Source: Thiomicrorhabdus cannonii (GTDB lineage: Bacteria > Pseudomonadota > Gammaproteobacteria > Thiomicrospirales > Thiomicrospiraceae). Taken from it: 64,000 nucleotides of DNA. This document shows, piece by piece, positions 1-64,000 of this stretch. Under the pieces are notes generated by a model that worked only from the letters and a program-made list of their open reading frames with translations, had not been told where the DNA came from and did no database searches. Positions within the stretch are counted from its first letter, which is position 1; the number at the start of each line of letters is the position of its first letter. The position numbers and the translations under genes are program-made. Location: positions 1-64,000 of the forward strand of contig NZ_JACBGH010000002.1 in assembly GCF_013391695.1 (NCBI RefSeq). Reading direction: 5' to 3'.

Positions 1-135
1 GATAGACTTGCCCCCAATAACGTATTTGACGACTGGGTATGCCGGTGAGTGTTGAGAGAGCGGTAGAATTTTCGCCCTGAAGATAGCGCTTTGCTATGGT
101 GACTTTTGTATTGCGACTGTATTTGGAAATGAAAA
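1..135. other. unassigned left edge
   Basis: No gene could be assigned here. One plus-strand frame is open from the window edge to a TGA at 46-48 and would give a 15-residue C-terminal tail, which is too short to identify. The rest of the stretch up to the hairpin at 136 holds no recognisable coding or RNA signal. Confidence 0.3.
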
Positions 136-167
136 ACCCCCAAAGTTGGTGTCCAACATTTGGGGGT
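131..167 (-). terminator. hairpin with U-run, probable terminator
   Basis: An inverted repeat, CCCCCAAA-TTGG against CCAA-TTTGGGGG, is followed on the minus strand by TTTTT. This has the form of an intrinsic terminator reading leftward. It lies downstream of the tRNA terminator, so it may be a second stop for tRNA read-through or belong to an unseen transcript. Confidence 0.55.
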
Positions 168-214
168 CACTTCACTTGTTGCGGTTTTTTTATAGCGATA
201 AAAAACACGCTTAA

Positions 215-234
215 AAAACTCAACAGGCCGGGTA
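215..234 (-). repeat. dispersed 20-bp repeat, copy 1
   Basis: The minus strand reads the full core TACCCGGCCTGTTGAGTTTT. This single copy lies just downstream of the tRNA terminator. Confidence 0.85.
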
Positions 235-265
235 TAAAAAGGAGAAATTAAAAACGGCAGGCAAT

Positions 266-299
266 AAAAAAGCCGTTAACGAAAATTCGTTAACGGCTT
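266..299 (-). terminator. terminator of the tRNA operon
   Basis: The perfect inverted repeat GCCGTTAACGAA / TTCGTTAACGGC is followed on the minus strand by TTTTTT, 11 bases past the last tRNA. It is a textbook intrinsic terminator for the minus-strand tRNA transcript. Confidence 0.9.
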
Positions 300-309
300 C
301 TTATTGTAA

Positions 310-386
310 TGGCGGAGCGGACGGGGCTCGAACCCGCGACCCCCTGCGTGACAGGCAGGTATTCTAACCAACTGAACTACCGCTCC
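310..386 (-). tRNA. tRNA-Asp (GTC), second copy in the transcript
   Basis: This 77-nt minus-strand tRNA pairs acceptor arm GGAGCGG with CCGCTCC. The anticodon loop CTGTCAC sits between CCTGC and GCAGG, giving anticodon GTC. The T-loop motif GGTTCGAGCCCC is present and the 3' CCA is encoded (tgg at 310-312). It is identical in sequence to the tRNA-Asp at 571-647 and is the last gene before the terminator. Confidence 0.97.
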
Positions 387-394
387 TAGTTGTA

Positions 395-470
395 TGGTGG
401 GTGGTACAGGGTTCGAACCTGTGACCCTCGCCTTGTAAGGGCGATGCTCTCCCAGCTGAGCTAACCACCC
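395..470 (-). tRNA. tRNA-Val (TAC), second copy in the transcript
   Basis: This 76-nt minus-strand tRNA has acceptor GGGTGGT paired with ACCACCC. The anticodon loop CTTACAA between TCGCC and GGCGA gives anticodon TAC. CCA is encoded at 395-397. It is identical to the tRNA-Val at 649-724 and is separated from the downstream tRNA-Asp by 8 bases. Confidence 0.97.
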
Positions 471-570
471 GGGCTTGCCAAATGTCTTACAATGCACTTG
501 GCTTGCGTATTACAGACTTGTCACATCATCTGCAATATCAAAGGTAACTTTCACTACCTTTTGAATTTAA

Positions 571-647
571 TGGCGGAGCGGACGGGGCTCGAACCCGCGA
601 CCCCCTGCGTGACAGGCAGGTATTCTAACCAACTGAACTACCGCTCC
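571..647 (-). tRNA. tRNA-Asp (GTC), first copy in the transcript
   Basis: The sequence and fold are the same as the tRNA-Asp at 310-386, with anticodon GTC and encoded CCA at 571-573. Only one base separates it from the upstream tRNA-Val. About 100 bases of unrelated spacer follow before the second Val-Asp pair. Confidence 0.97.
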
Positions 648-648
648 G

Positions 649-724
649 TGGTGGGTGGTACAGGGTTCGAACCTGTGACCCTCGCCTTGTAAGGGCGATG
701 CTCTCCCAGCTGAGCTAACCACCC
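649..724 (-). tRNA. tRNA-Val (TAC), first copy in the transcript
   Basis: This is the first gene of the minus-strand tRNA transcript. The cloverleaf has anticodon TAC and encoded CCA at 649-651. It is identical to the copy at 395-470. Confidence 0.97.
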
Positions 725-830
725 AATTAAGCACTAATTTCTGAATCGGATTAACTTCTTCAAATCTTCTGCAGGCCGCTTGCCTAGCGGCTTTGCTAGG
801 CTTCGCGTCTGCGCTTAATTGATGTGGCGT

Positions 831-858
831 ATTATAGGGGCTTGGGAGAAGTTGTCAA
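831..858 (-). promoter_or_regulatory. sigma70-type promoter of the tRNA operon
   Basis: The minus strand reads TTGACA (853-858), a 16-base spacer, then a perfect TATAAT (831-836). The roughly 100-base leader to the first tRNA contains alternative GC-rich hairpins (782-801), consistent with a processed stable-RNA precursor. Confidence 0.85.
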
Positions 859-896
859 TTAAATTTGTCGTTTTTTTTGCAAATTTTTGACAATTT

Positions 897-1169
897 TTAG
901 TTAACAGCGTCTTTTAGCGCTTTACCAGCAGTAAACTTAGGCACTTTTGCAGCAGGAATGTTCATCTCTGCGCCAGTTTGAGGGTTACGACCAGTACGTG
1001 CAGCACGCTCACCAACCTTGAAAGTACCAAAACCGATGATCGCAACAGAATCACCTTTACCCAACGCGCCAGTGATCGCCGCAACCGTTGCATCCAACGC
1101 ACGCGCAGCGTCCGCTTTAGTCAAACCAGCTTGTTCTGCAATTGCACTTACTAATTCAGATTTATTCAT
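897..1169 (-). CDS. hupB: DNA-binding protein HU-beta
   Basis: This 90-residue protein is a histone-like nucleoid protein that binds and bends DNA as a dimer. The family signature [21 protein letters not shown] is visible at about residues 46-66, with the proline-bearing arm tip (RNPQTG) and the usual family length. The minus-strand start is preceded by GGAGA. It is the last gene of tig-clpP-clpX-lon-hupB, a classic gammaproteobacterial order, but it has its own strong promoter at 1231-1260. I see no clear terminator after it, so some transcription may run into the tRNA promoter region. Confidence 0.97.
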
Positions 1170-1230
1170 TATTTAATCTCCATGAGTACCATTTTTTGTT
1201 TAATTCTAGCGCCATTCGACGGCTAGACCA

Positions 1231-1260
1231 TTTATAGCAACCCTTCGTCAAAGGTGTCAA
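1231..1260 (-). promoter_or_regulatory. hupB promoter
   Basis: The minus strand carries TTGACA (1255-1260), an 18-base spacer and TATAAA (1231-1236). It lies about 60 bases upstream of the hupB ATG and just after a weak U-rich hairpin at the end of lon, so hupB probably has independent expression. Confidence 0.8.
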
Positions 1261-1285
1261 GCAAAAAAACCGCTAAAATCCGTAC

Positions 1286-3703
1286 TTAGTGTCGATTAGC
1301 GTCAGTTTCACCGTCTTTTACCTCTTCAGCCCCTGAAAACACGGCGATTCCATCATTTTCTTTTATAGGGGTAGGCATTTGCTCTAATGCCACATTCAAC
1401 ACCTCATCCACCCATTTGACCGGGCGGATATCCAACTGTTCTTTAACCTCTTGAGGCACATCTGCCAGGTCACGCACGTTGTCAAACGGAATCAGTACCG
1501 TTTTGATGCCACCTCGCAGCGCGGCCAGCAATTTCTCTTTCAAACCGCCGATCGGCAACACCTCACCGCGCAGCGTGATTTCGCCCGTCATGGCCACATC
1601 CGCCCTAACCGGTGTTTTGGTCAGCACAGACGTGATCGCCGTACAAATGGCAATACCGGCACTCGGACCATCCTTCTTGATCGCCCCTTCCGGAAAGTGC
1701 AGATGCAAATCCAGATTTTCATAGAAATCATCGGCCAGTCCAAGCTCGGCAGAGCGACTGCGAATCACACTCATGGCGGTATCCACAGACTCTTTCATAA
1801 CGCTGCCAAGCTGCCCGGTACTGGAATGCTTGCCTTTGCCCGGCATCGCCGTCGCCTCAATCCGCAACAAATCGCCGCCCACACGCGTCCAAGCCAAGCC
1901 GGCAACCTGACCGATACGATTCTGCGCATCCGCCAGACCGATACGATAACGCGCCACGCCAAGATAACCTTCCAGCGTTTCAGGGGTAATGACAATTTTG
2001 CCTTGCGCCTCGCCCGTCACCAGCTTTTTGACCGCCTTGCGGCAAATCTTGGCCAGCTCACGAGCCAAATGGCGCACGCCGGCTTCTCGCGTGTAGGTCT
2101 GGATAATCGCCTTCAACGCCTCATCGGTGATTTCCAACTCATCCACTTTCAAACCGTGATCGCTCGCCGCCTTCGGCAGCAGGTGCTCACGCGCGATATT
2201 CAATTTTTCCGGCTCGGTGTATCCCGACAGTTCGATCACTTCCATACGGTCGAGCAAAGCCTCCGGAATATCCATCGAGTTGGAGGTGGCCACAAACAGC
2301 ACATCAGACAAGTCGTAATCGACTTCCAGGTAATGATCGTTAAAGGTGCTGTTTTGCTCGGGATCCAACACCTCCAGCAAAGCACTGGCGGGATCGCCGC
2401 GCATATCGCTGCTCATCTTGTCGATCTCATCCAGCAAGAAAAGCGGGTTACGCGTGCCGGCACTACTCATTTTTTGAATGATTTTACCCGGCAAGGCGCC
2501 AATATAGGTTTTACGGTGACCGCGGATTTCCGCTTCGTCACGCACGCCACCCAACGCCATACGCACGTATTTGCGGTTGGTTGCTTCGGCGATAGAACGC
2601 GCCAAAGAGGTTTTACCCACGCCCGGCGGTCCAACCAAACACAAAATAGGCCCTTTAATCTTGCGTACGCGCTTCTGTACCGCCAAAAACTCGACAATAC
2701 GCTCCTTGACCTTCTCAAGACCATAATGCTGGCTATCCAGCACCTGCTCTGCATGTTGCAGATCTTTGGAAACGCGCGAGCGTTTTTTCCACGGCACTGC
2801 CAGCAGCCATTCAAGATAGTTGCGAACAACGGTCGCTTCCGAAGACTGCGACGGCATCATTTTGAGTTTTTTCAATTCGGCTTTGGCTTTTGCAAGCGCT
2901 TCTTCGCTCATACCGGCCTGTTCAATTTTCTCAGCCAGCTGATCGTATTCGCTGACGACCCCTTCATCCCCACCGGCTAATTCGGTATGAATCGCCTTAA
3001 TCTTCTCGTTCAGATAGTACTCGCGCTGGGTTTTATCCATCTGCTTCTTGATGCGCGTCGTGATGCGTTTTTCGGACTCCAGCAGCTCACGTTCCGTTTC
3101 CACGATCGACAACATCTGTTCAAGGCGCTCATTGACCGCCGACAACTCCAGTAACGCCTGTTTATCGGCCACTTTCAGATTAACATTGGCCGAAACCAAA
3201 TCCACCAAACGGTCGGCTGACTCCTCTTTTTTGACGGAGGCAATCACCTCCGAAGGGATTTTCTTTTTGAGGTCGGCATATTGCACAAAACTTTCTTTTA
3301 AAGCGCGCAACAGAACAATGGTATCGGTCGGATTATCTTCCATCGAAACAAACTCGCTGATATCACCCAGCAACACATTCGTTTCATTATTCAAGCTCAG
3401 CAGATGGAAACGCTGCACCCCTTCCACCAACACTTTGACCGTACCGTCCGGCAACTTCAATAGCTGCAGAATATTGGCCATAGTACCTACAGAATAGAGG
3501 TCTTCCAATGTAGGGATATCCTGCTCAGCGCTTTTTTGGGTGACCAGGAAGATCTGTTTATCGCCTTCCATGGCCTCGTTCAATGCCTGTATGGACTTTT
3601 CGCGACCCACAAACAGTGGCATGACATTGCCGGGGAAAACCACTACATCCCTTAATGGCAGCACTAATACATTCATTTTCATTGTGACTTGGTCGAGTTC
3701 CAT
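1286..3703 (-). CDS. lon: ATP-dependent protease Lon
   Basis: This 805-residue cytoplasmic AAA+ serine protease degrades misfolded and regulatory proteins. The order of domains is an N-terminal substrate-binding LON domain (about 10-200), a coiled-coil linker, an AAA+ module with Walker [10 protein letters not shown] near residue 360, and the C-terminal peptidase with the catalytic serine in KKDGPSAG near 675. The later lysine lies in [10 protein letters not shown]. Length is normal for bacterial LonA. The ATG start is supported by AAAGGA upstream. An intrinsic terminator separates it from clpX, leaving under 40 bases for a promoter, so transcription may depend partly on read-through. Confidence 0.98.
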
Positions 3704-3732
3704 ATTTTTCCTTTCTTTATGGCGGTAAGCGC

Positions 3733-3758
3733 AAAAAAATACCCAGCAAGGCTGGGTA
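3733..3758 (-). terminator. terminator between clpX and lon
   Basis: The stem TACCCAGC / GCTGGGTA with an AAG loop is followed on the minus strand by TTTTTTT. It is a strong intrinsic terminator just downstream of clpX. Confidence 0.85.
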
Positions 3759-3788
3759 CTTTAGAGATAACCTTTACTTCAATCGAGT

Positions 3789-5048
3789 TTACTCGCTGGA
3801 AGCTTTCTTCGGTTCATCTTCTTGATACACCATCATCGGCGGCTTTTTACCTTGTACTACGGCTTTATTAATAACGACTTTCTCAATATTTTTCAAGCTG
3901 GGGAGGTCATACATTGTATCCAGCAAAAGCTGTTCCATAATCGAGCGTAGACCACGCGCGCCTGTTTTGCGCTCAATGGCCATATGGGCCACTTCGATCA
4001 AAGCGTCTTTGCGGAACTGCAACTCAGCCCCTTCCAACTCAAACATTTTCTGGAACTGTTTCACCAGAGCGTTTTTCGGCTCGGTCAGGATTTTAACCAG
4101 GGCCTCTTCATCCAACTCTTCCAGTACGGAAATCATCGGCAAACGCCCGACAAACTCCGGAATCAAGCCGAATTTGATCAAATCTTCCGGTTCGATACTG
4201 CGGAATTTTTCAGATAATGTTCGCTTCTTATCCGCCGACTTCACCTCGGCAGAGAAGCCTATCCCCAAGTTCGTTTCCGTGCGCTGATCAATGATCTTGT
4301 CCAAGCCCTCGAAGGCGCCGCCGACGATAAACAGAATCTTTGAGGTATCGACCTGAATCATGTCCTGATTAGGGTGCTTACGCCCGCCTTGCGGCGGCAC
4401 GGAAGCGATGGTTCCCTCGATCAGTTTCAACAAGGCCTGCTGCACCCCTTCACCGGAAACATCTCGTGTAATCGACGGGTTCTCGGACTTGCGCGTAATC
4501 TTATCGATCTCATCGATATAGATAATGCCGCGCTCCGCTTTTTCAGGATCGTTATCACAACGCTGCAACAGCTTCAGAATGATGCTCTCGACATCCTCAC
4601 CCACATAACCGGCTTCGGTCAGGGTGGTGGCGTCGGCAATCGCAAAAGGCACATCCAGCAGGCGCGCCAAGGTCTGTGCCAGCAGCGTCTTACCCGAACC
4701 CGTTGGGCCAATCAGCAAAATATTACTTTTGGTGAGCTCAACATCGTCTTTCTTGTGTGAATTTTGCAGACGCTTGTAATGGTTATAAACCGCCACCGCC
4801 AGAACTTTTTTCGCCTGATGCTGGCCAATGACATAGTCGTCCAGAATCTTGCTGATCTCGTGCGGGGTTGGCAGGTTTTCCAGCTCAAAAGTCGACAAAG
4901 CTTCCGCACCAAACTCTTCCTGCAGAATATCATTGCAAAGTTCCACACACTCGTCACAAATATACACGGATGGACCTGCAATGAGCTTGCGTACTTCATC
5001 CTGTCCTTTGCCGCAGAACGAGCAGTAAAGTGTCTTATCATGACTCAT
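3789..5048 (-). CDS. clpX: ATP-dependent Clp protease ATP-binding subunit ClpX
   Basis: This 419-residue AAA+ unfoldase delivers substrates to ClpP. The N-terminal zinc-binding domain has cysteines at 9, 12, 31 and 34 (YCSFCGK, YICDEC). Walker A GPTGSGKT lies near residue 115, Walker [11 protein letters not shown] near 180, and the ClpP-contacting loop carries the IGF motif (LGIGFS) near 265. Length matches the family. It lies 10 bases downstream of clpP on the same strand, so the two are surely co-transcribed, and a terminator follows it. Confidence 0.98.
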
Positions 5049-5058
5049 TATTCTTACC

Positions 5059-5661
5059 TTATCGTTTTGTCAGTACTTTATCGACCAAACCGTAATCACA
5101 GGCTTGTTGGGCACTCATGAAATTATCACGATCCGTATCGCGCTCGATTGTCGCCAGATCCTGCCCGGTATGCTCGGCCAAAGCGCGGTTCAAATTATCT
5201 CTGATTTTCAGGATTTCCTGAGCGTGGATCTGAATATCGCTCGCCTGCCCCTGAAAGCCGCCTAATGGCTGGTGAATCATCACGCGTGAATTAGGCAGCG
5301 CAAAGCGCTTGCCCTTGGCACCGGCAGACAACAGGAAAGACCCCATGCTCGCCGCCTGGCCGATGCACATGGTGCTCACATCCGGCTTAATGAAATTCAT
5401 GGTATCGTAAATCGCCATGCCGGCCGTGACGCTGCCGCCTGGAGAGTTGATATAAAGATGAATATCCTTATCCGGGTTTTCAGACTCCAGAAACAGCATT
5501 TGCGCCACAATCAAATTGGCCATGTGATCTTCAACTTGTCCAACCATAAAAATCACACGCTCTTTCAATAAACGGGAATAAATATCATAGGAACGTTCAC
5601 CACGACTGGTCTGTTCAATAACCATCGGCACAAGTGCGTTTTGAATCAAATTGCTGTCCAT
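5059..5661 (-). CDS. clpP: ATP-dependent Clp protease proteolytic subunit ClpP
   Basis: This 200-residue serine peptidase forms the tetradecameric barrel of ClpXP. The catalytic triad is visible as Ser105 ([11 protein letters not shown]), His130 (MIHQPLGG) and Asp179 (TDRDNFM). The short N-terminal region before [15 protein letters not shown] may be a processed propeptide, as in E. coli. It lies immediately upstream of clpX and is separated from tig by a strong terminator, which implies its own promoter in 5662-5735. Confidence 0.98.
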
Positions 5662-5708
5662 TCTGACCTTACTTCCTCATTTATTTTGAATTATCACGTA
5701 TTTTTATA

Positions 5709-5721
5709 GGCTATCTTAGCC
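5709..5721. promoter_or_regulatory. palindrome in the clpP promoter region
   Basis: GGCTA-TCT-TAGCC lies upstream of clpP, between a TTGTAA and a TATAAA on the minus strand that are 15 bases apart. It could be an operator or a coincidental dyad. No known heat-shock element was recognised, so this is tentative. Confidence 0.3.
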
Positions 5722-5732
5722 TGTTACAAGGC

Positions 5733-5785
5733 AAAAAAAAACTTAACCCCAAGACAAATTCTGCATTTCCCTTGGTAGGTTAAGT
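5733..5785 (-). terminator. terminator of tig
   Basis: An interrupted stem AACTTAACC-CCAAG / CTTGG-GGTTAAGTT is followed on the minus strand by nine T residues. It separates tig from clpP. Confidence 0.8.
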
Positions 5786-5844
5786 TTTTAGAAGTTTTGC
5801 GCGCACAACATTGCGCGCAAAAACAAGATGTTATCTTGTCGGGA

Positions 5845-7164
5845 TTAAGCGAAAGCGCCGATTACTTCATCAAAAGATTTTTTGACTTCAGAAACCTTGG
5901 CTTCAGACATAATCTTTTCAGCCACTTTGTTTTCTACCAGAATCGCACGGATTTCGTTCAATGCCTGTGGGTTCTTCTGGTACCAGTCGATCACTTCAGC
6001 AGGCTCTTCATAAGATGCAGCTTGTTCAGCGATGTAAGCATTCACTTCGTCATCAGTCGCTTCGATTTTGTTGGCACGGATGATATCACCCATGACCAAA
6101 CCAAGCTTCACACGCTTTTTGGCATCGTCTTCGTACTGCTCAGCCGTGATGTTGACATCAGACGCTTTAACACCTTGACGCTGCATGTTCTGAACCATAT
6201 TGTTCATCAACTGCTGCGCTTCTTGCTCAACCAACGATTTTGGCAATTGAACATCCACGATCTCGTTCAATGCATTCAACACCGCTGTACGGTTTTTGCT
6301 TTGTACGGCACGCGCCAGCTCTTTTTCCATGTTTTCTTTGATTTCCGCACGCAACGCTTCTTCCGTACCGGCTTCGATACCGAAAGACTTCACGAACTCT
6401 TCGTCGATTTCTGGCAACTCTTTAGTTTGGATCGAGTGAACCGTGATATCAAAGGTCGCAGTTTTACCTTTCAGGCTTTCTGCATGGTAGTTTTCAGGGA
6501 AGGTGACTTCGATTGTCTTCTCTTCGCCTTTTTTCATGCCTTCGATACCGTCTTCAAAACCTGGAATCATGCGGCCGCTACCCAACTCAAGCGGTACGTT
6601 CTCGGCTGAACCGCCTTCAAACGCTTCACCGTCAAGCTTACCAACGAAATCGATAATGACCTGCTCACCTTTTTTGGCTTTTTTCGCCGCGCTCTTGGAA
6701 GGTTTCCAAGCCATGCGCTGCTCACGCAGACGCGTGATCATTTTCTCGACATCTTCATCAGTGACTTCTGCCGCCACTTTTTCAACCGTTACGCCAGAAA
6801 ATTCCGGAACCGTGATTTCTGGGTAAGTTTCGAAACGCGCTGTGAACGTGATTTGACCGTCTTTATCTTCCAACTCGTCAAACATCGGGTAACCGGCTAC
6901 ATTCAATGACTCTTGCATGACCGCGTCATAGAATTTGCGCTGGATGTTTTCACCCATCACTTCCTGCTTAACTTGTTCGCCATGACGTTTTTTAACAACA
7001 TTCAATGGCACTTTGCCAGGACGAAAACCATCCATTCTGACATTGCGACGGATTTCGTTCAAACGCTTCTCGATTTGACCGTTTAATTCATCAGATGGGA
7101 ATGTGACAGTAATTTTATGCTCAAGACCTTGTTCTGGCTTTTGTACAGTTACTTGCATGTTCAT
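5845..7164 (-). CDS. tig: trigger factor, ribosome-associated chaperone
   Basis: This 439-residue chaperone and peptidyl-prolyl isomerase binds at the ribosomal exit tunnel. The N-terminal ribosome-binding domain shows the signature GFRPGKVPLNVVKKRHG near residue 47. The central FKBP-like domain (about 165-245) contains GEQVIIDFVGKLDG and MIPGFEDGIEGM. The C-terminal helical substrate cradle follows. Length is usual. The start could be the ATG at 7164 or the one two codons downstream at 7158, which has slightly better spacing from the GAGA upstream. It is the first gene of the proteostasis cluster and has its own terminator. Confidence 0.97.
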   Translation of the reverse strand: MNMQVTVQKPEQGLEHKITVTFPSDELNGQIEKRLNEIRRNVRMDGFRPGKVPLNVVKKRHGEQVKQEVMGENIQRKFYDAVMQESLNVAGYPMFDELEDKDGQITFTARFETYPEITVPEFSGVTVEKVAAEVTDEDVEKMITRLREQRMAWKPSKSAAKKAKKGEQVIIDFVGKLDGEAFEGGSAENVPLELGSGRMIPGFEDGIEGMKKGEEKTIEVTFPENYHAESLKGKTATFDITVHSIQTKELPEIDEEFVKSFGIEAGTEEALRAEIKENMEKELARAVQSKNRTAVLNALNEIVDVQLPKSLVEQEAQQLMNNMVQNMQRQGVKASDVNITAEQYEDDAKKRVKLGLVMGDIIRANKIEATDDEVNAYIAEQAASYEEPAEVIDWYQKNPQALNEIRAILVENKVAEKIMSEAKVSEVKKSFDEVIGAFA

Positions 7165-7300
7165 TTCTCAAAGTTGGTTAAATTGGACGCTATCATGCGC
7201 TCGCACACAGTAGCTATAAATAAGGCACAAAATTATACTTTTTTATTGATTTAAATTAAAGAAAAACCAAGAAAAACAATCAAAGCCTTCCGGATTTCGC

Positions 7301-7328
7301 TTGTTCAAATCGCAGAAAATGCTAAAAT
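7301..7328 (+). promoter_or_regulatory. candidate promoter of the DUF2892 gene
   Basis: TTGTTC, a 16-base spacer and TAAAAT lie in an AT-rich intergenic region about 80 bases upstream of the ATG at 7411. The match is reasonable but unproven. Confidence 0.5.
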
Positions 7329-7410
7329 ATTCAAAAAATTTATGCATGGATAAGGGGCTATTCTCACCCTACGAGACAGCACCGACCAAATCAATCAAAA
7401 GGAACTCAAC

Positions 7411-7623
7411 ATGAAAACGCTGACAATCGAAAAAATCATTCTTCTTGTAGCCGGCACCATGGTATTGCTAAGCACCGTTCTGGCAGTTTACCACTCGCCA
7501 AATTGGCTTTACCTGACCGGTTTCGTCGGCGCCAACCTGCTGTTCGCTGGCTTCACCGGCTTCTGTCCAATGGTTAAAATCCTGCGCAAGTTCGGCTTCA
7601 AGCACGGCCTGGCTTTCAAATAA
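7411..7623 (+). CDS. DUF2892 (YgaP-type transmembrane) small inner-membrane protein
   Basis: This 70-residue protein consists of two closely spaced hydrophobic helices (about 9-27 and 32-47) and a basic tail. The segment NLLFAGFTGFCPMVKILRKFGF matches the family, whose conserved FTGFCP element is shared with the membrane domain of the rhodanese YgaP. Members often occur in sulfur-metabolising bacteria, sometimes fused to rhodanese. Here it stands alone, with its own promoter candidate and a terminator. AAAGGA precedes the ATG. The function is unknown; a role linked to reactive sulfur is only suggested by the family. Confidence 0.85.
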   Translation: MKTLTIEKIILLVAGTMVLLSTVLAVYHSPNWLYLTGFVGANLLFAGFTGFCPMVKILRKFGFKHGLAFK

Positions 7624-7646
7624 GAAACCAGCAAAGCGCATCCAAT

Positions 7647-7673
7647 AAAAAGGCCTGATAATCAGGCCTTTTT
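7647..7673. terminator. bidirectional terminator
   Basis: The stem AAAAAGGCCTGAT / ATCAGGCCTTTTT is perfect, with a one-base centre, and ends in T-rich sequence. It lies between the converging DUF2892 gene and yheS and can serve both. Confidence 0.85.
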
Positions 7674-7706
7674 ATTTTTTAGAACAATCAGAGCATTACT
7701 AAACCA

Positions 7707-9638
7707 CTACTCCGCTTCAAACTCCTGCGTGAGCATCTCCACGGTTTCCTGCAACTCCAACCACTCCAGCTCGATCTCTTCGATTTCACTCTCATAAACC
7801 GCCTGCTGCTTAAGCGCTTCGGTTAATTTATCCTTGTTTGCCGTTTCATAAATCGTGGCATCTTCCATTAAGGCATGCAGTTTGGCCAGTTCGGCCTGCG
7901 CCTGCTCCAGGCGCTTTTCAACCTTGGTCAGTTTCTGCGTGTAAGGTTTCAGCTTAATCTCAAGCTGCTTGCGGCGCTGCGCGTTTTCCTGACGCTGCTG
8001 TTTCTTGTTCTTGGCCGGCTCGCTACCCGGCCTGTTGAGTTTATTTTTGGCTTCTTCCTGCGCCTGCTTCAACACCTTCAGACGGGTCTGCAAGTAGCTT
8101 TCCAGGTCCCCATGATACAGACTGACCTGTTTGTCATGCACCCACCAGAACTGGTCGGCGATACTGGTCAACAGGTGCTTGTCGTGCGTCACCAATATCA
8201 AAGCGCCGCCAAACTCCTGCAACGCCATATCCAACGCATCGCGCGTTTCCATATCCAAGTGGTTGGTCGGTTCGTCCAGAATCACCAAATTGGGACGCTG
8301 CAGAATAATCATCGCCAACGCCAGACGCGCTTTTTCGCCGCCCGAAAAACTCGCCACCGGCGTCAGACTCATCTCGTTGGAAAACCCGAATCGCCCGAGA
8401 AAATCCCTGGCCTGCTGATCCGTGACCTCCTCACTCAACCCCAGCAAGTGCTGCAGCGGACTCTTATCCAAATGCAACGCCTCCAGCTGATGCTGGGCGA
8501 AGTAACCGATAGACACACCTTTGCTGAAGACTACCTTGCCGGCCGTCGGTGGCAAATCACCCACCAACAGTTTGATCAAACTGGTCTTACCAGAACCATT
8601 GACCCCGACCAAACCGATGCGATCGCCGGCACGCAACACCAGACTGACTTGCTCGAAAAGTAACTCGTCGCCATAACCAAAATCGACCTGTTCAACCTTC
8701 ATCATCGGATCAGGCTGATGTTTGGGAGGCAAAAATTCAAACTGAAAGGGGTTGGTCGCCTGAACCGCCGCCACCTGTTCGATACGCTCCAACGCCTTGA
8801 CGCGACTTTGCGCCTGCTTGGCCTTGGAAGCTTTGGCCTTGAAGCGTTCGATAAACGATTTGAGATGCTGCATCTGCTGTTTCTGTTTATCGTGCAACGC
8901 CTGCTGCTGCATCAACTGTTCGTTGCGCTGACGCTCAAACGCGGCAAAGTTACCGGCATAATAGGTGATTTTCTGATTCAAAATATGCGCAATGCCCTGC
9001 ACCACTTCATCGAGAAAATCACGGTCGTGGGAGATAATCAGTACCGCACCTTGATAAGCCTTCAGCCACTGTACCAGCCAAGCCACCGCTTCGATATCCA
9101 AGTGATTGGTCGGCTCATCCAGCAACAACAGATCCGAACGCTGCATCAGCGCCCGCCCTAACTTCAGGCGCACCTGCCAACCACCCGAAAAGGCACTCAT
9201 CGGTTTGTGCAAATCGGCGACGCTAAACCCCAAACCGGCAAGCAGCTGCTCGGCCTTTAAAGGCACTTCATAACCGGCAATGCGATCCATGCCATCATAG
9301 GCCGCCACCAGTGCCGACTCGTTCTGCTCAGTCTCGGCGCGCTGAATGCTCGCCACCATCTGCGCGTACTGCGTATCACCAAAGCAGACATAATCCAATG
9401 CACTTAATTCGGTATGCCCGACCTCCTGTTCAACATATCCAATCAACCAATTGGCGGGCACAGCAATCTGTCCGGCCTCAAGCGGCACCTCGCCCATAAT
9501 GGCCTTAAACAGAGTGGTCTTGCCCACGCCGTTTTGACCGATCAGACCGATTTTCTGACCGGGGTGGATCGTCAGACTGGCATTTTCGAACAAAGGCTTA
9601 AGCCCGGCACGAATCGCGACGTTTTGAATAGCTAACAT
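7707..9638 (-). CDS. yheS: ABC-F family ATPase, YheS-like
   Basis: This 643-residue cytoplasmic protein has two ABC domains and no membrane segments, typical of ABC-F translation factors. Walker A motifs are GQNGVGKTT (about 33) and GVNGSGKTS (about 345). Signatures are FSGGWQVRLKLGRAL and FSGGEKARLALAMI, each followed by LLDEPTNHLD. The inter-domain arm contains FIERFKAKASKAKQAQSRVKALERIE, as in E. coli YheS. A charged coiled-coil tail follows (about 540-640). A copy of the dispersed repeat is translated as KLNRPGS at the start of that tail. It is the last gene of a TRIC-lolC-lolD-yheS operon, 7 bases after lolD. Confidence 0.93.
   Translation of the reverse strand: MLAIQNVAIRAGLKPLFENASLTIHPGQKIGLIGQNGVGKTTLFKAIMGEVPLEAGQIAVPANWLIGYVEQEVGHTELSALDYVCFGDTQYAQMVASIQRAETEQNESALVAAYDGMDRIAGYEVPLKAEQLLAGLGFSVADLHKPMSAFSGGWQVRLKLGRALMQRSDLLLLDEPTNHLDIEAVAWLVQWLKAYQGAVLIISHDRDFLDEVVQGIAHILNQKITYYAGNFAAFERQRNEQLMQQQALHDKQKQQMQHLKSFIERFKAKASKAKQAQSRVKALERIEQVAAVQATNPFQFEFLPPKHQPDPMMKVEQVDFGYGDELLFEQVSLVLRAGDRIGLVGVNGSGKTSLIKLLVGDLPPTAGKVVFSKGVSIGYFAQHQLEALHLDKSPLQHLLGLSEEVTDQQARDFLGRFGFSNEMSLTPVASFSGGEKARLALAMIILQRPNLVILDEPTNHLDMETRDALDMALQEFGGALILVTHDKHLLTSIADQFWWVHDKQVSLYHGDLESYLQTRLKVLKQAQEEAKNKLNRPGSEPAKNKKQQRQENAQRRKQLEIKLKPYTQKLTKVEKRLEQAQAELAKLHALMEDATIYETANKDKLTEALKQQAVYESEIEEIELEWLELQETVEMLTQEFEAE
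8023..8043 (+). repeat. dispersed 20-bp repeat inside yheS
   Basis: TACCCGGCCTGTTGAGTTTA matches the core in 19 of 20 positions on the plus strand, antisense to yheS. Read in the gene's sense it encodes KLNRPGS in the variable linker after the second ABC domain. Confidence 0.85.
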
Positions 9639-9645
9639 GAAAAAC

Positions 9646-10350
9646 TCAGAAAGATAAAGAGAGCGGCTGCAACTGACCGTCGACCAATGTCACTTGACGA
9701 TCCATGCGCGCAGCCAATTGCAGATCATGGGTAACGACCAACAAGGCGGTATTGAATTCCTGATTCAGTTCCAACATTAATTGAAACACCTGTTCGGCCG
9801 TCTCATGGTCAAGATTACCAGTCGGTTCATCGGCTAAAATCACAGCAGGCCGGGTAATCAAGGCTCGGGCAATCGATACCCGTTGACGTTCTCCACCGGA
9901 AAGTTCGGAAGGTTTATGCTGTAGGCGTTGGCCTAAACCGACACGCTCCAATAGCACGGTCGCCTGCTGCTGCGCTTGCGCCGCCGAAACGCGGCGAATC
10001 CGCAACGGCAACATGACATTTTCCAATGCGGTCAACTCGGGCAGCAGATGATGGAATTGATAGACAAACCCCATATGCAGATTGCGCAACCGGCCGCGTT
10101 TGACGTCATTGAGCCTGGAAAACGACTGCCCCATTAAAGCCACATGACCGCTGCTCGGCTGATCCAATCCAGCCAACAGATGCAGCAGAGTACTTTTACC
10201 GGAACCGGAAGCGCCGACAATCGCCAGTTTTTCGCCGGCCAGCACCTCCAGATCGACATGGCTCAACACCTGCGTGGTGATCTGCCCTTCCTGGTAAACC
10301 TTTTTTAATCCCTGCGCGTGAAGCACCATGTCCGTCATCTCATTACTCAT
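9646..10350 (-). CDS. lolD: lipoprotein-releasing system ATP-binding protein LolD
   Basis: This 234-residue ABC ATPase powers extraction of outer-membrane lipoproteins by LolCDE. Walker A is GASGSGKST, the Q-loop lies in [22 protein letters not shown], which is characteristic of the LolD/MacB group, and the signature is [15 protein letters not shown] followed by [11 protein letters not shown]. Its start overlaps the end of lolC by 8 bases, indicating translational coupling. The downstream yheS begins 7 bases after its stop. Confidence 0.96.
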
Positions 10351-11593
10351 AACGCAACGCCTCCGCAGGATGGACTTTGGAGGCCTTTCTGGCCGGATAC
10401 AGCGTCGCCAGCAACGTCAACAAAAACGCCACCCCGCTGACCGCCCAGACATCGCTCCACTCTAGTTTTGAAGGCACCTGACTGATGTAATACACATCGG
10501 CCGGGAAGAATTTAAAGCCCAGCAGGTTTTCGATAAAAGGCACAATCACATCAATATTCAACGACAGACTGACGCCGCCAAGCAGTCCCAAGACGGCTCC
10601 GCTGAAACCGATAATCAATCCCTGAATAATAAACATCCACTGCACGCTCATTGGTGATGCACCCAACGTACGCAGCACCGCGATGTCGCCCTGCTTATCG
10701 GTCACCACCATCACCATGGTGGAAACAATATTAAACGCCGCCACCATAATAATCAGCGCCAGCACAATAAACATCATGCGCTTTTCCATCTCGATGGCTT
10801 TGAAGAAATTGGCGTGCTGTTGCGTCCAATCGCGCACATAAAGCACCTGATTCAGCGACTCCGCCAACTGATGACGCACCTCATGGACTTTGAACATATC
10901 GGCGATCTTTAATTGCAGACCGCCGACCGCGTCGTCGTACTTGAAGATTTTCTGCGCATCTTCCAGGTGCACAATCGCCAACCCGCTGTCATACTCGTGC
11001 ATACCGGCTTCAAAAATCCCCACCACCGTCAACCGTTTGATGCGCGGCACGATCCCGACCGGCGAGAAACTGCCCTGTGGCGCAATCAAAGTGACCTTGT
11101 CGCCCATTGCCACCCCCATGCTGGCGGCTAATTCACCGCCCAGGATAATGCCGTACTCTTTAGGCTTGAGATTTTGCAAACTGCCCATCACCATTTTGCT
11201 TTCGATATCCGCCACCTGATTTTCATAATCCGGCAAAATGCCACGCACCGCGACGCCCTTGACATCCTCGCCACGGGTCAACATCCCCTGCTCCATGATA
11301 TTTGGTGCCGCGCCCAAGACATTCGGCTGCTGCTTGACGCGCTCATACAAATCCTGCCAGTCATACAGACGGTCATCACGCTGCGTCAGCGTCATATGCG
11401 CCGTCATTCCCAGAATGCGGTCGCGCAACTCCTGCTGAAAACCATTCATAATCGACATCACGGTAATCAGCGCGGTCACACCGAGAGCAATACCGATCAT
11501 CGACGAAAAGGTGATGAAAGAGATAAAACCGTTGCGGCGCTTGGCGCGGGTGTAGCGAAAACCTAGCAACAGTTCGAATGGGGCTCTAAACAT
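10343..11593 (-). CDS. lolC: lipoprotein-releasing system permease LolC/LolE
   Basis: This 416-residue inner-membrane protein is the permease of the lipoprotein-releasing ABC transporter. It has one TM helix near the N terminus ([23 protein letters not shown]), a large periplasmic domain, and three TM helices in the last 150 residues, ending in [16 protein letters not shown], the family's C-terminal signature. Only one permease gene accompanies lolD here, so the complex may be a LolF-type homodimer or a second permease may lie elsewhere. An ATG at 11593 is preferred over an in-frame TTG at 11602. Confidence 0.94.
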
Positions 11594-11604
11594 AAAATCC
11601 AAAA

Positions 11605-12297
11605 TCAGCGTTGGGTCGAATCAGGCTTGCTGGAAGAAGCGTCATCGTGAGTAGAAAGGGCAGCGCCTGGCGGTTCAGGCGCCTTGTAGGAGATAAATAC
11701 CGGTAATTCGATATTAAACATAATTGCAAAAACACGCATCGACAAGGTCACAATAATCGATACCACTACCGCCCAGTCCGTTGCCACTCCCCACTGAATC
11801 AACAGCAGCAGCAAACTCGCTCCCACAAACGAGGCGGTGGCATAAATCTCTTTGCGGAAAACCAGCGGTACTTCGCCGACCAGCACGTCACGAATCACCC
11901 CGCCGACCACGCCGGTCATAATACCGGTCATAATCGCAATCGGATCGGAAAAACCCAACGCCATCGCTTTCTGCGTGCCAATCACGGTAAACACCGCCAA
12001 TCCGAGGGCATCCAGAAACAGTAGCATCTTGACCGGCAGACGTTTATAACGCGCAAAAAAGAACAGCAGTAGAGCGGAAATGACCACCACATAGATATAG
12101 AGGTCGTTCTGCGTCCAGAAGACGGGCACATCGATAATCAGATCGCGCATCGTGCCGCCGCCAATCGCCGTGACCATCGCAATGACAATCGCGCCAAACA
12201 GGTCCAGCTGTTTGCGGCGTGCAGCCAACAACCCGGTGATAGCAAACACCACCGTGCCGATCAAATCCAAGTAATGAAGTATCTGAGCTAGAGCCAT
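11605..12297 (-). CDS. TRIC-type channel family membrane protein (YicG/UPF0126)
   Basis: This is a predicted seven-helix inner-membrane protein made of two repeated halves, each with the glycine-rich signature (GGGTMRDL and GGVIRDVL). Bacterial TRIC homologues form trimeric monovalent-cation channels; the ion handled here is inferred. The frame extends to a TTG at 12357, but the ATG at 12297 aligns with the family N terminus (ILHYLDLIGTVVFAITG) and gives 230 residues. A TATAAT lies 7 bases upstream of that ATG with no ribosome-binding site, so the message may be leaderless. It heads the lolCD-yheS operon, 11 bases before lolC. Confidence 0.87.
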   Translation of the reverse strand: MALAQILHYLDLIGTVVFAITGLLAARRKQLDLFGAIVIAMVTAIGGGTMRDLIIDVPVFWTQNDLYIYVVVISALLLFFFARYKRLPVKMLLFLDALGLAVFTVIGTQKAMALGFSDPIAIMTGIMTGVVGGVIRDVLVGEVPLVFRKEIYATASFVGASLLLLLIQWGVATDWAVVVSIIVTLSMRVFAIMFNIELPVFISYKAPEPPGAALSTHDDASSSKPDSTQR

Positions 12298-12380
12298 AGG
12301 CGCATTATATAGGATGGATAAAAGAAGAAAACAGTAATCTGCAATTTCCGCAATCAATCCATGCCATTCGCGCCAAAAAC

Positions 12381-12410
12381 AAAAACGCCCTCATAATAGA
12401 GGGCGTTTTG
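12381..12410. terminator. bidirectional terminator downstream of the SQR-like gene
   Basis: AAAACGCCCTC-ATAATA-GAGGGCGTTTT is a perfect stem with A and T runs on both sides. It follows the minus-strand flavoprotein gene by about 25 bases. Confidence 0.85.
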
Positions 12411-12434
12411 GCAGGTTTGAACCGATTAAACGTC

Positions 12435-13754
12435 TTATTTACTGTCAGACTTCAAACGGTTGATACCCAACATTTTCATAATGTATTTCTGGTAAATCGG
12501 CTCAGAGTTACCGGCTTTCATGTTACGGATGAAGTATTTTTCAAACGCAATTTTCGCCAAATGCACCCACTTGCCTTTCTTCGCCCACGTCAGGTTACGT
12601 GGCGGGATCTGAGGCAGAGCAACGAATGCCGCACCAGAGTCCCCCATGTCCGCCAGACAGACTGTGTTCCATGTAGGCTCTTCGTGTGGTTCCAAACCTT
12701 GAATGTTGGCTTCGATGTTATGGCAGATTGCCGTTACCATCGACTCGATCATCAAACCGGTTTTTGGGGTACCGCAAGGCACCGGACACTTGGTATCCAC
12801 CGGAGGAATGGCAATCCCCACACCCAACGCATAGATGTTATGGTAAGTCGGGTTGCGGCTGAACTTGTCAACTTTAACGAAACCGCGCGGGTTAACCAAC
12901 GGACCGCCCATTTTCGCAGGATCGGCATCCACCATCTCTTGCAGGAACTTAGAACCTTTAAACGCCGGCAACATCATGGCGTATTTGAACGGCAATTCGT
13001 GTGTATTAATCACATCACCACGGTTGTTGTACTCTTCAACGTACATCACGCCGTCTTCGATTTTGGTGGTCTTGGCGTTACAGATCCAGTTGATATGGCG
13101 GTTACGCATTTCCGATTCCATCAAGCCCTTGGAGTCGCCAACCCCATCCAGACCCAAATGACCGATATAAGGTTCAGCCGTGACAAATGTCATTGGCACT
13201 TGGTTACGGATTTTACGCTTACGCAGATCGGTTTCCATGATCATCGCAAACTCGTAAGCCGGACCAAAGCAGGACGCACCTTGAACCGCGCCAATGATAA
13301 TCGGACCAGGATTCTGGCAGAACTCTTCCCACTGTTCATGGGCTTCTACCGCGTGAGGTGTTGTACACACAGAAACCGTGTTGCCGCCGTGGCTCTTTGG
13401 ACCAAAACCTGGAATTTCTTCAAACGCCAACGCCGGGCCGGTTGCCAGAATCAGATAGTCATAGGCCATTTCAGAACCGTTATCCAACGTGATTTTGTTG
13501 TTTTCAGGATCCAGAGCCACGCAAGTGTTGTTGTAGAACTCGATGCCTTTGCGCGTTAGGTAGGGCTCCAACTTGAAGGAAATGTCTTCCGCTTTACGCC
13601 AGCCCACAGCAACCCACGGGTTAGACGGTACAAAGTTAAACTCATCAACCGCGTTAACTACTTTAATCGTGTGCCCTTTATCCAAATGCTTACGAATATC
13701 GTAAGACATCGGTAAACCACCTGTACTTGATCCAACCACAACAACTGTTGCCAT
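12435..13754 (-). CDS. sulfide:quinone oxidoreductase-like flavoprotein
   Basis: This 439-residue pyridine nucleotide-disulfide family protein opens with an FAD-binding motif (VVVVGSSTGG) and a second FAD contact at ALGVGIAIPP near 310. SQR hallmarks are Cys162 in GASCFGPAYEF, Cys327 (with Cys323) in CPVPCGTPKTG, Cys130 in VSVCTTPH, and the membrane-side element FVALPQIPPRNLTW near 377. These match the three redox cysteines known in SQRs. The C-terminal amphipathic helices would dock it on the membrane, passing electrons from sulfide to quinone. It has a 250-base AT-rich upstream region and its own terminator, so it is monocistronic. The exact SQR type was not determined. Confidence 0.88.
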   Translation of the reverse strand: MATVVVVGSSTGGLPMSYDIRKHLDKGHTIKVVNAVDEFNFVPSNPWVAVGWRKAEDISFKLEPYLTRKGIEFYNNTCVALDPENNKITLDNGSEMAYDYLILATGPALAFEEIPGFGPKSHGGNTVSVCTTPHAVEAHEQWEEFCQNPGPIIIGAVQGASCFGPAYEFAMIMETDLRKRKIRNQVPMTFVTAEPYIGHLGLDGVGDSKGLMESEMRNRHINWICNAKTTKIEDGVMYVEEYNNRGDVINTHELPFKYAMMLPAFKGSKFLQEMVDADPAKMGGPLVNPRGFVKVDKFSRNPTYHNIYALGVGIAIPPVDTKCPVPCGTPKTGLMIESMVTAICHNIEANIQGLEPHEEPTWNTVCLADMGDSGAAFVALPQIPPRNLTWAKKGKWVHLAKIAFEKYFIRNMKAGNSEPIYQKYIMKMLGINRLKSDSK

Positions 13755-14002
13755 GTCGCTAACCTTCCTTATCTAAAATCTGCCTAGTTGCTTGTTATGC
13801 AACCTATTTATTTTTTTAATGATAATTAATCAGACTTATTTATTAATAAGCCCTACTAACGTCAAACGTCGGCCCATAATGAACCAAAGAAAGCCAAATT
13901 AAAAATAAAATTTACATATCACTCATCAACCAAATTTATTAATGACTAAAATTTTCACTTATGAAGAAACGCGTAATAGATTGCGTTTATTTCAACCCAT
14001 TT

Positions 14003-15223
14003 CTATATTTTATGAGAACGATGAATCAACAAGGCCGGAACCCACAACAACACCGTCAAGGTCGCCACGCCAAGCGCCAGCATGGTGACGACACTGGCCT
14101 GCTGGATCAGCTGCTGATCGCTTGCTAACAATACAACCAAGCCTAACAAAGTAGTCCAACTGCTCAACCAGATCGGTCTGGCAACGCTGGCCATTGCATA
14201 ACGCACCGCCTGCTCCCGATCCGAAAATACGCCGCGCCGCGCCCGAACATATCTCGCAAAAAAATGGATGCCGTCATCCACAATCAGCCCCATTGGAACC
14301 ATCAGCAACAATAGGGAACTCACTCCCTGGCTGAACAACACGGTGAACAATAGCAAGGTAACCATCAACGCGGCCGCATTGACCAAGGTATTTAGCAAGG
14401 CAACCGAAAAGCTCCGCCAAAACAGCCATAACAGCGCACCAATCACAAGCAGCATCCACGAAAAATCGAGCAGTAACGTCAGCAGTTCACCGGATTGCAG
14501 CAACAATACCGCCAGACCCGAAAGAGCCATACCTGTTCCCCAAAAAATCACCCGCGGATAACGCTGCAACCAGCCCACAACAAACGCATAACCGTGGCGA
14601 TCCGCACTATGGCCAACCCGAAACTCCAGCAACCAACTCAGCAAAATCAACGGCAGCAAGGTGAGCGTTATCAGATAACTCAATACCGCCCCCACAATCA
14701 CCACCCACGCCAGCTGCGCAAACTGCGGCTCATACCAGGCAGCCAAAGCAAACCCCAACAGCGTAGTGAAATTGGATAGAAAAATAGGACTGTTATTGAG
14801 CTTCAGGGCCTCGGCCAAGGCATCGAACTGAAACAGGCCGCGCGCCATCTCGCGTAATACGGAGGTGAGAATATGGATCAGATTGCTGGTGATGAGCGTC
14901 ATCAACACCACCAAGCCGAGCAGACTGTTGGCATCCAGGGTGATGCCCAGCCAACCCAAAGTACCGAACGTCAGCAGCAACACGGTCGCATTCAAACCCA
15001 ACTGCAACAGCGCCGTTTTAAACGAGTCCAGCAAATAGATCAACGCCAGACTCATTACACCAACGCTAGCCGCCAGCAGCAGCCAATCCTTTGCCGCCAC
15101 CTCGCTCTGCAAGCTGAAAATACCGCTTGCCAATACCGCCCCCGTCACGCCCAACGCAAGCGACAACGGCCACTTGTTGTGTGCCACCATCTGCACCCAG
15201 CTAAACGCCCAATTTCCGTACAT
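14003..15223 (-). CDS. RND/MMPL-like membrane protein without porter domains
   Basis: This 406-residue protein is almost entirely hydrophobic, with about twelve predicted TM segments. Two internal halves resemble RND/MMPL cores: each carries a TM4-like acidic helix region, clearest in the second as PMGLIVDDGIHFFARYVRARR near 310, followed by SVARPIWLSSWTTLLGLVVLLAS. The large periplasmic porter loops after TM1 and TM7 of normal RND proteins are absent, which explains the length of roughly half the usual. AAGGAAGG precedes the ATG. It stands alone between the SQR-like gene and mfd. The substrate is unknown. Confidence 0.75.
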   Translation of the reverse strand: MYGNWAFSWVQMVAHNKWPLSLALGVTGAVLASGIFSLQSEVAAKDWLLLAASVGVMSLALIYLLDSFKTALLQLGLNATVLLLTFGTLGWLGITLDANSLLGLVVLMTLITSNLIHILTSVLREMARGLFQFDALAEALKLNNSPIFLSNFTTLLGFALAAWYEPQFAQLAWVVIVGAVLSYLITLTLLPLILLSWLLEFRVGHSADRHGYAFVVGWLQRYPRVIFWGTGMALSGLAVLLLQSGELLTLLLDFSWMLLVIGALLWLFWRSFSVALLNTLVNAAALMVTLLLFTVLFSQGVSSLLLLMVPMGLIVDDGIHFFARYVRARRGVFSDREQAVRYAMASVARPIWLSSWTTLLGLVVLLASDQQLIQQASVVTMLALGVATLTVLLWVPALLIHRSHKI

Positions 15224-15257
15224 ATCCTTCCTTTCGTCCTCCCAACAAACCGCAAAC

Positions 15258-15277
15258 TACCCGGCCTGTTGAGTTTT
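15258..15277 (+). repeat. dispersed 20-bp repeat, single copy
   Basis: A perfect TACCCGGCCTGTTGAGTTTT lies between the divergent RND-like gene and mfd. Confidence 0.9.
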
Positions 15278-15403
15278 AAAACCGATTTTTAACACACAAT
15301 TTAAGCGCCAAATGCGACAATTCCTTGCCATCGACAAAATGCGCTAGTTTAAAATAAGCGCTCTTGTCATTGTTTCCCAATTCAATCAGATTAGTTTTTG
15401 CGC

Positions 15404-18400
15404 ATGAAATCCACACTCCCGCTTTTGGCTCACTCACCGCTTCCGCTTCAAGGCCACCGCTCCTACTGGGGCAAACTCAACTCGGCCGAACAGTCGTTGG
15501 TCATTGCCCGTCAGGCGCAGCATACCGACGGCCTCACGGTGATTATGACCGCCGACAGCCAGAGTGCCAGTCGTTTGCAGGAAGAGTTGCGCTTTTTCCT
15601 GAACGGTCAGACGATCCTCTCTTTTCCCGAATGGGAAACCCTGCCATACGACCGTTTTTCGCCGCACCAGGACCTGATTTCCGAGCGCTTGAAAACCCTT
15701 TATCAGCTGCCAGACACACAGAAAGGCATTCTGATTCTGCCGGTCGCGACGCTGTTGCAGCGCGTTGTGCCGCACCACTATATTCAAAAATTCACCTTTA
15801 TGCTCGAAAAAGGCGACACGCTGGATGTGGAAGCCTTTGCCAAAAAACTCGAATCCGGCGGCTACCAGCGTGTCGGCCAGGTCATGGAACATGGCGAATT
15901 CGCGATTCGCGGTTCGATTATCGACCTCTTCCCGATGGGCAGCAAACAGCCGTTCCGACTGGACTTGTTTGACGACGAGATCGAAACCATCCGCAGTTTC
16001 GACGTGGAAACCCAACGCTCCATCGGCCAGATAGAACGCATTCAGCTGCTGCCGGCCAAGGAATACGATTTTACCACCGACGGCATTGAACGCTTCCGCC
16101 AACAGTTCAAACTCGCCTTTGGCGACGAGCGCCGCACCTGCCAGCTCTACCAGCAGGTCAGCGAAGCGCAGGCGGTCGGCGGTCTGGAATACTACCTGCC
16201 GCTGTTCCATGAAGAGCTCGCCACCCTGTTCGACTACTTTCCCGAACAGACGCTGTTTTTTGAATTCGACGACCTCGAAGCCGCGGTTGAAGGCGTGCGC
16301 CACGCTTATGAAGAACGCTATCAGATCGGCCAGCACAACCCCGACTATCCGATTTTGCGCCCCAACGACCTGATTCTGACGGCGAGCGAATTCTTCAGCG
16401 AACTCAAGCAGCACCACCGCATTACCCTGCAAAGCGCACAGACCGACAAGACCACCCATCTGTTCGACACCCTGACACTGCCGGATTTGAGCGTACAGCC
16501 GCAAAGCGACTATCCGCTGGCGCGCCTCAACGCCTTCTGCGACCAATACAAAGGGCGCATTATCTACAGCGCCGAAACCACCGGCCGCCGCGAAACCTTG
16601 CTGACGTTGCTGGGCAAACACAAACAGCATCCGCAAATCGTTACCGACTGGCAAGCCGCCCTGCAAAGCGATGCGCGTTACAGCATCGTCGTCAGTCCGC
16701 TCGAAGAATCGGTTTATACCGCCAAACTCTGCGTCATCAGCGAAAGCCAGATTTTCGGCCAAACGGTGGTGCAGAAGCGCCGTCGCAAACGCAAACACAG
16801 CGATTTCGACAGCGCCATCAGCAACCTCATCGAACTCGATATCGGCAGTCCGATTGTGCATATCGACCACGGCGTAGGACGCTACCAAGGTCTGCAAACC
16901 CTCGAAATTCAGGGCGAGGCACGCGAATTTCTGATGATCGAATACGCCGGCGAGGCCAAACTCTACGTGCCGGTCACCTCACTGCACCTGATCAGCCGCT
17001 ATACCGGCGCCACGCCGGAAACCGCGCCGCTACACAAACTCGGCAGCGACAAGTGGGAAAAAGCCAAACGCAAGGCCGCCGAAAAAGTCCACGATGTCGC
17101 CGCCGAATTGCTGGACATCTACGCGCAACGCGAAGCGCGGCCGGGCTATGCTTTCAATACGCCCGAAGAGGCCTACCAGCGTTTTGCCGCGAGTTTTCCG
17201 TTCGAGGAAACGCCCGACCAGCAGGCCGCGATTGAAGCCGTATTGGCCGATATGCACAATAAACGCCCGATGGATCGACTGGTGTGCGGTGACGTCGGTT
17301 TCGGCAAGACCGAAGTGGCGATGCGCGCCGCCTTTATTGCCGCCTATGACGGCAAACAGGTGGCGGTATTGGTGCCCACCACCCTGTTGGCACAGCAGCA
17401 TCTGGAAAACTTCCGCAACCGCTTTGCCGACTGGCCGGTGCGCATCGAAGCCCTGTCGCGCTTCCAGTCCGCCAAAGAACAGAAAGAGATCCTCGCCGAC
17501 TTGAAGGAAGGCAAGGTCGATATCGTCATCGGCACCCACAAGCTGATTCAAAAAGATGTCGAATACCGCAATATCGGTCTGATTATCATCGACGAGGAGC
17601 ACCGTTTCGGCGTGCGCCAAAAAGAGCAGTTGAAGAAACTGCGTGCCGAAGTCGACGTGCTCACCATGACGGCCACGCCGATTCCGCGTACCTTGAACAT
17701 GGCCATGAACGACCTGCGCGATCTCTCGATTATCGCCACGCCACCCGCCAAGCGTCTGGCGGTGCAGACCTTTGTGCAGGAGTGGAACGAGGAAACGGTG
17801 CGCGAAGCCTGTCTGCGTGAAATCCGTCGCGGCGGACAGATTTATCTGCTGTACAACAATGTCGACAAGATCGAGCAGATGGTCGAGGAGATGCAAGCCC
17901 TCATTCCCGAGGCCAAGGTCGATTTCGCCCACGGCCAGATGAACGAGCGCGAGCTGGAAACGGTGATGGAGAACTTCTACCACCGCCGTTTCAATATCCT
18001 GGTGTGTACCACGATTATCGAAACCGGCATCGACATTCCAACCGCCAACACCATTCTGATCCACCGGGCCGACAAGTTCGGCTTGGCGCAGCTGCATCAG
18101 TTGCGCGGCCGTGTTGGCCGGTCGCACCACCGCGCCTACGCCTATTTGTTCCACGGCGGCAAATCGCTGCTGACGGCCGATGCCGAAAAACGTCTGGCGG
18201 CGATTGCCAAACACGACACCTTGGGGGCGGGCTTTATGCTGGCGAGCCACGATTTGGAAATCCGCGGTGCCGGCGAACTGCTCGGCGACGGCCAGTCCGG
18301 CCAGATTCAGGAGATCGGTTTCGGCCTGTACAGCGAACTGCTGGAACGCGCCGTCAAAGCCTTGAAATCGGGCAAACAGCCTGAGCTCAATGTGTCGCTG

Positions 18401-18847
18401 CATACCGGTTCGGAAGTCGATTTGGGCGTGCCCGCCCTGATTCCGGAAGACTATCTGCCCGACATCCATACACGCCTGGTATTCTACAAACGCATTGCCG
18501 GCGCGGCGGATGACACGGCATTGCACGAACTGGAAGTGGAGATGATCGACCGCTTTGGCCTGCTGCCCGATCAGGTCAAGAATCTGTTTGCGGTGACACA
18601 GGTGAAACTGCTGATCGAGCCGATCGGCATTACCAAGCTCGACGCCAGTGAGGCGATGATCCGCGTGCAGTTCAATTCGCAGCCCAATATCGACCCGCTG
18701 AAACTCATCCAGCTCATCCAGGCCTACCCCAAAAACTACGTGTTAAAAGGCCAGACCGAGTTGAAGTTTTTCGATACAATGCCAACCATGCAAGCGCGTA
18801 TTGCGGCCATCGAATTGATGATCCGCTCGATTGCGAGCCATTCGTAA
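15404..18847 (+). CDS. mfd: transcription-repair coupling factor Mfd
   Basis: This protein of about 1147 residues displaces RNA polymerase stalled at DNA lesions and recruits UvrA. The N-terminal UvrB-like region (about 15-300) includes FPEWETLPYDRFSPHQDLISERL. The RNA-polymerase-interacting CarD/RID domain begins at LDIGSPIVHIDHGVGRYQGL (about 485). The RecG-like motor follows, with Walker A CGDVGFGKTEVAMR near 627, DEEH near 729 and the motif VI region QLRGRVGRSHHRAYAYL. A C-terminal TRCF domain ends it. The ATG at 15404 is chosen, though an in-frame TTG lies two codons upstream. csiV follows after 26 bases. Confidence 0.97.
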   Translation: MKSTLPLLAHSPLPLQGHRSYWGKLNSAEQSLVIARQAQHTDGLTVIMTADSQSASRLQEELRFFLNGQTILSFPEWETLPYDRFSPHQDLISERLKTLYQLPDTQKGILILPVATLLQRVVPHHYIQKFTFMLEKGDTLDVEAFAKKLESGGYQRVGQVMEHGEFAIRGSIIDLFPMGSKQPFRLDLFDDEIETIRSFDVETQRSIGQIERIQLLPAKEYDFTTDGIERFRQQFKLAFGDERRTCQLYQQVSEAQAVGGLEYYLPLFHEELATLFDYFPEQTLFFEFDDLEAAVEGVRHAYEERYQIGQHNPDYPILRPNDLILTASEFFSELKQHHRITLQSAQTDKTTHLFDTLTLPDLSVQPQSDYPLARLNAFCDQYKGRIIYSAETTGRRETLLTLLGKHKQHPQIVTDWQAALQSDARYSIVVSPLEESVYTAKLCVISESQIFGQTVVQKRRRKRKHSDFDSAISNLIELDIGSPIVHIDHGVGRYQGLQTLEIQGEAREFLMIEYAGEAKLYVPVTSLHLISRYTGATPETAPLHKLGSDKWEKAKRKAAEKVHDVAAELLDIYAQREARPGYAFNTPEEAYQRFAASFPFEETPDQQAAIEAVLADMHNKRPMDRLVCGDVGFGKTEVAMRAAFIAAYDGKQVAVLVPTTLLAQQHLENFRNRFADWPVRIEALSRFQSAKEQKEILADLKEGKVDIVIGTHKLIQKDVEYRNIGLIIIDEEHRFGVRQKEQLKKLRAEVDVLTMTATPIPRTLNMAMNDLRDLSIIATPPAKRLAVQTFVQEWNEETVREACLREIRRGGQIYLLYNNVDKIEQMVEEMQALIPEAKVDFAHGQMNERELETVMENFYHRRFNILVCTTIIETGIDIPTANTILIHRADKFGLAQLHQLRGRVGRSHHRAYAYLFHGGKSLLTADAEKRLAAIAKHDTLGAGFMLASHDLEIRGAGELLGDGQSGQIQEIGFGLYSELLERAVKALKSGKQPELNVSLHTGSEVDLGVPALIPEDYLPDIHTRLVFYKRIAGAADDTALHELEVEMIDRFGLLPDQVKNLFAVTQVKLLIEPIGITKLDASEAMIRVQFNSQPNIDPLKLIQLIQAYPKNYVLKGQTELKFFDTMPTMQARIAAIELMIRSIASHS

Positions 18848-18873
18848 CAACCATTTGTAGGGAACGCTTTTTC

Positions 18874-19581
18874 ATGCAGCACACCGCCTCAAAAACACCC
18901 GGCCTGTTGAGTTTTTTTAAACACGTGGCACTCGCTTTTTTGCTGAGCGCCACGCTGCCCGCACAGGCGCAAACAGATGAAGAAGTGCCGAACTATACGC
19001 TGGAAGTAATTGTTTTTGAAACCTTTGCGCTAAAAAGCTGGACAGAGGAATACTGGCCGGAAGACGTGGCGGCGCCGGACAGTGAAAACACCTTGAACCT
19101 GCAAGACCTGCTCAACGGCACACTCAAAAGTCCCGTTGTCGGCAACAAAAGCATGGCGGTGAAAAACGTTGCGCTGGCGCTCAACAACGAGGCCGCCAAA
19201 CTCACCCCGCAGCGCGGTTACCGCATTCTGTTCCACCAGGCGTGGACGCAAAATACGGTGGACGATGTGCAAATGCCGAAACTGTGGATCGACAACAGCG
19301 CCAGCAATAACAGCGGCTCGATCCTGACCGGCACCGTCAAACTCTATAAGAGCCGTTACGCGCATGTCGATTTCGATCTGGAGCTGGAACGCCGCATTCC
19401 CGACCGCATCCGGGACGAGTTTATCGCCCACGAAAAACTGGATCCGACGGGGGTGATTCCCAATACCTGGCGTTTTAAACTGGAAGAATCGCGCAAAATC
19501 CGTCCGGGACAGCTGCACTATATCGACCACCCCCAATTCGGCGTACTGGTGCAGCTCACCTATAACGGCCCGGCTAAATAA
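18874..19581 (+). CDS. csiV: CsiV-like periplasmic peptidoglycan-binding protein
   Basis: This 235-residue protein has an N-terminal signal peptide with hydrophobic core VALAFLLSATLPAQAQ. The mature part starts YTLEVIVFETF, and it ends with TGTVKLYKSRYAHVDFDLEL and IRPGQLHYIDHPQFGVLVQLT, both typical of CsiV, an activator of septal/cell-wall synthesis described in Vibrio. Position directly after mfd fits the usual neighbourhood. A copy of the dispersed repeat (18896-18915) is translated as TPGLLSF, lengthening the n-region of the signal peptide. An alternative start downstream of the repeat is not obvious. Function is by family similarity. Confidence 0.82.
   Translation: MQHTASKTPGLLSFFKHVALAFLLSATLPAQAQTDEEVPNYTLEVIVFETFALKSWTEEYWPEDVAAPDSENTLNLQDLLNGTLKSPVVGNKSMAVKNVALALNNEAAKLTPQRGYRILFHQAWTQNTVDDVQMPKLWIDNSASNNSGSILTGTVKLYKSRYAHVDFDLELERRIPDRIRDEFIAHEKLDPTGVIPNTWRFKLEESRKIRPGQLHYIDHPQFGVLVQLTYNGPAK
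18896..18918 (+). repeat. dispersed 20-bp repeat inside csiV
   Basis: CACCCGGCCTGTTGAGTTTT, differing from the core at one base, lies in the forward sense of csiV and encodes PGLLSF within the signal peptide n-region. Confidence 0.88.
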
Positions 19582-19618
19582 TCCTGCCCGGCAGAACACC
19601 ATACCGGCAGAACCCATA

Positions 19619-19645
19619 AAAAAGCCCTCTTTCGAGGGCTTTTGC
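19619..19645. terminator. bidirectional terminator after csiV
   Basis: AAAGCCCTC-TTTC-GAGGGCTTTT with flanking A and T runs lies between converging csiV and the GlcG-like gene. Confidence 0.88.
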
Positions 19646-19661
19646 TTTTAACAATACTACT

Positions 19662-20150
19662 TCAAAACGCCATGCGCTCTTCCAGCTTGCCCAGCGCTTT
19701 CAGCGCACAGGCCTCGTCCTTTTCGCCGCCCGGCGCACCGCTCACACCGATGGCACCGATACGCGACCCGCCGCTGACAATCGGCACGCCGCCGACCATC
19801 ATCAAAATGCCGTCAACGTGATTCAACTCCGGACGGATATCGCCGCGCTGCGCACGGAAATCGCCCGACTTCAGCCCGGACATAATGGTGGCATTGGCTT
19901 TTTCCTCGGCGATTTGCAGCGTAAATTTGCTGGCAAAATCATCGCGCAGCGCCACCCGCTGATTGCCATGCTTGTCGACCACCACGGCACTGACCGAATA
20001 ACCGTTTTCACGGCACGCCAAAATCGCTTCGGACGCCAGATCCCGCGCCAGCTCCATGCCGATGTTTTTCTCATCCACCACATCTTCGGCCCATGCCGTG
20101 CCTTGCACAACCAACAAGGCGGTTAATATGGTTCTTCGCAATATACGCAT
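19662..20150 (-). CDS. GlcG/HbpS family protein (DUF336) with signal peptide
   Basis: This is a periplasm-directed protein of about 162 residues. The N terminus RILRRTILTALLVVQGTAWAED is a signal peptide. The mature domain contains the family elements YSVSAVVVDKHGNQRVALRDD, NHVDGILMMVGGVPIVSGG and IGAIGVSGAPGGEKDEACA, which form the HbpS/GlcG fold known to bind haem or small cofactors. The ATG at 20150 follows AAGGAG by 8 bases and is preferred over the GTG three codons upstream. It appears to be monocistronic. The ligand is not predictable from the sequence. Confidence 0.85.
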   Translation of the reverse strand: MRILRRTILTALLVVQGTAWAEDVVDEKNIGMELARDLASEAILACRENGYSVSAVVVDKHGNQRVALRDDFASKFTLQIAEEKANATIMSGLKSGDFRAQRGDIRPELNHVDGILMMVGGVPIVSGGSRIGAIGVSGAPGGEKDEACALKALGKLEERMAF

Positions 20151-20184
20151 GCTATTCACTCCTTGAATCTTAACCCTATAACCC

Positions 20185-20204
20185 TACCCGGCCTGTTGAG
20201 TTTT
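20185..20204 (+). repeat. dispersed 20-bp repeat, single copy
   Basis: A perfect core TACCCGGCCTGTTGAGTTTT. It is followed after AAAACGCCTT by the partial inverse AAAACTCAAC (20214-20223), which covers the last bases of the DUF4156 gene, giving a possible hairpin at 20195-20224. Confidence 0.88.
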
Positions 20205-20219
20205 AAAACGCCTTAAAAC

Positions 20220-20540
20220 TCAACGGCAACGGTAAATATCAAACACCATTTTGCCATCCTCAACGGGGGCCTGCGGCACAATGGTATCGCCGCCCATCGC
20301 CACCGCCTCGTTACGCGCCAAATCGGCCAGTTCCGCGGTCATGGTCTCCGCATTACGCTCAATAAAGCCGATTTTGGACAACACTTGGGTACGCGTGAAA
20401 CCCAGTTTCTTGCAGTGGGTCACGTCGTCATAGCTTGCCAACTTAACCGCCTCGGCGCTTTCGCTGACCTCGATAAAACTGCAGGCCGACAGCCCCAATG
20501 CCAACAATACGGCCGCGCCAACACGCCACATCTGTTTCAT
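20220..20540 (-). CDS. DUF4156 family lipoprotein
   Basis: This 106-residue small lipoprotein has signal sequence MKQMWRVGAAVLLALGLSAC with lipobox LSAC. The mature region holds the DUF4156 pattern: VTHCKKLG, repeated ELADLARNEAVAMGGDTIVPQ, and a final cysteine in DIYRCR. Members are outer-membrane or periplasmic lipoproteins of unknown function. The ATG at 20540 is chosen because GAAGGA precedes it; the frame is open further upstream. The stop codon falls in sequence resembling the dispersed repeat. Confidence 0.8.
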   Translation of the reverse strand: MKQMWRVGAAVLLALGLSACSFIEVSESAEAVKLASYDDVTHCKKLGFTRTQVLSKIGFIERNAETMTAELADLARNEAVAMGGDTIVPQAPVEDGKMVFDIYRCR

Positions 20541-20638
20541 AATCGTTCCTTCTCCATTGAATACAGGGTTTTGCAATGATTTTGTTAGAATAGCAAAACT
20601 CTTTGTAAATTACCGCTCACGGCCAACAAATACCTCGT

Positions 20639-21379
20639 ATGAACACATCCGACCTCAACGCTTTTCATTTGCACCGCATCGGCACGGTACACAGCCCGTT
20701 CAAGGAAAAATTCGGCATCCCGCGCCAGAGCGGACTCATCGAGGGCAATATCGGCCAAATTGAACTCCTGCCGCCGTGGGATCGGCAGGAGGCGTTACAA
20801 GGCCTGGACGGTTTCAGCCATATCTGGGTAGTGTTTATCTTTCACGAAGCGCTCAAACCGGTTGAAGCCTGGCGCCCCACCGTGCGTCCGCCGCGCTTGG
20901 GGGCGAAACGACAGGGGGTGTTTGCCACACGCTCGCCCTACCGCCCCAATGCCATCGGCCTATCGGTTTTGGGTTACCACGGCTGGCGCAAAGAAAACGG
21001 CAAACTGCTGTTGGAGGTTTCCGGGCTGGACCTGCTCGATCAAACGCCGGTCATCGACATCAAACCCTATCTGCCCTACGCCGACAGTTTGCCGCAGGCG
21101 AGCGGCGGATTTGCGGCCGAAGCGCCGCAAAGCGACCCCCTTAAGGTGGTGTTTAGCGAACTGGCACAAGCGCAATTACAACCGGCCCAACAGCGTTATC
21201 CGCAGCTGCGCCGCCTGATTGAAACCTGCCTGACGCACAATCCGCGCCCGGCCTATTTCGGCAGTATCGACAAGCGCGAACACTTTGGCATCAAGCTTTA
21301 CGAATTTGACGTGCAATGGCAGCTGGAAGCCGAGCGGATTGTGGTTTTATCGCTGTTTGCCGAATCGCTGCCGGAATAA
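20639..21379 (+). CDS. trmO: tRNA (N6-threonylcarbamoyladenosine-37-N6)-methyltransferase TrmO
   Basis: This 246-residue S-adenosylmethionine-dependent enzyme N6-methylates t6A37 in threonine tRNAs. The N-terminal beta-barrel domain (about 10-150) shows HRIGTVHSPFKEKFGIPRQSG, FSHIWVVFIFHE, GVFATRSPYRPNAIGLSV and the later DIKPYLPYAD. The C-terminal half carries RLIETCLTHNPRPAY and a terminal FDVQW element. Length fits E. coli TrmO (YaeB). It is monocistronic; a copy of the dispersed repeat starts 6 bases after the stop. Confidence 0.93.
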   Translation: MNTSDLNAFHLHRIGTVHSPFKEKFGIPRQSGLIEGNIGQIELLPPWDRQEALQGLDGFSHIWVVFIFHEALKPVEAWRPTVRPPRLGAKRQGVFATRSPYRPNAIGLSVLGYHGWRKENGKLLLEVSGLDLLDQTPVIDIKPYLPYADSLPQASGGFAAEAPQSDPLKVVFSELAQAQLQPAQQRYPQLRRLIETCLTHNPRPAYFGSIDKREHFGIKLYEFDVQWQLEAERIVVLSLFAESLPE

Positions 21380-21384
21380 GTCCA

Positions 21385-21406
21385 AACCCGGCCTGTTGAG
21401 TTTTTT
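21385..21406 (+). repeat. dispersed 20-bp repeat after trmO
   Basis: AACCCGGCCTGTTGAGTTTT matches the core except the first base, with an extended T run. It begins 6 bases after the trmO stop in the sense orientation. Confidence 0.88.
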
Positions 21407-21426
21407 CAGAGCGTTTGCGGGCACAA

Positions 21427-22434
21427 TCACTCGCATACCACCTGATTGCAGGTTTTGATATTGTCTTCCACAAAATCCATGATATTGGCCAAGGTGGTTT
21501 CGGCGATATTGCTCAGCGCCTCCTGGGTAAAAAACGCCTGGTGCGCCGTGACCAACACGTTCGGAAAGGTCACCAAACGCTCGAAAATATCGTCTTCGAT
21601 AATCTCTTCGGAGTGGTCCTCGAAAAACAGATTGTCTTCCTGTTCGTAAACATCAATCCCCAGATAGCCGAGTTTGCGCGATTTCAAGGCGGCAATCACC
21701 GCTTCGGTATCCAACAGGCCGCCGCGGCTGGTGTTGATCAGCATCACGCCGTCTTTCATTTTATCGAGTGCCTCGGCGTCGATCATGTGTTTGCTGGAGG
21801 ATGTCAGCGGCACATGCAGACTGATGATGTCGGCTTTGGCATAGAGTTCGTCCAGTTCGACATACTGCACGCCCGCCTGTTCCAGCAGATTGTTCGGATA
21901 GGGATCATACGCCAGAATATGCATGCCGAAACCTTTGAGGATCGGCACCAACTGCTGGCCGATCCGGCCGGTGCCGATAATGCCGACGGTTTTGTGGCAT
22001 AGATCAAACCCCAGCAGCCCCTCCAGCGTGAAATTGCCGTCGCGCACGCGGTTGTAGGCTTTATGGGTTTTGCGGTTGAGAGTCAACATCAGCGCCACGG
22101 CGTGTTCCGCCACGGCCATCGGCGAATAGGCCGGCACGCGCAACACCGTCATCTTCAAGCGCTGAGCCATCTGCATATCCACGTTATTGAAACCGGCACA
22201 GCGCAGGGCGATCAAATGAATGCCGTATTCCGCCAGCTGCTCAAGTACGCCGCCGGAGAGCAGGTCGTTGACAAACACACACACGCCGTCAAAGCCTTGC
22301 GCCAGCGGCACGGTGCGCTCTGAGAGATGTTCGTCAAAGAAGGTCAGCTCTATCGGCAACGACTGAAGATGTGCCTGAAAAACCCGTTTGTCGGTTTTGG
22401 TGGCGCTGAAAAAAGCGATTCTGATCGGTTGCAC
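21427..22434 (-). CDS. ldhA: D-lactate dehydrogenase-type 2-hydroxyacid dehydrogenase
   Basis: This 335-residue NAD-dependent enzyme probably reduces pyruvate to D-lactate. It aligns along its length with E. coli LdhA: IALRCAGFNNVD, VPAYSPMAVAEHAVALMLTLNRK, the NAD motif GIIGTGRIGQQ, NTSRGGLLD, DVYEQEDNLFFED and the catalytic histidine in VTAHQAFFT. Arg, Glu and His of the active site are all present. A GTG at 22434 preceded by AGGAGG with 8-base spacing is taken as the start; the frame is open for 24 further codons upstream. It could be another D-2-hydroxyacid dehydrogenase, but LdhA is the closest recalled match. Confidence 0.9.
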   Translation of the reverse strand: MQPIRIAFFSATKTDKRVFQAHLQSLPIELTFFDEHLSERTVPLAQGFDGVCVFVNDLLSGGVLEQLAEYGIHLIALRCAGFNNVDMQMAQRLKMTVLRVPAYSPMAVAEHAVALMLTLNRKTHKAYNRVRDGNFTLEGLLGFDLCHKTVGIIGTGRIGQQLVPILKGFGMHILAYDPYPNNLLEQAGVQYVELDELYAKADIISLHVPLTSSSKHMIDAEALDKMKDGVMLINTSRGGLLDTEAVIAALKSRKLGYLGIDVYEQEDNLFFEDHSEEIIEDDIFERLVTFPNVLVTAHQAFFTQEALSNIAETTLANIMDFVEDNIKTCNQVVCE

Positions 22435-22583
22435 GGCTTCGTCCTCCTCCTGGGATGCTAGGCTCAAACATAACACTCCCCATCCCGGATAAAAAGCACT
22501 TTCCACAAAAATTGTGCCTTGCCCGTTTGCTAGCCCGGCAATATCCCTTAAAATCGAGTCTTATCCCTCTAGGTAAACACTGT

Positions 22584-23375
22584 ATGCCCGACTTTTCCGC
22601 CCTGCCAATCAAAGCCGTACTGCTCGATTTGAGCGGAGTCTTGCACGAAGGCGAGCGCGTCATTGCGGGAGCCGTAGAGACGCTGCGATGGCTGCACAGC
22701 CAAGGTTATGTGGTGCGTTTTGTCACCAATACGGCGACCAAATCGCATCATCAAATCTACGAGATGCTGCGTGCTATGGGATTTGAACTGAGTGAGACGG
22801 AACTGTTTACTGCCCCGCAAGCCGCCAGACACTATCTGCTGGCGAATAATTTAAAACCGTTTTGCATACTGCATCCCAATCTGCTGCCCGAATTTACCGA
22901 TTTGCAGAGCGATTCGCCCAACTGCGTTCTGCTCGGCGATGCGCAGGAGGGATTGAACTACGCCAACCTCAACCGGGCGTTTCAACTGCTGGAACAGGGC
23001 TTTCCGCTGATCGGCATTGGCAAAAACCGATATTTTAGGGACTATGCCGGTCTGCAACTCGATGCCGGCGCGTTTATCCACGCCTTGGAATGGGCCAGCG
23101 GCACGCAGGCGATGATTATGGGCAAACCCGACGCGCGCTTTTTTGCTGACGTGGTCGTCTCCACCGGCTGTCAGCCGAACGCGTGTCTGATGGTGGGCGA
23201 TGATGTCATCGGCGATATTCAAGGCGCTTTGCAGGCCGGTTTGCAGGCCTGTCTGGTGAAAACCGGCAAGTTCAAGCCGGCCGATCTGACAGATTTGCCT
23301 GAACAGGCCAAGCTGATTGATTCAATTGCGGCTTTGCCGCGACTGCTGCAAAGCCAGTCTAAGCCAGTCTCTTGA
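22584..23375 (+). CDS. HAD-superfamily (subclass IIA) phosphatase, LHPP-like
   Basis: This 263-residue hydrolase has motif I AVLLDLSGVLHEGERVI, where the nucleophile Asp is followed by Leu-Ser-Gly-Val, as in the LHPP/TIGR01458 group. Motif II lies in VRFVTNTATKSHHQIYEMLRAMGF, the capped region contains NCVLLGDAQEGLNY, and motif IV is MVGDDVIGDIQGALQAGLQACLVKTGKF. Related enzymes dephosphorylate phospholysine, phosphohistidine or pyrophosphate; the substrate here is unknown. The ATG at 22584 aligns with the family N terminus. The dispersed repeat begins one base after the stop. Confidence 0.85.
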   Translation: MPDFSALPIKAVLLDLSGVLHEGERVIAGAVETLRWLHSQGYVVRFVTNTATKSHHQIYEMLRAMGFELSETELFTAPQAARHYLLANNLKPFCILHPNLLPEFTDLQSDSPNCVLLGDAQEGLNYANLNRAFQLLEQGFPLIGIGKNRYFRDYAGLQLDAGAFIHALEWASGTQAMIMGKPDARFFADVVVSTGCQPNACLMVGDDVIGDIQGALQAGLQACLVKTGKFKPADLTDLPEQAKLIDSIAALPRLLQSQSKPVS

Positions 23376-23376
23376 G

Positions 23377-23402
23377 TACCCGGCCTGTTGAGTTTTTTAA
23401 AA
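23377..23402 (+). repeat. dispersed 20-bp repeat after the HAD gene
   Basis: A perfect core TACCCGGCCTGTTGAGTTTT with extra T and A bases, starting one base after the stop codon of the HAD phosphatase gene and in its sense orientation. Confidence 0.9.
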
Positions 23403-23417
23403 CGGCAAAATTGCGTT

Positions 23418-24053
23418 TTAAGCACGCAGCGGTTTGACATTCAGCAAGGATACAAACAGCGAGATCACGATGGTGCCGAAGGTAAAACAGAAAATGCCGT
23501 GACTCGTGATCAACCACCAGGTTTGCGCATCAGCCGCTTCAAACGGTGCGCCAAGGGTGAATTGGGTTTGCAGTGATTGAATCAGCGGCGCCCAAACGGC
23601 AAGATAGTCTGGCACATCGCTGAAATGCCCAACCAATTGATAAACGCTGGCAAACAGAAACATCGCCGTGGTGTAGTTGACCATCGCCAAGACAATCACC
23701 CGCCCGGTAGCGGAAACCGCAGTGCCCTCGGTGATTTTGCAAATACCGAACAGAATCACCCCCAGCTCTTTATTGAGAATGCCGACAATCCGCAGCATCA
23801 GCAAAATACTCAGCCACAGCGGCAAGCTCACTTGGGTACTGGCGGCATAGAGCAACACGGCAAGCACCAGCCAACCGACGATATAGAATTCCGACAGAAA
23901 CAGGCGTTTGTCGCGGTAACGCTGCCAGCTAGCAGATTCGGGTTCGAATTCGGACTCTTTGTGCTTGAAAAAACGGTCCAGCCAAAAGTACGGCGAAAGC
24001 GCATAAATCCAGCGAATCAGCTGTTTGACCAACGCGGCAATATTTATCTGCAA
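23418..24053 (-). CDS. integral membrane protein of unknown function
   Basis: This 211-residue protein is not recognised. It begins with an amphipathic segment and a charged stretch (HKESEFEPESASWQRYRDKR, about 31-50), then shows four hydrophobic helices at about 54-70, 78-95, 120-142 and 183-206. The loop before the last helix (PLIQSLQTQFTLGAPFEAADAQTWW) is long and lacks an obvious ion-channel selectivity signature. It lies 12 bases downstream of the MBL hydrolase gene on the same strand, so the two are probably co-transcribed. No catalytic motif is seen. Confidence 0.65.
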   Translation of the reverse strand: MQINIAALVKQLIRWIYALSPYFWLDRFFKHKESEFEPESASWQRYRDKRLFLSEFYIVGWLVLAVLLYAASTQVSLPLWLSILLMLRIVGILNKELGVILFGICKITEGTAVSATGRVIVLAMVNYTTAMFLFASVYQLVGHFSDVPDYLAVWAPLIQSLQTQFTLGAPFEAADAQTWWLITSHGIFCFTFGTIVISLFVSLLNVKPLRA

Positions 24054-24065
24054 AGTACTCTTCCT

Positions 24066-24782
24066 TTAAAACGCTATGCGATCGCCCTGCCACAACAGCG
24101 GCCAGCCCTGTTTTCTTTCCATGCGGGTATGCGCCATGTCCAGGCCGTGGCCGATGATATAACGCCCCTCTTTCAGCCAGGGCTTGACCTCTTTAAAACT
24201 GGCGTGCCAGGCATTGGTCTTGGGGCGCGCATCCATAATAAACACCGGCGCTTGATCGAGCAGCGTATAGAAAGCTTTATCGAGCGTGCTGTCGCCGGTA
24301 TAGGACAAACGCGGCGCGCCGTTGTGCGTGAGGATAAACCCGCAGGAATAGTCGGAATGAATGCCGGGATAGAAAGTGATCTGCAAACCGTGGCTGAGTT
24401 CAATGCACTCGCCGGCGGCAGGCAGTTGCCAGTTGGCAATGGCATCAGAATCCATCACCTGATGGTGCTCCGCCAGGCGGGCTTCCCGTAGAATACCGCC
24501 CACCTTGGCGTCGGCAAACACCGTCATTTTATGCCCTTTGGCCTGTTCCACCCGCAACACCACCGGCAGCTCACCTGCGTGGTCGCTGTGGTTGTGGGTG
24601 ATAATCACCTGCTTGGGAAAATGGCCGAAGATTTCGATGACCTGTTTGCCGACGCCCAGTCCCAAATCGACCAGACAGAACGGCTTATGATCGGTCAGCA
24701 GCATAAAACTGCTGCTCGGCAGATTGTCATATACGGCCGAACCGCCCGCGCCACTGCCTAACACCACTAATTCATATTTCAC
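24066..24782 (-). CDS. metallo-beta-lactamase-fold hydrolase
   Basis: This 238-residue protein has the zinc-binding signature of MBL-fold enzymes: THNHSDHAGELP near residue 62, a second His at HSDYSCGF near 142, an Asp in SYTGDSTLDKAFY near 163, and a final His in YIIGHGLDMAHT near 215. The arrangement is closest to RNase Z/phosphodiesterase-like single-domain MBL proteins, but the exosite of RNase Z is absent. The substrate is unknown. The membrane-protein gene at 23418 follows after 12 bases. Upstream is a 480-base gene-free stretch occupied mainly by the MITE-like element. Confidence 0.85.
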   Translation of the reverse strand: MKYELVVLGSGAGGSAVYDNLPSSSFMLLTDHKPFCLVDLGLGVGKQVIEIFGHFPKQVIITHNHSDHAGELPVVLRVEQAKGHKMTVFADAKVGGILREARLAEHHQVMDSDAIANWQLPAAGECIELSHGLQITFYPGIHSDYSCGFILTHNGAPRLSYTGDSTLDKAFYTLLDQAPVFIMDARPKTNAWHASFKEVKPWLKEGRYIIGHGLDMAHTRMERKQGWPLLWQGDRIAF

Positions 24783-24925
24783 GTCATTGACTCTCTAGGG
24801 GGATAACCCCGCATGATGGAGAGGCCATTTTAGTCAATTACCTTAGCCAATAAGATAAAAAATATAGGGCGTACAATAAAGTAGGACTATCAGCTCGCCT
24901 GTGATAACGTCACAGAGTCTTTTCT

Positions 24926-25274
24926 GGGTATGTAAATTTTGTGATTGTTATAAATAGACTTTACGCCCAATAAATATTCTTGAGGATGGGTAAGTTCGGC
25001 CCCTTTGAGTTGAGTGTTAGCCAGACTTGGCGAAAGGCTCTGAAAGCGATGAGTTGTCTGAGCAACCTTTGGTTGCGAGTTCGAAATCGCCAGAGCCTAA
25101 GGCTTAGTCTGGCTTCACGAAACGAGTAGGGGTGCCCTTTCTTTTCGCCTCTTTTCTTTGGGCAAGCAAAGAAAAGGGGCATCTCAAGGTATTCACAATT
25201 TCTATTTTGGATGCTTTTGACTGCTTGAGAAAAATATAAAATGTGGTCAAAACAATCACAAAATTTACATACCC
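24926..25274. mobile_element. 349-bp MITE-like element with 24-bp terminal inverted repeats and 8-bp target duplication
   Basis: Perfect 24-base inverted repeats beginning GGGTATGTAAATTTTG bound the element (24926-24949 and 25251-25274). The direct repeat TCTTTTCT abuts both outer ends (24918-24925 and 25275-25282), as expected for an 8-bp target duplication. Inside there is no transposase, but there are nested inverted repeats: GCCAGACT...AGTCTGGC (25020/25106), AGGCTCTG...CAGAGCCT, GCAACC-TTT-GGTTGC (25062-25076), and CTTTTCTTTG...CAAAGAAAAG (25151-25176). It fills most of the gap between two minus-strand genes, and its right end supplies the stop codon of the DUF4386 gene. The 8-bp duplication and GGG termini suggest mobilisation by an ISL3- or IS1595-like transposase, which is inference. 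Confidence 0.85.
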
Positions 25275-25963
25275 TCTTTTCTTACGCCGATAACAAGCAG
25301 ATACAAACAAAACGCCAACTCTGCCAGTAAAGGCACAACATACAAAGGTGCAATCATATCCGTCCACTCCGGCTGCACAAAACGCACCAAACTGCCCGTT
25401 AGATAAACCAACCCCGCCGCTGCCAGACCATACCCCAAAAGCGGAGGGAAACAGCCGGACCTGACGACCAAATACCCGAGAATCAAACAGGAAATGCCGA
25501 AGAAGAACAAACCTAAATCATAGCCGTGGCTATGTAACTGCAAGAACAATGAGGCTAATTGATTCAGATGTGCGTCGTCAAATCCGCCCAAGGTACCACC
25601 GGCATTCAAAATCAAACTTGCAGCATAATAATTGAGCAGGTTGACCCCTAATATCGCCGCCTGCATTAACCTGAACATCGCCGCCATCAGTGACAAAGTG
25701 GCGCTTACCGGTTTAAACAAAATATAAAACAAAACCGCAATGGCCACATCACATAACAACATGACCACATCGGCAGCAAAACCCAATCGAAACAAGGATG
25801 GTTCAGCAAGAATATTGCTCGCCGTCATAGCGGCATCGCCGCTGACAATAAGATGGGAACGGATAAATACTTCGCTGCCGATGCCGCAGACGATAATCAG
25901 CAAGTACAAAAGTCCGGCGACTCTTGCATATAAACGAGAAGGGATTTCGGGATTAACATTCAT
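25265..25963 (-). CDS. DUF4386 family membrane protein, C terminus altered by a MITE
   Basis: This 232-residue polytopic membrane protein shows the DUF4386 pattern: RLYARVAGLLYLLIIVCGIGSEVFIRSHLIVSGDA, several helices, and LHSHGYDLGLFFFGISCLILGYLVVRSGCFPPLLG. Its function is unknown. The ATG at 25963 follows AAGGAG. The last residues, EGM and the TAA stop, come from the terminal inverted repeat of the MITE-like element, so insertion occurred at or near the original 3' end. The loss is probably at most a few residues. It lies downstream of the 26026 gene, 62 bases apart. Confidence 0.85.
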   Translation of the reverse strand: MNVNPEIPSRLYARVAGLLYLLIIVCGIGSEVFIRSHLIVSGDAAMTASNILAEPSLFRLGFAADVVMLLCDVAIAVLFYILFKPVSATLSLMAAMFRLMQAAILGVNLLNYYAASLILNAGGTLGGFDDAHLNQLASLFLQLHSHGYDLGLFFFGISCLILGYLVVRSGCFPPLLGYGLAAAGLVYLTGSLVRFVQPEWTDMIAPLYVVPLLAELAFCLYLLVIGVRKEGM

Positions 25964-26025
25964 GCGTATTCTCCTTCTAGGTCGTACCTGCAAATCGAAA
26001 ACCGACAATCGCTAAGGGTTTCTCA

Positions 26026-26532
26026 TTAAGTGGTCTTGTCATAAAGTGGTTTGGTGGTTCGCCTAAAATCCCCACGCTTCCAGCGCCAGCCATAAAGCAC
26101 CAATAAACCGGCAAGATTGGAATACCACACCCACGGATTGCTCCAGGCAACGCCATCGTAAAACCAATCGGATAAAGGCCAGAAAATCTGCGTAGGGAAA
26201 AATTCCGCCGTATGGAACGGCATGTCCAACAAAATATGAAACGGCCATGCCAGCATCGGCACCGCCCACGATTTGCGCCAAAGTGCCACACCGCCAATCA
26301 CAATTAATGCCACTAGCAGGCTGTGAGAAACCGTGTAGTTGATGCTGACCCATTCAGGAATAACGGCTAATTCCGGCTTACCGAAATGAAAACCGTTGGC
26401 CAACACATGCGCCGGCAGCCATAAACCGAAAGAGACCAAATCGGGCAAGGCGCCAAACAGCACGGCGAACCAGAAGGTCCTGCGTCGCCCAAACAGTCCA
26501 CCGCCCCATAGCGCATGACTTAAGGTATCCAT
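26026..26532 (-). CDS. YdjM/DUF457-like membrane-bound metal-dependent hydrolase
   Basis: This 168-residue polytopic protein begins MDTLSHALWGGGLFGRR, followed by FGALPDLVSF, VSHSLLVALIVI and FHILLDMPFHTAEFFPTQIFWPLSD. The spaced His and Asp residues (SHALWG, LPDL, SHSL, HILLD) are the usual metal-ligand pattern of the family. The substrate is unknown. The ATG at 26532 is chosen by family alignment; an upstream ATG at 26568 is in frame. It belongs to a minus-strand run of small genes (26026-27887) with short spacings. Confidence 0.78.
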   Translation of the reverse strand: MDTLSHALWGGGLFGRRRTFWFAVLFGALPDLVSFGLWLPAHVLANGFHFGKPELAVIPEWVSINYTVSHSLLVALIVIGGVALWRKSWAVPMLAWPFHILLDMPFHTAEFFPTQIFWPLSDWFYDGVAWSNPWVWYSNLAGLLVLYGWRWKRGDFRRTTKPLYDKTT

Positions 26533-26586
26533 TGGTTTTACCTTTGCAGCGTCTGAACACGCTACCACCCCTCTCTTCGAGAGAGA

Positions 26587-26772
26587 TCAAGATGCGGGTT
26601 TAAGCCCGGTTTTTAGAATCACTGCTTGTGCGGCAATCACCTCTTTGCCGTTAAAGGTCACCGCCGGCGAGCCGTGCAGTTCATAGCCCTCGTTCAACAA
26701 TTTGGTGATGCGCTGGCAAAAGGTCTCGTCATCCGGACCGGTAATCAGTTTATAGGTCTGTTTTGCTTCCAT
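26587..26772 (-). CDS. DUF1737 domain small protein
   Basis: This 61-residue protein comprises a single DUF1737 domain: YKLITGPDDETFCQRITKLLNEGYELHGSPAVTFNGKEVIAAQAVIL. Such proteins are small, soluble and functionally unassigned. AAAGGAGG lies upstream of the ATG. Spacing to the SemiSWEET gene upstream is 23 bases, supporting co-transcription. Confidence 0.85.
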   Translation of the reverse strand: MEAKQTYKLITGPDDETFCQRITKLLNEGYELHGSPAVTFNGKEVIAAQAVILKTGLKPAS

Positions 26773-26795
26773 GATTTTCCTCCTTTAAAAAATTC

Positions 26796-27080
26796 TCAAG
26801 ACACCTTGGCAACACGCCAGACATGTTGCAACTTCATCAGCAAAATCGGGCTGGCGAACAACAAGGTCACGGTATTGGCAACAATGAGCGTGTTATCGCC
26901 GATCGTCCAGCCGTACAGCAGCCAAAAACCGACACCGGTGACGAACAGCGCGTACATCAGCAGCGAAATCGATTGGGTATCGCGGGTTTTCAGGGTCTTG
27001 ATCGCCTGCGGCAAAAATGAAAAGGTGGTTAAGGTGCCGGCGATATAACCGAGCACTTGCGGCTGCAACAACGACTCCAT
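26796..27080 (-). CDS. SemiSWEET-type sugar transporter
   Basis: This 94-residue protein forms one triple-helix bundle: helices at about 8-26, 36-57 and 62-85. The PQ motif lies in FSFLPQAIKTLKTRDTQSISLLMY, the hallmark of MtN3/saliva SemiSWEETs. Two copies dimerise to form a sugar-permeable pore in known members. The substrate here is unknown. It sits in a run of small minus-strand genes with no sugar-metabolism neighbour. Confidence 0.87.
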   Translation of the reverse strand: MESLLQPQVLGYIAGTLTTFSFLPQAIKTLKTRDTQSISLLMYALFVTGVGFWLLYGWTIGDNTLIVANTVTLLFASPILLMKLQHVWRVAKVS

Positions 27081-27104
27081 GGTACTTTCCCCAGATAATG
27101 ATGG

Positions 27105-27554
27105 TTAGCGTTTATTTTTGGTCAACCACTTGTCGAGCTGGTTGGCAAACGCCTGGCGGTCTTTCTGATTCAAGGCATCCGGCCCGCCCGTCTGAATGCC
27201 GCTGCTGCGCAAACTCTCCATGAAATCGCGCATATTCAACCGCGCCCGCACATTGCTTTCGGTATACAGTTCGCCGCGCGGATTCAAGGCCAAGGCTCCT
27301 TTGGCGATGATTTGCGCCGCCAACGGAATATCGGCGGTGACCACCAGATCGGTCAGATCGCAATGCGTCGCAATGAAGTCGTCGGCCACGTCAAAGCCGC
27401 CGCCCACCTGCCTGAAATCGATCAGCGGCGACGGCGGCACGCGCATGGCGTGATTCGCCACCAGCGTCAGCGGGGTTTTTGTACGCACCGCGGCCTTGAA
27501 CAGAATCTCCTTAATCACCGCCGGACAGGCATCGGCATCCACCCAGATTTTCAT
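27105..27554 (-). CDS. YaiI/YqxD family protein (UPF0178)
   Basis: This 149-residue cytoplasmic protein starts [18 protein letters not shown] and carries [32 protein letters not shown], the two conserved blocks of UPF0178. The acidic residues and overall pattern are compatible with a PIN-like nuclease fold, but activity is not established. The ATG at 27554 is chosen; the codon before it is an in-frame TTG. It lies 12 bases downstream of the guanidinium exporter gene. Confidence 0.9.
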
Positions 27555-27566
27555 CAATATCGCCCT

Positions 27567-27887
27567 CTAATCCACATGGCTCAGCTTGACGCCGATAATG
27601 CCGATTATAATCAAGGCCACACTGGTCAGACGCACCGCATCGGCCGGTTCGGAAAACAGTACAATCCCCAAAATCACCGTGCCGACCACGCCGATGCCCA
27701 CCCACACCGCATAGGCCGTGCCCACCGGCAGATATTTCATCGCCCAGCCCAGCAGCACCACGCTCAACACCATGCCGATCACCGTGAACACGCTCGGCCA
27801 CAATTTGGAAAAGCCGTCGGTATACTTGAGCCCGATCGCCCACGCCACCTCAAACAACCCCGCTAAAAACAATACCAACCACGTCAT
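27567..27887 (-). CDS. sugE: SugE/Gdx guanidinium exporter (SMR family)
   Basis: This 106-residue four-helix small multidrug resistance protein begins [32 protein letters not shown], with the essential Glu of helix 1, and contains [28 protein letters not shown]. These match E. coli Gdx (SugE), a proton-coupled guanidinium exporter working as an antiparallel dimer. The frame is open upstream to 28055, but the ATG at 27887 aligns with the family. I saw no ykkC-type guanidine riboswitch in the leader. A dispersed repeat lies about 80 bases upstream. Confidence 0.9.
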
Positions 27888-27966
27888 TGCCCACCGCAAC
27901 CCTTCACCTGAAACAATCCGCCTATCATAGCAAAAAGCGCGTTTGTCACCAGCTGATTTGGCCCGT

Positions 27967-27985
27967 AACTCAACAGGCCGGGGTA
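27967..27985 (-). repeat. dispersed repeat, single copy with one extra C
   Basis: The minus strand reads TACCCCGGCCTGTTGAGTT, the core with CCCC instead of CCC. It lies between the divergent sugE and FKBP genes. Confidence 0.82.
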
Positions 27986-28053
27986 TTCGAGGTGCCCTTA
28001 TGTTGGTTGTATTTATGTTAAGATGCCGTTTTTCACTCAAAAGGACGACAGTC

Positions 28054-28674
28054 ATGTCTCAGAACTTTACCACTGCAGCCGAAATCGTCAGCTACAGCCT
28101 GGGCCGTCAGGTGGGCGATCAATTTGCCTCTGACCCGTTTGACGGCATTAATGCCGATGCCATTGCCGCCGGCGTCATAGACGCACTGGCCGGCAAACCC
28201 AGCCCGATCAGCCAGGACGCTTTGCAAAAGGCCTTCCAGGAAATCAACGACATCATGCAGGCCAAAGAAGCCGAAAAAGCCAAAAAAGCCGCTGAAGAAG
28301 GGGAAGCGTTTTTAGCCGAGAACGCTAAAAAAGAAGGCATTATCGTGACTGAGTCCGGTCTGCAATACGAAATTCTGGTGGAAGGCACTGGCGAAAAACC
28401 GCAAGTCGATTCGGTAGTTTCCACCCACTACCACGGCACCTTGATTGACGGCACCGTGTTCGACAGCTCGGTACAGCGTGGCCAACCGGCGCAATTTCCG
28501 GTCAACCGCGTGATCGGCGGCTGGACGGAAGCGCTGCAAATGATGCCGACCGGCTCCAAATGGCGCTTGTATATTCCGCACCATCTGGCTTACGGCCCGC
28601 AAGGTTCGGGCGGAAAAATCGCGCCTTATTCCGCGCTGATTTTCGACGTAGAACTGCTGGACATCGTTTCCTGA
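28054..28674 (+). CDS. fklB: FKBP-type peptidyl-prolyl isomerase, FklB-like
   Basis: This 206-residue protein has an N-terminal helical dimerisation domain ([19 protein letters not shown] through the charged helix [19 protein letters not shown], about 5-90). A C-terminal FKBP domain carries [57 protein letters not shown] and LIFDVELL. No signal peptide is seen, so it is FklB-like and cytoplasmic rather than a secreted Mip/FkpA. The ATG at 28054 follows AAAGGA. A terminator hairpin follows the stop. Confidence 0.92.
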
Positions 28675-28684
28675 GAAAAATCGC

Positions 28685-28711
28685 AGGCAGCGTTGCAACA
28701 ACGCTGCCTCT
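28685..28711 (+). terminator. terminator after fklB
   Basis: AGGCAGCGTTG-CAA-CAACGCTGCCT is a perfect 11-bp stem followed by pyrimidine-rich TCTCCTTCCTTTC. The T tract is interrupted, so strength is uncertain. The remaining 240 bases to rhlE hold no gene I can support. Confidence 0.65.
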
Positions 28712-28949
28712 CCTTCCTTTCGTCCTTATCCCAGTCTTGATTCTTATCTTGCCGCCCGCTTTTGATATTTTCATCAACATAAAAGTTGAATTTGCGGTAT
28801 GCTTGCTTCCCTTTTCCGTGTGCACTGCCATTTAAACTGCAACACCCGGTTCCGCGCTTGTTTTCTTTTTGTGCTCTTAGCCTTGGAAATCACGGGCGCA
28901 CCTCTTCGAGTCCGCTCGTCTTAACGCTAAAAAGAGATACAAACACATT

Positions 28950-30347
28950 ATGAATTTTGCCAAACTTGGCCTGAACGCCAAAATTGTTGATGCGGTGACC
29001 GCCGCCGGTTACACCACCCCCACCCCGATTCAAGCCCAAGCTATCCCTGCCATTCTGGAAGGCCACGACATCATGGCCGCCGCACAGACCGGCACCGGTA
29101 AAACCGCCGGCTTCACCCTGCCCATGCTCGAAAGACTCTCGCAAGGGCGCAAACCGCAAGCCAATCAGGCCAGGGCGTTGGTACTGACCCCCACCCGCGA
29201 ACTGGCGCTGCAGGTCAGCGAAAGTGTGGAAACCTACGGCAAACATCTGCCGTTGAAATCGACCGTGGTGTTCGGCGGGGTTAAAATCAACCCGCAAATG
29301 ATGCGCCTGCGCGGCGGGGTCGATATCCTGGTCGCCACACCGGGTCGCCTGCTTGATCTCTACCAGCAGAATGCGATCCGTTTCGACCATCTGGAGCTAC
29401 TGGTGCTTGATGAAGCCGACCGTATGCTCGACATGGGATTTATCCGCGATATCAAAAAGATTCTGACACTGCTGCCGCAAAAACGTCAGAATCTGCTGTT
29501 TTCGGCGACCTTCACCGACGAAATCCGCACGCTTGCCAAAGGGCTGGTGCACAATCCGGTGGAGATTTCGGTCACGCCCAAGAACTCCACTGCCGATACC
29601 ATCAAACAGTCGATTTACGAAGTCGATAAAAGTGCCAAAACCAAGCTGCTGATTCACCTTATCAAAACCCATAACTGGTATCAGGTATTGGTTTTCACCC
29701 GCACCAAACACGGCGCCAACCGTCTGGCGGAACAGCTTGCCAAACAAGGCATCAGCGCGGCCGCGATCCACGGCAATAAAAGTCAAAATGCGCGGATTCG
29801 CGCCCTAACCGACTTTAAAGCCAACAAGTTGCAAGTGCTGGTCGCCACCGATATCGCCGCGCGCGGTATCGACATCGACCAACTGCCGCACGTTATCAAC
29901 TTTGAGCTGCCGAATGTATCGGAGGATTACGTTCACCGTATCGGCCGTACCGGCCGTGCCGGCGCCAACGGCGAGGCGATTTCATTGGTGTGTGCCGAAG
30001 AGCACGCCGAACTGGTGGGCATTGAAAACTTGATTAACCAACTCCTGCCACGACAAACCGTTGGCGGTTTTGAACCGAGTACACCGGTACCGGCATCAAA
30101 ATTGGGTATTAAACCGAAAAAACCCAAAAAGCCGAAAAAGCCGAAAGAATTCAACGCCGCGCCTGACAATAACGTGCAGCCGGCCGGCAAAAAGCCTGCT
30201 CGCAGCCACGGCGATAAACCTCAATCCGCGCGTCAGGCTCATCCCAAACCTTCTCAAAAGGCTACAAAAGACGCTGCCACACAACCTGCCCGCAGACCAG
30301 CGCGCAAACCACGTGGCGGACATCACAACACTCCAAATAAGGCGTAA
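28950..30347 (+). CDS. rhlE: ATP-dependent RNA helicase RhlE
   Basis: This 465-residue DEAD-box helicase remodels RNA, in ribosome assembly or decay. It has the Q motif ([13 protein letters not shown]), motif [11 protein letters not shown] near residue 45, DEAD in [14 protein letters not shown] near 154, SAT in [10 protein letters not shown], and motif [12 protein letters not shown]. The C-terminal tail (about 390-465) is basic and low-complexity with [12 protein letters not shown], which probably adds RNA affinity. It is monocistronic. Confidence 0.94.
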
Positions 30348-30408
30348 GAGCCGGCCATGAGCCTTGCAGACCTGAGCATATCGGGTCTGCTCGCACGCTG
30401 AAGGCAGC

Positions 30409-31065
30409 CTATTTCAAAAACGTAAAGATCTCTTCTTGCGGCAATCGTGACTTCGGTAAAGCCGCATTGAAGTCATCTTCGGCGCGATAGCCCAGCGCGA
30501 CGATGGCCACGGCCGCATAACCTTGCGCCGTCAGCCCAAATTCTGTATTGAGAACCTGCTTGTCAATGCCTTCAATCGGCACCGCATCGATGCCTAAAGC
30601 GCCCGCTCCCAGCAGGAGGGTGCCCATATTCAGATACACCTGCTTTTCCATCCACGACGGCGTATCGTTCCACTGCTTGCGGTGCAAATCCGCATAAAAG
30701 GCGCGTACTTTGCCGGCCATAAGTTTGTTTTCGGAGGCGGGAAAACGCCCATCCTTGTCCTCGTTATCGAGCAGATGTTGCAGATAAACGTCGCTCATCT
30801 CGGTTTTGACACAAAACAGAATCACATGCGACGCATTCAGAATTTTCGCTTCATTGGCACTGTAATTCCCCTGCGCACCTTTGGCCAAACGCTGTTTGCC
30901 TGCCGCTGTATCGGCGATAATAAAATGCCAGGGCTGAGAATTCACGCTTGATGGACTCAAACGCAATAACGCCTTGATCTGCTCAAATGTTTCGTCTGGA
31001 ATGCGTTTGCTAGCATCAAATTTCTTGGTGGCATAACGGCTTTTGGCAATTTCGGTGAGGTTCAC
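30409..31065 (-). CDS. nfsB: oxygen-insensitive NAD(P)H nitroreductase, NfsB-like
   Basis: This 218-residue FMN-dependent flavoprotein reduces nitroaromatics and quinones. Family elements include IAKSRYATKKFDASKRIPDE, LRLSPSSVNSQPWHFIIADT, VYLNMGTLLLGAGALGIDAVPIEGID and VAIVALGYRAEDDFNAALPKSRLP. These match NfsB from E. coli along the length. The GTG at 31065 is taken as the start, with AAAGGA close upstream. It is convergent with rhlE and downstream of nothing obviously related. Confidence 0.92.
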   Translation of the reverse strand: MNLTEIAKSRYATKKFDASKRIPDETFEQIKALLRLSPSSVNSQPWHFIIADTAAGKQRLAKGAQGNYSANEAKILNASHVILFCVKTEMSDVYLQHLLDNEDKDGRFPASENKLMAGKVRAFYADLHRKQWNDTPSWMEKQVYLNMGTLLLGAGALGIDAVPIEGIDKQVLNTEFGLTAQGYAAVAIVALGYRAEDDFNAALPKSRLPQEEIFTFLK

Positions 31066-31135
31066 ACATCCATCCTTTATCAGTCTTGATTGATATCGGC
31101 GTTATTTAAGCGCCGCCTTGAATACTAAAACAGGT

Positions 31136-33058
31136 TTATTTGCGTTGTTTTAAAGCGCTTTTCACTTTATACATCGCCTGGTCGGCAATGCGGATCAATT
31201 TTTGTACTTCATCCGCGTGTTGTGGATAGAAGCTAGTGCCGATACTGGCGGAAATATGTAGCAGGCGCTTTTCAATCTCAATCGGCATTTGTATCGCCTG
31301 TTGAAGTTTGTCAATCACACTCGGCAGGGTGTCGGCATCATCCAAATCCTTGATCACCACCAAAAATTCGTCGCCTGACAAGCGTCCCACCAAATCGTTT
31401 TCCCTCAAGGTCTGACGGATTCTTGCGGCGCTCTGTCTGAGCACTTCATCGCCAACCAAATGCCCGTAAGTATCATTGATGGGCTTAAACTCATTCAAGT
31501 CGATAAACAAAACGGCCAATTGTGTGTGATGACGTTTCGCATCGGCCAGCGCCTCCTTCAGTAAACTCATCACCAGAGCACGATTGGGCAGGCCGGTCAG
31601 TTCATCAAAATTTGCCGCCTGGTAAAGCTGCTCTTCCATGGCTTTTTCATGGGTAATATCGCGCGCCATGCAAATAACATGCGTGGCGTCTTTATCCACG
31701 GTTTCAATCGGCATATTGGCCCATTTACACAACAGCGTCTGTCCGTCTTTGCGAACATTGATATTTTCTGAATGGGTGATTTTTTTGCCTTTCCAGGCGG
31801 ACGACACCAAATCGTCAATATCTTTGGAATGCTCGCTGGGCACCAGAAGATCAAACACATTGCGCCCCAGGACGTCATCCGAAGCGTATTGAAAGATGTT
31901 TTCAGCCTCTTTGTTCCAGTTATGAATCCGACCGTTCTGATCGATTTCCAAGAGACTGATGGGGGCATTTAAAAAAAGCGTTTCAAACTGCTTTCTGCGA
32001 ACATTGGCGAGATGATACTGACGGTAAAAGATGGCCGCCAGCAACATGACCAGCAGCAAAATCCCAAGTGCCCAATAAAATTGCTGCTGCAACTTCTCAT
32101 AGGCGTACTTGTTATCGGGCTGATAAAGCATCCCCTGCGCATCAAACTGCTCCGGCAGCAATCCGAGTTGATGGTAAGTGTAGGCGATATGCTGCCAGCG
32201 TCCCGGGTTGATGTAACCGATTTCAACCAGTTCCGGCCTCATCAGCTCGTACATTTTTTGTGCTTCATAACGTAAATGCGCGGGGCTTTTGCGTTGGGTA
32301 TACTTGGACAGGATGAGTTCGACCATCTCGTCGGGATGCCGCATCGCGTATTTCCAGCCATCAAGGGAGGCCTGGCGGAAACGTGCCACCAGTTCAGGAT
32401 TGCGATCGAACAGAGTCTGGGTGGTAAACAGATTATCACCATAAAAGTCGATGCCGCTCATGCTCGGGCTGAACAGCGTATACTCAATGCCGTTGCTGTC
32501 AAAACCAAAAGTCTCGTCGGTACTGTAGACCGACATGCCTTTCACCCGGCCCTCCAGCAAGTCCTGCGTTTGCAGACTATGCGGCACCAGCTTGAGACGT
32601 TCTGTCTGGATTCCCTCGTTTTTAAAGTAGGCAAACAGCTCGGAGGAGTTCGGTTCGATCATCAACGCCTGACTGGCAAGTTGGTGGATATTAGAAATGC
32701 CGGAAGTCTTCAGAACGGCCAACGCCAACGGCGAATGCTGCATAATGGCAGCCAGTACCACAACCGGATCGCCGTGATAGGCATTGAGCATCAATTCGCT
32801 GGTACCCACCCCGAACTGCGCTTCGCCTGACAATACCGTCCGAATCGGATCCTTGCCGGCCTGCGCTTCGAGCAAGGTCACATCCAGTCCGGCATCACGA
32901 TAATACCCCTGTTCCAGCGCCGCATAGTACCCGGCAAACTGAAATTGATGATGCCATTTGAGCTGTAGCTTGACGGGGGTCAACTCGGCCGATGCCGCGG
33001 ATGCGTAACTACCCAGCAAGCAGCCTATGAATAGAACCCACCGTTTAACGCGTCCCAT
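31136..33058 (-). CDS. periplasmic NMT1/THI5-like sensor with PAS and GGDEF domains
   Basis: This 640-residue membrane-bound diguanylate cyclase has a signal peptide (about 1-25) and an NMT1/THI5-type solute-binding domain (about 27-300, with LKWHHQFQFAGYYAALEQGYY). One TM helix (about 325-345, WALGILLLVMLLAAIF), a PAS domain (about 355-465) and a GGDEF domain follow. The active-site loop is SGDEF (GRLSGDEFLVV), a variant that can be active. RxxD lies five residues before it, so product inhibition by c-di-GMP is likely. NMT1-type domains bind pyrimidine-like ligands in known cases. Its ATG at 33058 lies inside the end of the deaminase gene, so the two are coupled. Confidence 0.9.
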   Translation of the reverse strand: MGRVKRWVLFIGCLLGSYASAASAELTPVKLQLKWHHQFQFAGYYAALEQGYYRDAGLDVTLLEAQAGKDPIRTVLSGEAQFGVGTSELMLNAYHGDPVVVLAAIMQHSPLALAVLKTSGISNIHQLASQALMIEPNSSELFAYFKNEGIQTERLKLVPHSLQTQDLLEGRVKGMSVYSTDETFGFDSNGIEYTLFSPSMSGIDFYGDNLFTTQTLFDRNPELVARFRQASLDGWKYAMRHPDEMVELILSKYTQRKSPAHLRYEAQKMYELMRPELVEIGYINPGRWQHIAYTYHQLGLLPEQFDAQGMLYQPDNKYAYEKLQQQFYWALGILLLVMLLAAIFYRQYHLANVRRKQFETLFLNAPISLLEIDQNGRIHNWNKEAENIFQYASDDVLGRNVFDLLVPSEHSKDIDDLVSSAWKGKKITHSENINVRKDGQTLLCKWANMPIETVDKDATHVICMARDITHEKAMEEQLYQAANFDELTGLPNRALVMSLLKEALADAKRHHTQLAVLFIDLNEFKPINDTYGHLVGDEVLRQSAARIRQTLRENDLVGRLSGDEFLVVIKDLDDADTLPSVIDKLQQAIQMPIEIEKRLLHISASIGTSFYPQHADEVQKLIRIADQAMYKVKSALKQRK

Positions 33059-33542
33059 GACAACCGCACCCCTCTGCCCCCTCCTGTCGGCACGTTTCGT
33101 CACATTCACCAATATCTTCATTCCAAATATCCGGGCGCTGTGCGATGAAACGCGCCATCAAGTCGATGCAGCACGAATCATTGAGTTCAATCACCTTGAC
33201 CCCCGCATCGCGCAACCACTGCAAATGGCCGGCAAAATTGGTCGATTCACCGATCACCACGGTACCGATATTGAACTGACGAATCAAACCGGAGCAATAC
33301 CAGCAAGGCGCCAGGGTTGTCACCAGAATCTTATCGCGGTAACTCTTTTGACGACCGGCCTTGCGAAAGGCATCCGTTTCACCATGAATGGATGGGTCGT
33401 CTTCCTGTACGCGCCGGTTACGGCCCACGCTCAACAGCTTACCCTCGGCATCAAATAAGGCCGCACCCACCGGCACGCCGCCTTCATCAAATCCCATCTG
33501 AGCCTGTTGCAAGGCGGGTTCCAGTAAACGTGAAAAGTCCAT
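33045..33542 (-). CDS. Fcy1-like cytosine/nucleoside deaminase
   Basis: This 165-residue zinc deaminase closely resembles yeast cytosine deaminase: GYxEGGVPxG is matched by GFDEGGVPVGAALF, the catalytic HGE is in SIHGETDAF, and the zinc cysteines are in TTLAPCWYCSG. The tail DLMARFIAQRPDIWNEDIGE parallels the yeast C terminus. A bacterial-specific extension, ECDETCRQEGAEGCGCHGTR, adds four cysteines and a histidine. It likely deaminates cytosine or a related pyrimidine. Its last 14 bases overlap the start of the NMT1-PAS-GGDEF gene. Upstream 118 bases separate it from the AEC transporter. Confidence 0.87.
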   Translation of the reverse strand: MDFSRLLEPALQQAQMGFDEGGVPVGAALFDAEGKLLSVGRNRRVQEDDPSIHGETDAFRKAGRQKSYRDKILVTTLAPCWYCSGLIRQFNIGTVVIGESTNFAGHLQWLRDAGVKVIELNDSCCIDLMARFIAQRPDIWNEDIGECDETCRQEGAEGCGCHGTR

Positions 33543-33661
33543 TATTGATGCTCCATCAAGCAGTTACCCAAAAAGCGTAGCAAATCCCGCTATCTTACCG
33601 TATTAACATGGCCCTGAAAAATAATTGGCAACAGACACCTATCACCTATGACAAGGAGCAC

Positions 33662-34609
33662 TCATGTCATCAACTGCAAAATCAGCGTCAGACTAAACAA
33701 CGACAACACCGTCGAAAACAAAATGGTTTGTGCGGTGACGACGGCATCGCGTTTATAGAATTCCGCCAACATATAAGGACCGGTGCCGGTGGGCAAGGCC
33801 GCCAGCAGAATCGCCATCATGGCCCACTGCCGATCCATCTCAAACACCCACAGCGCCAACCAGGCGACCAGCAACGGCTGGCCAATCAGCTTCAAGGTGG
33901 TTAATTGCCAGGCGGTGCGGCGTGCTCCCACCCCGGCCTGTTCACTTTTTTGCAGGGCGTCCGCCAGAAACAATCCCAAACTGATCAAGGCTGCCGGGCT
34001 GGCCGCCGCGCCCAGTAAATCCAAAAAGGTTTCGATGCCGTGCGGCAAAGCCCAGCCGCTTAACGAGAACGACAGACCGGCAAGCGGCGCAAACACCAAC
34101 GGGTTTTTAAACACCGACAGCAGCGCCTGGCCAATGCGCTGCGGCAAGGCTTTATGCGCATGCAATTCGCTTTCAATCAACACAATCGCCAGCGCAAACA
34201 AAACGCATACCACGATAATGCTGGCGATGGTGGTCGGCAACAGGCTGCTTTCGCCAAACACCAACAGCAGTAGCGGAAAGCCGACATAACCGGTATTGGA
34301 ATAAGCGCCCGCCACGCCGTCCACACTGGCGCAGGCCAAAGGCGCACCCTGCCAACGCCGCCACAGCAGAATCACAAAGAAAACGCCCAGCGTGCCCAAG
34401 AGATAGACGCTGATAAATGTCCCCTGCCAGAAAACTTCCCAAGGGGTATGCGCCATAATGTCAAACAGCAAGGCCGGCAGCGCCAGCCAGATGACAAAAC
34501 GGCTCAGTTCGGATGCCGCATTCGGCCCCAACACGCCAGCCTTGCGACTGGCAAAACCGGCGGCGATCAAAGCAAAAACAGGCAATAAAATGGAGAGGGT
34601 TTGCAGCAA
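33662..34609 (-). CDS. AEC family auxin-efflux-carrier-like permease
   Basis: This 315-residue membrane protein has ten hydrophobic segments in two halves. Family elements are LPVFALIAAGFASRKAGVLG, FVIWLALPALLF, a central hydrophilic loop, LKLIGQPLLVAWLAL, and the end LPTGTGPYMLAEFYKRDAVVTAQTILFSTVLSLFSL. AEC carriers export malate or other organic anions in some bacteria; the substrate here is unknown. A degenerate copy of the dispersed repeat is translated as KSEQAGVG in the loop before the seventh segment. It lies upstream of the deaminase in the same orientation, which may be functional but is not proof. Confidence 0.87.
   Translation of the reverse strand: MLQTLSILLPVFALIAAGFASRKAGVLGPNAASELSRFVIWLALPALLFDIMAHTPWEVFWQGTFISVYLLGTLGVFFVILLWRRWQGAPLACASVDGVAGAYSNTGYVGFPLLLLVFGESSLLPTTIASIIVVCVLFALAIVLIESELHAHKALPQRIGQALLSVFKNPLVFAPLAGLSFSLSGWALPHGIETFLDLLGAAASPAALISLGLFLADALQKSEQAGVGARRTAWQLTTLKLIGQPLLVAWLALWVFEMDRQWAMMAILLAALPTGTGPYMLAEFYKRDAVVTAQTILFSTVLSLFSLTLILQLMT
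33929..33952 (+). repeat. dispersed repeat variant inside the AEC gene
   Basis: CACCCCGGCCTGTTCACTTTTTTG is a variant with an extra C and TGTTCAC for TGTTGAG. It lies antisense to the permease gene and is translated as QKSEQAGVG. Confidence 0.7.
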
Positions 34610-34691
34610 CGGAATCCACCCGGTTTTTGGTCTATGGTAAAGCCGATATTATAAGTGCGAAGCTTTGTTGGGATAGCAACTTACGCCATTT

Positions 34692-34744
34692 AAAAACTCA
34701 ACAGGCCGGGTAGCATAGCCGCCACCCGGCCTGTTGAGAATTTT
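34692..34744. repeat. inverted pair of dispersed repeats
   Basis: AAAACTCAACAGGCCGGGTA (34692-34711) faces CACCCGGCCTGTTGAGAATT (34723-34742) across 11 bases. The pair can form a 15-bp stem with A-rich and T-rich flanks. It lies downstream of the minus-strand gene at 34815 and upstream of the AEC gene, so it could end transcription. Confidence 0.88.
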
Positions 34745-34814
34745 CGCGGCAATTTTAACGCCCTTTGAATTCAGATAATAACCTGGCGCCCGAATAACCT
34801 GACGCTTTTCGGAT

Positions 34815-35993
34815 TCAGACTTCACTATTGTATTTGCGCTCATCCTCTTTGAGCAGATAGGTATTAAAACCAAACAGCTTGCCCGCCCAGATAAACATCA
34901 ACCAGACAATCAACCCGAACGCCAGATAGCCGAAATAGCCCAGCAACGGCATTTCCGAGAAGAGATGAATCACATTCACATAGGGTACGTCGTACACCCA
35001 ATAATTGGGGTTGGCGATGGGCTCCACGGGATGCGCGCTGCCGTAGTTCCACATCTCCCAGAACAGGCCGTTAAACAAGGCGGACAGCGCAATCAGAATC
35101 ATCGGGCTCCAGTTCCCCTTGGCCAGTTCACTGATGGGAGAAGGAATATCCATCCTAACCAGCACACCGGCAAAAACCAGCATAATCCCGATCCAAAGCG
35201 CCCAGAAGAGCGGATAAGGATAGAACACCATCAGCGTCATCAACCCCAGGCCGATAACGAGCAGTGCCGTGCCCGGCAGTTTGATCTTGGGGCCGTCGGC
35301 GTATTTAACCGCCAGCTTGGGAAACGTGTGCAACAACGTGTACCATTCGAACACCGCCGGCCAGACGGTGGTATAAGCAAGCAGATAGAGCACGACGATG
35401 GTGGTGTGCGATAACTCCGGTATCAACACCGAATTGGGGTAGTACCAGTTGCCCAGTGCAAAATAGTCGAAATACTCAAAGTAGTACCAGGCAAACAGCG
35501 AAACCACGATCGTAATCCCAAAAAGCTTGGGTTTCTTGCTCATGAGCGAATAACCGCCGCTTCTGGCGTAGACCAGTCCGTCAAGCAGGGTAATAAAGCC
35601 CCACCACAGCGGCGTAAAGGCAACATAAACCAGTTCCATCAAGGGGGCCGGGCGGGCCCACATAAGATACCAAAACACCAGTGTCATCGCACCGCCCAGC
35701 CAGAACCACCAGGGCAAAGGTTTTCGCGCGTAGGGCAATGGTGCTTCAACCGGTTTAAAGCCGAACTTTTGCGGAAACAACAGAAAAAACGTCAACACTA
35801 ACTCTATCGCCAGCAACACCACAAAAACCCATAGATTAAAACCGGGGGTGGCCGGTTCTAAAACCTGCAAAGGCGGAAAGACGCCAAAGCCCGGCGGCAA
35901 GTGCTCGGCATACGCAAACCAGGAGGCAATCAGCGGAATAATGGTCAAAATCAAGATCGGTAAGATCAAACCCTTTTTAGACGAATGCATCAT
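34815..35993 (-). CDS. polytopic membrane protein of unknown function
   Basis: This 392-residue protein is not recognised. It has about eleven hydrophobic segments, with two aromatic-rich stretches: LFAWYYFEYFDYFALGNWYYPNS near 170 and WEMWNYGSAHPVEPIANPNYWVYDVPYVNVIHLFSEMPLLGYFGYL near 320. Conserved-looking Trp, Tyr, His and Glu residues there suggest a ligand or pigment site, but that is speculation. Its ATG overlaps the stop of the DISM-GGDEF gene in ATGA, so the two are translationally coupled and probably work together. Confidence 0.7.
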   Translation of the reverse strand: MMHSSKKGLILPILILTIIPLIASWFAYAEHLPPGFGVFPPLQVLEPATPGFNLWVFVVLLAIELVLTFFLLFPQKFGFKPVEAPLPYARKPLPWWFWLGGAMTLVFWYLMWARPAPLMELVYVAFTPLWWGFITLLDGLVYARSGGYSLMSKKPKLFGITIVVSLFAWYYFEYFDYFALGNWYYPNSVLIPELSHTTIVVLYLLAYTTVWPAVFEWYTLLHTFPKLAVKYADGPKIKLPGTALLVIGLGLMTLMVFYPYPLFWALWIGIMLVFAGVLVRMDIPSPISELAKGNWSPMILIALSALFNGLFWEMWNYGSAHPVEPIANPNYWVYDVPYVNVIHLFSEMPLLGYFGYLAFGLIVWLMFIWAGKLFGFNTYLLKEDERKYNSEV

Positions 35994-37633
35994 TTCCCCT
36001 CCCTGTTAACCTTATGATTGGCTTGCGTTTTGCGCCGCTGCTTGTTTTCATACATGCGAATATCGGCCAAGTGTTTCAGGTCGTAGGTGTTGGCGGCCTC
36101 ATGCATAAAGGCGCTACCGGCACTGACACCGGCCTGCTTAAAACCGGCCCGATGCATTTCAGCAATCACACCGGCGATGAGTTTCTCCACTCTGTAGGTA
36201 TTGCCGTCCGGGCAAGTCACCGCAAATTCATCACCGCCCACCCGGTAAATGCAGCCCTTGTCTCCCAGCCCCTGTTTCATCAGCTTGGCAAACAGCGTCA
36301 GCATCTCGTCGCCCTTGGCATGACCAAAGCGGTCGTTGTAATGCTTGAGGTTATCCATGTCAATATAGGTCAAAGCCGCGTCAGGCGGAAAGGAAGCCAG
36401 CTCGATTTCAAGCGCATAGCGGTTCGGAATTTGCGTGACCGCATCGGTATGCGCCAGTTTCTTGTTGTGATCGAGACTGAGCAGGATTTTGACGCGCTCA
36501 CGATACAATTTGCCGTACTGATAGGTCAGTACCAGCGCGAGCAGAATGACCTCCATGGCAATCGATGCCAATCCGTAATGTTCAACATAGATGGTGTTAG
36601 AACTTAATTGCGTCGGCAGCGTCGCCATGCTGGCCAGGCCGATAAACGTCAACAGCGCAATCAGATACAGGCGCGCCTCCATACTGCCCTGCAGCGAGCG
36701 GATAACGCCCGCGACCAACCCATACAATAGAAAAACCCACACGCCGAAACGCGCCATTTCATTGATCCAGTTTGGCGACATCACCGCGAACAGCGCAAAT
36801 ACCGCCAATACCACCAGAGAGATAATGCCCATGGTATGCAGTTTTTGGTTCCTGGCCGGATGGATCTCCAGCAATCGCATCACAAACAGCACATAGATGA
36901 AATTGGAAATGAGGATGGGAAAAGAGATCAGATAAAAGTTATGCAGGTTAAATAGCTGCGACAGAATCTGATGTGCGCCGGCATTGAACAGCAGATTTGA
37001 AAAGATGAAAAGCGCGTACAGAATCTCCGTATTACGCGAGCGCGCAAACGAGAGTGCGCCGTAATAAATCCCCATGGAGAGGAAAATGCCGATGCCGATC
37101 AGAACAATCGCATTACCGTAACGGATCTCCTGCTGATAATCGGCAAGCGTATTGATATAAGGAACCGGCTGGGCAATAAAATAGGGAGACGACACCTCCG
37201 CAAGCAGCCGATAGTGCCCGGCCTGCAAATCAACGGTGCGCCCGTGGCGCAGAAAAAACGGATTGGCCTCACGACTGCCAATGCCGCCGGCAGCACTGGC
37301 AATCAGACGGTTTTGTTGATCGTAAAGATAAAATGAAAAACGGTCTATTGTCGACGTGTTCTTAAAATCGACTACGTAATGGCCGTCTTTGCCGATACTA
37401 AACGCGCCGGAATAAAGATAACGACCGCCGACAAGAGAGATGCCCTCCACTTTTTGCAGGTTGGCTTGCGATTCCGGTCGTTCAGGATCGAACGCATGGC
37501 TGTCAGCCATGCTATACAGCTGCCAATCCGTATTTTCGACCTGCGCATAAGCAGCGCTCGAAAAAACAATACTGAACAACAAGACGATGAACATCCCTGT
37601 CCTGCAAACACCAAAATGTCTGGAATCGTACAT
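35990..37633 (-). CDS. 7TM-DISM sensor diguanylate cyclase
   Basis: This protein of about 547 residues has a signal peptide (FIVLLFSIVFSSAAYAQ), a periplasmic DISMED2-type beta domain (about 35-165), seven TM helices of the 7TMR-DISM type (about 175-370), and a C-terminal GGDEF domain (about 390-530). The active site is intact, RVGGDEFAV. The RxxD inhibitory site is not visible in the expected place. It should make c-di-GMP in response to an extracytoplasmic, perhaps carbohydrate, ligand. The start at 37633 (after GAAGGA) is preferred; 37594 and 37687 are alternatives. It is coupled to the unknown membrane protein downstream. Confidence 0.88.
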   Translation of the reverse strand: MYDSRHFGVCRTGMFIVLLFSIVFSSAAYAQVENTDWQLYSMADSHAFDPERPESQANLQKVEGISLVGGRYLYSGAFSIGKDGHYVVDFKNTSTIDRFSFYLYDQQNRLIASAAGGIGSREANPFFLRHGRTVDLQAGHYRLLAEVSSPYFIAQPVPYINTLADYQQEIRYGNAIVLIGIGIFLSMGIYYGALSFARSRNTEILYALFIFSNLLFNAGAHQILSQLFNLHNFYLISFPILISNFIYVLFVMRLLEIHPARNQKLHTMGIISLVVLAVFALFAVMSPNWINEMARFGVWVFLLYGLVAGVIRSLQGSMEARLYLIALLTFIGLASMATLPTQLSSNTIYVEHYGLASIAMEVILLALVLTYQYGKLYRERVKILLSLDHNKKLAHTDAVTQIPNRYALEIELASFPPDAALTYIDMDNLKHYNDRFGHAKGDEMLTLFAKLMKQGLGDKGCIYRVGGDEFAVTCPDGNTYRVEKLIAGVIAEMHRAGFKQAGVSAGSAFMHEAANTYDLKHLADIRMYENKQRRKTQANHKVNREGK

Positions 37634-37685
37634 CCTTCTTCCTTCAGAATAGCGAGAGGCCTCGGCAACCATACCCTCATACAAC

Positions 37686-37773
37686 AACCATAAAAAAACC
37701 CGCGTTCTAAGCCTACACTTAGCGCGGGTTTTATTTAAGCAAAAATAATAAGGTAATACTATTTTTTCTTTTT
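37686..37773 (-). repeat. 88-bp direct repeat copy A: duplicated lpdA 3' end and terminator
   Basis: This segment is nearly identical to 38368-38455, which contains the last codons and terminator of lpdA. It includes an ACCCGCG...CGCGGGT hairpin and, on the minus strand, a run of lysine codons and a TAG stop, as in the lpdA tail. The open frame upstream of that stop is only about 23 codons and resembles no lpdA sequence beyond the lysines. Confidence 0.8.
37692..37735 (-). terminator. terminator hairpin, copy A
   Basis: ACCCGCG-TT-CTAAG / CTTAG-CGCGGGT with seven T residues following on the minus strand. It may stop transcription from ahpD. Confidence 0.8.
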
Positions 37774-37854
37774 ACTGCCTGAATCAAGATAAGTCCAACC
37801 TGCCAATACAATTCCACTCAGACCCCGATTGCCTGCCGATTAGATGCGTCCCTA

Positions 37855-37904
37855 AAAACCCAACAGGCCGGGTAGAACGATATTTACCCGGCCTGTTGGG
37901 TTTT
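37855..37904. repeat. inverted pair of dispersed repeats with compensatory change
   Basis: AAAACCCAACAGGCCGGGTA (37855-37874) and TACCCGGCCTGTTGGGTTTT (37885-37904) are perfect reverse complements across 10 bases. Both arms carry the same departure from the consensus, GGG for GAG, so pairing is preserved. The 20-bp stem with A and T runs could end ahpD transcription. Confidence 0.92.
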
Positions 37905-37943
37905 AACTCAATCGGGTCTGAATCCGATTGAATTCATAGAGAA

Positions 37944-38291
37944 TTAAATCCCCTGCTCCTGATACTGCTTGAAGGCCTGCAACGCCTCAATGCCATAAAC
38001 CACGGACGGCCCGCCCCCCATGAGAATGGCGACGGAAATGGTCTCGGCGATTTCCTGTTCGCTGGCACCGGCCTTGATAGCGTCATGCACGTGAAACGAG
38101 ATGCAGCCGTCGCAACGCACCGTAATGGCGATACCCAACGCAATCAGTTCCTTGGTTTTGGCATCCAACGCGCCCGACTGGGTGCTCGCCTGGTGCAAAG
38201 CGCCAAATCCCTGCATCGCACCCGGAATGGCAGCCCCCAATTTTTCCATCCATGTATTCAATTCCTGATAATGAGCCGGAAAATCTTTCAT
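37944..38291 (-). CDS. AhpD/carboxymuconolactone decarboxylase family protein
   Basis: This 115-residue all-helical protein has the CxxC redox pair in VRCDGCISFHVHDAIKAGAS, a family motif with the nearby His. The rest follows the AhpD-like pattern (TKELIALGIAI, EIAETISVAILMGGG). Such proteins can act as thiol peroxidase reductants; the partner here is unknown. The ATG at 38291 is chosen because AGGAGG precedes it; the frame is open further upstream. It lies between two copies of an 88-bp repeat and carries a degenerate dispersed repeat in its leader. Confidence 0.87.
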   Translation of the reverse strand: MKDFPAHYQELNTWMEKLGAAIPGAMQGFGALHQASTQSGALDAKTKELIALGIAITVRCDGCISFHVHDAIKAGASEQEIAETISVAILMGGGPSVVYGIEALQAFKQYQEQGI

Positions 38292-38315
38292 ACTTGCCTC
38301 CTGTTGTGGCCGTTT

Positions 38316-38332
38316 GACCGGCCTGTTGAACG
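38316..38332 (+). repeat. degenerate dispersed repeat in the ahpD-like leader
   Basis: GACCGGCCTGTTGAACG resembles the core, with a lost C and a changed tail. It lies about 25 bases upstream of the gene's ATG. Confidence 0.5.
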
Positions 38333-38367
38333 CCGTGAACACAAGCTGAAATCATGGCGCCGCTGAA

Positions 38368-38455
38368 AAACCATAAAAAAACCCGCGTTCTAAGTCACAC
38401 TTAGCGCGGGTTTTATTTAAGCAAAAACAACTAGTAATTACTATTTTTTCTTTTT
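38368..38455 (-). repeat. 88-bp direct repeat copy B: lpdA 3' end and terminator
   Basis: This copy contains the genuine lpdA stop and terminator. It is nearly identical to 37686-37773, with scattered differences in the loop and in the 12 bases around the stop. Confidence 0.8.
38374..38417 (-). terminator. terminator of the aceEF-lpdA operon
   Basis: ACCCGCG-TT-CTAAG / CTTAG-CGCGGGT is followed by TTTTTTT on the minus strand, shortly after the lpdA stop. Confidence 0.88.
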
Positions 38456-40213
38456 CGGCGGCATCAGGTCGGTGATTGTTCCTTCCGCCATCTCTGCGGC
38501 AAAGCAGAGGGTTTCCGAGAGGGTTGGGTGTGGGTGGATGGTCAGACCGATGTCCTGCATATCCGCGCCCATTTCGATGGCCAGCATCGCTTCGGCAATC
38601 AGTTCACCGGCGTTAGGGCCAACGATACCGCAACCCAGCAGACGATGAGTCTGTGCACAGAACAAGGCTTTAGTCATGCCTTCGTCACGCCCCAAGCTCA
38701 GGCTGCGTCCGGAAGCGGCCCACGGGAAAGCGCCCTTCTCGTACTCGATGCCTTCGGCTTTAAGCTGGTCTTCGGTTTTACCTGCCCAGGCCACTTCGGG
38801 ATCGGTATAGGCCACCGATGGAATGCCCATTGGCGTGAACGCTGATGGCATACCGGAAATCACTTCCGCCGCCACTTTACCTTCGTGAACCGCTTTGTGC
38901 GCCAGCATCGGCTGACCGACGATGTCACCGATCGCATAGATGTGGTCCACATTGGTTTTTTGGCGTTCATCGACTTCGATAAAGCCCCAATCGTTAACCG
39001 CAACGCCGGCTTTGTCGGCATCGATTAGTTTGCCGTTCGGCGCACGGCCGACTGCCACCAAAATACGGTCAAACGTATCGGTTGCAGGGCAATCCTTGCC
39101 TTCAAAGGTGACGACCAAACCTTCCGGTTTGGCTTCCACATTGGTGACTTTAGATTTCAGGTAAACGTTTTCGTATTGGCCTTTGATCTTTTTCAGCAAT
39201 GGCTTGGTGATGTCTTTATCCGCACCCGGAATAATGGTGTCGCCCAGTTCAACCACGGTGATTTTGGCACCTAATGAGTCGTAAACCTGCGCCATTTCCA
39301 GACCGATAATTCCGCCGCCGATGACCAACATGCGGTTTGGAATTTCCTGCAATTCCAGCGCATCGGTGGAATCCATGACACGCGGATCGTCATGCGGAAT
39401 AAACGGCAGTTTAATCACGCGCGAACCGGCGGCGATAATGGCGTTATCGAAAGAGATCGTTTTCGTGCCGCCTTCTGCCAGTTCTACCGTTACCGTGTGC
39501 GACGAGCTGAATTTACCGTAACCCTGCACTACTTCCACTTTACGCGCTTTCGCCAAACCGGACAGGCCGCCTGTCAGCTTGCCGATGACGCTGTTTTTGT
39601 AGTCGCGGATTTTGTTGATGTCGATTTGCGGCTCGGCAAAGGTAATGCCGTGCGCACCCATTTCGCGGGTTTCATTCAACACCACAGACATGTGCAGCAG
39701 CGCTTTGGACGGAATACAGCCGACGTTCAAGCAAACACCGCCAATATTGGCGAAACGCTCAACCATAATAACTTTTTTGCCCAAATCCGCCGCGCGGAAA
39801 GCGGCCGTGTAACCGCCTGGACCTGAACCCAGTACCAATACTTCGCAGTGCATGTCGGCATTAATGCCTTCGGCGGACACGGCTTTTGGCGCTTCGGCTT
39901 TCGGAGCTTCTTCGGCCGGTGCCGCTGTAGCGGCAACACTGGCTTCGACATTGGCCGCCACGGAATCGGCATTGGCGATTTCCATTTTGCCGATCAGGCT
40001 GCCTTCAGAAACCTTGTCGCCCACAGCGATATTCAATTCCACAATGCGGCCGGCGTGCGGCGCTGGGATTTCCATGGTCGCCTTGTCGGATTCCAATGTC
40101 AGCATGGAATCGTCCTGAATGACTTCATCACCCTCGGCAACTAAAAGTTCGATCACCTCAACCGCTGCAAAATCACCGATATCAGGAACGCGAATTTCTA
40201 CAATCGTACTCAT
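38441..40213 (-). CDS. lpdA: dihydrolipoyl dehydrogenase (E3) with N-terminal lipoyl domain
   Basis: This 590-residue enzyme reoxidises dihydrolipoamide in the pyruvate dehydrogenase complex. Residues 1-80 are a lipoyl domain with Lys44 in ESDKATMEIP. After an Ala/Pro/Glu linker, the flavoprotein starts VLVLGSGPGGYTAAF, with redox disulfide GGVCLNVGCIPSKALLH, the NAD motif VIGGGIIGLEMAQVY, and the catalytic His-Glu in HPHPTLSE. E3 with its own lipoyl domain is known in several beta- and gammaproteobacteria. The tail ends in four lysines. It is 18 bases downstream of aceF and is followed by a terminator. Confidence 0.97.
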   Translation of the reverse strand: MSTIVEIRVPDIGDFAAVEVIELLVAEGDEVIQDDSMLTLESDKATMEIPAPHAGRIVELNIAVGDKVSEGSLIGKMEIANADSVAANVEASVAATAAPAEEAPKAEAPKAVSAEGINADMHCEVLVLGSGPGGYTAAFRAADLGKKVIMVERFANIGGVCLNVGCIPSKALLHMSVVLNETREMGAHGITFAEPQIDINKIRDYKNSVIGKLTGGLSGLAKARKVEVVQGYGKFSSSHTVTVELAEGGTKTISFDNAIIAAGSRVIKLPFIPHDDPRVMDSTDALELQEIPNRMLVIGGGIIGLEMAQVYDSLGAKITVVELGDTIIPGADKDITKPLLKKIKGQYENVYLKSKVTNVEAKPEGLVVTFEGKDCPATDTFDRILVAVGRAPNGKLIDADKAGVAVNDWGFIEVDERQKTNVDHIYAIGDIVGQPMLAHKAVHEGKVAAEVISGMPSAFTPMGIPSVAYTDPEVAWAGKTEDQLKAEGIEYEKGAFPWAASGRSLSLGRDEGMTKALFCAQTHRLLGCGIVGPNAGELIAEAMLAIEMGADMQDIGLTIHPHPTLSETLCFAAEMAEGTITDLMPPKKKK

Positions 40214-40231
40214 CTTCTGTCCTTCTCCCGA

Positions 40232-41554
40232 TTACAGCAACAACTGACGCAGATCAGTCAGGTATTGACCCACTGTCGTCGTGAAACGCACGCCCTCTGC
40301 ACCGTCCACCACGCGGTGGTCATAAGACACGCTGAAAGGCATCATCAGGCGAGGTTCAAACTCTTTACCGTTCCAAACAGGCTGCATCTTGGCTTTGGAC
40401 AAGCCCATAATGGCCACTTCAGGGGCATTGACGATCGGCGTAAATTGCGTGCCGCCGATACCGCCCAAGCTGGAGATGGTGAAGCTGCCGCCCGACATAT
40501 CCGCAGGCGTCAATTTGCCGTCACGCGCCTTGGCGGAAATCACCATCAATTCACGAGACAACTCATAGATGCCTTTTTGATCGACATTGCGTACCACCGG
40601 CACAACCAAACCGTTAGGCGTATCGACGGCGATACCGATGTTGTAATAAGATTTTTTGATCAACGACTGGCCGTCTGGAGACAATGAAGCGTTGAAATTC
40701 GGGAAGTCCTGCAGGGCTTTAACCACCGCTTTCATCACAAAGACCAGCGGCGTCAATTTAACGCCCTGCTTCTCAGCCGCGCCTTTCATGTCCTGACGGA
40801 ATTGATCCATCTCGGTAATGTCGCACTCATCAAACTGAGTCACGTGCGGAACGTTCAGCCAGCTGGTGTGCAGGAACTTACCGGAAATTTTCTTGATACG
40901 ACCCAATTCAACCGTTTCAGTCGCGCCGAACTGGCTGAAATCAATCTGCGGAACCGGCGGAATACCCATGCCGCCCTGACCACCAGCCGCAGCCGGAGCC
41001 GCTTTGGCGCCAGTGAGGATGGATTTGATATAGCTTTCAACGTCAGCTAGTTGAACACGTCCTTTAGGCCCTGTTCCTTTAACCTCAGTCAAATCCGCGC
41101 CCAGTTTACGTGCAAAGGCACGCACCGATGGTGACGCGTGAGAAGCAGCGCCCATAGGCTGTTTATTAACCGGCTTTTGCTCTGCCGCTGCAACAGGTGC
41201 AGGAGCCGCAGCAGGCGCCGGCGCGGCTTTTGGCGCTTCAACCGTTTTTTCTGCTTTAGGGGCTTCAGGCGCAGCTGGTTTTGCCGCTTCCTTCGGCGCA
41301 GGCGCCGCTGCATCACCAGCCACTTCGATGTCGCAAACATAAGTGCCTTCAGACACCTTATCGCCTACCGAAATCGCCATTTTAACGATCTTGCCGCTGA
41401 CCGGCGCCGGGATTTCCATGGTCGCCTTGTCCGATTCCAATGTGATCATGGAATCGTCGACGTTTACCGTATCGCCTTCGCCTACCAAAATTTCGATTAC
41501 ATCAACCGAATCAAAATCCCCGATATCAGGGATATGAAATTGCATGATTGCCAT
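40232..41554 (-). CDS. aceF: dihydrolipoyllysine acetyltransferase (E2) of pyruvate dehydrogenase
   Basis: This 440-residue E2 core subunit has one lipoyl domain (1-80, Lys43 in ESDKATMEIP), an Ala/Pro-rich hinge (about 82-130), a peripheral subunit-binding domain (ASPSVRAFARKLGADLTEVKGTGPKGRVQLADVESYI), and a catalytic domain ending with the His and Asp of SYDHRVVDGAEG. E. coli AceF has three lipoyl domains, so this form is shorter, as in many relatives. It lies between aceE and lpdA, with a hairpin and U-run in the aceE-aceF gap. Confidence 0.97.
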   Translation of the reverse strand: MAIMQFHIPDIGDFDSVDVIEILVGEGDTVNVDDSMITLESDKATMEIPAPVSGKIVKMAISVGDKVSEGTYVCDIEVAGDAAAPAPKEAAKPAAPEAPKAEKTVEAPKAAPAPAAAPAPVAAAEQKPVNKQPMGAASHASPSVRAFARKLGADLTEVKGTGPKGRVQLADVESYIKSILTGAKAAPAAAGGQGGMGIPPVPQIDFSQFGATETVELGRIKKISGKFLHTSWLNVPHVTQFDECDITEMDQFRQDMKGAAEKQGVKLTPLVFVMKAVVKALQDFPNFNASLSPDGQSLIKKSYYNIGIAVDTPNGLVVPVVRNVDQKGIYELSRELMVISAKARDGKLTPADMSGGSFTISSLGGIGGTQFTPIVNAPEVAIMGLSKAKMQPVWNGKEFEPRLMMPFSVSYDHRVVDGAEGVRFTTTVGQYLTDLRQLLL

Positions 41555-41624
41555 AGTAAAAATTCCTTCAATTAACGCACTTACGTGCTGATCAGTATTG
41601 GCTATGCTGTGCCAAACGCGTTAA

Positions 41625-41657
41625 TAAAAAACCGCCGGGAGAGCCGCGGCGGTTTTA
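41625..41657 (-). terminator. hairpin between aceE and aceF
   Basis: ACCGCCG / CGGCGGT is followed on the minus strand by TTTTTT. It has intrinsic-terminator form inside the operon and may partly reduce E2/E3 expression relative to E1, or be bypassed by a promoter in the gap. Confidence 0.7.
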
Positions 41658-41660
41658 GGG

Positions 41661-44321
41661 TTACACGTGTAACGGGAAGGCGCGATCGCCCGTGATGCCA
41701 TACTTTTTCATGGCTTCCGTTACCACTGATACATCAACTTTACCTTCATCTGCCAACGCCTTAAGTGAGGCGACCACAATGTGAACGCTATCCACTTCAA
41801 AGAAGTTACGCAGTTGCGCACGTGTATCGGAACGGCCGAAACCGTCAGTTCCCAATACATGGAACGCACCAGGCACATATTCGCGGATACGGTTAGGGTA
41901 ATCGCGAATATAGTCAGTTGCTGCAACAAAAGGACCTTCTACTTGAGAAAGCACTTGGGTGACATAAGGTACTTTTGGCGTTGCGGTTGGATTCAACATG
42001 TTCCAACGCGTCACTTCGATACCGTCACGTCTTAGTAGGTTAAAGCTCGGGGCTGCCCAGATATCGGCAGCGACGTTCCATTCAGATTCCAACATCTCTG
42101 CCGCTTTGATGACTTCGGTAAAGATCGTACCGGAGCCCATCAGCTGCACGCGTGCTTTAGCTTTGTTGTCGGATTTTTTGAACGGGTAAATCCCTTTGAT
42201 AATGCCCTCTTCAACGCCTTCAGGCATTGCTGGGTGGCTGTAGTTTTCGTTCATGGCGGTGATGTAGTAGTACACATCTTCCTTGTCGTGCATCATGCGC
42301 TTGATACCGTCGCGGATGATCACGGCCATTTCGTAGGCGAACGTCGGGTCATAGCTCAAACAGTTTGGAACTGCATCGAACATGATCAGGTTATGACCGT
42401 CCTGGTGCTGCAGACCTTCGCCTTCCAGCGTGGTACGACCGGCAGTCGCCCCCAACAGGAAGCCACGTGCACGCGAGTCACCCGCTGCCCACGCCAAGTC
42501 ACCGATACGTTGGAAACCGAACATCGAGTAGTAGATGTAGAACGGAATCATGGATACGCCGTAGTTGGCATAAGCCGTTGCCGCCGAGACCCATGAAGAC
42601 ATGGCGCCGGCTTCGTTGATACCCTCTTCCAGAACCTGACCGTTGGCCGATTCCTTGTACCACATCAACTGTTCGCTATCCATCGGCTGGTAAAGCTGAC
42701 CGGCCGGATCATAGATGCCGACTTGACGGAACAGACCTTCCATACCGAACGTACGCGCTTCGTCAGGGATGATCGGCACGCAGCGTGGTCCCAACGTCTT
42801 GTCGCGCAACAGAATCGACAACAAGCGAACAAATGCCATCGTCGTCGACATTTCACGGTCGCCGGTACCTTCGGTCAACATTTTGAACGCGTCCAGATCA
42901 GGAACCGGTAACGGTTCTGCATTATCCTGTCGGCTTGGCATATCGCCACCCAACGCGGCACGCTTCTCTTTGATGTAGTCCATCATCGCCGCATCGGATT
43001 CAGGGCGGTAGAATGGCACCTCTTTTTCCAACTGTTCGTCGGAAATCGGAATCGAGAAACGGTCGCGGAAATATTTCAGACCCTTGATGTCCAGTTTCTT
43101 CTGCTGGTGAGCCGTCATCGCCGCTTCACCGTATTCACCCATACCGTAACCCTTAACGGTTTTGGCTAGGATAACAGTCGGCTGGCCTTTGGTTTCAGTG
43201 GCCGCTTTATAGGCGTTATACACTTTGCGTGGAGAGTGACCGCCACGTGTCAGACGGAAAATTTCATCGTCTGTCATGTCGGCAACCAGCGCCGCGGTTT
43301 CAGGATATTTACCGAAGAAATGCTCGCGCACATAGGCGCCGTTTTTGGCTTTATAGGCCTGGTATTCGCCGTCAACCACTTCGCCCATGCGTTCAATCAG
43401 TTTGCCGCTGGTATCTTTTGCCAACAGCGCATCCCAACCTGAACCCCATAGCACTTTAATGACGTTCCAGCCGGCACCGCGGAAGACGCCTTCCAACTCT
43501 TGCACGATCTTGTCGTTGCCGCGCACCGGACCGTCCAGACGTTGCAGGTTACAGTTGACGACGTAAATCAGGTTATCCAGCTTTTCACGTTTGGCCAACT
43601 GGATCGCACCGCGAGATTCCGGTTCGTCCATCTCACCGTCGCCCAGGAAAGCCCAAACCTTACGGCCTTCTGTTTTGGCAAGACCGCGTGCATCCATATA
43701 CTTCATAAAACGCGCCTGGTAGATCGCCATCAACGGGCCCAAGCCCATCGAAACTGTCGGGAACTGCCAGAAATCAGGCATCAACCAAGGGTGAGGATAA
43801 GAAGACAAACCGTTGCCGTTGACTTCCTGACGGAAATTCTTCAACTGGTCTTCAGTCAAACGGCCTTCTACGAAGGCACGTGCGTACATACCCGGTGCTG
43901 TGTGGCCTTGGAAGAACACCATGTCCTGACCCTGCTCGTGGTTCGGGCCTTTAAAGAAGTGGTTCATCCCCACTTCATAAAGCGTACAGCTTGACGCGTA
44001 AGAAGCGATGTGACCGCCAACACTGGTTGTTTTGTTGGCGCGCACCACCATCGCCATGGCGTTCCAGCGCAGAACCGCACGGATTTTCTGCTCCATGCTC
44101 AAATCACCTGGGTAGTTCACCTGATTCTCAGGGGCGATGGTATTGATGTAAGGGGTATTTGCCGCGTAAGGGATGTCGATGCCGTGAACACGGGCTTTCT
44201 CGATCAGGTGGGCAATTAGGTGCTTGGCTTTGTCTGAGCCTTCAAATTCGACGACTGCTTCTAACGCATCGATCCACTCTTGAGTGCCTTGTGGATCTTG
44301 GTCAATAAACTGTTCGCTCAT
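41661..44321 (-). CDS. aceE: pyruvate dehydrogenase E1, homodimeric type
   Basis: This 886-residue thiamine diphosphate enzyme decarboxylates pyruvate and acetylates lipoyl groups on E2. The length matches E. coli AceE. The cofactor motif is GDGEMDEPESRGAIQLAKREKLDNLIYVVNCN (about 230-260). The active-site loop histidine is in RGGHSPRKVYNAY, and the transketolase-like second half includes YYSMFGFQRIGDLAWAAGDSRARGFLLG and the C-terminal DGFGRSDTRAQLRNFFEVD. It heads aceE-aceF-lpdA. Upstream lies a long leader with dyads but no gene. Confidence 0.98.
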   Translation of the reverse strand: MSEQFIDQDPQGTQEWIDALEAVVEFEGSDKAKHLIAHLIEKARVHGIDIPYAANTPYINTIAPENQVNYPGDLSMEQKIRAVLRWNAMAMVVRANKTTSVGGHIASYASSCTLYEVGMNHFFKGPNHEQGQDMVFFQGHTAPGMYARAFVEGRLTEDQLKNFRQEVNGNGLSSYPHPWLMPDFWQFPTVSMGLGPLMAIYQARFMKYMDARGLAKTEGRKVWAFLGDGEMDEPESRGAIQLAKREKLDNLIYVVNCNLQRLDGPVRGNDKIVQELEGVFRGAGWNVIKVLWGSGWDALLAKDTSGKLIERMGEVVDGEYQAYKAKNGAYVREHFFGKYPETAALVADMTDDEIFRLTRGGHSPRKVYNAYKAATETKGQPTVILAKTVKGYGMGEYGEAAMTAHQQKKLDIKGLKYFRDRFSIPISDEQLEKEVPFYRPESDAAMMDYIKEKRAALGGDMPSRQDNAEPLPVPDLDAFKMLTEGTGDREMSTTMAFVRLLSILLRDKTLGPRCVPIIPDEARTFGMEGLFRQVGIYDPAGQLYQPMDSEQLMWYKESANGQVLEEGINEAGAMSSWVSAATAYANYGVSMIPFYIYYSMFGFQRIGDLAWAAGDSRARGFLLGATAGRTTLEGEGLQHQDGHNLIMFDAVPNCLSYDPTFAYEMAVIIRDGIKRMMHDKEDVYYYITAMNENYSHPAMPEGVEEGIIKGIYPFKKSDNKAKARVQLMGSGTIFTEVIKAAEMLESEWNVAADIWAAPSFNLLRRDGIEVTRWNMLNPTATPKVPYVTQVLSQVEGPFVAATDYIRDYPNRIREYVPGAFHVLGTDGFGRSDTRAQLRNFFEVDSVHIVVASLKALADEGKVDVSVVTEAMKKYGITGDRAFPLHV

Positions 44322-44590
44322 AAGATTTCCTCATGGGTTGGTTGAGTCCTTCAGGAGCTGGGTGGGCCTGAAGCAAAGTCAGTACGGATAGGTCATATCG
44401 GCACCGCCAACATAATTTTTTAAACGTCTAGGGTTCCAGCTACTTAGTATTCCAAGACGTGAACTTAGGGATGGACGGGTATGCAAACGCATACACTCGC
44501 GTTTCGACTCTTCCGGCTTTCAAGGCTAGAAAGCTGATAAATAGGCAAATTTACCGAATCACTAGGTTCATTTAAAGTCGGAGCATCATA
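44322..44590 (-). promoter_or_regulatory. aceE promoter candidate and long structured leader
   Basis: On the minus strand an extended -10 (TG-T-TATGAT, 44585-44590) would start transcription about 255 bases before aceE. The leader contains two dyads: GTATGC-AAAC-GCATAC (44479-44494) and ACGTCT...AGACGT (about 44427-44458). No PdhR-type operator was recognised. No gene is supported in the 44322-44931 stretch, which also holds a short AAAGCCTT/AAGGCTTT hairpin at 44679-44701. Confidence 0.4.
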
Positions 44591-44931
44591 ACACTTTTTT
44601 GGCGTTTTTTCATTCAAACGGCACTCAACTGACGCGTTATTCACCCTAACGGCAGCTAACCTATTGAAACAAAATACAAAGCCTTTCTCAGCAAGGCTTT
44701 TAAAATTAAGCAAAATGACGCGTAGGCAACGCTATTTTAGAAGCGTAATATAAACATTAAGGGTGAAAAATATGTGTAATTAACGGCGATACGACACTGT
44801 AAAAGCCAGGCAAATGTCAGTCTCACCAGAATGCGGCTCAACCTGGAGCCGCATTGATAAAAGGCTTTTCCTCACCCCCGAAAAGTGACATCCAGATGCG
44901 CTTTTCAGCGTTACGTCAAGGAGTCTACAAA

Positions 44932-45228
44932 ATGCGAAGCTCAGCGGCTCTGCTGATTCTGAGCTTACTGTCTGTAGGCGCGCTTAGCCACGCGTCTCCT
45001 GTGAATGTTAACCTATCCACGCCAGATGACATTGCCAAGGCGCTTGAAGGTGTGGATTTGCCGATGGCAAACAGGATTTCGGTGTATTGCGCATTGAAAA
45101 AATGCATGAAACCGGAAGATCTGTTGAATGTGGAGGGCATGAATCCCTCACTACTTCAGCACATTCGTCCTGATTTGTTTTTTGACAATCAACAGGAGCC
45201 AGCAAGCTCAAACGATGAGTGTTCCTAA
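44932..45228 (+). CDS. secreted ComEA-like helix-hairpin-helix protein
   Basis: This 98-residue protein has a signal peptide (RSSAALLILSLLSVGALSHAS) and a single ComEA-like helix-hairpin-helix domain: VNVNLSTPDDIAKALEGVDLPMANRIS, then MKPEDLLNVEGMNPSLLQHIRPDLFF. ComEA proteins bind DNA in the periplasm during uptake; short forms like this are common in gammaproteobacteria and not all work in competence. Two cysteines (YCALKKC) sit between the helices, and one more is near the C terminus. The ATG at 44932 follows AAGGAG by 8 bases. It is monocistronic. Confidence 0.82.
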   Translation: MRSSAALLILSLLSVGALSHASPVNVNLSTPDDIAKALEGVDLPMANRISVYCALKKCMKPEDLLNVEGMNPSLLQHIRPDLFFDNQQEPASSNDECS

Positions 45229-45233
45229 CCTCC

Positions 45234-45287
45234 GGTAAGCTTAAAACTTACCGTACAAACGACAAAGCCCCTCGCGGGGCTTTGTCG
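45234..45287. terminator. tandem hairpins between converging genes
   Basis: GGTAAG-CTTAAAA-CTTACC (45234-45252) is followed by ACAAAGCCCC-TCGC-GGGGCTTTGT (45262-45286). The second is a strong stem suited to terminating both the ComEA-like gene and rppH. Confidence 0.75.
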
Positions 45288-45311
45288 AAAGCATACACTA
45301 TATAAGCACAG

Positions 45312-45800
45312 CTACTTCGGCAGCCAGAACTTGTGTAACACCTCTTCCAGCTCGGTGAGTGCCTGATGATAGACGGCCTGCTTGAAACAGACCACTTCCT
45401 GCACGGGGCGCCAGTAATCGACCCACATCCAATCCTCAAACTCCGGCGACTCATGATGCGCCAGATTGATGCGGCTGATATCCCCCTCCAAACCCAGCAT
45501 AAACCAGATCTGCTTTTGGCCGACGCAAACCGGCTGACTGTAATGGCGAATCAGATGCTTGGGCAAGTCATAACTCAACCAATCCCTGGTACGTCCCAAC
45601 ACCCGCACATCCGAAGGCTCCAAGCCAACCTCTTCCTTAAGTTCACGAAAAACGGCCTGCTGGGGCGTTTCGTTTTCACGAATCCCCCCTTGCGGAAACT
45701 GCCAGGCGTCTTGTTGAATACGTTTACCCCAGAATAGCTTGCCTTCCTTGTTTACGATGATAATACCGACATTCGGCCGGTACCCGTCTTGATCTATCAC
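45312..45800 (-). CDS. rppH: RNA pyrophosphohydrolase RppH
   Basis: This 162-residue Nudix hydrolase removes 5' pyrophosphate from mRNA and so triggers decay. The Nudix box is GGIRENETPQQAVFRELKEEVGLEP (about 38-62). The RppH N terminus MIDQDGYRPNVGIIIVNKEGKLFWGKRI and the WVDYWRPVQEVVCFKQAVYHQAL region match E. coli RppH. A candidate promoter (GCCCAA at 45842, 18-base spacer, TATTAA at 45818) lies upstream. It is divergent from the HAD phosphatase gene. Confidence 0.95.
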   Translation of the reverse strand: MIDQDGYRPNVGIIIVNKEGKLFWGKRIQQDAWQFPQGGIRENETPQQAVFRELKEEVGLEPSDVRVLGRTRDWLSYDLPKHLIRHYSQPVCVGQKQIWFMLGLEGDISRINLAHHESPEFEDWMWVDYWRPVQEVVCFKQAVYHQALTELEEVLHKFWLPK

Positions 45801-45922
45801 ACAAAACCTTAAATCTTTTAATACAAATTGTCGGTATTATTGCCCAAATTTCGGCCTTTTTTCAATCTTAAATTCATTAATGGTCACATTGGTTTTTTTC
45901 AAATGGAATTTAACCGCCAGCC

Positions 45923-45951
45923 TTGTGATAGCCACTTCAATCAGATAGGAT
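45923..45951 (+). promoter_or_regulatory. candidate promoter of the HAD gene at 45987
   Basis: TTGTGA (45923-45928), a 17-base spacer and TAGGAT (45946-45951) precede the ATG by about 35 bases. Confidence 0.5.
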
Positions 45952-45986
45952 TGTCGCCAAATTGAGATTAAAGGGATTCTGCGAAA

Positions 45987-46640
45987 ATGGCATTGGCAAT
46001 TTTTGACCTCGACAACACTCTGATCGCCGGCGACAGCGACTACCTTTGGGGCAAGTTCCTGATTAAGAAGGGAGCGGTGGAAGCCGAGTTTTTCGAATCG
46101 GAAAACGAGCGTTTTTACGCCATGTACAAGGCCGGCACACTGGACATCATGGAATATCAGCATTTCTCACTGAAACCGCTGACGCAATATGACATGGACA
46201 CGCTGATCGCCTGGCACGACGAGTTCATGCAGACGGTGATCGAGCCGATCTATCTGCCAAAAGCGCAGGCTCTGGTGGATGAGCACCGCGACAAAGGCGA
46301 CGAACTGTTGATCATCACCGCCACCAACAGTTTTGTCACCCGCCCTATCGGTCAGATGTACGGCATTACCAACTTGATTGGCACCGACCCCGAAATGCTG
46401 GATGGACGTTTTACCGGTGAAGTCGATGGCGTGCCCTCCTTCCAGGGCGGGAAAGTAACGCGCCTGAAAAGCTGGCTGGAGGATAGACAGTTCACTCTCG
46501 AAGGCAGTTTTTTCTATTCCGACTCGCACAATGACCAACCGCTGCTGGAGCTGGTCGACAATCCCGTTGTGGTCGATGCGGATGAAACTTTGCTGAAGAT
46601 CGCACAACGTAAAAAATGGCCGGCCATCAGCCTGCGCTGA
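45987..46640 (+). CDS. HAD-superfamily subclass IB phosphatase (SerB-like)
   Basis: This 217-residue hydrolase has motif I AIFDLDNTLIAGDSDYLWGKFL, motif II in LLIITATNSFVTRPIGQMYGI and motif III/IV in FFYSDSHNDQPLLELVDNPVVVDAD. It belongs to the HAD-IB group next to rppH in many gammaproteobacteria; some members are annotated as histidinol-phosphatases, but the substrate here is not certain. The gene is preceded by a promoter candidate and followed by a dispersed repeat and a strong terminator. Confidence 0.9.
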   Translation: MALAIFDLDNTLIAGDSDYLWGKFLIKKGAVEAEFFESENERFYAMYKAGTLDIMEYQHFSLKPLTQYDMDTLIAWHDEFMQTVIEPIYLPKAQALVDEHRDKGDELLIITATNSFVTRPIGQMYGITNLIGTDPEMLDGRFTGEVDGVPSFQGGKVTRLKSWLEDRQFTLEGSFFYSDSHNDQPLLELVDNPVVVDADETLLKIAQRKKWPAISLR

Positions 46641-46652
46641 TAGCGGATTGCA

Positions 46653-46675
46653 TACCCGGCCTGTTGAGTTTTTTT
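46653..46675 (+). repeat. dispersed 20-bp repeat after the HAD gene
   Basis: A perfect core TACCCGGCCTGTTGAGTTTT with extra T bases, 12 bases after the stop codon and in the same sense. Confidence 0.9.
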
Positions 46676-46712
46676 GCCGGTATTTTTGCAAACATTTCCA
46701 GCCGATTGGCAG

Positions 46713-46748
46713 ACACAAAAAAACCGCTTAAAAGCGGTTTTTTTGTGT
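46713..46748. terminator. bidirectional terminator
   Basis: A perfect 17-bp inverted repeat, ACACAAAAAAACCGCTT and its complement around AA, lies between the converging HAD gene and fldA. Confidence 0.9.
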
Positions 46749-46762
46749 CGTTGAATGCCAAC

Positions 46763-47278
46763 TTACATTCCAAACTCTTCACGCACCTGCTCAACCCAGT
46801 CAGACACGCGGCCTTCGGTCAATTCAGGCTGCTGATCTTCGTCGATTCCCAATCCGACAAAGAATTCGCCGTCTTCGGTCACCGCTTTCGACTCGTCGAA
46901 TTCAAAACCGTCGGTTGACGTATAGCCCGCAGGCGTCGCGCCGTTTTCCACCGCCACATCGTGCATCATGCCCATGGCATCCAAGAAATACTCCGAATAG
47001 TCCGCCTGGTCACCCAGCCCGAAACAGGCAACGGTTTTACCGCTGAAATCGATACCCTTGAACTCTTCCCAGAAGTCGTCCCAGCTGCTTTGCAACTCGC
47101 CGTAGTACCAGGTTGGCTGGCCTAGAATAATTTTGTCGTACTTGGCAAAATCCGCTGCCTTGGCCGCTGCGATGTCATACACATCCACCGCACCTGCACC
47201 GAACTTGTCTTTGATCATGTCCGCAACACGCTCGGTATTACCTGTATCCGTTCCATAGAATAGGCCGATTTTACTCAT
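46763..47278 (-). CDS. fldA: flavodoxin
   Basis: This 171-residue long-chain flavodoxin starts KIGLFYGTDTGNTERVADMI, the FMN phosphate-binding loop. It continues with LGQPTWYYGELQSSWDDFW, FGLGDQADYSEYFLDAMG and the long-chain insertion around FEFDESKAVTEDGEFFVGLGIDEDQQ. It is acidic and soluble, an electron carrier for radical-SAM and reductive enzymes. It is monocistronic, with a terminator close after the stop. Confidence 0.95.
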   Translation of the reverse strand: MSKIGLFYGTDTGNTERVADMIKDKFGAGAVDVYDIAAAKAADFAKYDKIILGQPTWYYGELQSSWDDFWEEFKGIDFSGKTVACFGLGDQADYSEYFLDAMGMMHDVAVENGATPAGYTSTDGFEFDESKAVTEDGEFFVGLGIDEDQQPELTEGRVSDWVEQVREEFGM

Positions 47279-47498
47279 GGTTTATATCCTTTAAATCAAA
47301 ATGACAGTAAAATGAATTGCAAAATAAACGGGATGAATCCAAGGCTAGCACAGGGGCTGCAACGCTTTCAAGCAAATTATCCCGGCCACCCTTAAGTTTG
47401 CACCAGTTTGCAAAGGCGGCTAAAGTGCCAACCAATCAATGATGCGCATCATAGCACAGGGTTTTTTGCCGTAAATTCACTAATTTTTATACTGGTTT

Positions 47499-47717
47499 AT
47501 GAAAAAAACTAATTCTATCGACTGCTTCAAATGCCGATTTTTTTACGTCACCTGGGATGCCAACAATCCACGCGGCTGCAAGGCATTCGGTTTTAAAACC
47601 AGGCGCCTGCCGAGCGACGTGGTTTTTGAAGCTTCCGGCGAACCCTGCATGAAGTTCTCGCCCAAACCCGACAACCCGTCTTCTGGCAACTCGTCACGCG
47701 GCGGCTGGATTGCGTAA
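47499..47717 (+). CDS. small cysteine-rich protein, probable zinc-binding
   Basis: This 72-residue protein has IDCFKCRFFYVTWDANNPRGCKAFGFKTRRLPSDVVFEASGEPCMKF. Four cysteines (CxxC, then single Cys about 17 and 23 residues later) suggest one zinc site. Homologues are widespread in proteobacteria and have been labelled uracil-DNA glycosylase in databases without a visible glycosylase domain; I would not accept that name. It converges on ampD, 15 bases away. Its function is unknown. Confidence 0.75.
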   Translation: MKKTNSIDCFKCRFFYVTWDANNPRGCKAFGFKTRRLPSDVVFEASGEPCMKFSPKPDNPSSGNSSRGGWIA

Positions 47718-47732
47718 ATAGCGCTCTCAACT

Positions 47733-48299
47733 CTAGGCGCGCTGCGGATTTTCGAGCAAACGCCACAAGGCCTGCCACTGAAAATAAGGCCCCGGATCGG
47801 TTTTGCGACCGGGCGCAATATCGCTGTGTCCCACCACCGCTTCGTGCGATAAAGAGGGATAAGCGCGCCATAACGCCTTAATCAGCTCCGCCAGCAAGCG
47901 GTATTGCGTGGCGGAATAGGCGCCGCAGTCCGTACCTTCCAGTTCAATACCAATCGAAAAATCATTGCAGCGGTTCCGCCCCTGATACGCCGACAAACCT
48001 GCGTGCCAGGCGCGCTGCTGGAACGGCACATACTGAAGCAAACTGCCATCGCGGCGGATCAACATGTGAGCCGACACCTTCAAGCCGCAAATCGTCGCAA
48101 AATAGGGATCGTCCTGCGGGTTAAGCGCATTGGTAAACAGCTGCGTAATCGCCTCGCCGCCGAACTGGTTGGGCGGCAGGCTGATGCCGTGCACCACAAT
48201 CAGCTCGGGCTGCATGCCGTCCGGGCGTTCGTCCTGATTGGGGCTTGGGATATAAGTTGCCTGTAAACACAAGCCGGTCTGGCTATCCACTTGTAACAC
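47733..48299 (-). CDS. ampD: 1,6-anhydro-N-acetylmuramyl-L-alanine amidase AmpD
   Basis: This 188-residue cytoplasmic zinc amidase cleaves anhydro-muropeptides during peptidoglycan recycling. Amidase_2 zinc ligands lie in IVVHGISLPP (His) and GHSDIAPGRKTDPG (His and Asp), and the lysine of RKTDPG is the usual catalytic residue. The N terminus YIPSPNQDERPDGMQPELIVVHGISLPPNQFGG is typical. It is divergent from nadC, sharing a palindromic promoter region, an arrangement found in many gammaproteobacteria. Confidence 0.95.
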   Translation of the reverse strand: MLQVDSQTGLCLQATYIPSPNQDERPDGMQPELIVVHGISLPPNQFGGEAITQLFTNALNPQDDPYFATICGLKVSAHMLIRRDGSLLQYVPFQQRAWHAGLSAYQGRNRCNDFSIGIELEGTDCGAYSATQYRLLAELIKALWRAYPSLSHEAVVGHSDIAPGRKTDPGPYFQWQALWRLLENPQRA

Positions 48300-48339
48300 T
48301 TCAAACTCCGCTTAATCACCCCGCCATAAGGCCGGTTCA

Positions 48340-48356
48340 TTGGGTATAATACCCAA
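48340..48356. promoter_or_regulatory. palindrome over the -10 elements between ampD and nadC
   Basis: TTGGGTATAATACCCAA is a perfect dyad about one base and contains TATAAT on the plus strand and TATTAT on the minus strand. It sits 48 bases before nadC and 41 before ampD. It may be an operator covering both promoters. No clear -35 boxes were found. Confidence 0.5.
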
Positions 48357-48397
48357 ATTAGTGGCGTTACTACGCCGATTTTATGTCATTTCTCTAG

Positions 48398-49255
<858 letters not shown>

Positions 49256-49314
49256 CACCCCCTGTTTTGGGACAACAAAATGCTATACAGTAATTTAATC
49301 GACGCAGACCGGCC

Positions 49315-49333
49315 TACCCGGCCTGCCGAGTTT
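49315..49333 (+). repeat. degenerate dispersed repeat
   Basis: TACCCGGCCTGCCGAGTTT differs from the core at TGTTGAG, which is TGCCGAG here. It lies 60 bases after nadC, before the antiporter gene. Confidence 0.65.
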
Positions 49334-49417
49334 GGCAAGGGTTTATACAACCCGATTGCCAAACCCTATAAACCCAAAGTAACCGCGTAAAAACGCATTT
49401 TTTCACTAAGGATCAAC

Positions 49418-51412
49418 GTGCAAGACCACTTGTTGCTTCATATTGTTTTATTGCTGGCGATCGCCGTGGTCACGGTATCGATTTCCCGACGCTTGCAATT
49501 CCCGCCCATCCTCAGCTACATCATCGTCGGCATCATCGTCGGGCCGCACGGCTTCGGCTGGATTGAAGAGGAAGAAAATATCGCCTATCTCGCCGAGCTG
49601 GGCATTGTCTTTCTGCTTTTCTCAATCGGTCTGGAGTTCTCGCTAACGCAAATGGTCGCCATGCGCAAGCAGGTCTTTGGCCTGGGCAGCGCGCAGGTGC
49701 TTGGCACCGGCGCGGCGTTTTACGGCATCGGCTGGCTCGCCGGACTCGACACCAATACCAATATCGTCGTGGCCAGCGCCTTTGCCCTCTCCTCCACCGC
49801 CATCGTCATCAAACAGCTCACCGAACAGAGCGAGATCCAGTCGCGTCACGGCCGCTCCGCAGTCGGCATCCTCATTTTTCAGGACATTATGGCGATTCCG
49901 CTATTGATTCTGATTCCCGCTCTGGCAATGAGCGCCGACGGCGGCGAAACCAGCCTGACCGAGTCACTGCTCTACGCCTTTATCAAAGGGATGCTGATCG
50001 TGGTGATTATGCACGCCATCGGCCGTTATCTGCTGCGTCCGCTGTTCCACGAGGTCGCCTCGGCCAAATCGGCCGAACTGTTTACCCTCACGGTGCTGTT
50101 GGTGGCACTGAGTTCCGCCGCCCTCACCGAAGAGATGGGGCTTTCGATGACGCTCGGCGCCTTCCTCGCCGGCATGATGCTCGGTGAAACCGAATACCGC
50201 CACCAGATCGAATCCGACATCCGTCCCTTCCAGGACATCCTGCTGGGTCTGTTCTTCGTCACCGTGGGCATGCTCATTTCGCTGGAACGCCTCACCGAAC
50301 ACTTCTGGACGATTCTGGCACTGACCATCGGCATTATCGTCGTCAAGGGCGTGATTATTTACGGCATTGCCCGCCTCTTCAACAAAGAACCCGGCGTCGC
50401 CAGCCGCACCTCCTTGAGTCTGGCGCAGGTGGGTGAATTCGGTCTGGTGTTGATGACTCTGGCCTTTACCTACAAACTGCTGCCGCACGAACAGGGCAAC
50501 CTGCTGCTCACCGCGGCCGTGTTAAGCATGGCGGTTGCGCCGCTGATGGTCAAATACAACGGCAAAATCACCCGCTGGCTGCACAGCGGCACCTATAACC
50601 AAAGTTTCAGCAATATTGAAAGCACCATTGCCGCCGATAACGTCTATCTGAACAACCACGTCATTCTGTGCGGTTTCGGCCGTGTCGGCCAGACGGTCAG
50701 CCGCTTCCTCAATAAAGCCAACGAGAATTTCGTCGCCTTGGATATGGACATCAAACGCGTCACCGAGGCGCACAATGCCGGCGAACGCGTCTATTACGGC
50801 GATGCCGCCAAAGAGCGCATTCTGCATGCCGCCGGCATCGAAAAAGCCAAGGCGATTATCATCACCTTCAGCGATTTCCACGCGTCGATGAAAATCCTCA
50901 CCGCCATCCGCCAGCATCATCCCGACATCCCGGTGCTGGTGCGCACGCTGGACGACAGCCATCTGAACGAACTCATCGCCGCCGGCGCCACCGAAGTCGT
51001 GCCGGACACCTTTGAATCGAGCATTATGTTGTCGTCCCACCTGCTGCTGATGATCGGTCAGCCGCCGAGCAAAGTGTTGCGTGAAACCCGCGCCGCCCGC
51101 CAGGACCGCTACAAACTGCTGGAAAAATTCTATCCCGGTCAGGACGACAGCATGCTTGACGAACACGGCGCTCTCAGCGGCGTCATTCACAGCGTGGTGA
51201 TTGATGAAAAGGCCTATGCCGTCGGCAGAGCACTTAAGGAAATTCCGTTCAGCGACATGAAAGTGGATGTGGAAGCCATTACCCGCGGCCATGTGCGCGG
51301 CGAGAATCCCGATTCGGAAACGGTCATCCGCGCACTCGACAAAGTGGTCATTTCCGGCACCTTGGAAGATGTGGAACGCGCCGACCGTTATCTGAAAACC
51401 GGTAAAGAGTAA
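49418..51412 (+). CDS. CPA2 family cation:proton antiporter with TrkA/RCK domains (KefB/YbaL-like)
   Basis: This 664-residue inner-membrane protein has about twelve TM helices (1-380), including FQDIMAIPLLILIPAL and LSLAQVGEFGLVLMTLAF. A cytosolic RCK_N/TrkA-N domain starts HVILCGFGRVGQTVSRFLNKANENFVALDMD near 408, and a TrkA-C domain ends the protein (about 570-660). It probably moves K+ or Na+ against protons under nucleotide control. The GTG start at 49418 follows AAGGA with 5-base spacing. No KefG-type partner gene is beside it. Confidence 0.92.
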   Translation: MQDHLLLHIVLLLAIAVVTVSISRRLQFPPILSYIIVGIIVGPHGFGWIEEEENIAYLAELGIVFLLFSIGLEFSLTQMVAMRKQVFGLGSAQVLGTGAAFYGIGWLAGLDTNTNIVVASAFALSSTAIVIKQLTEQSEIQSRHGRSAVGILIFQDIMAIPLLILIPALAMSADGGETSLTESLLYAFIKGMLIVVIMHAIGRYLLRPLFHEVASAKSAELFTLTVLLVALSSAALTEEMGLSMTLGAFLAGMMLGETEYRHQIESDIRPFQDILLGLFFVTVGMLISLERLTEHFWTILALTIGIIVVKGVIIYGIARLFNKEPGVASRTSLSLAQVGEFGLVLMTLAFTYKLLPHEQGNLLLTAAVLSMAVAPLMVKYNGKITRWLHSGTYNQSFSNIESTIAADNVYLNNHVILCGFGRVGQTVSRFLNKANENFVALDMDIKRVTEAHNAGERVYYGDAAKERILHAAGIEKAKAIIITFSDFHASMKILTAIRQHHPDIPVLVRTLDDSHLNELIAAGATEVVPDTFESSIMLSSHLLLMIGQPPSKVLRETRAARQDRYKLLEKFYPGQDDSMLDEHGALSGVIHSVVIDEKAYAVGRALKEIPFSDMKVDVEAITRGHVRGENPDSETVIRALDKVVISGTLEDVERADRYLKTGKE

Positions 51413-51451
51413 AAGGTTGGCTTACATTTTCATTGACGCGTATTTTTCTTG

Positions 51452-51607
51452 AACCACGAAGAGCACGAAGGCCATGAAGATTTTGTAACTTGATCCTGTT
51501 TATCGGAGCTGTCACCTATTTTCATGGCAATTAAAACCTTTTATATCAAAAAGTTAACTTAATTAAATGTGCCTAGAGGCAAACGTAACTTCGTGTTCTT
51601 CGTGGTT
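51452..51607. repeat. 156-bp intergenic element with near-perfect 19-bp inverted ends
   Basis: AACCACGAAGAGCACGAAG (51452-51470) and CTTCGTGTTCTTCGTGGTT (51589-51607) are reverse complements at 18 of 19 positions. Similar CACGAAGAACACGAAG strings recur widely in bacterial intergenic regions (recalled, not checked). The 120 bases between them are AT-rich and hold no gene. No target duplication was seen. Confidence 0.65.
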
Positions 51608-51647
51608 TAAATTATCGATATGTGAATCCATCACGAAATAATGAGAC

Positions 51648-52463
51648 TTATGACTCCAGCCAAATCAGCGACGCCATGCGTCCGGTTTGGCCGTCACGCC
51701 GGTAGGAGTAAAAACGCGCGCTATCCGCATAGGAACACAGACCGCTATCACTGATCTGCTGCACGCCCAATTGCGTCAATTCGGATTTCAACAGGCCGGG
51801 TAGATCGGCCAGATATTTGCCGGTCGCAGCCGGCAACGCTTCAAAAAACCGCGCATTGTGCGCTGCCTGCCCCGCAAATCTGTCAAACACATCCTGCCCC
51901 ACCTCAAAGTGCGGCTGGCGGATACAAGGGCCAATCCATACCAAGAGGTTTTCGGCCTCGTCCGGCAAGCGCTGCAACGTCTGCGTGACAATGCCGTCCG
52001 CCAAACCGCGCCAGCCGGCGTGGATCGCCGCCGCAAGAGTGCCCGTTTTGTTGGTCACCAGAATCGGAATGCAGTCGGCGGTCATCACCACCGCCACCTG
52101 ATTGGAGCTCTGCGTCCATGCCGCATCGGCAACGGGCGCCTGCCATGTCGAAGCCGCCGCCGCATTTAAGTCAACACAGTCCACCGTATGCTGCTGCTCC
52201 AGCCAAAAAGGCTCGCCCGGCAATCCCAACGCATCGCGCAGGCAGTCGCGGTTAGCCTGCACCGCAGCCGGATCATCGCCCACATGGGTGGCAAGATTAA
52301 AACTATCGAAAGGTGGTTGTGAAGCACCACACTCGCTCGCCACCCGGCCTGTTGAGTTTTTACAAACCTCCGGCGCGCGGCGAGTGGTGCAATAGGCACG
52401 CACCTTAGTCGGTGCGCTCCATTGAGGTATGATCAAATTGGCATCATTCCGGAATATCGTCAT
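51648..52463 (-). CDS. pgeF: purine-nucleoside phosphorylase/laccase-domain protein PgeF (YfiH), with inserted repeat
   Basis: This protein of about 272 residues is of the YfiH/DUF152 family, which hydrolyses aberrant peptidoglycan precursors (PgeF) and has purine nucleosidase activity in relatives. It keeps FDSFNLATHVGDD, WLEQQHTVD, MTADCIPILVTN, HAGWRGLADG (zinc His), WIGPCIRQPHFEVG and CSYADSARFYSYRRDGQTGRMASLIWL. Between CTTR and GASQPPFDSFN, where the family has about four residues, there are about 18, including KNSTGRVA encoded by a dispersed repeat. The start at 52463 overlaps rluD by 20 bases; a TTG at 52436 is an alternative. Confidence 0.9.
   Translation of the reverse strand: MTIFRNDANLIIPQWSAPTKVRAYCTTRRAPEVCKNSTGRVASECGASQPPFDSFNLATHVGDDPAAVQANRDCLRDALGLPGEPFWLEQQHTVDCVDLNAAAASTWQAPVADAAWTQSSNQVAVVMTADCIPILVTNKTGTLAAAIHAGWRGLADGIVTQTLQRLPDEAENLLVWIGPCIRQPHFEVGQDVFDRFAGQAAHNARFFEALPAATGKYLADLPGLLKSELTQLGVQQISDSGLCSYADSARFYSYRRDGQTGRMASLIWLES
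51786..51802 (-). repeat. dispersed-repeat-like stretch in pgeF
   Basis: The minus strand reads TACCCGGCCTGTTGAAA, matching the first 15 bases of the core, translated as LPGLLK. The protein is colinear with relatives here, so this may be chance or a conversion rather than an insertion. Confidence 0.45.
52341..52361 (+). repeat. dispersed 20-bp repeat inserted in pgeF
   Basis: CACCCGGCCTGTTGAGTTTT, one base off the core, lies antisense to pgeF and is translated as KNSTGRVA. The surrounding protein shows extra residues against the family. Confidence 0.88.
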
Positions 52464-53493
52464 CCGTGACCCATTCGACTTCCACGCCGTAATCGTAATC
52501 AAACTCGTCGTAGTCGGATTCAAACTGCGATTCAAACGCTTCCAGATCATCACGCAAGGTGTCAATCAGCGCCAGCATGTCGTCCGGCATATCGGCTTTC
52601 CACTTCATGGTCTTGCCGGTTAGCGGATGGGTCAGACTAAGCGCCCCGGCATGCAATGCCTGACGTTTGAATTCGCGCAGAACATCGACAAACCCGTCCA
52701 TCATGCCGCGCGGAATACGCAAACGTTCGCCGTAAACCGGATCGCCAATCAGCGGAAAGCCGATAGACGACATATGCACGCGAATCTGGTGGGTACGCCC
52801 GGTCTCCAATTTGACGCGAATCCGCGTGTGCGCACGGAAATGCTCCATCACACGGTAGTGACTCACCGCCGGCTTGCCGCCGCCGAGCAAACGCACCGCC
52901 ATTTTCTTGCGATCCTGAATACTGCGGCCGATGGGTTTATCGACCGTACCGCCGGCCAGCACGTGACCGACGACCACCGCATCATAGATACGCTCCACCG
53001 CATGACGCTGCAACTGATCCACCAGATGGGTCTGCGCCGGAACGGTTTTGGCGACCACCATCAAACCGGAGGTTTCCTTGTCCAAACGGTGCACAATCCC
53101 GGCACGCGGCACTTCGCGCAACTTAGGATCATGGAACAGCAGCGCGTTCATCAACGTCTGGTCGGGATTACCCGCCCCCGGATGCACCACCAGACCGGCG
53201 GGCTTGTTAATCACCAAAATCGCCTCGTCTTCATAGACGATATCCAGCGGAATCTCCTGGGCGACCAGATCGACCTCGTCGTTCAGTTCGGCTTCCATCA
53301 CCACCTTTTCGCCACCCAGCACACTCTGGCGCGGCTTGGTCCATGCCTGACCGTTGACGGTGACTTTGCCCTCTTTGATCCACTGCTGGATACGGCTGCG
53401 CGAGTATTGCGGAAACAGCTCCGAAACCACCACATCAAAACGCTGCCCCAGGCTGGAGATAGGAATAAATGCCTGTAAAGTTTGTGTACTCAA
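52444..53493 (-). CDS. rluD: 23S rRNA pseudouridine(1911/1915/1917) synthase RluD
   Basis: This 349-residue enzyme has an N-terminal S4 domain (RFDVVVSELFPQYSRSRIQQWIKEGKVTVNG) and a catalytic domain with GIVHRLDKETSGLMVVAKT (catalytic Asp) and LETGRTHQIRVHMSSIGFPLIGDPVYG. The C-terminal tail after MKWKADMPDDM is long and very acidic (ESQFESDYDEFDYDYGVEVEWVTDDD), longer than usual. It is divergent from bamD and overlaps pgeF, the standard order in gammaproteobacteria. Confidence 0.95.
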   Translation of the reverse strand: MSTQTLQAFIPISSLGQRFDVVVSELFPQYSRSRIQQWIKEGKVTVNGQAWTKPRQSVLGGEKVVMEAELNDEVDLVAQEIPLDIVYEDEAILVINKPAGLVVHPGAGNPDQTLMNALLFHDPKLREVPRAGIVHRLDKETSGLMVVAKTVPAQTHLVDQLQRHAVERIYDAVVVGHVLAGGTVDKPIGRSIQDRKKMAVRLLGGGKPAVSHYRVMEHFRAHTRIRVKLETGRTHQIRVHMSSIGFPLIGDPVYGERLRIPRGMMDGFVDVLREFKRQALHAGALSLTHPLTGKTMKWKADMPDDMLALIDTLRDDLEAFESQFESDYDEFDYDYGVEVEWVTDDDIPE

Positions 53494-53548
53494 TTGAGCC
53501 CCTTAAACGTCGTTTTAAACGCCCTTAAAAATCTGTGCAACCCATAAA

Positions 53549-53577
53549 TTGTGATACAATTTTGGTCTTATTAAAAA
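53549..53577 (+). promoter_or_regulatory. candidate bamD promoter
   Basis: TTGTGA (53549-53554), a 17-base spacer and TAAAAA (53572-53577) lie about 20 bases upstream of the bamD ATG, in the rluD-bamD divergent gap. Confidence 0.45.
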
Positions 53578-53598
53578 TGCCTATTGTACCGAACTCAC

Positions 53599-54447
53599 AT
53601 GAAAAAATCGCTGTTATCCGCTGTACTCGCAGCCACTATTTCGCTGCATGGCTGTTCGTCCCTATTGAACAAATCCGACTCCGAAAGAACGGTAGAGGAA
53701 TTCTACAGCACCGCCACCGAAGCCTTTTCCGAGGAAAACTGGGATACGGCGATTGAAAACTACGAAAAACTCAAAGCCTATTTCCCTTACGGAAAATATG
53801 CCGAGCAGACCTACTTGGAACTGGCTTACGCCTATTACCGTTACGACGAACCGGAGTCGGCGATTCGCGAAACCGAAGAGTTCATCAAACTCTATCCCAA
53901 GCACCCTTCTTTGCCTTACGCCTATTATCTGCGTGCCGTGGCGGCTGATTCCATTACCAAAAGCTGGCTCGACAAGTGGATTACCGACCCGGCGCAGCGC
54001 GACATGGTCACCAGTCAACGCGCTTTCGGCTTCTATGAGGCGCTGATTCAGCGTTTCCCGGAAACCGATTATGCTGCGGCCGCCAAAGAACGTCTGGTCA
54101 TTATCCGCAACCGCATGGCGCGCCATGAGTTGCAGGTGGCCAAGTTCTACTTTGACCGCAAAGCCTATCTGGCGGCGGCCAACCGCTGCCGCAAACTGAT
54201 TGAAGACTATCCGCGCGCCGTCATCAACCTGGACGCACTAAAGCTGATGAAAGACAGCTATGGTGCTTTGGGCATGGAACAGAACTACCTCGACACCCTC
54301 AAGGTGTTGGAATTGAACAGCCAAATCCAAGCAGAAGAGCAAGCAGTACGGGAACAGGCACGTGCCGAAGAAGCGGCAAAAATCAAAGCGCCAACCCAAC
54401 AGAAAGAGCAGAGCTGGTGGACCAGCCTGACTTCGATGTTTGATTAG
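53599..54447 (+). CDS. bamD: outer-membrane assembly lipoprotein BamD
   Basis: This 282-residue lipoprotein of the BAM complex folds beta-barrel proteins into the outer membrane. The signal sequence MKKSLLSAVLAATISLHGC has a lipobox with Cys19. Five TPR-like helical repeats follow, including NWDTAIENYEKLKAYFPYGKYAEQTYLELAYAYY, RDMVTSQRAFGFYEALIQRFPETDYA and RKAYLAAANRCRKLIEDYPRA. The C-terminal tail is charged (EEQAVREQARAEEAAKI). The ATG at 53599 is preferred; an upstream in-frame ATG is at 53584. Confidence 0.96.
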   Translation: MKKSLLSAVLAATISLHGCSSLLNKSDSERTVEEFYSTATEAFSEENWDTAIENYEKLKAYFPYGKYAEQTYLELAYAYYRYDEPESAIRETEEFIKLYPKHPSLPYAYYLRAVAADSITKSWLDKWITDPAQRDMVTSQRAFGFYEALIQRFPETDYAAAAKERLVIIRNRMARHELQVAKFYFDRKAYLAAANRCRKLIEDYPRAVINLDALKLMKDSYGALGMEQNYLDTLKVLELNSQIQAEEQAVREQARAEEAAKIKAPTQQKEQSWWTSLTSMFD

Positions 54448-54507
54448 TCGATGTTTGATTAAGGGCAACTGGCTATTTATTCAAGGCCAATCTCTCAACA
54501 GCACCCA

Positions 54508-54540
54508 TTAAAAAGGCCGGAAATTTTTCCGGCCTTTTTG
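54508..54540. terminator. bidirectional terminator after bamD
   Basis: AAAAAGGCCGGAAA and TTTCCGGCCTTTTT pair with a two-base loop, between bamD and nadE, which converge. Confidence 0.88.
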
Positions 54541-54581
54541 TTATCAGATACTGTTATCAGACGCTATTTTCACAAACCCGC

Positions 54582-56210
54582 TTATTCGCTGTAGCGACTG
54601 GTAATCGGATAACGACGGTCACGCCCGAACGCGCGGTGCGTGATTTTGATGCCCGGCGCGGCCTGACGACGCTTGTATTCGCTGCGGTCGATCATGCGGA
54701 TCACCCGGCGCACTTCTGTCTCGTCGATCCCCATCGCGGCGATCTGCTGCGGCGTTTTGTCGTCTTTGACATACGCCTTGATAATCGCATCCAGTACATC
54801 GTATTCCGGCAAAGAGTCCTGATCCACCTGATCGGGACGCAACTCCGCCGACGGCGGACGGGTAATGACACGCTCCGGAATCACCGCTCCCAAACTATTG
54901 CGATAGTTGGCCAGACGGTACACCAGCGTTTTCGGCACATCCTTCAACGGCGAGAAGCCGCCGACCATGTCACCGTACAGAGTGGAGTAGCCGACGGCCA
55001 CTTCACTTTTGTTGCTGGTCGCCACCACCATTTTGCCGGTCTTGTTGGACAACGCCATCAACAGCGTACCGCGAATCCGCGCCTGCAGATTCTCTTCGGT
55101 CAGATCGGCTTCCCTCCCGGCAAACGCCGCCGCCAGCGCGGCTTCAAAGGCGGCATACATCGGCTCGATCGGCATCACGCTGTATTTAACGCCCATGCAT
55201 TTTGCCTGCTCGGCCGCATCTTCCTGACTGATGGCGGCGGTATAACGGAACGGCATCATCACCGCCTCGACCTTGTCCGCGCCCAATGCATCGGCGGCAA
55301 TCGCCAGCGTCAGCGCAGAGTCAATCCCGCCGGAAAGCCCCAGTATCACCCCCGGAAAACCGTTTTTCTGCACATAATCGCGCAACCCGGTTTTCAGGGC
55401 TTCATAAACGCGCGCTTCGGCTTCAAACAGGTTAGCTTGCTGCCCGGCCTGAACCGTCACGCCGTCTGCCGTTTTATGCAACACCACCGGCGTCAAGGCA
55501 TCGCTAAACTCCGGCGCCTGCACCTGAACCTGTCCGTGACAGTCCATCACAAAAGAACCGCCGTCAAACACCAGTTCATCCTGACCGCCGACCTGATTCA
55601 CATAAATCACCGCGCAACCGGCCTCATCAACACGGTGCTTGACGACGTCCAGACGGTCCTGATGTTTCTCCTGCGAAAACGGCGAAGCGTTCAGGTTCAG
55701 AATCACCTCGGCTCCGGCCTCTTTGGCCTGCACCGCCGGCGACACTTTCCAGATGTCCTCGCAAATCAACACCCCAAAACGGATGCCCTTATGTTCCACC
55801 ACGCAAGGTTGCTTGCCCGGTGCAAAATAGCGCTGCTCGTCAAACACGCTGTAATTGGGGAGATGCTGCTTGATATAACTCGCCTGAATCTGGCCGTTTT
55901 CGATCCACGCCGCCATATTGAAACGCTCGCCAAGCTCGTCCATCATCGGATAACCGACTACAACGACGACATCCCGCACGCTTTCGCAAATCCGCGTCAA
56001 AGCCGCATTAATCTGCGGGTAGAGCCCTTCGCGCAACAGCAAATCCTCGGGCGGATAACCCGTCAGCGTCAACTCCGGAAATACCACGATATCCGCCTGC
56101 TGTTGCGTTCTGGCTTGCTTGGAAGCGTCAATCACCAACTGCACGTTTCCGCTGATATCGCCTACCACCGGATTGATTTGCGCCATCACCACAACGACAT
56201 TTTCAGACAT
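54582..56210 (-). CDS. nadE: glutamine-dependent NAD+ synthetase
   Basis: This 542-residue enzyme amidates nicotinate adenine dinucleotide to NAD+, using glutamine. The N-terminal nitrilase-like glutaminase (1-250) has the Glu46-Lys114-Cys150 triad (FPEL, IKQHLPNY, LICEDIWK). The C-terminal synthetase has the ATP loop GLSGGIDSALTLAIA and TSNKSEVAVGYSTLYGDM. The ATG at 56210 is chosen from family alignment. sucD ends about 90 bases upstream with a dispersed repeat between. nadC lies 5 kb away. Confidence 0.96.
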   Translation of the reverse strand: MSENVVVVMAQINPVVGDISGNVQLVIDASKQARTQQQADIVVFPELTLTGYPPEDLLLREGLYPQINAALTRICESVRDVVVVVGYPMMDELGERFNMAAWIENGQIQASYIKQHLPNYSVFDEQRYFAPGKQPCVVEHKGIRFGVLICEDIWKVSPAVQAKEAGAEVILNLNASPFSQEKHQDRLDVVKHRVDEAGCAVIYVNQVGGQDELVFDGGSFVMDCHGQVQVQAPEFSDALTPVVLHKTADGVTVQAGQQANLFEAEARVYEALKTGLRDYVQKNGFPGVILGLSGGIDSALTLAIAADALGADKVEAVMMPFRYTAAISQEDAAEQAKCMGVKYSVMPIEPMYAAFEAALAAAFAGREADLTEENLQARIRGTLLMALSNKTGKMVVATSNKSEVAVGYSTLYGDMVGGFSPLKDVPKTLVYRLANYRNSLGAVIPERVITRPPSAELRPDQVDQDSLPEYDVLDAIIKAYVKDDKTPQQIAAMGIDETEVRRVIRMIDRSEYKRRQAAPGIKITHRAFGRDRRYPITSRYSE

Positions 56211-56257
56211 AGTGTTTACCCGTTTATTGCGTTTAAGATCGGCCTGAAGCATTCGCT

Positions 56258-56279
56258 AAAAAACTCAACAGGCCGGGTA
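56258..56279 (-). repeat. dispersed 20-bp repeat between sucD and nadE
   Basis: The minus strand reads TACCCGGCCTGTTGAGTTTT followed by TT. It lies about 20 bases after the sucD stop in the same sense. Confidence 0.9.
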
Positions 56280-56298
56280 GGAAAGGATTCTGAGCGAC

Positions 56299-57180
56299 TT
56301 AAGCCAGCAGCTTCGCCATGGCGGAACCCAAATCGGCAGGCGAGCGCACCACAGTGACGCCCGCCTCTTCCAGCGCGGCGAACTTGGCTTCCGCCGTACC
56401 CTTACCGCCGGAGACAATCGCACCGGCGTGCCCCATACGTTTGCCGGCCGGAGCCGTCACGCCGGCAATATATGCGACCACCGGCTTGGTGACATTCGCC
56501 TTGATAAACGCCGCCGCGTCTTCTTCGGCCTGACCGCCGATCTCACCGACCATAATAATCCCTTCGGTCTGCGGATCGTCCTGGAACAGACGCAAGCAAT
56601 CGATAAAGTTCATGCCCTGAATCGGGTCGCCGCCGATACCCACGCAGGTCGACTGCCCCAATCCGTTTTGTGTGGTCTGATGCACCGCTTCATAGGTCAA
56701 AGTACCGGAACGCGACACCACGCCCACTTTGCCCGGCAGATGGATATGCCCCGGCATAATGCCGATTTTGCAGCCTTCACCGTTCAAACCGGGGGTAATC
56801 AAACCCGGGCAGTTCGGGCCGATCAGATAGGCATCGGATTTTTCCAGCACGGCACGCACTTTCAGCATATCCGCCACCGGAATCCCCTCGGTGATACAGG
56901 TAATCACCTTGATGCCGGCGTCAATCGCTTCGATAATCGAATCCGCTGCAAACGCCGGTGGCACATAAATCATCGAGGCTTCCGCACCGGTCTGCTGAAC
57001 CGCTTCGCGCACCGTGTTGAACACCGGCAAGCCCAGATGCGTCTGGCCGCCTTTGCCCGGCGTCACGCCGCCGACCATTTTGGTGCCGTAGGCCAACGCC
57101 TGTTCCGAATGGAAAGTCCCTTGCTTACCGGTAAAGCCCTGGCAGATTACTTTCGTGTCTTTGTTGATCAAAATACTCAT
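56299..57180 (-). CDS. sucD: succinyl-CoA ligase, alpha subunit
   Basis: This 293-residue subunit binds CoA and carries the phosphohistidine. Motifs are [31 protein letters not shown] (CoA-binding), [29 protein letters not shown], and the phosphorylated His in [21 protein letters not shown] near 245. Its ATG shares one base with the sucC stop (TAATG), so the two are coupled. sucAB is not next to them. Confidence 0.96.
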
Positions 57181-58355
57181 TACGCTGCCGCTCCCGCTTT
57201 TGCCACTTCCACCACGCGTTTCGCCGCGTCCGCCAGGCCGTCTGCGGTGATAATGCTCAAACCGCTCTGTGCCAGTTTTTCCTTGCCCAACTCGACATTG
57301 GTGCCTTCCAGACGCACCACCACCGGAATGGTCAGACCGACTTCCTGCACCGCCTGGATAATGCCGTCGGCAATCAGGTCGCAACGCACGATACCGCCGA
57401 AAATATTCACCAGAATCGACTTCACTTCGGAAGAGGACAAAATCAGCTTGAACGCCTCCGCCACTCGCTCCGGCGTGGCACCGCCGCCTACATCGAGGAA
57501 GTTGGCCGGCTCGCCGCCGTTCAACTTGATCAAATCCATGGTCGCCATCGCCAGACCGGCGCCGTTGACCATACAGCCGATGTCACCGTCCAGCGCGATA
57601 TAGTTCAACTGATGCTGCGAGGCTTTGGCTTCGCGCTCGTCTTCCTGCGAATAGTCGCGCATCTCCACCAACGCCGGCTGACGATACAGCGCGTTGGCAT
57701 CGATATTGACCTTGGCATCCAGCGCGATCAACGCGTTATCGGCCGTGCGGATCAACGGATTGATCTCCACCTGAGAGACATCCTTGTCCAACGCCAGCTG
57801 ATAGAACTGCTGCATCAACTGCCCGATCTGCTTGAACGCCGTGCCGGTCAAGCCCAACGCAAAGCCGACTTCACGGCACTGGTACGGCATCACGCCGACC
57901 GTCGGGTCGATATGCACCGTCAGAATCTTTTCAGGCGTGTGTTCGGCGACCTCTTCAATATCCATGCCGCCGGCAGCGGAGATGATAAAGGTATGGGTAC
58001 GGCTGACGCGATCCACCACCAGGCTCAGATACAACTCTTCTTCAATCGCCAGGGTTTCTTCGATCAACAGGCTGTTAATCGGCAGCTTTTTACCCGCCGT
58101 CTGGATCGTCGCCAACGAACTGCCCAAAAGCGCCGCTGAGACCTCATGCGCCTCGGCACGGCTCTTGACCAGTTTGACACCGCCCGCCTTGCCGCGCGCG
58201 CCGGCATGAATCTGCGCTTTGACTACCCAGGCATCGCCGCCCACGCTGTCCAACGCCGCATCCAATTCACTTAATTGGGTAATGAGTTGTCCTTTGGGCA
58301 CACCGATGCCGTAATCGCGGAACAACGCCTTTGATTGATATTCATGTAAATTCAC
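57180..58355 (-). CDS. sucC: succinyl-CoA ligase, beta subunit
   Basis: This 391-residue ATP-grasp subunit works with SucD to interconvert succinyl-CoA and succinate. It begins [21 protein letters not shown] and includes [52 protein letters not shown] and [17 protein letters not shown]. The GTG start at 58355 follows GGAGA with 6-base spacing. It heads a two-gene sucC-sucD unit, with nadE next in the same direction. Confidence 0.96.
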
Positions 58356-58494
58356 AAAAAGTCTCCGATTTTCGCCGCCAAAATCTACACAAACAGGCGG
58401 GAATAAAAAACGCTTTAACTGAGATAAAAATTGCTTTTATTTTATGTTTTTTGGACAATGATTGCATCAACAATTCATAGAAATGGACGCCCTG

Positions 58495-58770
58495 ATGAGA
58501 GCCATCACGTTTTTACTGTTTGTGATTCTGGTATTTCTGCTGGTGCGTTTCACCCTGAACCGCATTATTGAAATTCGCGCCAAGAACCGCGAGGCAGCAA
58601 TCAAAGCCGCAAAGCAGCAAGAAGAACCCGCCGCCGAAGAACCGATGGTGCGCTGCGCGCTATGCGGCATTCACCTGCCGCAGTCCGAAGCGTTTTTTGA
58701 CGGCCAACACACCTTTTGCAGTGAAGGCCATATGCGCGAATATCATCAACAGCAGCAAAGCCAGCAATAA
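58495..58770 (+). CDS. PP0621-family membrane-anchored zinc-ribbon protein
   Basis: This protein of about 91 residues has one N-terminal TM helix (ITFLLFVILVFLLVRFTL), a charged linker, and a small C-terminal metal site: MVRCALCGIHLPQSEAFFDGQHTFCSEGH, with CxxC and Cys/His ligands. The pattern matches the PP0621 family of unknown function. Start choice is open: ATG at 58495 or at 58483. It converges on the FKBP gene. Confidence 0.78.
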   Translation: MRAITFLLFVILVFLLVRFTLNRIIEIRAKNREAAIKAAKQQEEPAAEEPMVRCALCGIHLPQSEAFFDGQHTFCSEGHMREYHQQQQSQQ

Positions 58771-58793
58771 CTCGCGACTCTTCCCATTCAGGC

Positions 58794-59270
58794 TTATGAG
58801 TGAATGGCCACAATCGTGGCCTGAAACACCACCGTATGCCCGGCTAGCGGATGGTTGAAATCAATCACCACTTCATCCTCAGTCAACGCATGCACCTTGC
58901 CCGGGATCTCTTCGCCGACCGGCGTATGGAAACCGATTACATAGCCTTCCTGCAACTCCATATCCGCCGGAAAATCACTGCGCGGCATGGTTTGCAGATT
59001 GGCCGGATCGGGCTGACCAAAGGCCTGTTCCGGCGGCAGCGTAAACGTACCGGTGGTTTCCACCTCCAGACCGATCAACAGCTCGTCCAGCTTATTCAAA
59101 AAGGTGCCGTCGCCGATCGTGAAACGAAAGGTTTCGTCGCCTTCGGTTTCTTCGACCAAAGTACCGTCCAGCAATTTCAAACTGAAACGGATCTCCACGT
59201 CGCTATGCTCACCCACCAGCGGCGGAATGTTTGTAATTGAATTAGGCTTTGCGTTTACGGATTCTGGCAC
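58794..59270 (-). CDS. fkpB: FKBP-type peptidyl-prolyl isomerase, SlpA/FkpB-like
   Basis: This 158-residue protein has an FKBP domain with an IF insert: VEIRFSLKLLDGTLVEETEGDETFRFTIGDGTFLNKLDELLIGLEVETTGTFTLPPEQAFG, then the insert, then VIDFNHPLAGHTVVFQATI. This is the SlyD/SlpA class without the metal-binding tail. The GTG at 59270 follows AAAGGA. Its first 29 bases overlap the diguanylate cyclase gene upstream. The usual neighbour ispH is not present. Confidence 0.9.
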   Translation of the reverse strand: MPESVNAKPNSITNIPPLVGEHSDVEIRFSLKLLDGTLVEETEGDETFRFTIGDGTFLNKLDELLIGLEVETTGTFTLPPEQAFGQPDPANLQTMPRSDFPADMELQEGYVIGFHTPVGEEIPGKVHALTEDEVVIDFNHPLAGHTVVFQATIVAIHS

Positions 59271-60522
59271 TTTTCTGTCCTTTTGCTACTTCTTTAACTT
59301 CACCAAATACGACCACACGGTTTCGTCCGGCCTCCTTGGCCTGATAGAGCGCCTGGTCGGCTGCCTTTATAACCTCTTCGGGCGTTTTAAAACTGGCGTT
59401 GCGCTCCGCCACACCAATACTGACGGTGACTTTGGTCGTGGTATCCTTGCCGTGATGTTTGAACTTGAGTTCGGTCGTTTCCAACTGTTTACGCAGCACC
59501 TCCAGAACCGGCTTGGCCTGTTCCGGGGTTTTTCCGGCAAACACCACGCTGAACTCTTCGCCGCCAAAACGGTACGCCTTACCGCCACCGCCCACACCGC
59601 TCAACACGCGGCTCACCGTTTGCAGCACCAAATCTCCAATGTCGTGGCCGTAAGTATCGTTGAACTTCTTGAAATGGTCCACATCCACCATCGCCACCGT
59701 ATAGCTGCGCCCCAACCCCATAAAGGACTCAAACAGCGCACGGCGCCCGGCCATGCCCGTGAGTTCGTCGGTATAGGCCATTTGATGCACATCAAATACC
59801 AAAGAGAGCACCACCATCAGGGCGGCGATCGTCGCCATCCAGTTCCACAACTCGGGGATGGCGAGATTATTCAGGGCATAGGCCATCAACACCAGTACAA
59901 ACAGCACCACCTGATCCAACACCTTGGGCTTGCGCATCATCGCCATGCGCACCACCATCAGGTTGAGCAGCACAATCGCCACCACCGTGGTCACCATCGG
60001 CATGTGGATGACAAACAGCGGATCCTGGCTGATCGGCGCACTCAGCTGCTCAACCCAGTGCGGCGGCAAATCATACACCAAGCTCTGCAACAACGGCATC
60101 TGCAGCACCAAAACCGCCAGTGTCAGCAGATTAAATCCCCAATGGCGCACGCCGCGTTCCGGCCAGAACAGCCACAAAAACAGATTTAACGGCAAAGCCA
60201 AACCGAGCAACACAAAGAAAAAGGGGATGTCAGGCGTGCGCGGTTGAATCGCCGCGTAATAGTTGAAGGCGAAGGTACTGAGCGCCAGCACCAGCAGAAT
60301 CGCCACAGGGCGGATGCGATTCAGGAAAACGCCGACAAACAGACCGACGGCAACGATGCCGTAAGGCGCATAATCGAGCAGACTCAGCCAAGCGGCAGGC
60401 CAATGTAAAATCTGTTCGGATTGCCACCATGCCAAACCACTCAGTGCCAGTAACCAAAGTGTATGGATAAACAAATCGAATCCTTGCGCCTGTTTGAAAA
60501 CCCAAACTTTACCATCTAGCAC
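59242..60522 (-). CDS. membrane diguanylate cyclase (GGEEF)
   Basis: This 426-residue protein has six to seven hydrophobic helices in its first 250 residues, with no recognised MASE family, and a C-terminal GGDEF domain (about 255-410). The domain starts MAYTDELTGMAGRRALFESF and has an active site FGGEEFSVV, plus VSIGVAER and ADQALYQAKEAGRNRV. It should make c-di-GMP. No RxxD site is seen five residues before GGEEF. It overlaps the FKBP gene by 29 bases. Confidence 0.88.
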   Translation of the reverse strand: MLDGKVWVFKQAQGFDLFIHTLWLLALSGLAWWQSEQILHWPAAWLSLLDYAPYGIVAVGLFVGVFLNRIRPVAILLVLALSTFAFNYYAAIQPRTPDIPFFFVLLGLALPLNLFLWLFWPERGVRHWGFNLLTLAVLVLQMPLLQSLVYDLPPHWVEQLSAPISQDPLFVIHMPMVTTVVAIVLLNLMVVRMAMMRKPKVLDQVVLFVLVLMAYALNNLAIPELWNWMATIAALMVVLSLVFDVHQMAYTDELTGMAGRRALFESFMGLGRSYTVAMVDVDHFKKFNDTYGHDIGDLVLQTVSRVLSGVGGGGKAYRFGGEEFSVVFAGKTPEQAKPVLEVLRKQLETTELKFKHHGKDTTTKVTVSIGVAERNASFKTPEEVIKAADQALYQAKEAGRNRVVVFGEVKEVAKGQKSARIRKRKA

Positions 60523-60587
60523 TCCACGGGTGAAGCGCCAAAGTGCAGATTTAGCGACTTTTTAGAATTTTCAGAAATCGCGCTTCC

Positions 60588-60639
60588 AAAACTGAACAGG
60601 CCGGGTAGGAATCAACCGTTACCCAACCTGTTGAGATTT
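60588..60639. repeat. inverted pair of dispersed repeats
   Basis: AAAACTGAACAGGCCGGGTA (60588-60607) faces TACCCAACCTGTTGAGATTT (60620-60639) across 12 bases. Each arm has drifted. It lies between two divergent genes, where a terminator role is unlikely. The rest of the 60523-60806 gap is AT-rich promoter-like sequence. Confidence 0.8.
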
Positions 60640-60806
60640 ACATAAGCGGGTTTACCAGTCTTGTGGCGGATAAGAGCCGATCGACAACGCATAGCTAGAG
60701 TACGTGTCATATTTAATTAAAAAATGTTTCATACATATACGCAGTATTCAGCATTTAAATACCTTTTCCAATTTTTTTTACTGTCATTTACTTATAAGGA
60801 AAGAAG

Positions 60807-62210
60807 ATGTTTAAACGTACCGCGATACTCGCTTCGATTTTAGCAACCACTTTGTTGGCTGGATGTGATGACACAACCACTGCAATTGATCCGATCGATC
60901 AAATCTCACCATCAGGAGCCACTTTGCCCTATTCTATCCTGCGCGCAGATATTACAGACTTTAACACTCAAATGCCTTTTGAAATCCGTAATGGCGGTTA
61001 TGGTTCATCAATGGCGCCGCATCCAACCAATAAAAACCAGTTTTATGCAATGACTGACCGCGGCCCTAACGCTGACTACACCGGATCTTTAGGTAAGGGG
61101 AAAATGTTTCCAACGCCAGACTATACCCCGACTATCGGTTTGTTTGAGGTAGGTACTGACGGTGAAATCAGCCTGGTTAAAAAAGTTCTGATGAAGCAAC
61201 CTGACGGAACACCAATTACCGGCTTGCCTAACAGCAGCACTTTGGGCGGCACAAATGAAATTCCTTATGACGCGTCTGGCAGCCCTATCCTCCAAGACCC
61301 GACTCAAGCTTACGATGCCGCAACTAACCCGACAAAAACCGACGATTACGGTTTGGACTCGGAAGGGCTGGTCGCTATAGCTGACGGCACTTTCTGGGTG
61401 AGTGATGAATACGGCCCGCATATCGTACATTTTGACGCTGACGGTAAAGAAATTGACCGTATCAACCCATTTACTGCTGATACGCGCGTATCAATCAATC
61501 TTCCGGCTGAATTTGCTAACCGCTGGGCCAACCGCGGCATGGAAGGTTTGACGGTAACGCCTGACGGAAAAACGCTGGTCGGCATGATGCAGTCGACGCT
61601 ATATAACCCAAGCAAAGCAGCGGTGACCAATTTCAACCTGATACGTATCGTGACCATCAATCTGGATACCCAAGAGATTGGTCAATATCTTTACAGACAA
61701 GAAATCGCCAAAAACGCCAACTCTGAAATTGCCGCTCTAAATGATCACCAATTCTTGGTCATCGAACGTGACGGGCTATTCCTGAACGGTGGTCCGGACA
61801 ATGGTGCCGCACAACCTACTGCAATGAAAAAAGTTTATCGTATTGATATAACCGATGCGACCAATCTTGAAACGGTAGCAGACGGCGGCAATCTTGCCCA
61901 AGACGCAACGATTGGTTTAACCGTAAACGGTAAAGCGTTGGAAGAAATTTCTGACTGGGATGCTTTGGCTACAGAAGGCATTGTGCCAGTGACCAAAACG
62001 GAAGTGGTCGATATGGTTGCGGAAGTGCAGTATCCACATGACAAGATGGAAGGACTGTGGATTATTGATAACAACACGCTCGGTGTGATTAACGATGATG
62101 ACTTCGCTACTTGGGCGTCTAGCAACCAGCTTGAGCAAAAAGTATTGGATTCCAACGGCACGATTGACCAAAATACGCTTTATGTTGTTAAGAAAGATTT
62201 GCTGAACTAA
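60807..62210 (+). CDS. phytase-like esterase-domain lipoprotein (PF13449 type)
   Basis: This 467-residue lipoprotein has signal sequence MFKRTAILASILATTLLAGC with a lipobox. The body is a beta-propeller-like domain: FEIRNGGYGSSMAPHP, FYAMTDRGPNAD, DYGLDSEGLVAIADGTFWVSDEYGPHIVHF, ANRGMEGLTVTPDGKTLVG and DKMEGLWIIDNNTLGVINDDDF. These match the 'esterase-like activity of phytase' family, whose true substrates are mostly unknown. Codon use and base composition are AT-richer than in its neighbours, which suggests transfer. It is monocistronic with its own terminator. Confidence 0.85.
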   Translation: MFKRTAILASILATTLLAGCDDTTTAIDPIDQISPSGATLPYSILRADITDFNTQMPFEIRNGGYGSSMAPHPTNKNQFYAMTDRGPNADYTGSLGKGKMFPTPDYTPTIGLFEVGTDGEISLVKKVLMKQPDGTPITGLPNSSTLGGTNEIPYDASGSPILQDPTQAYDAATNPTKTDDYGLDSEGLVAIADGTFWVSDEYGPHIVHFDADGKEIDRINPFTADTRVSINLPAEFANRWANRGMEGLTVTPDGKTLVGMMQSTLYNPSKAAVTNFNLIRIVTINLDTQEIGQYLYRQEIAKNANSEIAALNDHQFLVIERDGLFLNGGPDNGAAQPTAMKKVYRIDITDATNLETVADGGNLAQDATIGLTVNGKALEEISDWDALATEGIVPVTKTEVVDMVAEVQYPHDKMEGLWIIDNNTLGVINDDDFATWASSNQLEQKVLDSNGTIDQNTLYVVKKDLLN

Positions 62211-62240
62211 TCCCTAGCTAGGCAACCCTCTTTGTAACAG

Positions 62241-62270
62241 ACCCGAGCCGAATAGGACTCGGGTTTTTTA
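62241..62270 (+). terminator. terminator after the phytase-like gene
   Basis: ACCCGAG and CTCGGGT around a 10-base loop, followed by TTTTTT. Confidence 0.88.
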
Positions 62271-62296
62271 TGCCTGAAAACAAAGAGCGCCATTTT

Positions 62297-62345
62297 AAAA
62301 GCGAACAGGCCGGGTAAGCTGCCACCTACCCGGCCTGTTCATTTT
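62297..62345. repeat. inverted pair of dispersed repeats with shared variant
   Basis: AAAAGCGAACAGGCCGGGTA (62297-62316) and TACCCGGCCTGTTCATTTT (62327-62345) pair across 10 bases. Both arms have C where the consensus has G after TGTT, so the stem is kept. Confidence 0.88.
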
Positions 62346-62371
62346 CAAAAACGATTTTGCGTGCGCAACAC

Positions 62372-62725
62372 TTAGCTCTTACCGAAAATCGAAAACTTCT
62401 CTTGCGGCTGATCGGAGCATTGAATGCGCCACTCCAAAGCATAACTACAATCCTTGCCGCTCACGCATTCAAAATGCTGCTTGGCAAATTCCGACGGTTT
62501 GCCGGCGGTGCGCAGCAAATAACGGTAACCGGTCGGACAGACTTCCTTGGCCTGACGGCGCAGCGACCAGCTGTCAAAACCGCTCACCGGCTCGCTGTAG
62601 TATTCGGTCAGATAAAAGGTCTCTTTATCCACCTCTTTAATCTGGGCGGTCGAGCATCCGCTCAAAGCAACGGCGGCAACACCCAAAAGCACCGCGCCAC
62701 TTAATTTCATTACAACTGTTTTCAT
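62372..62725 (-). CDS. small lipoprotein of unknown function
   Basis: This 117-residue protein has signal sequence MKTVVMKLSGAVLLGVAAVALSGC with a lipobox. The mature part has three further cysteines that may pair: KEVCPTGYRYL, QHFECVSGKDCSY and IQCSDQ (four residues in all). No family was recognised. The ATG at 62725 is chosen because the signal peptide begins there; the frame is open upstream. Confidence 0.72.
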   Translation of the reverse strand: MKTVVMKLSGAVLLGVAAVALSGCSTAQIKEVDKETFYLTEYYSEPVSGFDSWSLRRQAKEVCPTGYRYLLRTAGKPSEFAKQHFECVSGKDCSYALEWRIQCSDQPQEKFSIFGKS

Positions 62726-62775
62726 AGCAACTTTACCATTACAGGTGCGACGGCAGACAATGCCATACACCACAC

Positions 62776-63093
62776 TTATCGATTCAAATCTACCGGAGGC
62801 TGGGCAATCGGCTCTTCCTTGACCCCTTTTTCGGCAATAATATAACACAGATTGGTGTGCAGCTTTTTACCGTTCACCAACAAGGAAGCACCGTAATTGT
62901 CTTCGGGATTGAGGCGGATATCGCCCTTGTAGACTTTCAGCAGTTTGCCGGTCTGGCAACTGTAGATTTCAACGGTGCGGTCCAGCCCGATCCAGTCAGA
63001 CTGCAAGTTCTTGGCACTGTTGGTCACTTTTTCGCAACCTGACCCCGCCAGCACGGCCGCCAGCAACACACCCCACAAAACACCTAGACGCAT
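62776..63093 (-). CDS. small lipoprotein of unknown function
   Basis: This protein of about 105 residues has signal sequence MRLGVLWGVLLAAVLAGSGC with lipobox AGSGC. The mature part contains TVEIYSCQTGKLLKVYKGDIRLNPEDNYGASLLVNGKKLHTNLCYIIAE with two cysteines. It is not recognised. The ATG at 63093 follows AAGGAG by 8 bases and is preferred over the GTG at 63102, which overlaps the stop of the upstream gene. It is probably co-transcribed with the LEA-like gene. Confidence 0.75.
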   Translation of the reverse strand: MRLGVLWGVLLAAVLAGSGCEKVTNSAKNLQSDWIGLDRTVEIYSCQTGKLLKVYKGDIRLNPEDNYGASLLVNGKKLHTNLCYIIAEKGVKEEPIAQPPVDLNR

Positions 63094-63098
63094 CCGGC

Positions 63099-63428
63099 TC
63101 ACTCCTTCTCTTCACCCACAATGTTATGCCAGACTTCTTTAGCGCCGGCCTTGGTATCGGACCACACCTCTTTGGCACCCTCTTTGGTGCTTTCCCAGGC
63201 ATCCTTATAGGTCTGTTTTTCGGTCAAAGGCTCTGTTTTCTCCTTGCCTTCCTCAAGGCTTTCTTTGGCCTCTTCCTTGATATCGCGAGCGGTTTCCTTG
63301 GTTCCTTCCCACGCGTTGGCGGCGTCTTCCTTAATATCCGCCCACATACCAGCCTGTGAAACCGCTGGCACCAACAGCACCGTCATCAAGGCACCTGCTT
63401 TCAACCAAGCTAAACATTGTTTTTGCAT
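63099..63428 (-). CDS. periplasmic LEA-like charged helical-repeat protein
   Basis: This 109-residue protein has a signal peptide (QCLAWLKAGALMTVLLVPAVSQA) followed by a low-complexity, highly charged stretch. Approximate 11-residue repeats such as AWEGTKETARDIKEEAKESLEEGKEKTE and AWESTKEGAKEVWSDTKAGAKEVW recall late-embryogenesis-abundant and YtxH-like proteins. It should be an extended amphipathic helix in the periplasm. The ATG at 63428 follows GGAGG. Its stop overlaps the next gene's region, so the two form a unit. Its function is unknown; stress protection is only a guess. Confidence 0.75.
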   Translation of the reverse strand: MQKQCLAWLKAGALMTVLLVPAVSQAGMWADIKEDAANAWEGTKETARDIKEEAKESLEEGKEKTEPLTEKQTYKDAWESTKEGAKEVWSDTKAGAKEVWHNIVGEEKE

Positions 63429-63554
63429 CTCTATTCCTCCAAAGCGCACTTACCTTATATAAGAACGCCGTTGCCAAACTCAAGTGCGCCAGTTTATCAC
63501 GCCTGGACGCCCCAAGGCTTTATACTATAGCGACATTATTAACCGCAAGATTCC

Positions 63555-64000
63555 ATGAACAAGACTCTCCTCCTCATCGGCTATGTGTGGCCGGAACCCA
63601 ACTCCTCCGCCGCCGGCGTACGCATGTTGCAGCTGATTGAACTCTTCCACCGCCATGCCTGGCAGGTGGTATTCGCCTCACCCGCCGCCCTGAGCGAACA
63701 CCGCTACGACTTGCACGGCCTGGGAGTCAAAGAGTGTCAGATTCAACTCAACCACGCCAGTTTTGACCAGTTTGTCAGCGAACTCAATCCGCAGGCGGTG
63801 ATCTTTGACCGTTTTATGATGGAAGAACAATTCGGCTGGCGCGTTGCCAAGGCTTGCCCGGATGCACTGCGCATTCTCAATACCGAAGACCTGCATAGCC
63901 TGCGTCAGGCGCGCGAAAACCGTCTTAAACAGCGTTTGAAACAGCCCGGTTTCGACCTGGCCGAACTTTGGCAGTCAGACGCCACAACCCTCTATGATCT
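63555..64000 (+). CDS. glycosyltransferase-like protein, 5' part only
   Basis: About 148 codons are visible before the window ends. The N terminus KTLLLIGYVWPEPNSSAAGVRMLQLIELFHRHAWQVVFASP resembles GT-B fold glycosyltransferases (GT4-like), with the loop after the first strand and the LQLIE helix. Later sequence includes VIFDRFMMEEQFGWRVAKACPDALRILNTEDLHSL. The sugar donor and acceptor cannot be told. The C-terminal catalytic half lies beyond the window. Confidence 0.78.
   Translation, partial: MNKTLLLIGYVWPEPNSSAAGVRMLQLIELFHRHAWQVVFASPAALSEHRYDLHGLGVKECQIQLNHASFDQFVSELNPQAVIFDRFMMEEQFGWRVAKACPDALRILNTEDLHSLRQARENRLKQRLKQPGFDLAELWQSDATTLYD

What the first reader, a model, noticed from the sequence alone, without database searches (positions are those of the whole stretch)
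215..62345. A dispersed 20-bp repeat family, about two dozen copies in 64 kb
TACCCGGCCTGTTGAGTTTT or close variants occur at 215, 8024, 15258, 18896, 20185, 21385, 23377, 27967, 33929, 34692/34723, 37855/37885, 38316, 46653, 49315, 52341, 56258, 60588/60620 and 62297/62327 (51786 is doubtful). A 20-mer would not recur so often by chance. Copies sit mostly between genes, often 1-20 bases after a stop codon in the same sense, and also inside genes. In the reverse sense all three frames are open. GGGTAG frequently ends the unit, recalling the conserved tetranucleotide of REP elements, but no RAYT transposase is in the window. I do not recognise the sequence as a described family.
Basis: partly seen in the sequence, partly recalled or inferred. 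Interest (0 to 1): 0.88.

Follow-up and report, generated by a model that had tools for sequence, protein, structure and literature searches.

The report
A third family of DNA-uptake signals
The short repeat scattered through this sulfur bacterium looks like a self-recognition tag for taking up DNA, a kind of signal reported so far only in the families of Haemophilus and Neisseria, and its relatives carry different 'dialects' of it; uptake itself is still untested.

Summary
The repeat is real: 20 matches (≤3 mismatches) in the window, none expected; 548 in the 2.49-Mb Thiomicrorhabdus genome, reversed control 0. It is not a REP or other inserted element: where aligned relatives lack a site, 0 of 443 comparisons show an insertion ≥12 bp, and this genome has no RAYT. 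The unit exceeds 20 bp: a 19-bp core, then T-tracts about one helical turn apart, also inside genes, as in Pasteurellaceae uptake signal sequences. Relatives carry hundreds of copies of other 'dialects', all centred on GGCC and mostly palindromic with mirrored tracts; 34 of 62 family genomes have ≥100 copies of a searched dialect. Sites recur at the same place between species (222 of 632, 11.6 expected), dialects cluster on a tree, and a Mu-like prophage that splits comEC has 0 sites, about 10 expected. Best explanation: an independently evolved, palindrome-based DNA uptake-sequence system, spread by biased uptake plus recombination. Uptake is untested, the receptor unknown, and comEC is broken in this very genome.

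The parts
215..234 (-). exact copy of the unit
   Evidence: 0 mismatches
2910..2929 (+). weak copy, antisense inside the lon gene 1286-3703 (-); doubtful
   Evidence: (3 mismatches in the 17-mer)
8024..8043 (+). copy inside the ABC-F-like gene 7707-9638 (-), in a variable linker; several relatives carry other dialects in the same linker
15258..15277 (+). exact intergenic copy; G004 has a 3-mismatch copy at the same place
18896..18915 (+). copy at the start of the CsiV-family gene 18874-19581
20185..20204 (+). exact intergenic copy; G005 (Thiomicrorhabdus sp. zzn3) has AGCAGGCCTGTTCAG at the aligned place
21385..21404 (+). copy 6 bases after the end of ORF 20639-21379
23377..23396 (+). exact copy just after the end of ORF 22455-23375
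27965..27984 (-). copy in ORF 27567-28055 (-), Small Multidrug Resistance protein family
33930..33949 (+). copy in ORF 33662-34609 (-), membrane transport protein
34693..34742 (.). tail-out inverted pair (34693-34712 - and 34723-34742 +), terminator-like
37855..37904 (.). tail-out inverted pair
46653..46672 (+). exact copy after ORF 45987-46640
49315..49334 (+). degenerate copy
   Evidence: 3 mismatches
51783..51802 (-). degenerate copy in ORF 51648-52565 (-), Cu-oxidase_4 family
52341..52360 (+). copy in ORF 51648-52565 (-) as listed, ahead of the matched domain
56260..56279 (-). exact copy just upstream of the NAD synthase gene 54582-56252 (-)
60588..60639 (.). tail-out inverted pair
62297..62346 (.). 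tail-out inverted pair

Best explanation
The repeat is a DNA uptake sequence: a short motif that a surface DNA receptor of the type IV pilus / competence machinery prefers. Released DNA carrying the motif is taken up more often and recombined into the chromosome, so over generations point mutations towards the motif accumulate wherever it is tolerated (molecular drive). Core: ACCCGGCCTGTTGAGTTTT. The T-tracts one, two and three helical turns downstream probably help the duplex bend or melt at the pore. Inverted pairs between genes may double as transcription terminators. Relatives carry dialects around a common GGCC, mostly symmetric; in this lineage one arm changed (AACA to ACCC) and the signal became one-sided. 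Shown here: abundance, architecture, dialects, origin by substitution rather than insertion, shared places, absence from a prophage, enrichment restricted to the family in the samples searched. Inferred: preferential uptake, pilus receptor, drive, terminator use, bending.
For: (1) 548 copies in 2.49 Mb, control 0. (2) T at offsets 29-32 is 0.52 against 0.24 background (p=5e-38) and at 40-42 is 0.39 (p=1e-9); in the 49 coding sites alone 0.54 (p=9e-19) and 0.34 (p=0.007), so not a by-product of terminators. USS carry AT-rich segments, in the Hin type the second centred 12 positions beyond the first (PMC1626085, passages). (3) G033 has tracts at +11-13, +22-24 and +31-34 on both sides of its palindrome (21 sites, symmetrised). 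(4) Dialects found de novo in 8 of 10 sampled genus-mates; family counts; labels cluster on a tree (9 changes, shuffled mean 18.0, as low in 0 of 200). (5) 222 of 632 aligned sites co-located, 11.6 expected; in-place dialect difference at window 20192. (6) 0 of 443 absences with an insertion >=12 bp, 295 gapless, while 18 of 6249 control positions show one. (7) The three largest site-free stretches of the G000 sample hold a Mu-like prophage, a Tn7-like element with type I restriction genes, and an hsdM gene among ordinary genes; 0 sites in the prophage, 10.2 expected. (8) 9 of 10 close pairs in 464 kb are tail-out at 22-26 bp. (9) ComEC family in 56 of 62 family genomes, prepilin signals in 10 of 10 tested.
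Against: No uptake experiment, and searches found no paper naming the genus with natural transformation. comEC of this very genome is split by a prophage and G004 shows no ComEC match (92% complete, fragmented), so these two may no longer be competent. Most motif-less relatives keep ComEC, so ComEC does not track the motif. No ComP-type receptor: 1 sub-cutoff hit in 62 genomes. The known uptake sequences quoted in the papers are not palindromic. More even spacing than random is clear only in G000 after removing three islands chosen after the fact (CV 0.69 vs 0.96, P=0.001); with them CV is 1.19; 11 other species combined P=0.079. Small insertions (1-11 bp) are commoner at absent sites (138 of 443) than at controls (904 of 6249).
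Confidence: 0.82

Rival explanations
1. Binding sites of an abundant chromosome-organising or DNA-bending protein (dimeric, GGCC-centred), selected for nucleoid structure.
For: Palindromic dialects with phased A/T tracts look like sites of a dimeric bending protein; sites lie on both strands and in and between genes.
Against: Groups of species and single species lack the searched dialects; letters differ by dialect at shared places; the prophage is empty; this lineage is one-sided.
Confidence: 0.1
2. HIP1-like palindrome maintained by an orphan DNA methyltransferase acting on the inner GGCC.
For: Every dialect found keeps GGCC; HIP1 of cyanobacteria is a highly iterated palindrome tied to methyltransferases (PMC4390886: start of abstract and passages).
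Against: C5 methyltransferase family PF00145 gives no match in G000, G005, G015, G018, G021, G023, G025, G033 or any of the 9 g5 genomes, all motif-bearing; it is present in some motif-bearing (such as G009, G019, G030) and some motif-less genomes (such as G003, G012, G013), 24 of 62 in all. Phased tracts 10-40 bp away do not fit a methylase site. An m4C enzyme was not tested.
Confidence: 0.04
3. REP/RAYT or MITE-like inserted repeat.
For: High copy number, largely intergenic placement in G000, inverted pairs; Y1 transposases exist in 35 of 62 family genomes.
Against: No Y1 transposase match in motif-bearing G000, G004, G005, G018 or G023, and matches in several motif-less genomes; no insertion >=12 bp in 443 aligned absences; flanks unrelated.
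Confidence: 0.01
4. Only a family of intrinsic transcription terminators.
For: 10 close inverted pairs in 464 kb; convergent gaps rich in sites (27 in 9.7 kb, against 31 in 49 kb of codirectional gaps).
Against: 98 of 118 sites are not in close pairs, and 49 lie inside called genes with the same T-tracts.
Confidence: 0.02

Closest known systems
Uptake signal sequence (USS) of Pasteurellaceae
   Same: Strong core plus AT-rich tracts about a helical turn apart downstream; hundreds to thousands of copies in and between genes; arises by substitution; variants by subclade; competence genes sometimes broken or interrupted by an insertion (PMC1626085, passages; PMC7811141, introduction part 1 and passages).
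   Different: Core unrelated (GGCC-centred, not GCGG); mostly palindromic with tracts on both sides; different family; uptake not shown.
DNA uptake sequence (DUS) of Neisseriaceae
   Same: Several dialects in one family following phylogeny, with a shared inner core; inverted pairs at terminators (PMC3630211, abstract and passages).
   Different: Other sequence; DUS have no flanking motifs (PMC1626085, passage); no ComP-family receptor found here.
HIP1 of cyanobacteria
   Same: Highly iterated palindrome, low or absent in some lineages (PMC4390886, start of abstract).
   Different: Here a unit of roughly 20-60 bp with phased tracts and dialects, and no C5 methyltransferase tracking it.
REP elements with RAYT
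   Same: Short, dispersed, often intergenic, partly paired.
   Different: No RAYT in this genome, no insertion, present by substitution inside genes.

Membership tests
Uptake sequences as a kind (USS/DUS) | Hundreds to thousands of copies, far above chance | tested here: met
   548 in G000, control 0; up to 1025 in G023, control 1
Uptake sequences as a kind (USS/DUS) | Arise by point mutation, not insertion | tested here: met
   0 of 443 aligned absences with an insertion >=12 bp
Uptake sequences as a kind (USS/DUS) | Related dialects that follow phylogeny with a conserved inner core | tested here: met
   GGCC in all dialects found; 9 changes vs 18.0 shuffled on an ABC-F tree; clustering is not perfect (G002 and L206 lie apart from their dialect group)
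Uptake sequences as a kind (USS/DUS) | Under-represented in newly acquired DNA | tested here: met
   Mu-like prophage 0 vs 10.2 expected; two further gaps with mobile or restriction genes; one genome only
Uptake sequences as a kind (USS/DUS) | Inverted pairs placed like terminators | tested here: met
   9 of 10 close pairs tail-out; convergent gaps enriched; termination itself not tested
Uptake sequences as a kind (USS/DUS) | Competence and type IV pilus genes present | tested here: inconclusive
   ComEC in 56 of 62, split in G000; prepilins in 10 of 10; PilQ, PilT, ComEA, DprA not searched
Uptake sequences as a kind (USS/DUS) | Motif DNA preferentially taken up | not testable with these tools
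   needs an uptake assay
Pasteurellaceae USS | AAGTGCGGT / ACAAGCGGT core with inner GCGG | tested here: not met
   consensus ACCCGGCCTGTTGAGTTTT and palindromic relatives
Pasteurellaceae USS | AT-rich tracts phased about a helical turn downstream | tested here: met
Neisseriaceae DUS | DUS consensus and ComP receptor | tested here: not met
   different consensus; PF16732 none over cut-off in 62 genomes
REP/RAYT | RAYT (Y1) transposase tracking the repeat | tested here: not met
   PF01797 0 in G000, G004, G018, G005, G023
HIP1-like | Methyltransferase of the inner sequence tracking the repeat | tested here: inconclusive
   C5 family PF00145 absent from many motif-rich genomes; m4C families not tested

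The most novel reading that the evidence does not exclude
A third, independently evolved DNA uptake-sequence system, found in free-living sulfur-oxidising bacteria (Thiomicrorhabdus, Hydrogenovibrio, Thiomicrospira), whose basic form is a palindrome with phased A/T tracts on both sides, with at least five dialects within the family, absence in some species and groups, and one lineage (the window's) that turned the symmetric signal into a one-sided USS-like one.
Probability: 0.75. Interest if true: 0.93.

Novelty: new variant of a known kind. Interest (0 to 1): 0.88.

Why it matters
An October 2025 paper still names Neisseriaceae and Pasteurellaceae as the only families known to select DNA by a short motif at the first step of transformation (PMC12616744, introduction). 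A third family, environmental and not host-bound, would show that self-recognition in transformation is not tied to mucosal life, would give a palindromic signal to compare with the two known ones, and supplies many dialects plus motif-less sisters for finding the receptor and testing molecular drive. Phased tracts arising again would argue that DNA bending at the pore is a general need.

Tried and rejected
REP/MITE: rejected. Methyltransferase/HIP: not supported for C5 enzymes; N4 enzymes not searched. ComP-type receptor: none over cut-off. Receptor by presence or absence of prepilins in 10 genomes: by position (no annotation) I read two kinds of cluster, each also seen in motif-less G020, so no candidate stands out. 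A prepilin cluster (L290 6270-12143) evolves faster (39-65% identity to G025 for the four prepilins) than most neighbouring genes (about 80-96%; three neighbours 50-56%) and stays a candidate only. A signal-regex search for prepilins in the 80-480 kb samples gave one match, which looks spurious. G025 1-400 kb hardly overlapped the G000 sample, so in-place switching for G000 itself rests on few loci: 4 of 22 aligned comparisons carry a motif. In the ABC-F linker exact columns are uncertain because the alignment is gappy. Other motifs in motif-less genomes: no word stands out as in motif-bearing ones in 80 kb of G003 and G020; samples of 22-63 kb from others show none either, but such samples are weak, since in a 22.6-kb positive control (T. 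chilensis) the known word ranked only third among 8-mers. Viral contigs: exact motifs in 3 and 4 IMG/VR contigs, not looked into. The first comparison of the prophage ends failed; one search then showed the ends. In the first tree I mislabelled one row (L206, whose locus has 13 CAGGCCTGCT and 1 CCAGGCCTGG); one search gives the corrected counts used here (9 changes, 18.0 shuffled, instead of 8 and 17.3). Literature: searches gave 0 papers each; in the capped lists of 19, 32, 33, 37 and 74 I saw no description of this motif; passages of PMC6501319 and PMC1838430 did not describe it either. Only PubMed Central open-licence papers are held.
Full report
WHAT IS THERE. The 20-mer occurs 20 times with ≤3 mismatches in the window, 0 expected, and its 17-mer 548 times with ≤2 mismatches in the 2.49-Mb genome, reversed control 0.

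THE UNIT. In 464 kb (window plus C1:1-400000) 118 sites have ≤4 mismatches to ACCCGGCCTGTTGAGTTTT. Left of the core little is conserved (T 45% at -1, C 42% at -2); right of it come G at 24-25, T at 29-32 and T at 40-42. The tracts hold in 49 coding sites alone (T 29-32 = 0.54, p=9e-19; T 40-42 = 0.34, p=0.007), and the two mirror stretches tested on the left show no excess of A. This is the anatomy described for Haemophilus-type USS, where AT-rich segment 3 is centred 12 positions beyond segment 2 (PMC1626085, passages).

RELATIVES. The genus is Thiomicrorhabdus (contig lengths tie G025 to T. chilensis DSM 12352, G018 to sp. ZW0627, G005 to sp. zzn3, G004 to MAG DE12.002; the window's own record is not shown). 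NCBI places the genus in Piscirickettsiaceae. De novo word counts in 80 kb each of 10 genus-mates gave a GGCC-centred word on top in 8 and none in G003 and G020. Dialects: AACAGGCCTGTT (G018, G005), CAGGCCTGCT (G025), ACCAGGCCTGGT (G009, G015, G019, G030), TACCGGCCGGTA (G023), with A-tracts left and T-tracts right, weaker in G019 and G030. In G033, of another genus, tracts repeat at +11-13, +22-24 and +31-34 on both sides (21 sites). Of 62 family genomes, 34 have at least 100 sites of one searched dialect: 17 of 32 in g1, 7 of 11 in g6, 9 of 9 in g5, 1 of 1 in g3, none in g2, g4 and g28 (4, 1 and 4 genomes) (palindromes: all 62 genomes; the asymmetric form: which covered 37 of the 62, G000 and G004 counting by it). 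Outside the family, in 365 sampled genomes of the class, the ACCAGGCCTGGT dialect (≤1 mismatch) never exceeds 43 matches (its control 24); other dialects were not searched there except in the 21.

NOT INSERTED, SHARED PLACES. Among aligned sites between species 222 of 632 are co-located, 11.6 expected; the local length differs by more than 3 bp in 37. Where the partner lacks the motif, 0 of 443 show an insertion ≥12 bp and 295 have no gap; 18 of 6249 control positions do show such an insertion. Small insertions are commoner at absent sites (138 of 443 vs 904 of 6249) and local identity is lower (0.669 vs 0.743). G000 and its sister G004 (85.6% nucleotide identity) share motif places at the few loci compared. 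At window 20192 G000 has TACCCGGCCTGTTGAGTTTT and G005 TAGCAGGCCTGTTCAG-TTT in an aligned intergenic stretch. In the linker of the ABC-F gene 10 of 28 genus genomes carry a motif, in three dialects (column homology uncertain).

PHYLOGENY. On an ABC-F tree of 36 rows the dialect labels need 9 changes (shuffled mean 18.0, as low in 0 of 200, labels corrected). G000 and G004 (100/100) sit inside a group with G018, G025, G005 and G008 (98/93), which carry symmetric CAGGCCTG forms, so the one-sided form most likely came from a symmetric one by change of the left arm (inference). Motif-less rows need 4 changes. One gene tree only.

ACQUIRED DNA. The largest site-free stretch (40.2 kb) holds a Mu-like prophage (Mu transposase, portal, gpT, sheath) lying in comEC: the N-terminal part at C1:89832-88051, the C-terminal part at C1:51357-50566. 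It has no site, 10.2 expected. The next two gaps include a Tn7-like module (TniQ, rve/Mu-transpos_C) with type I restriction genes, and a stretch with hsdM; both have lower GC (46% and 43.6%) and also contain ordinary genes. With the three islands removed, spacing in G000 is more even than random (CV 0.69, random 0.96±0.09, P=0.001; islands chosen after the fact); with them CV is 1.19; 11 other species give combined P=0.079. PMC7811141 (introduction) states that USS evolve by point mutation and are under-represented in newly acquired segments.

MACHINERY. ComEC: 56 of 62 family genomes. RAYT: none in G000, G004, G005, G018, G023, though 35 of 62 genomes have some Y1 match. C5 methylases do not track: 24 of 62 genomes, motif-bearing and motif-less alike. 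ComP-type receptor: none over cut-off. Prepilins occur in motif-bearing and motif-less genomes alike. The receptor is unknown.

VERDICT. The sequence-level hallmarks of uptake sequences tested here are met, the gene set is only partly tested, and the functional one, preferential uptake, cannot be tested here. Palindromy, the GGCC core and the host family are new in what I could search.

Noticed in passing
G000 C1 about 51.3-88.06 kb (L015-L017): A Mu-like prophage of about 37 kb splits comEC, with TG...CA ends and an apparent 5-bp target duplication read by eye from the printed ends; it carries a D12-class methyltransferase gene near one end.
   Followed up: partly
G000 C1 104-118 kb (L018): A Tn7-like transposition module (TniQ, rve/Mu-transpos_C transposase) beside a type I restriction-modification system, near selA.
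   Followed up: partly
window 313-724: Four tRNA genes whose equal Rfam scores in pairs suggest a tandemly duplicated pair.
   Followed up: no
G033 C1:1-100000 (L170-L174): A second over-represented word, GGGGCGAAGG / GGGGCGCAGG, unrelated to the uptake-like motif.
   Followed up: no
L290 6270-12143 (G000 C12): A cluster of prepilin-like proteins with a histidine kinase-like ATPase domain protein and (read by eye) a response regulator-like gene, conserved in G025 and faster evolving than most neighbouring genes; candidate DNA receptors.
   Followed up: partly
viral contigs L293-L299: Seven IMG/VR contigs carry an exact motif; host or cellular contamination not checked.
   Followed up: no
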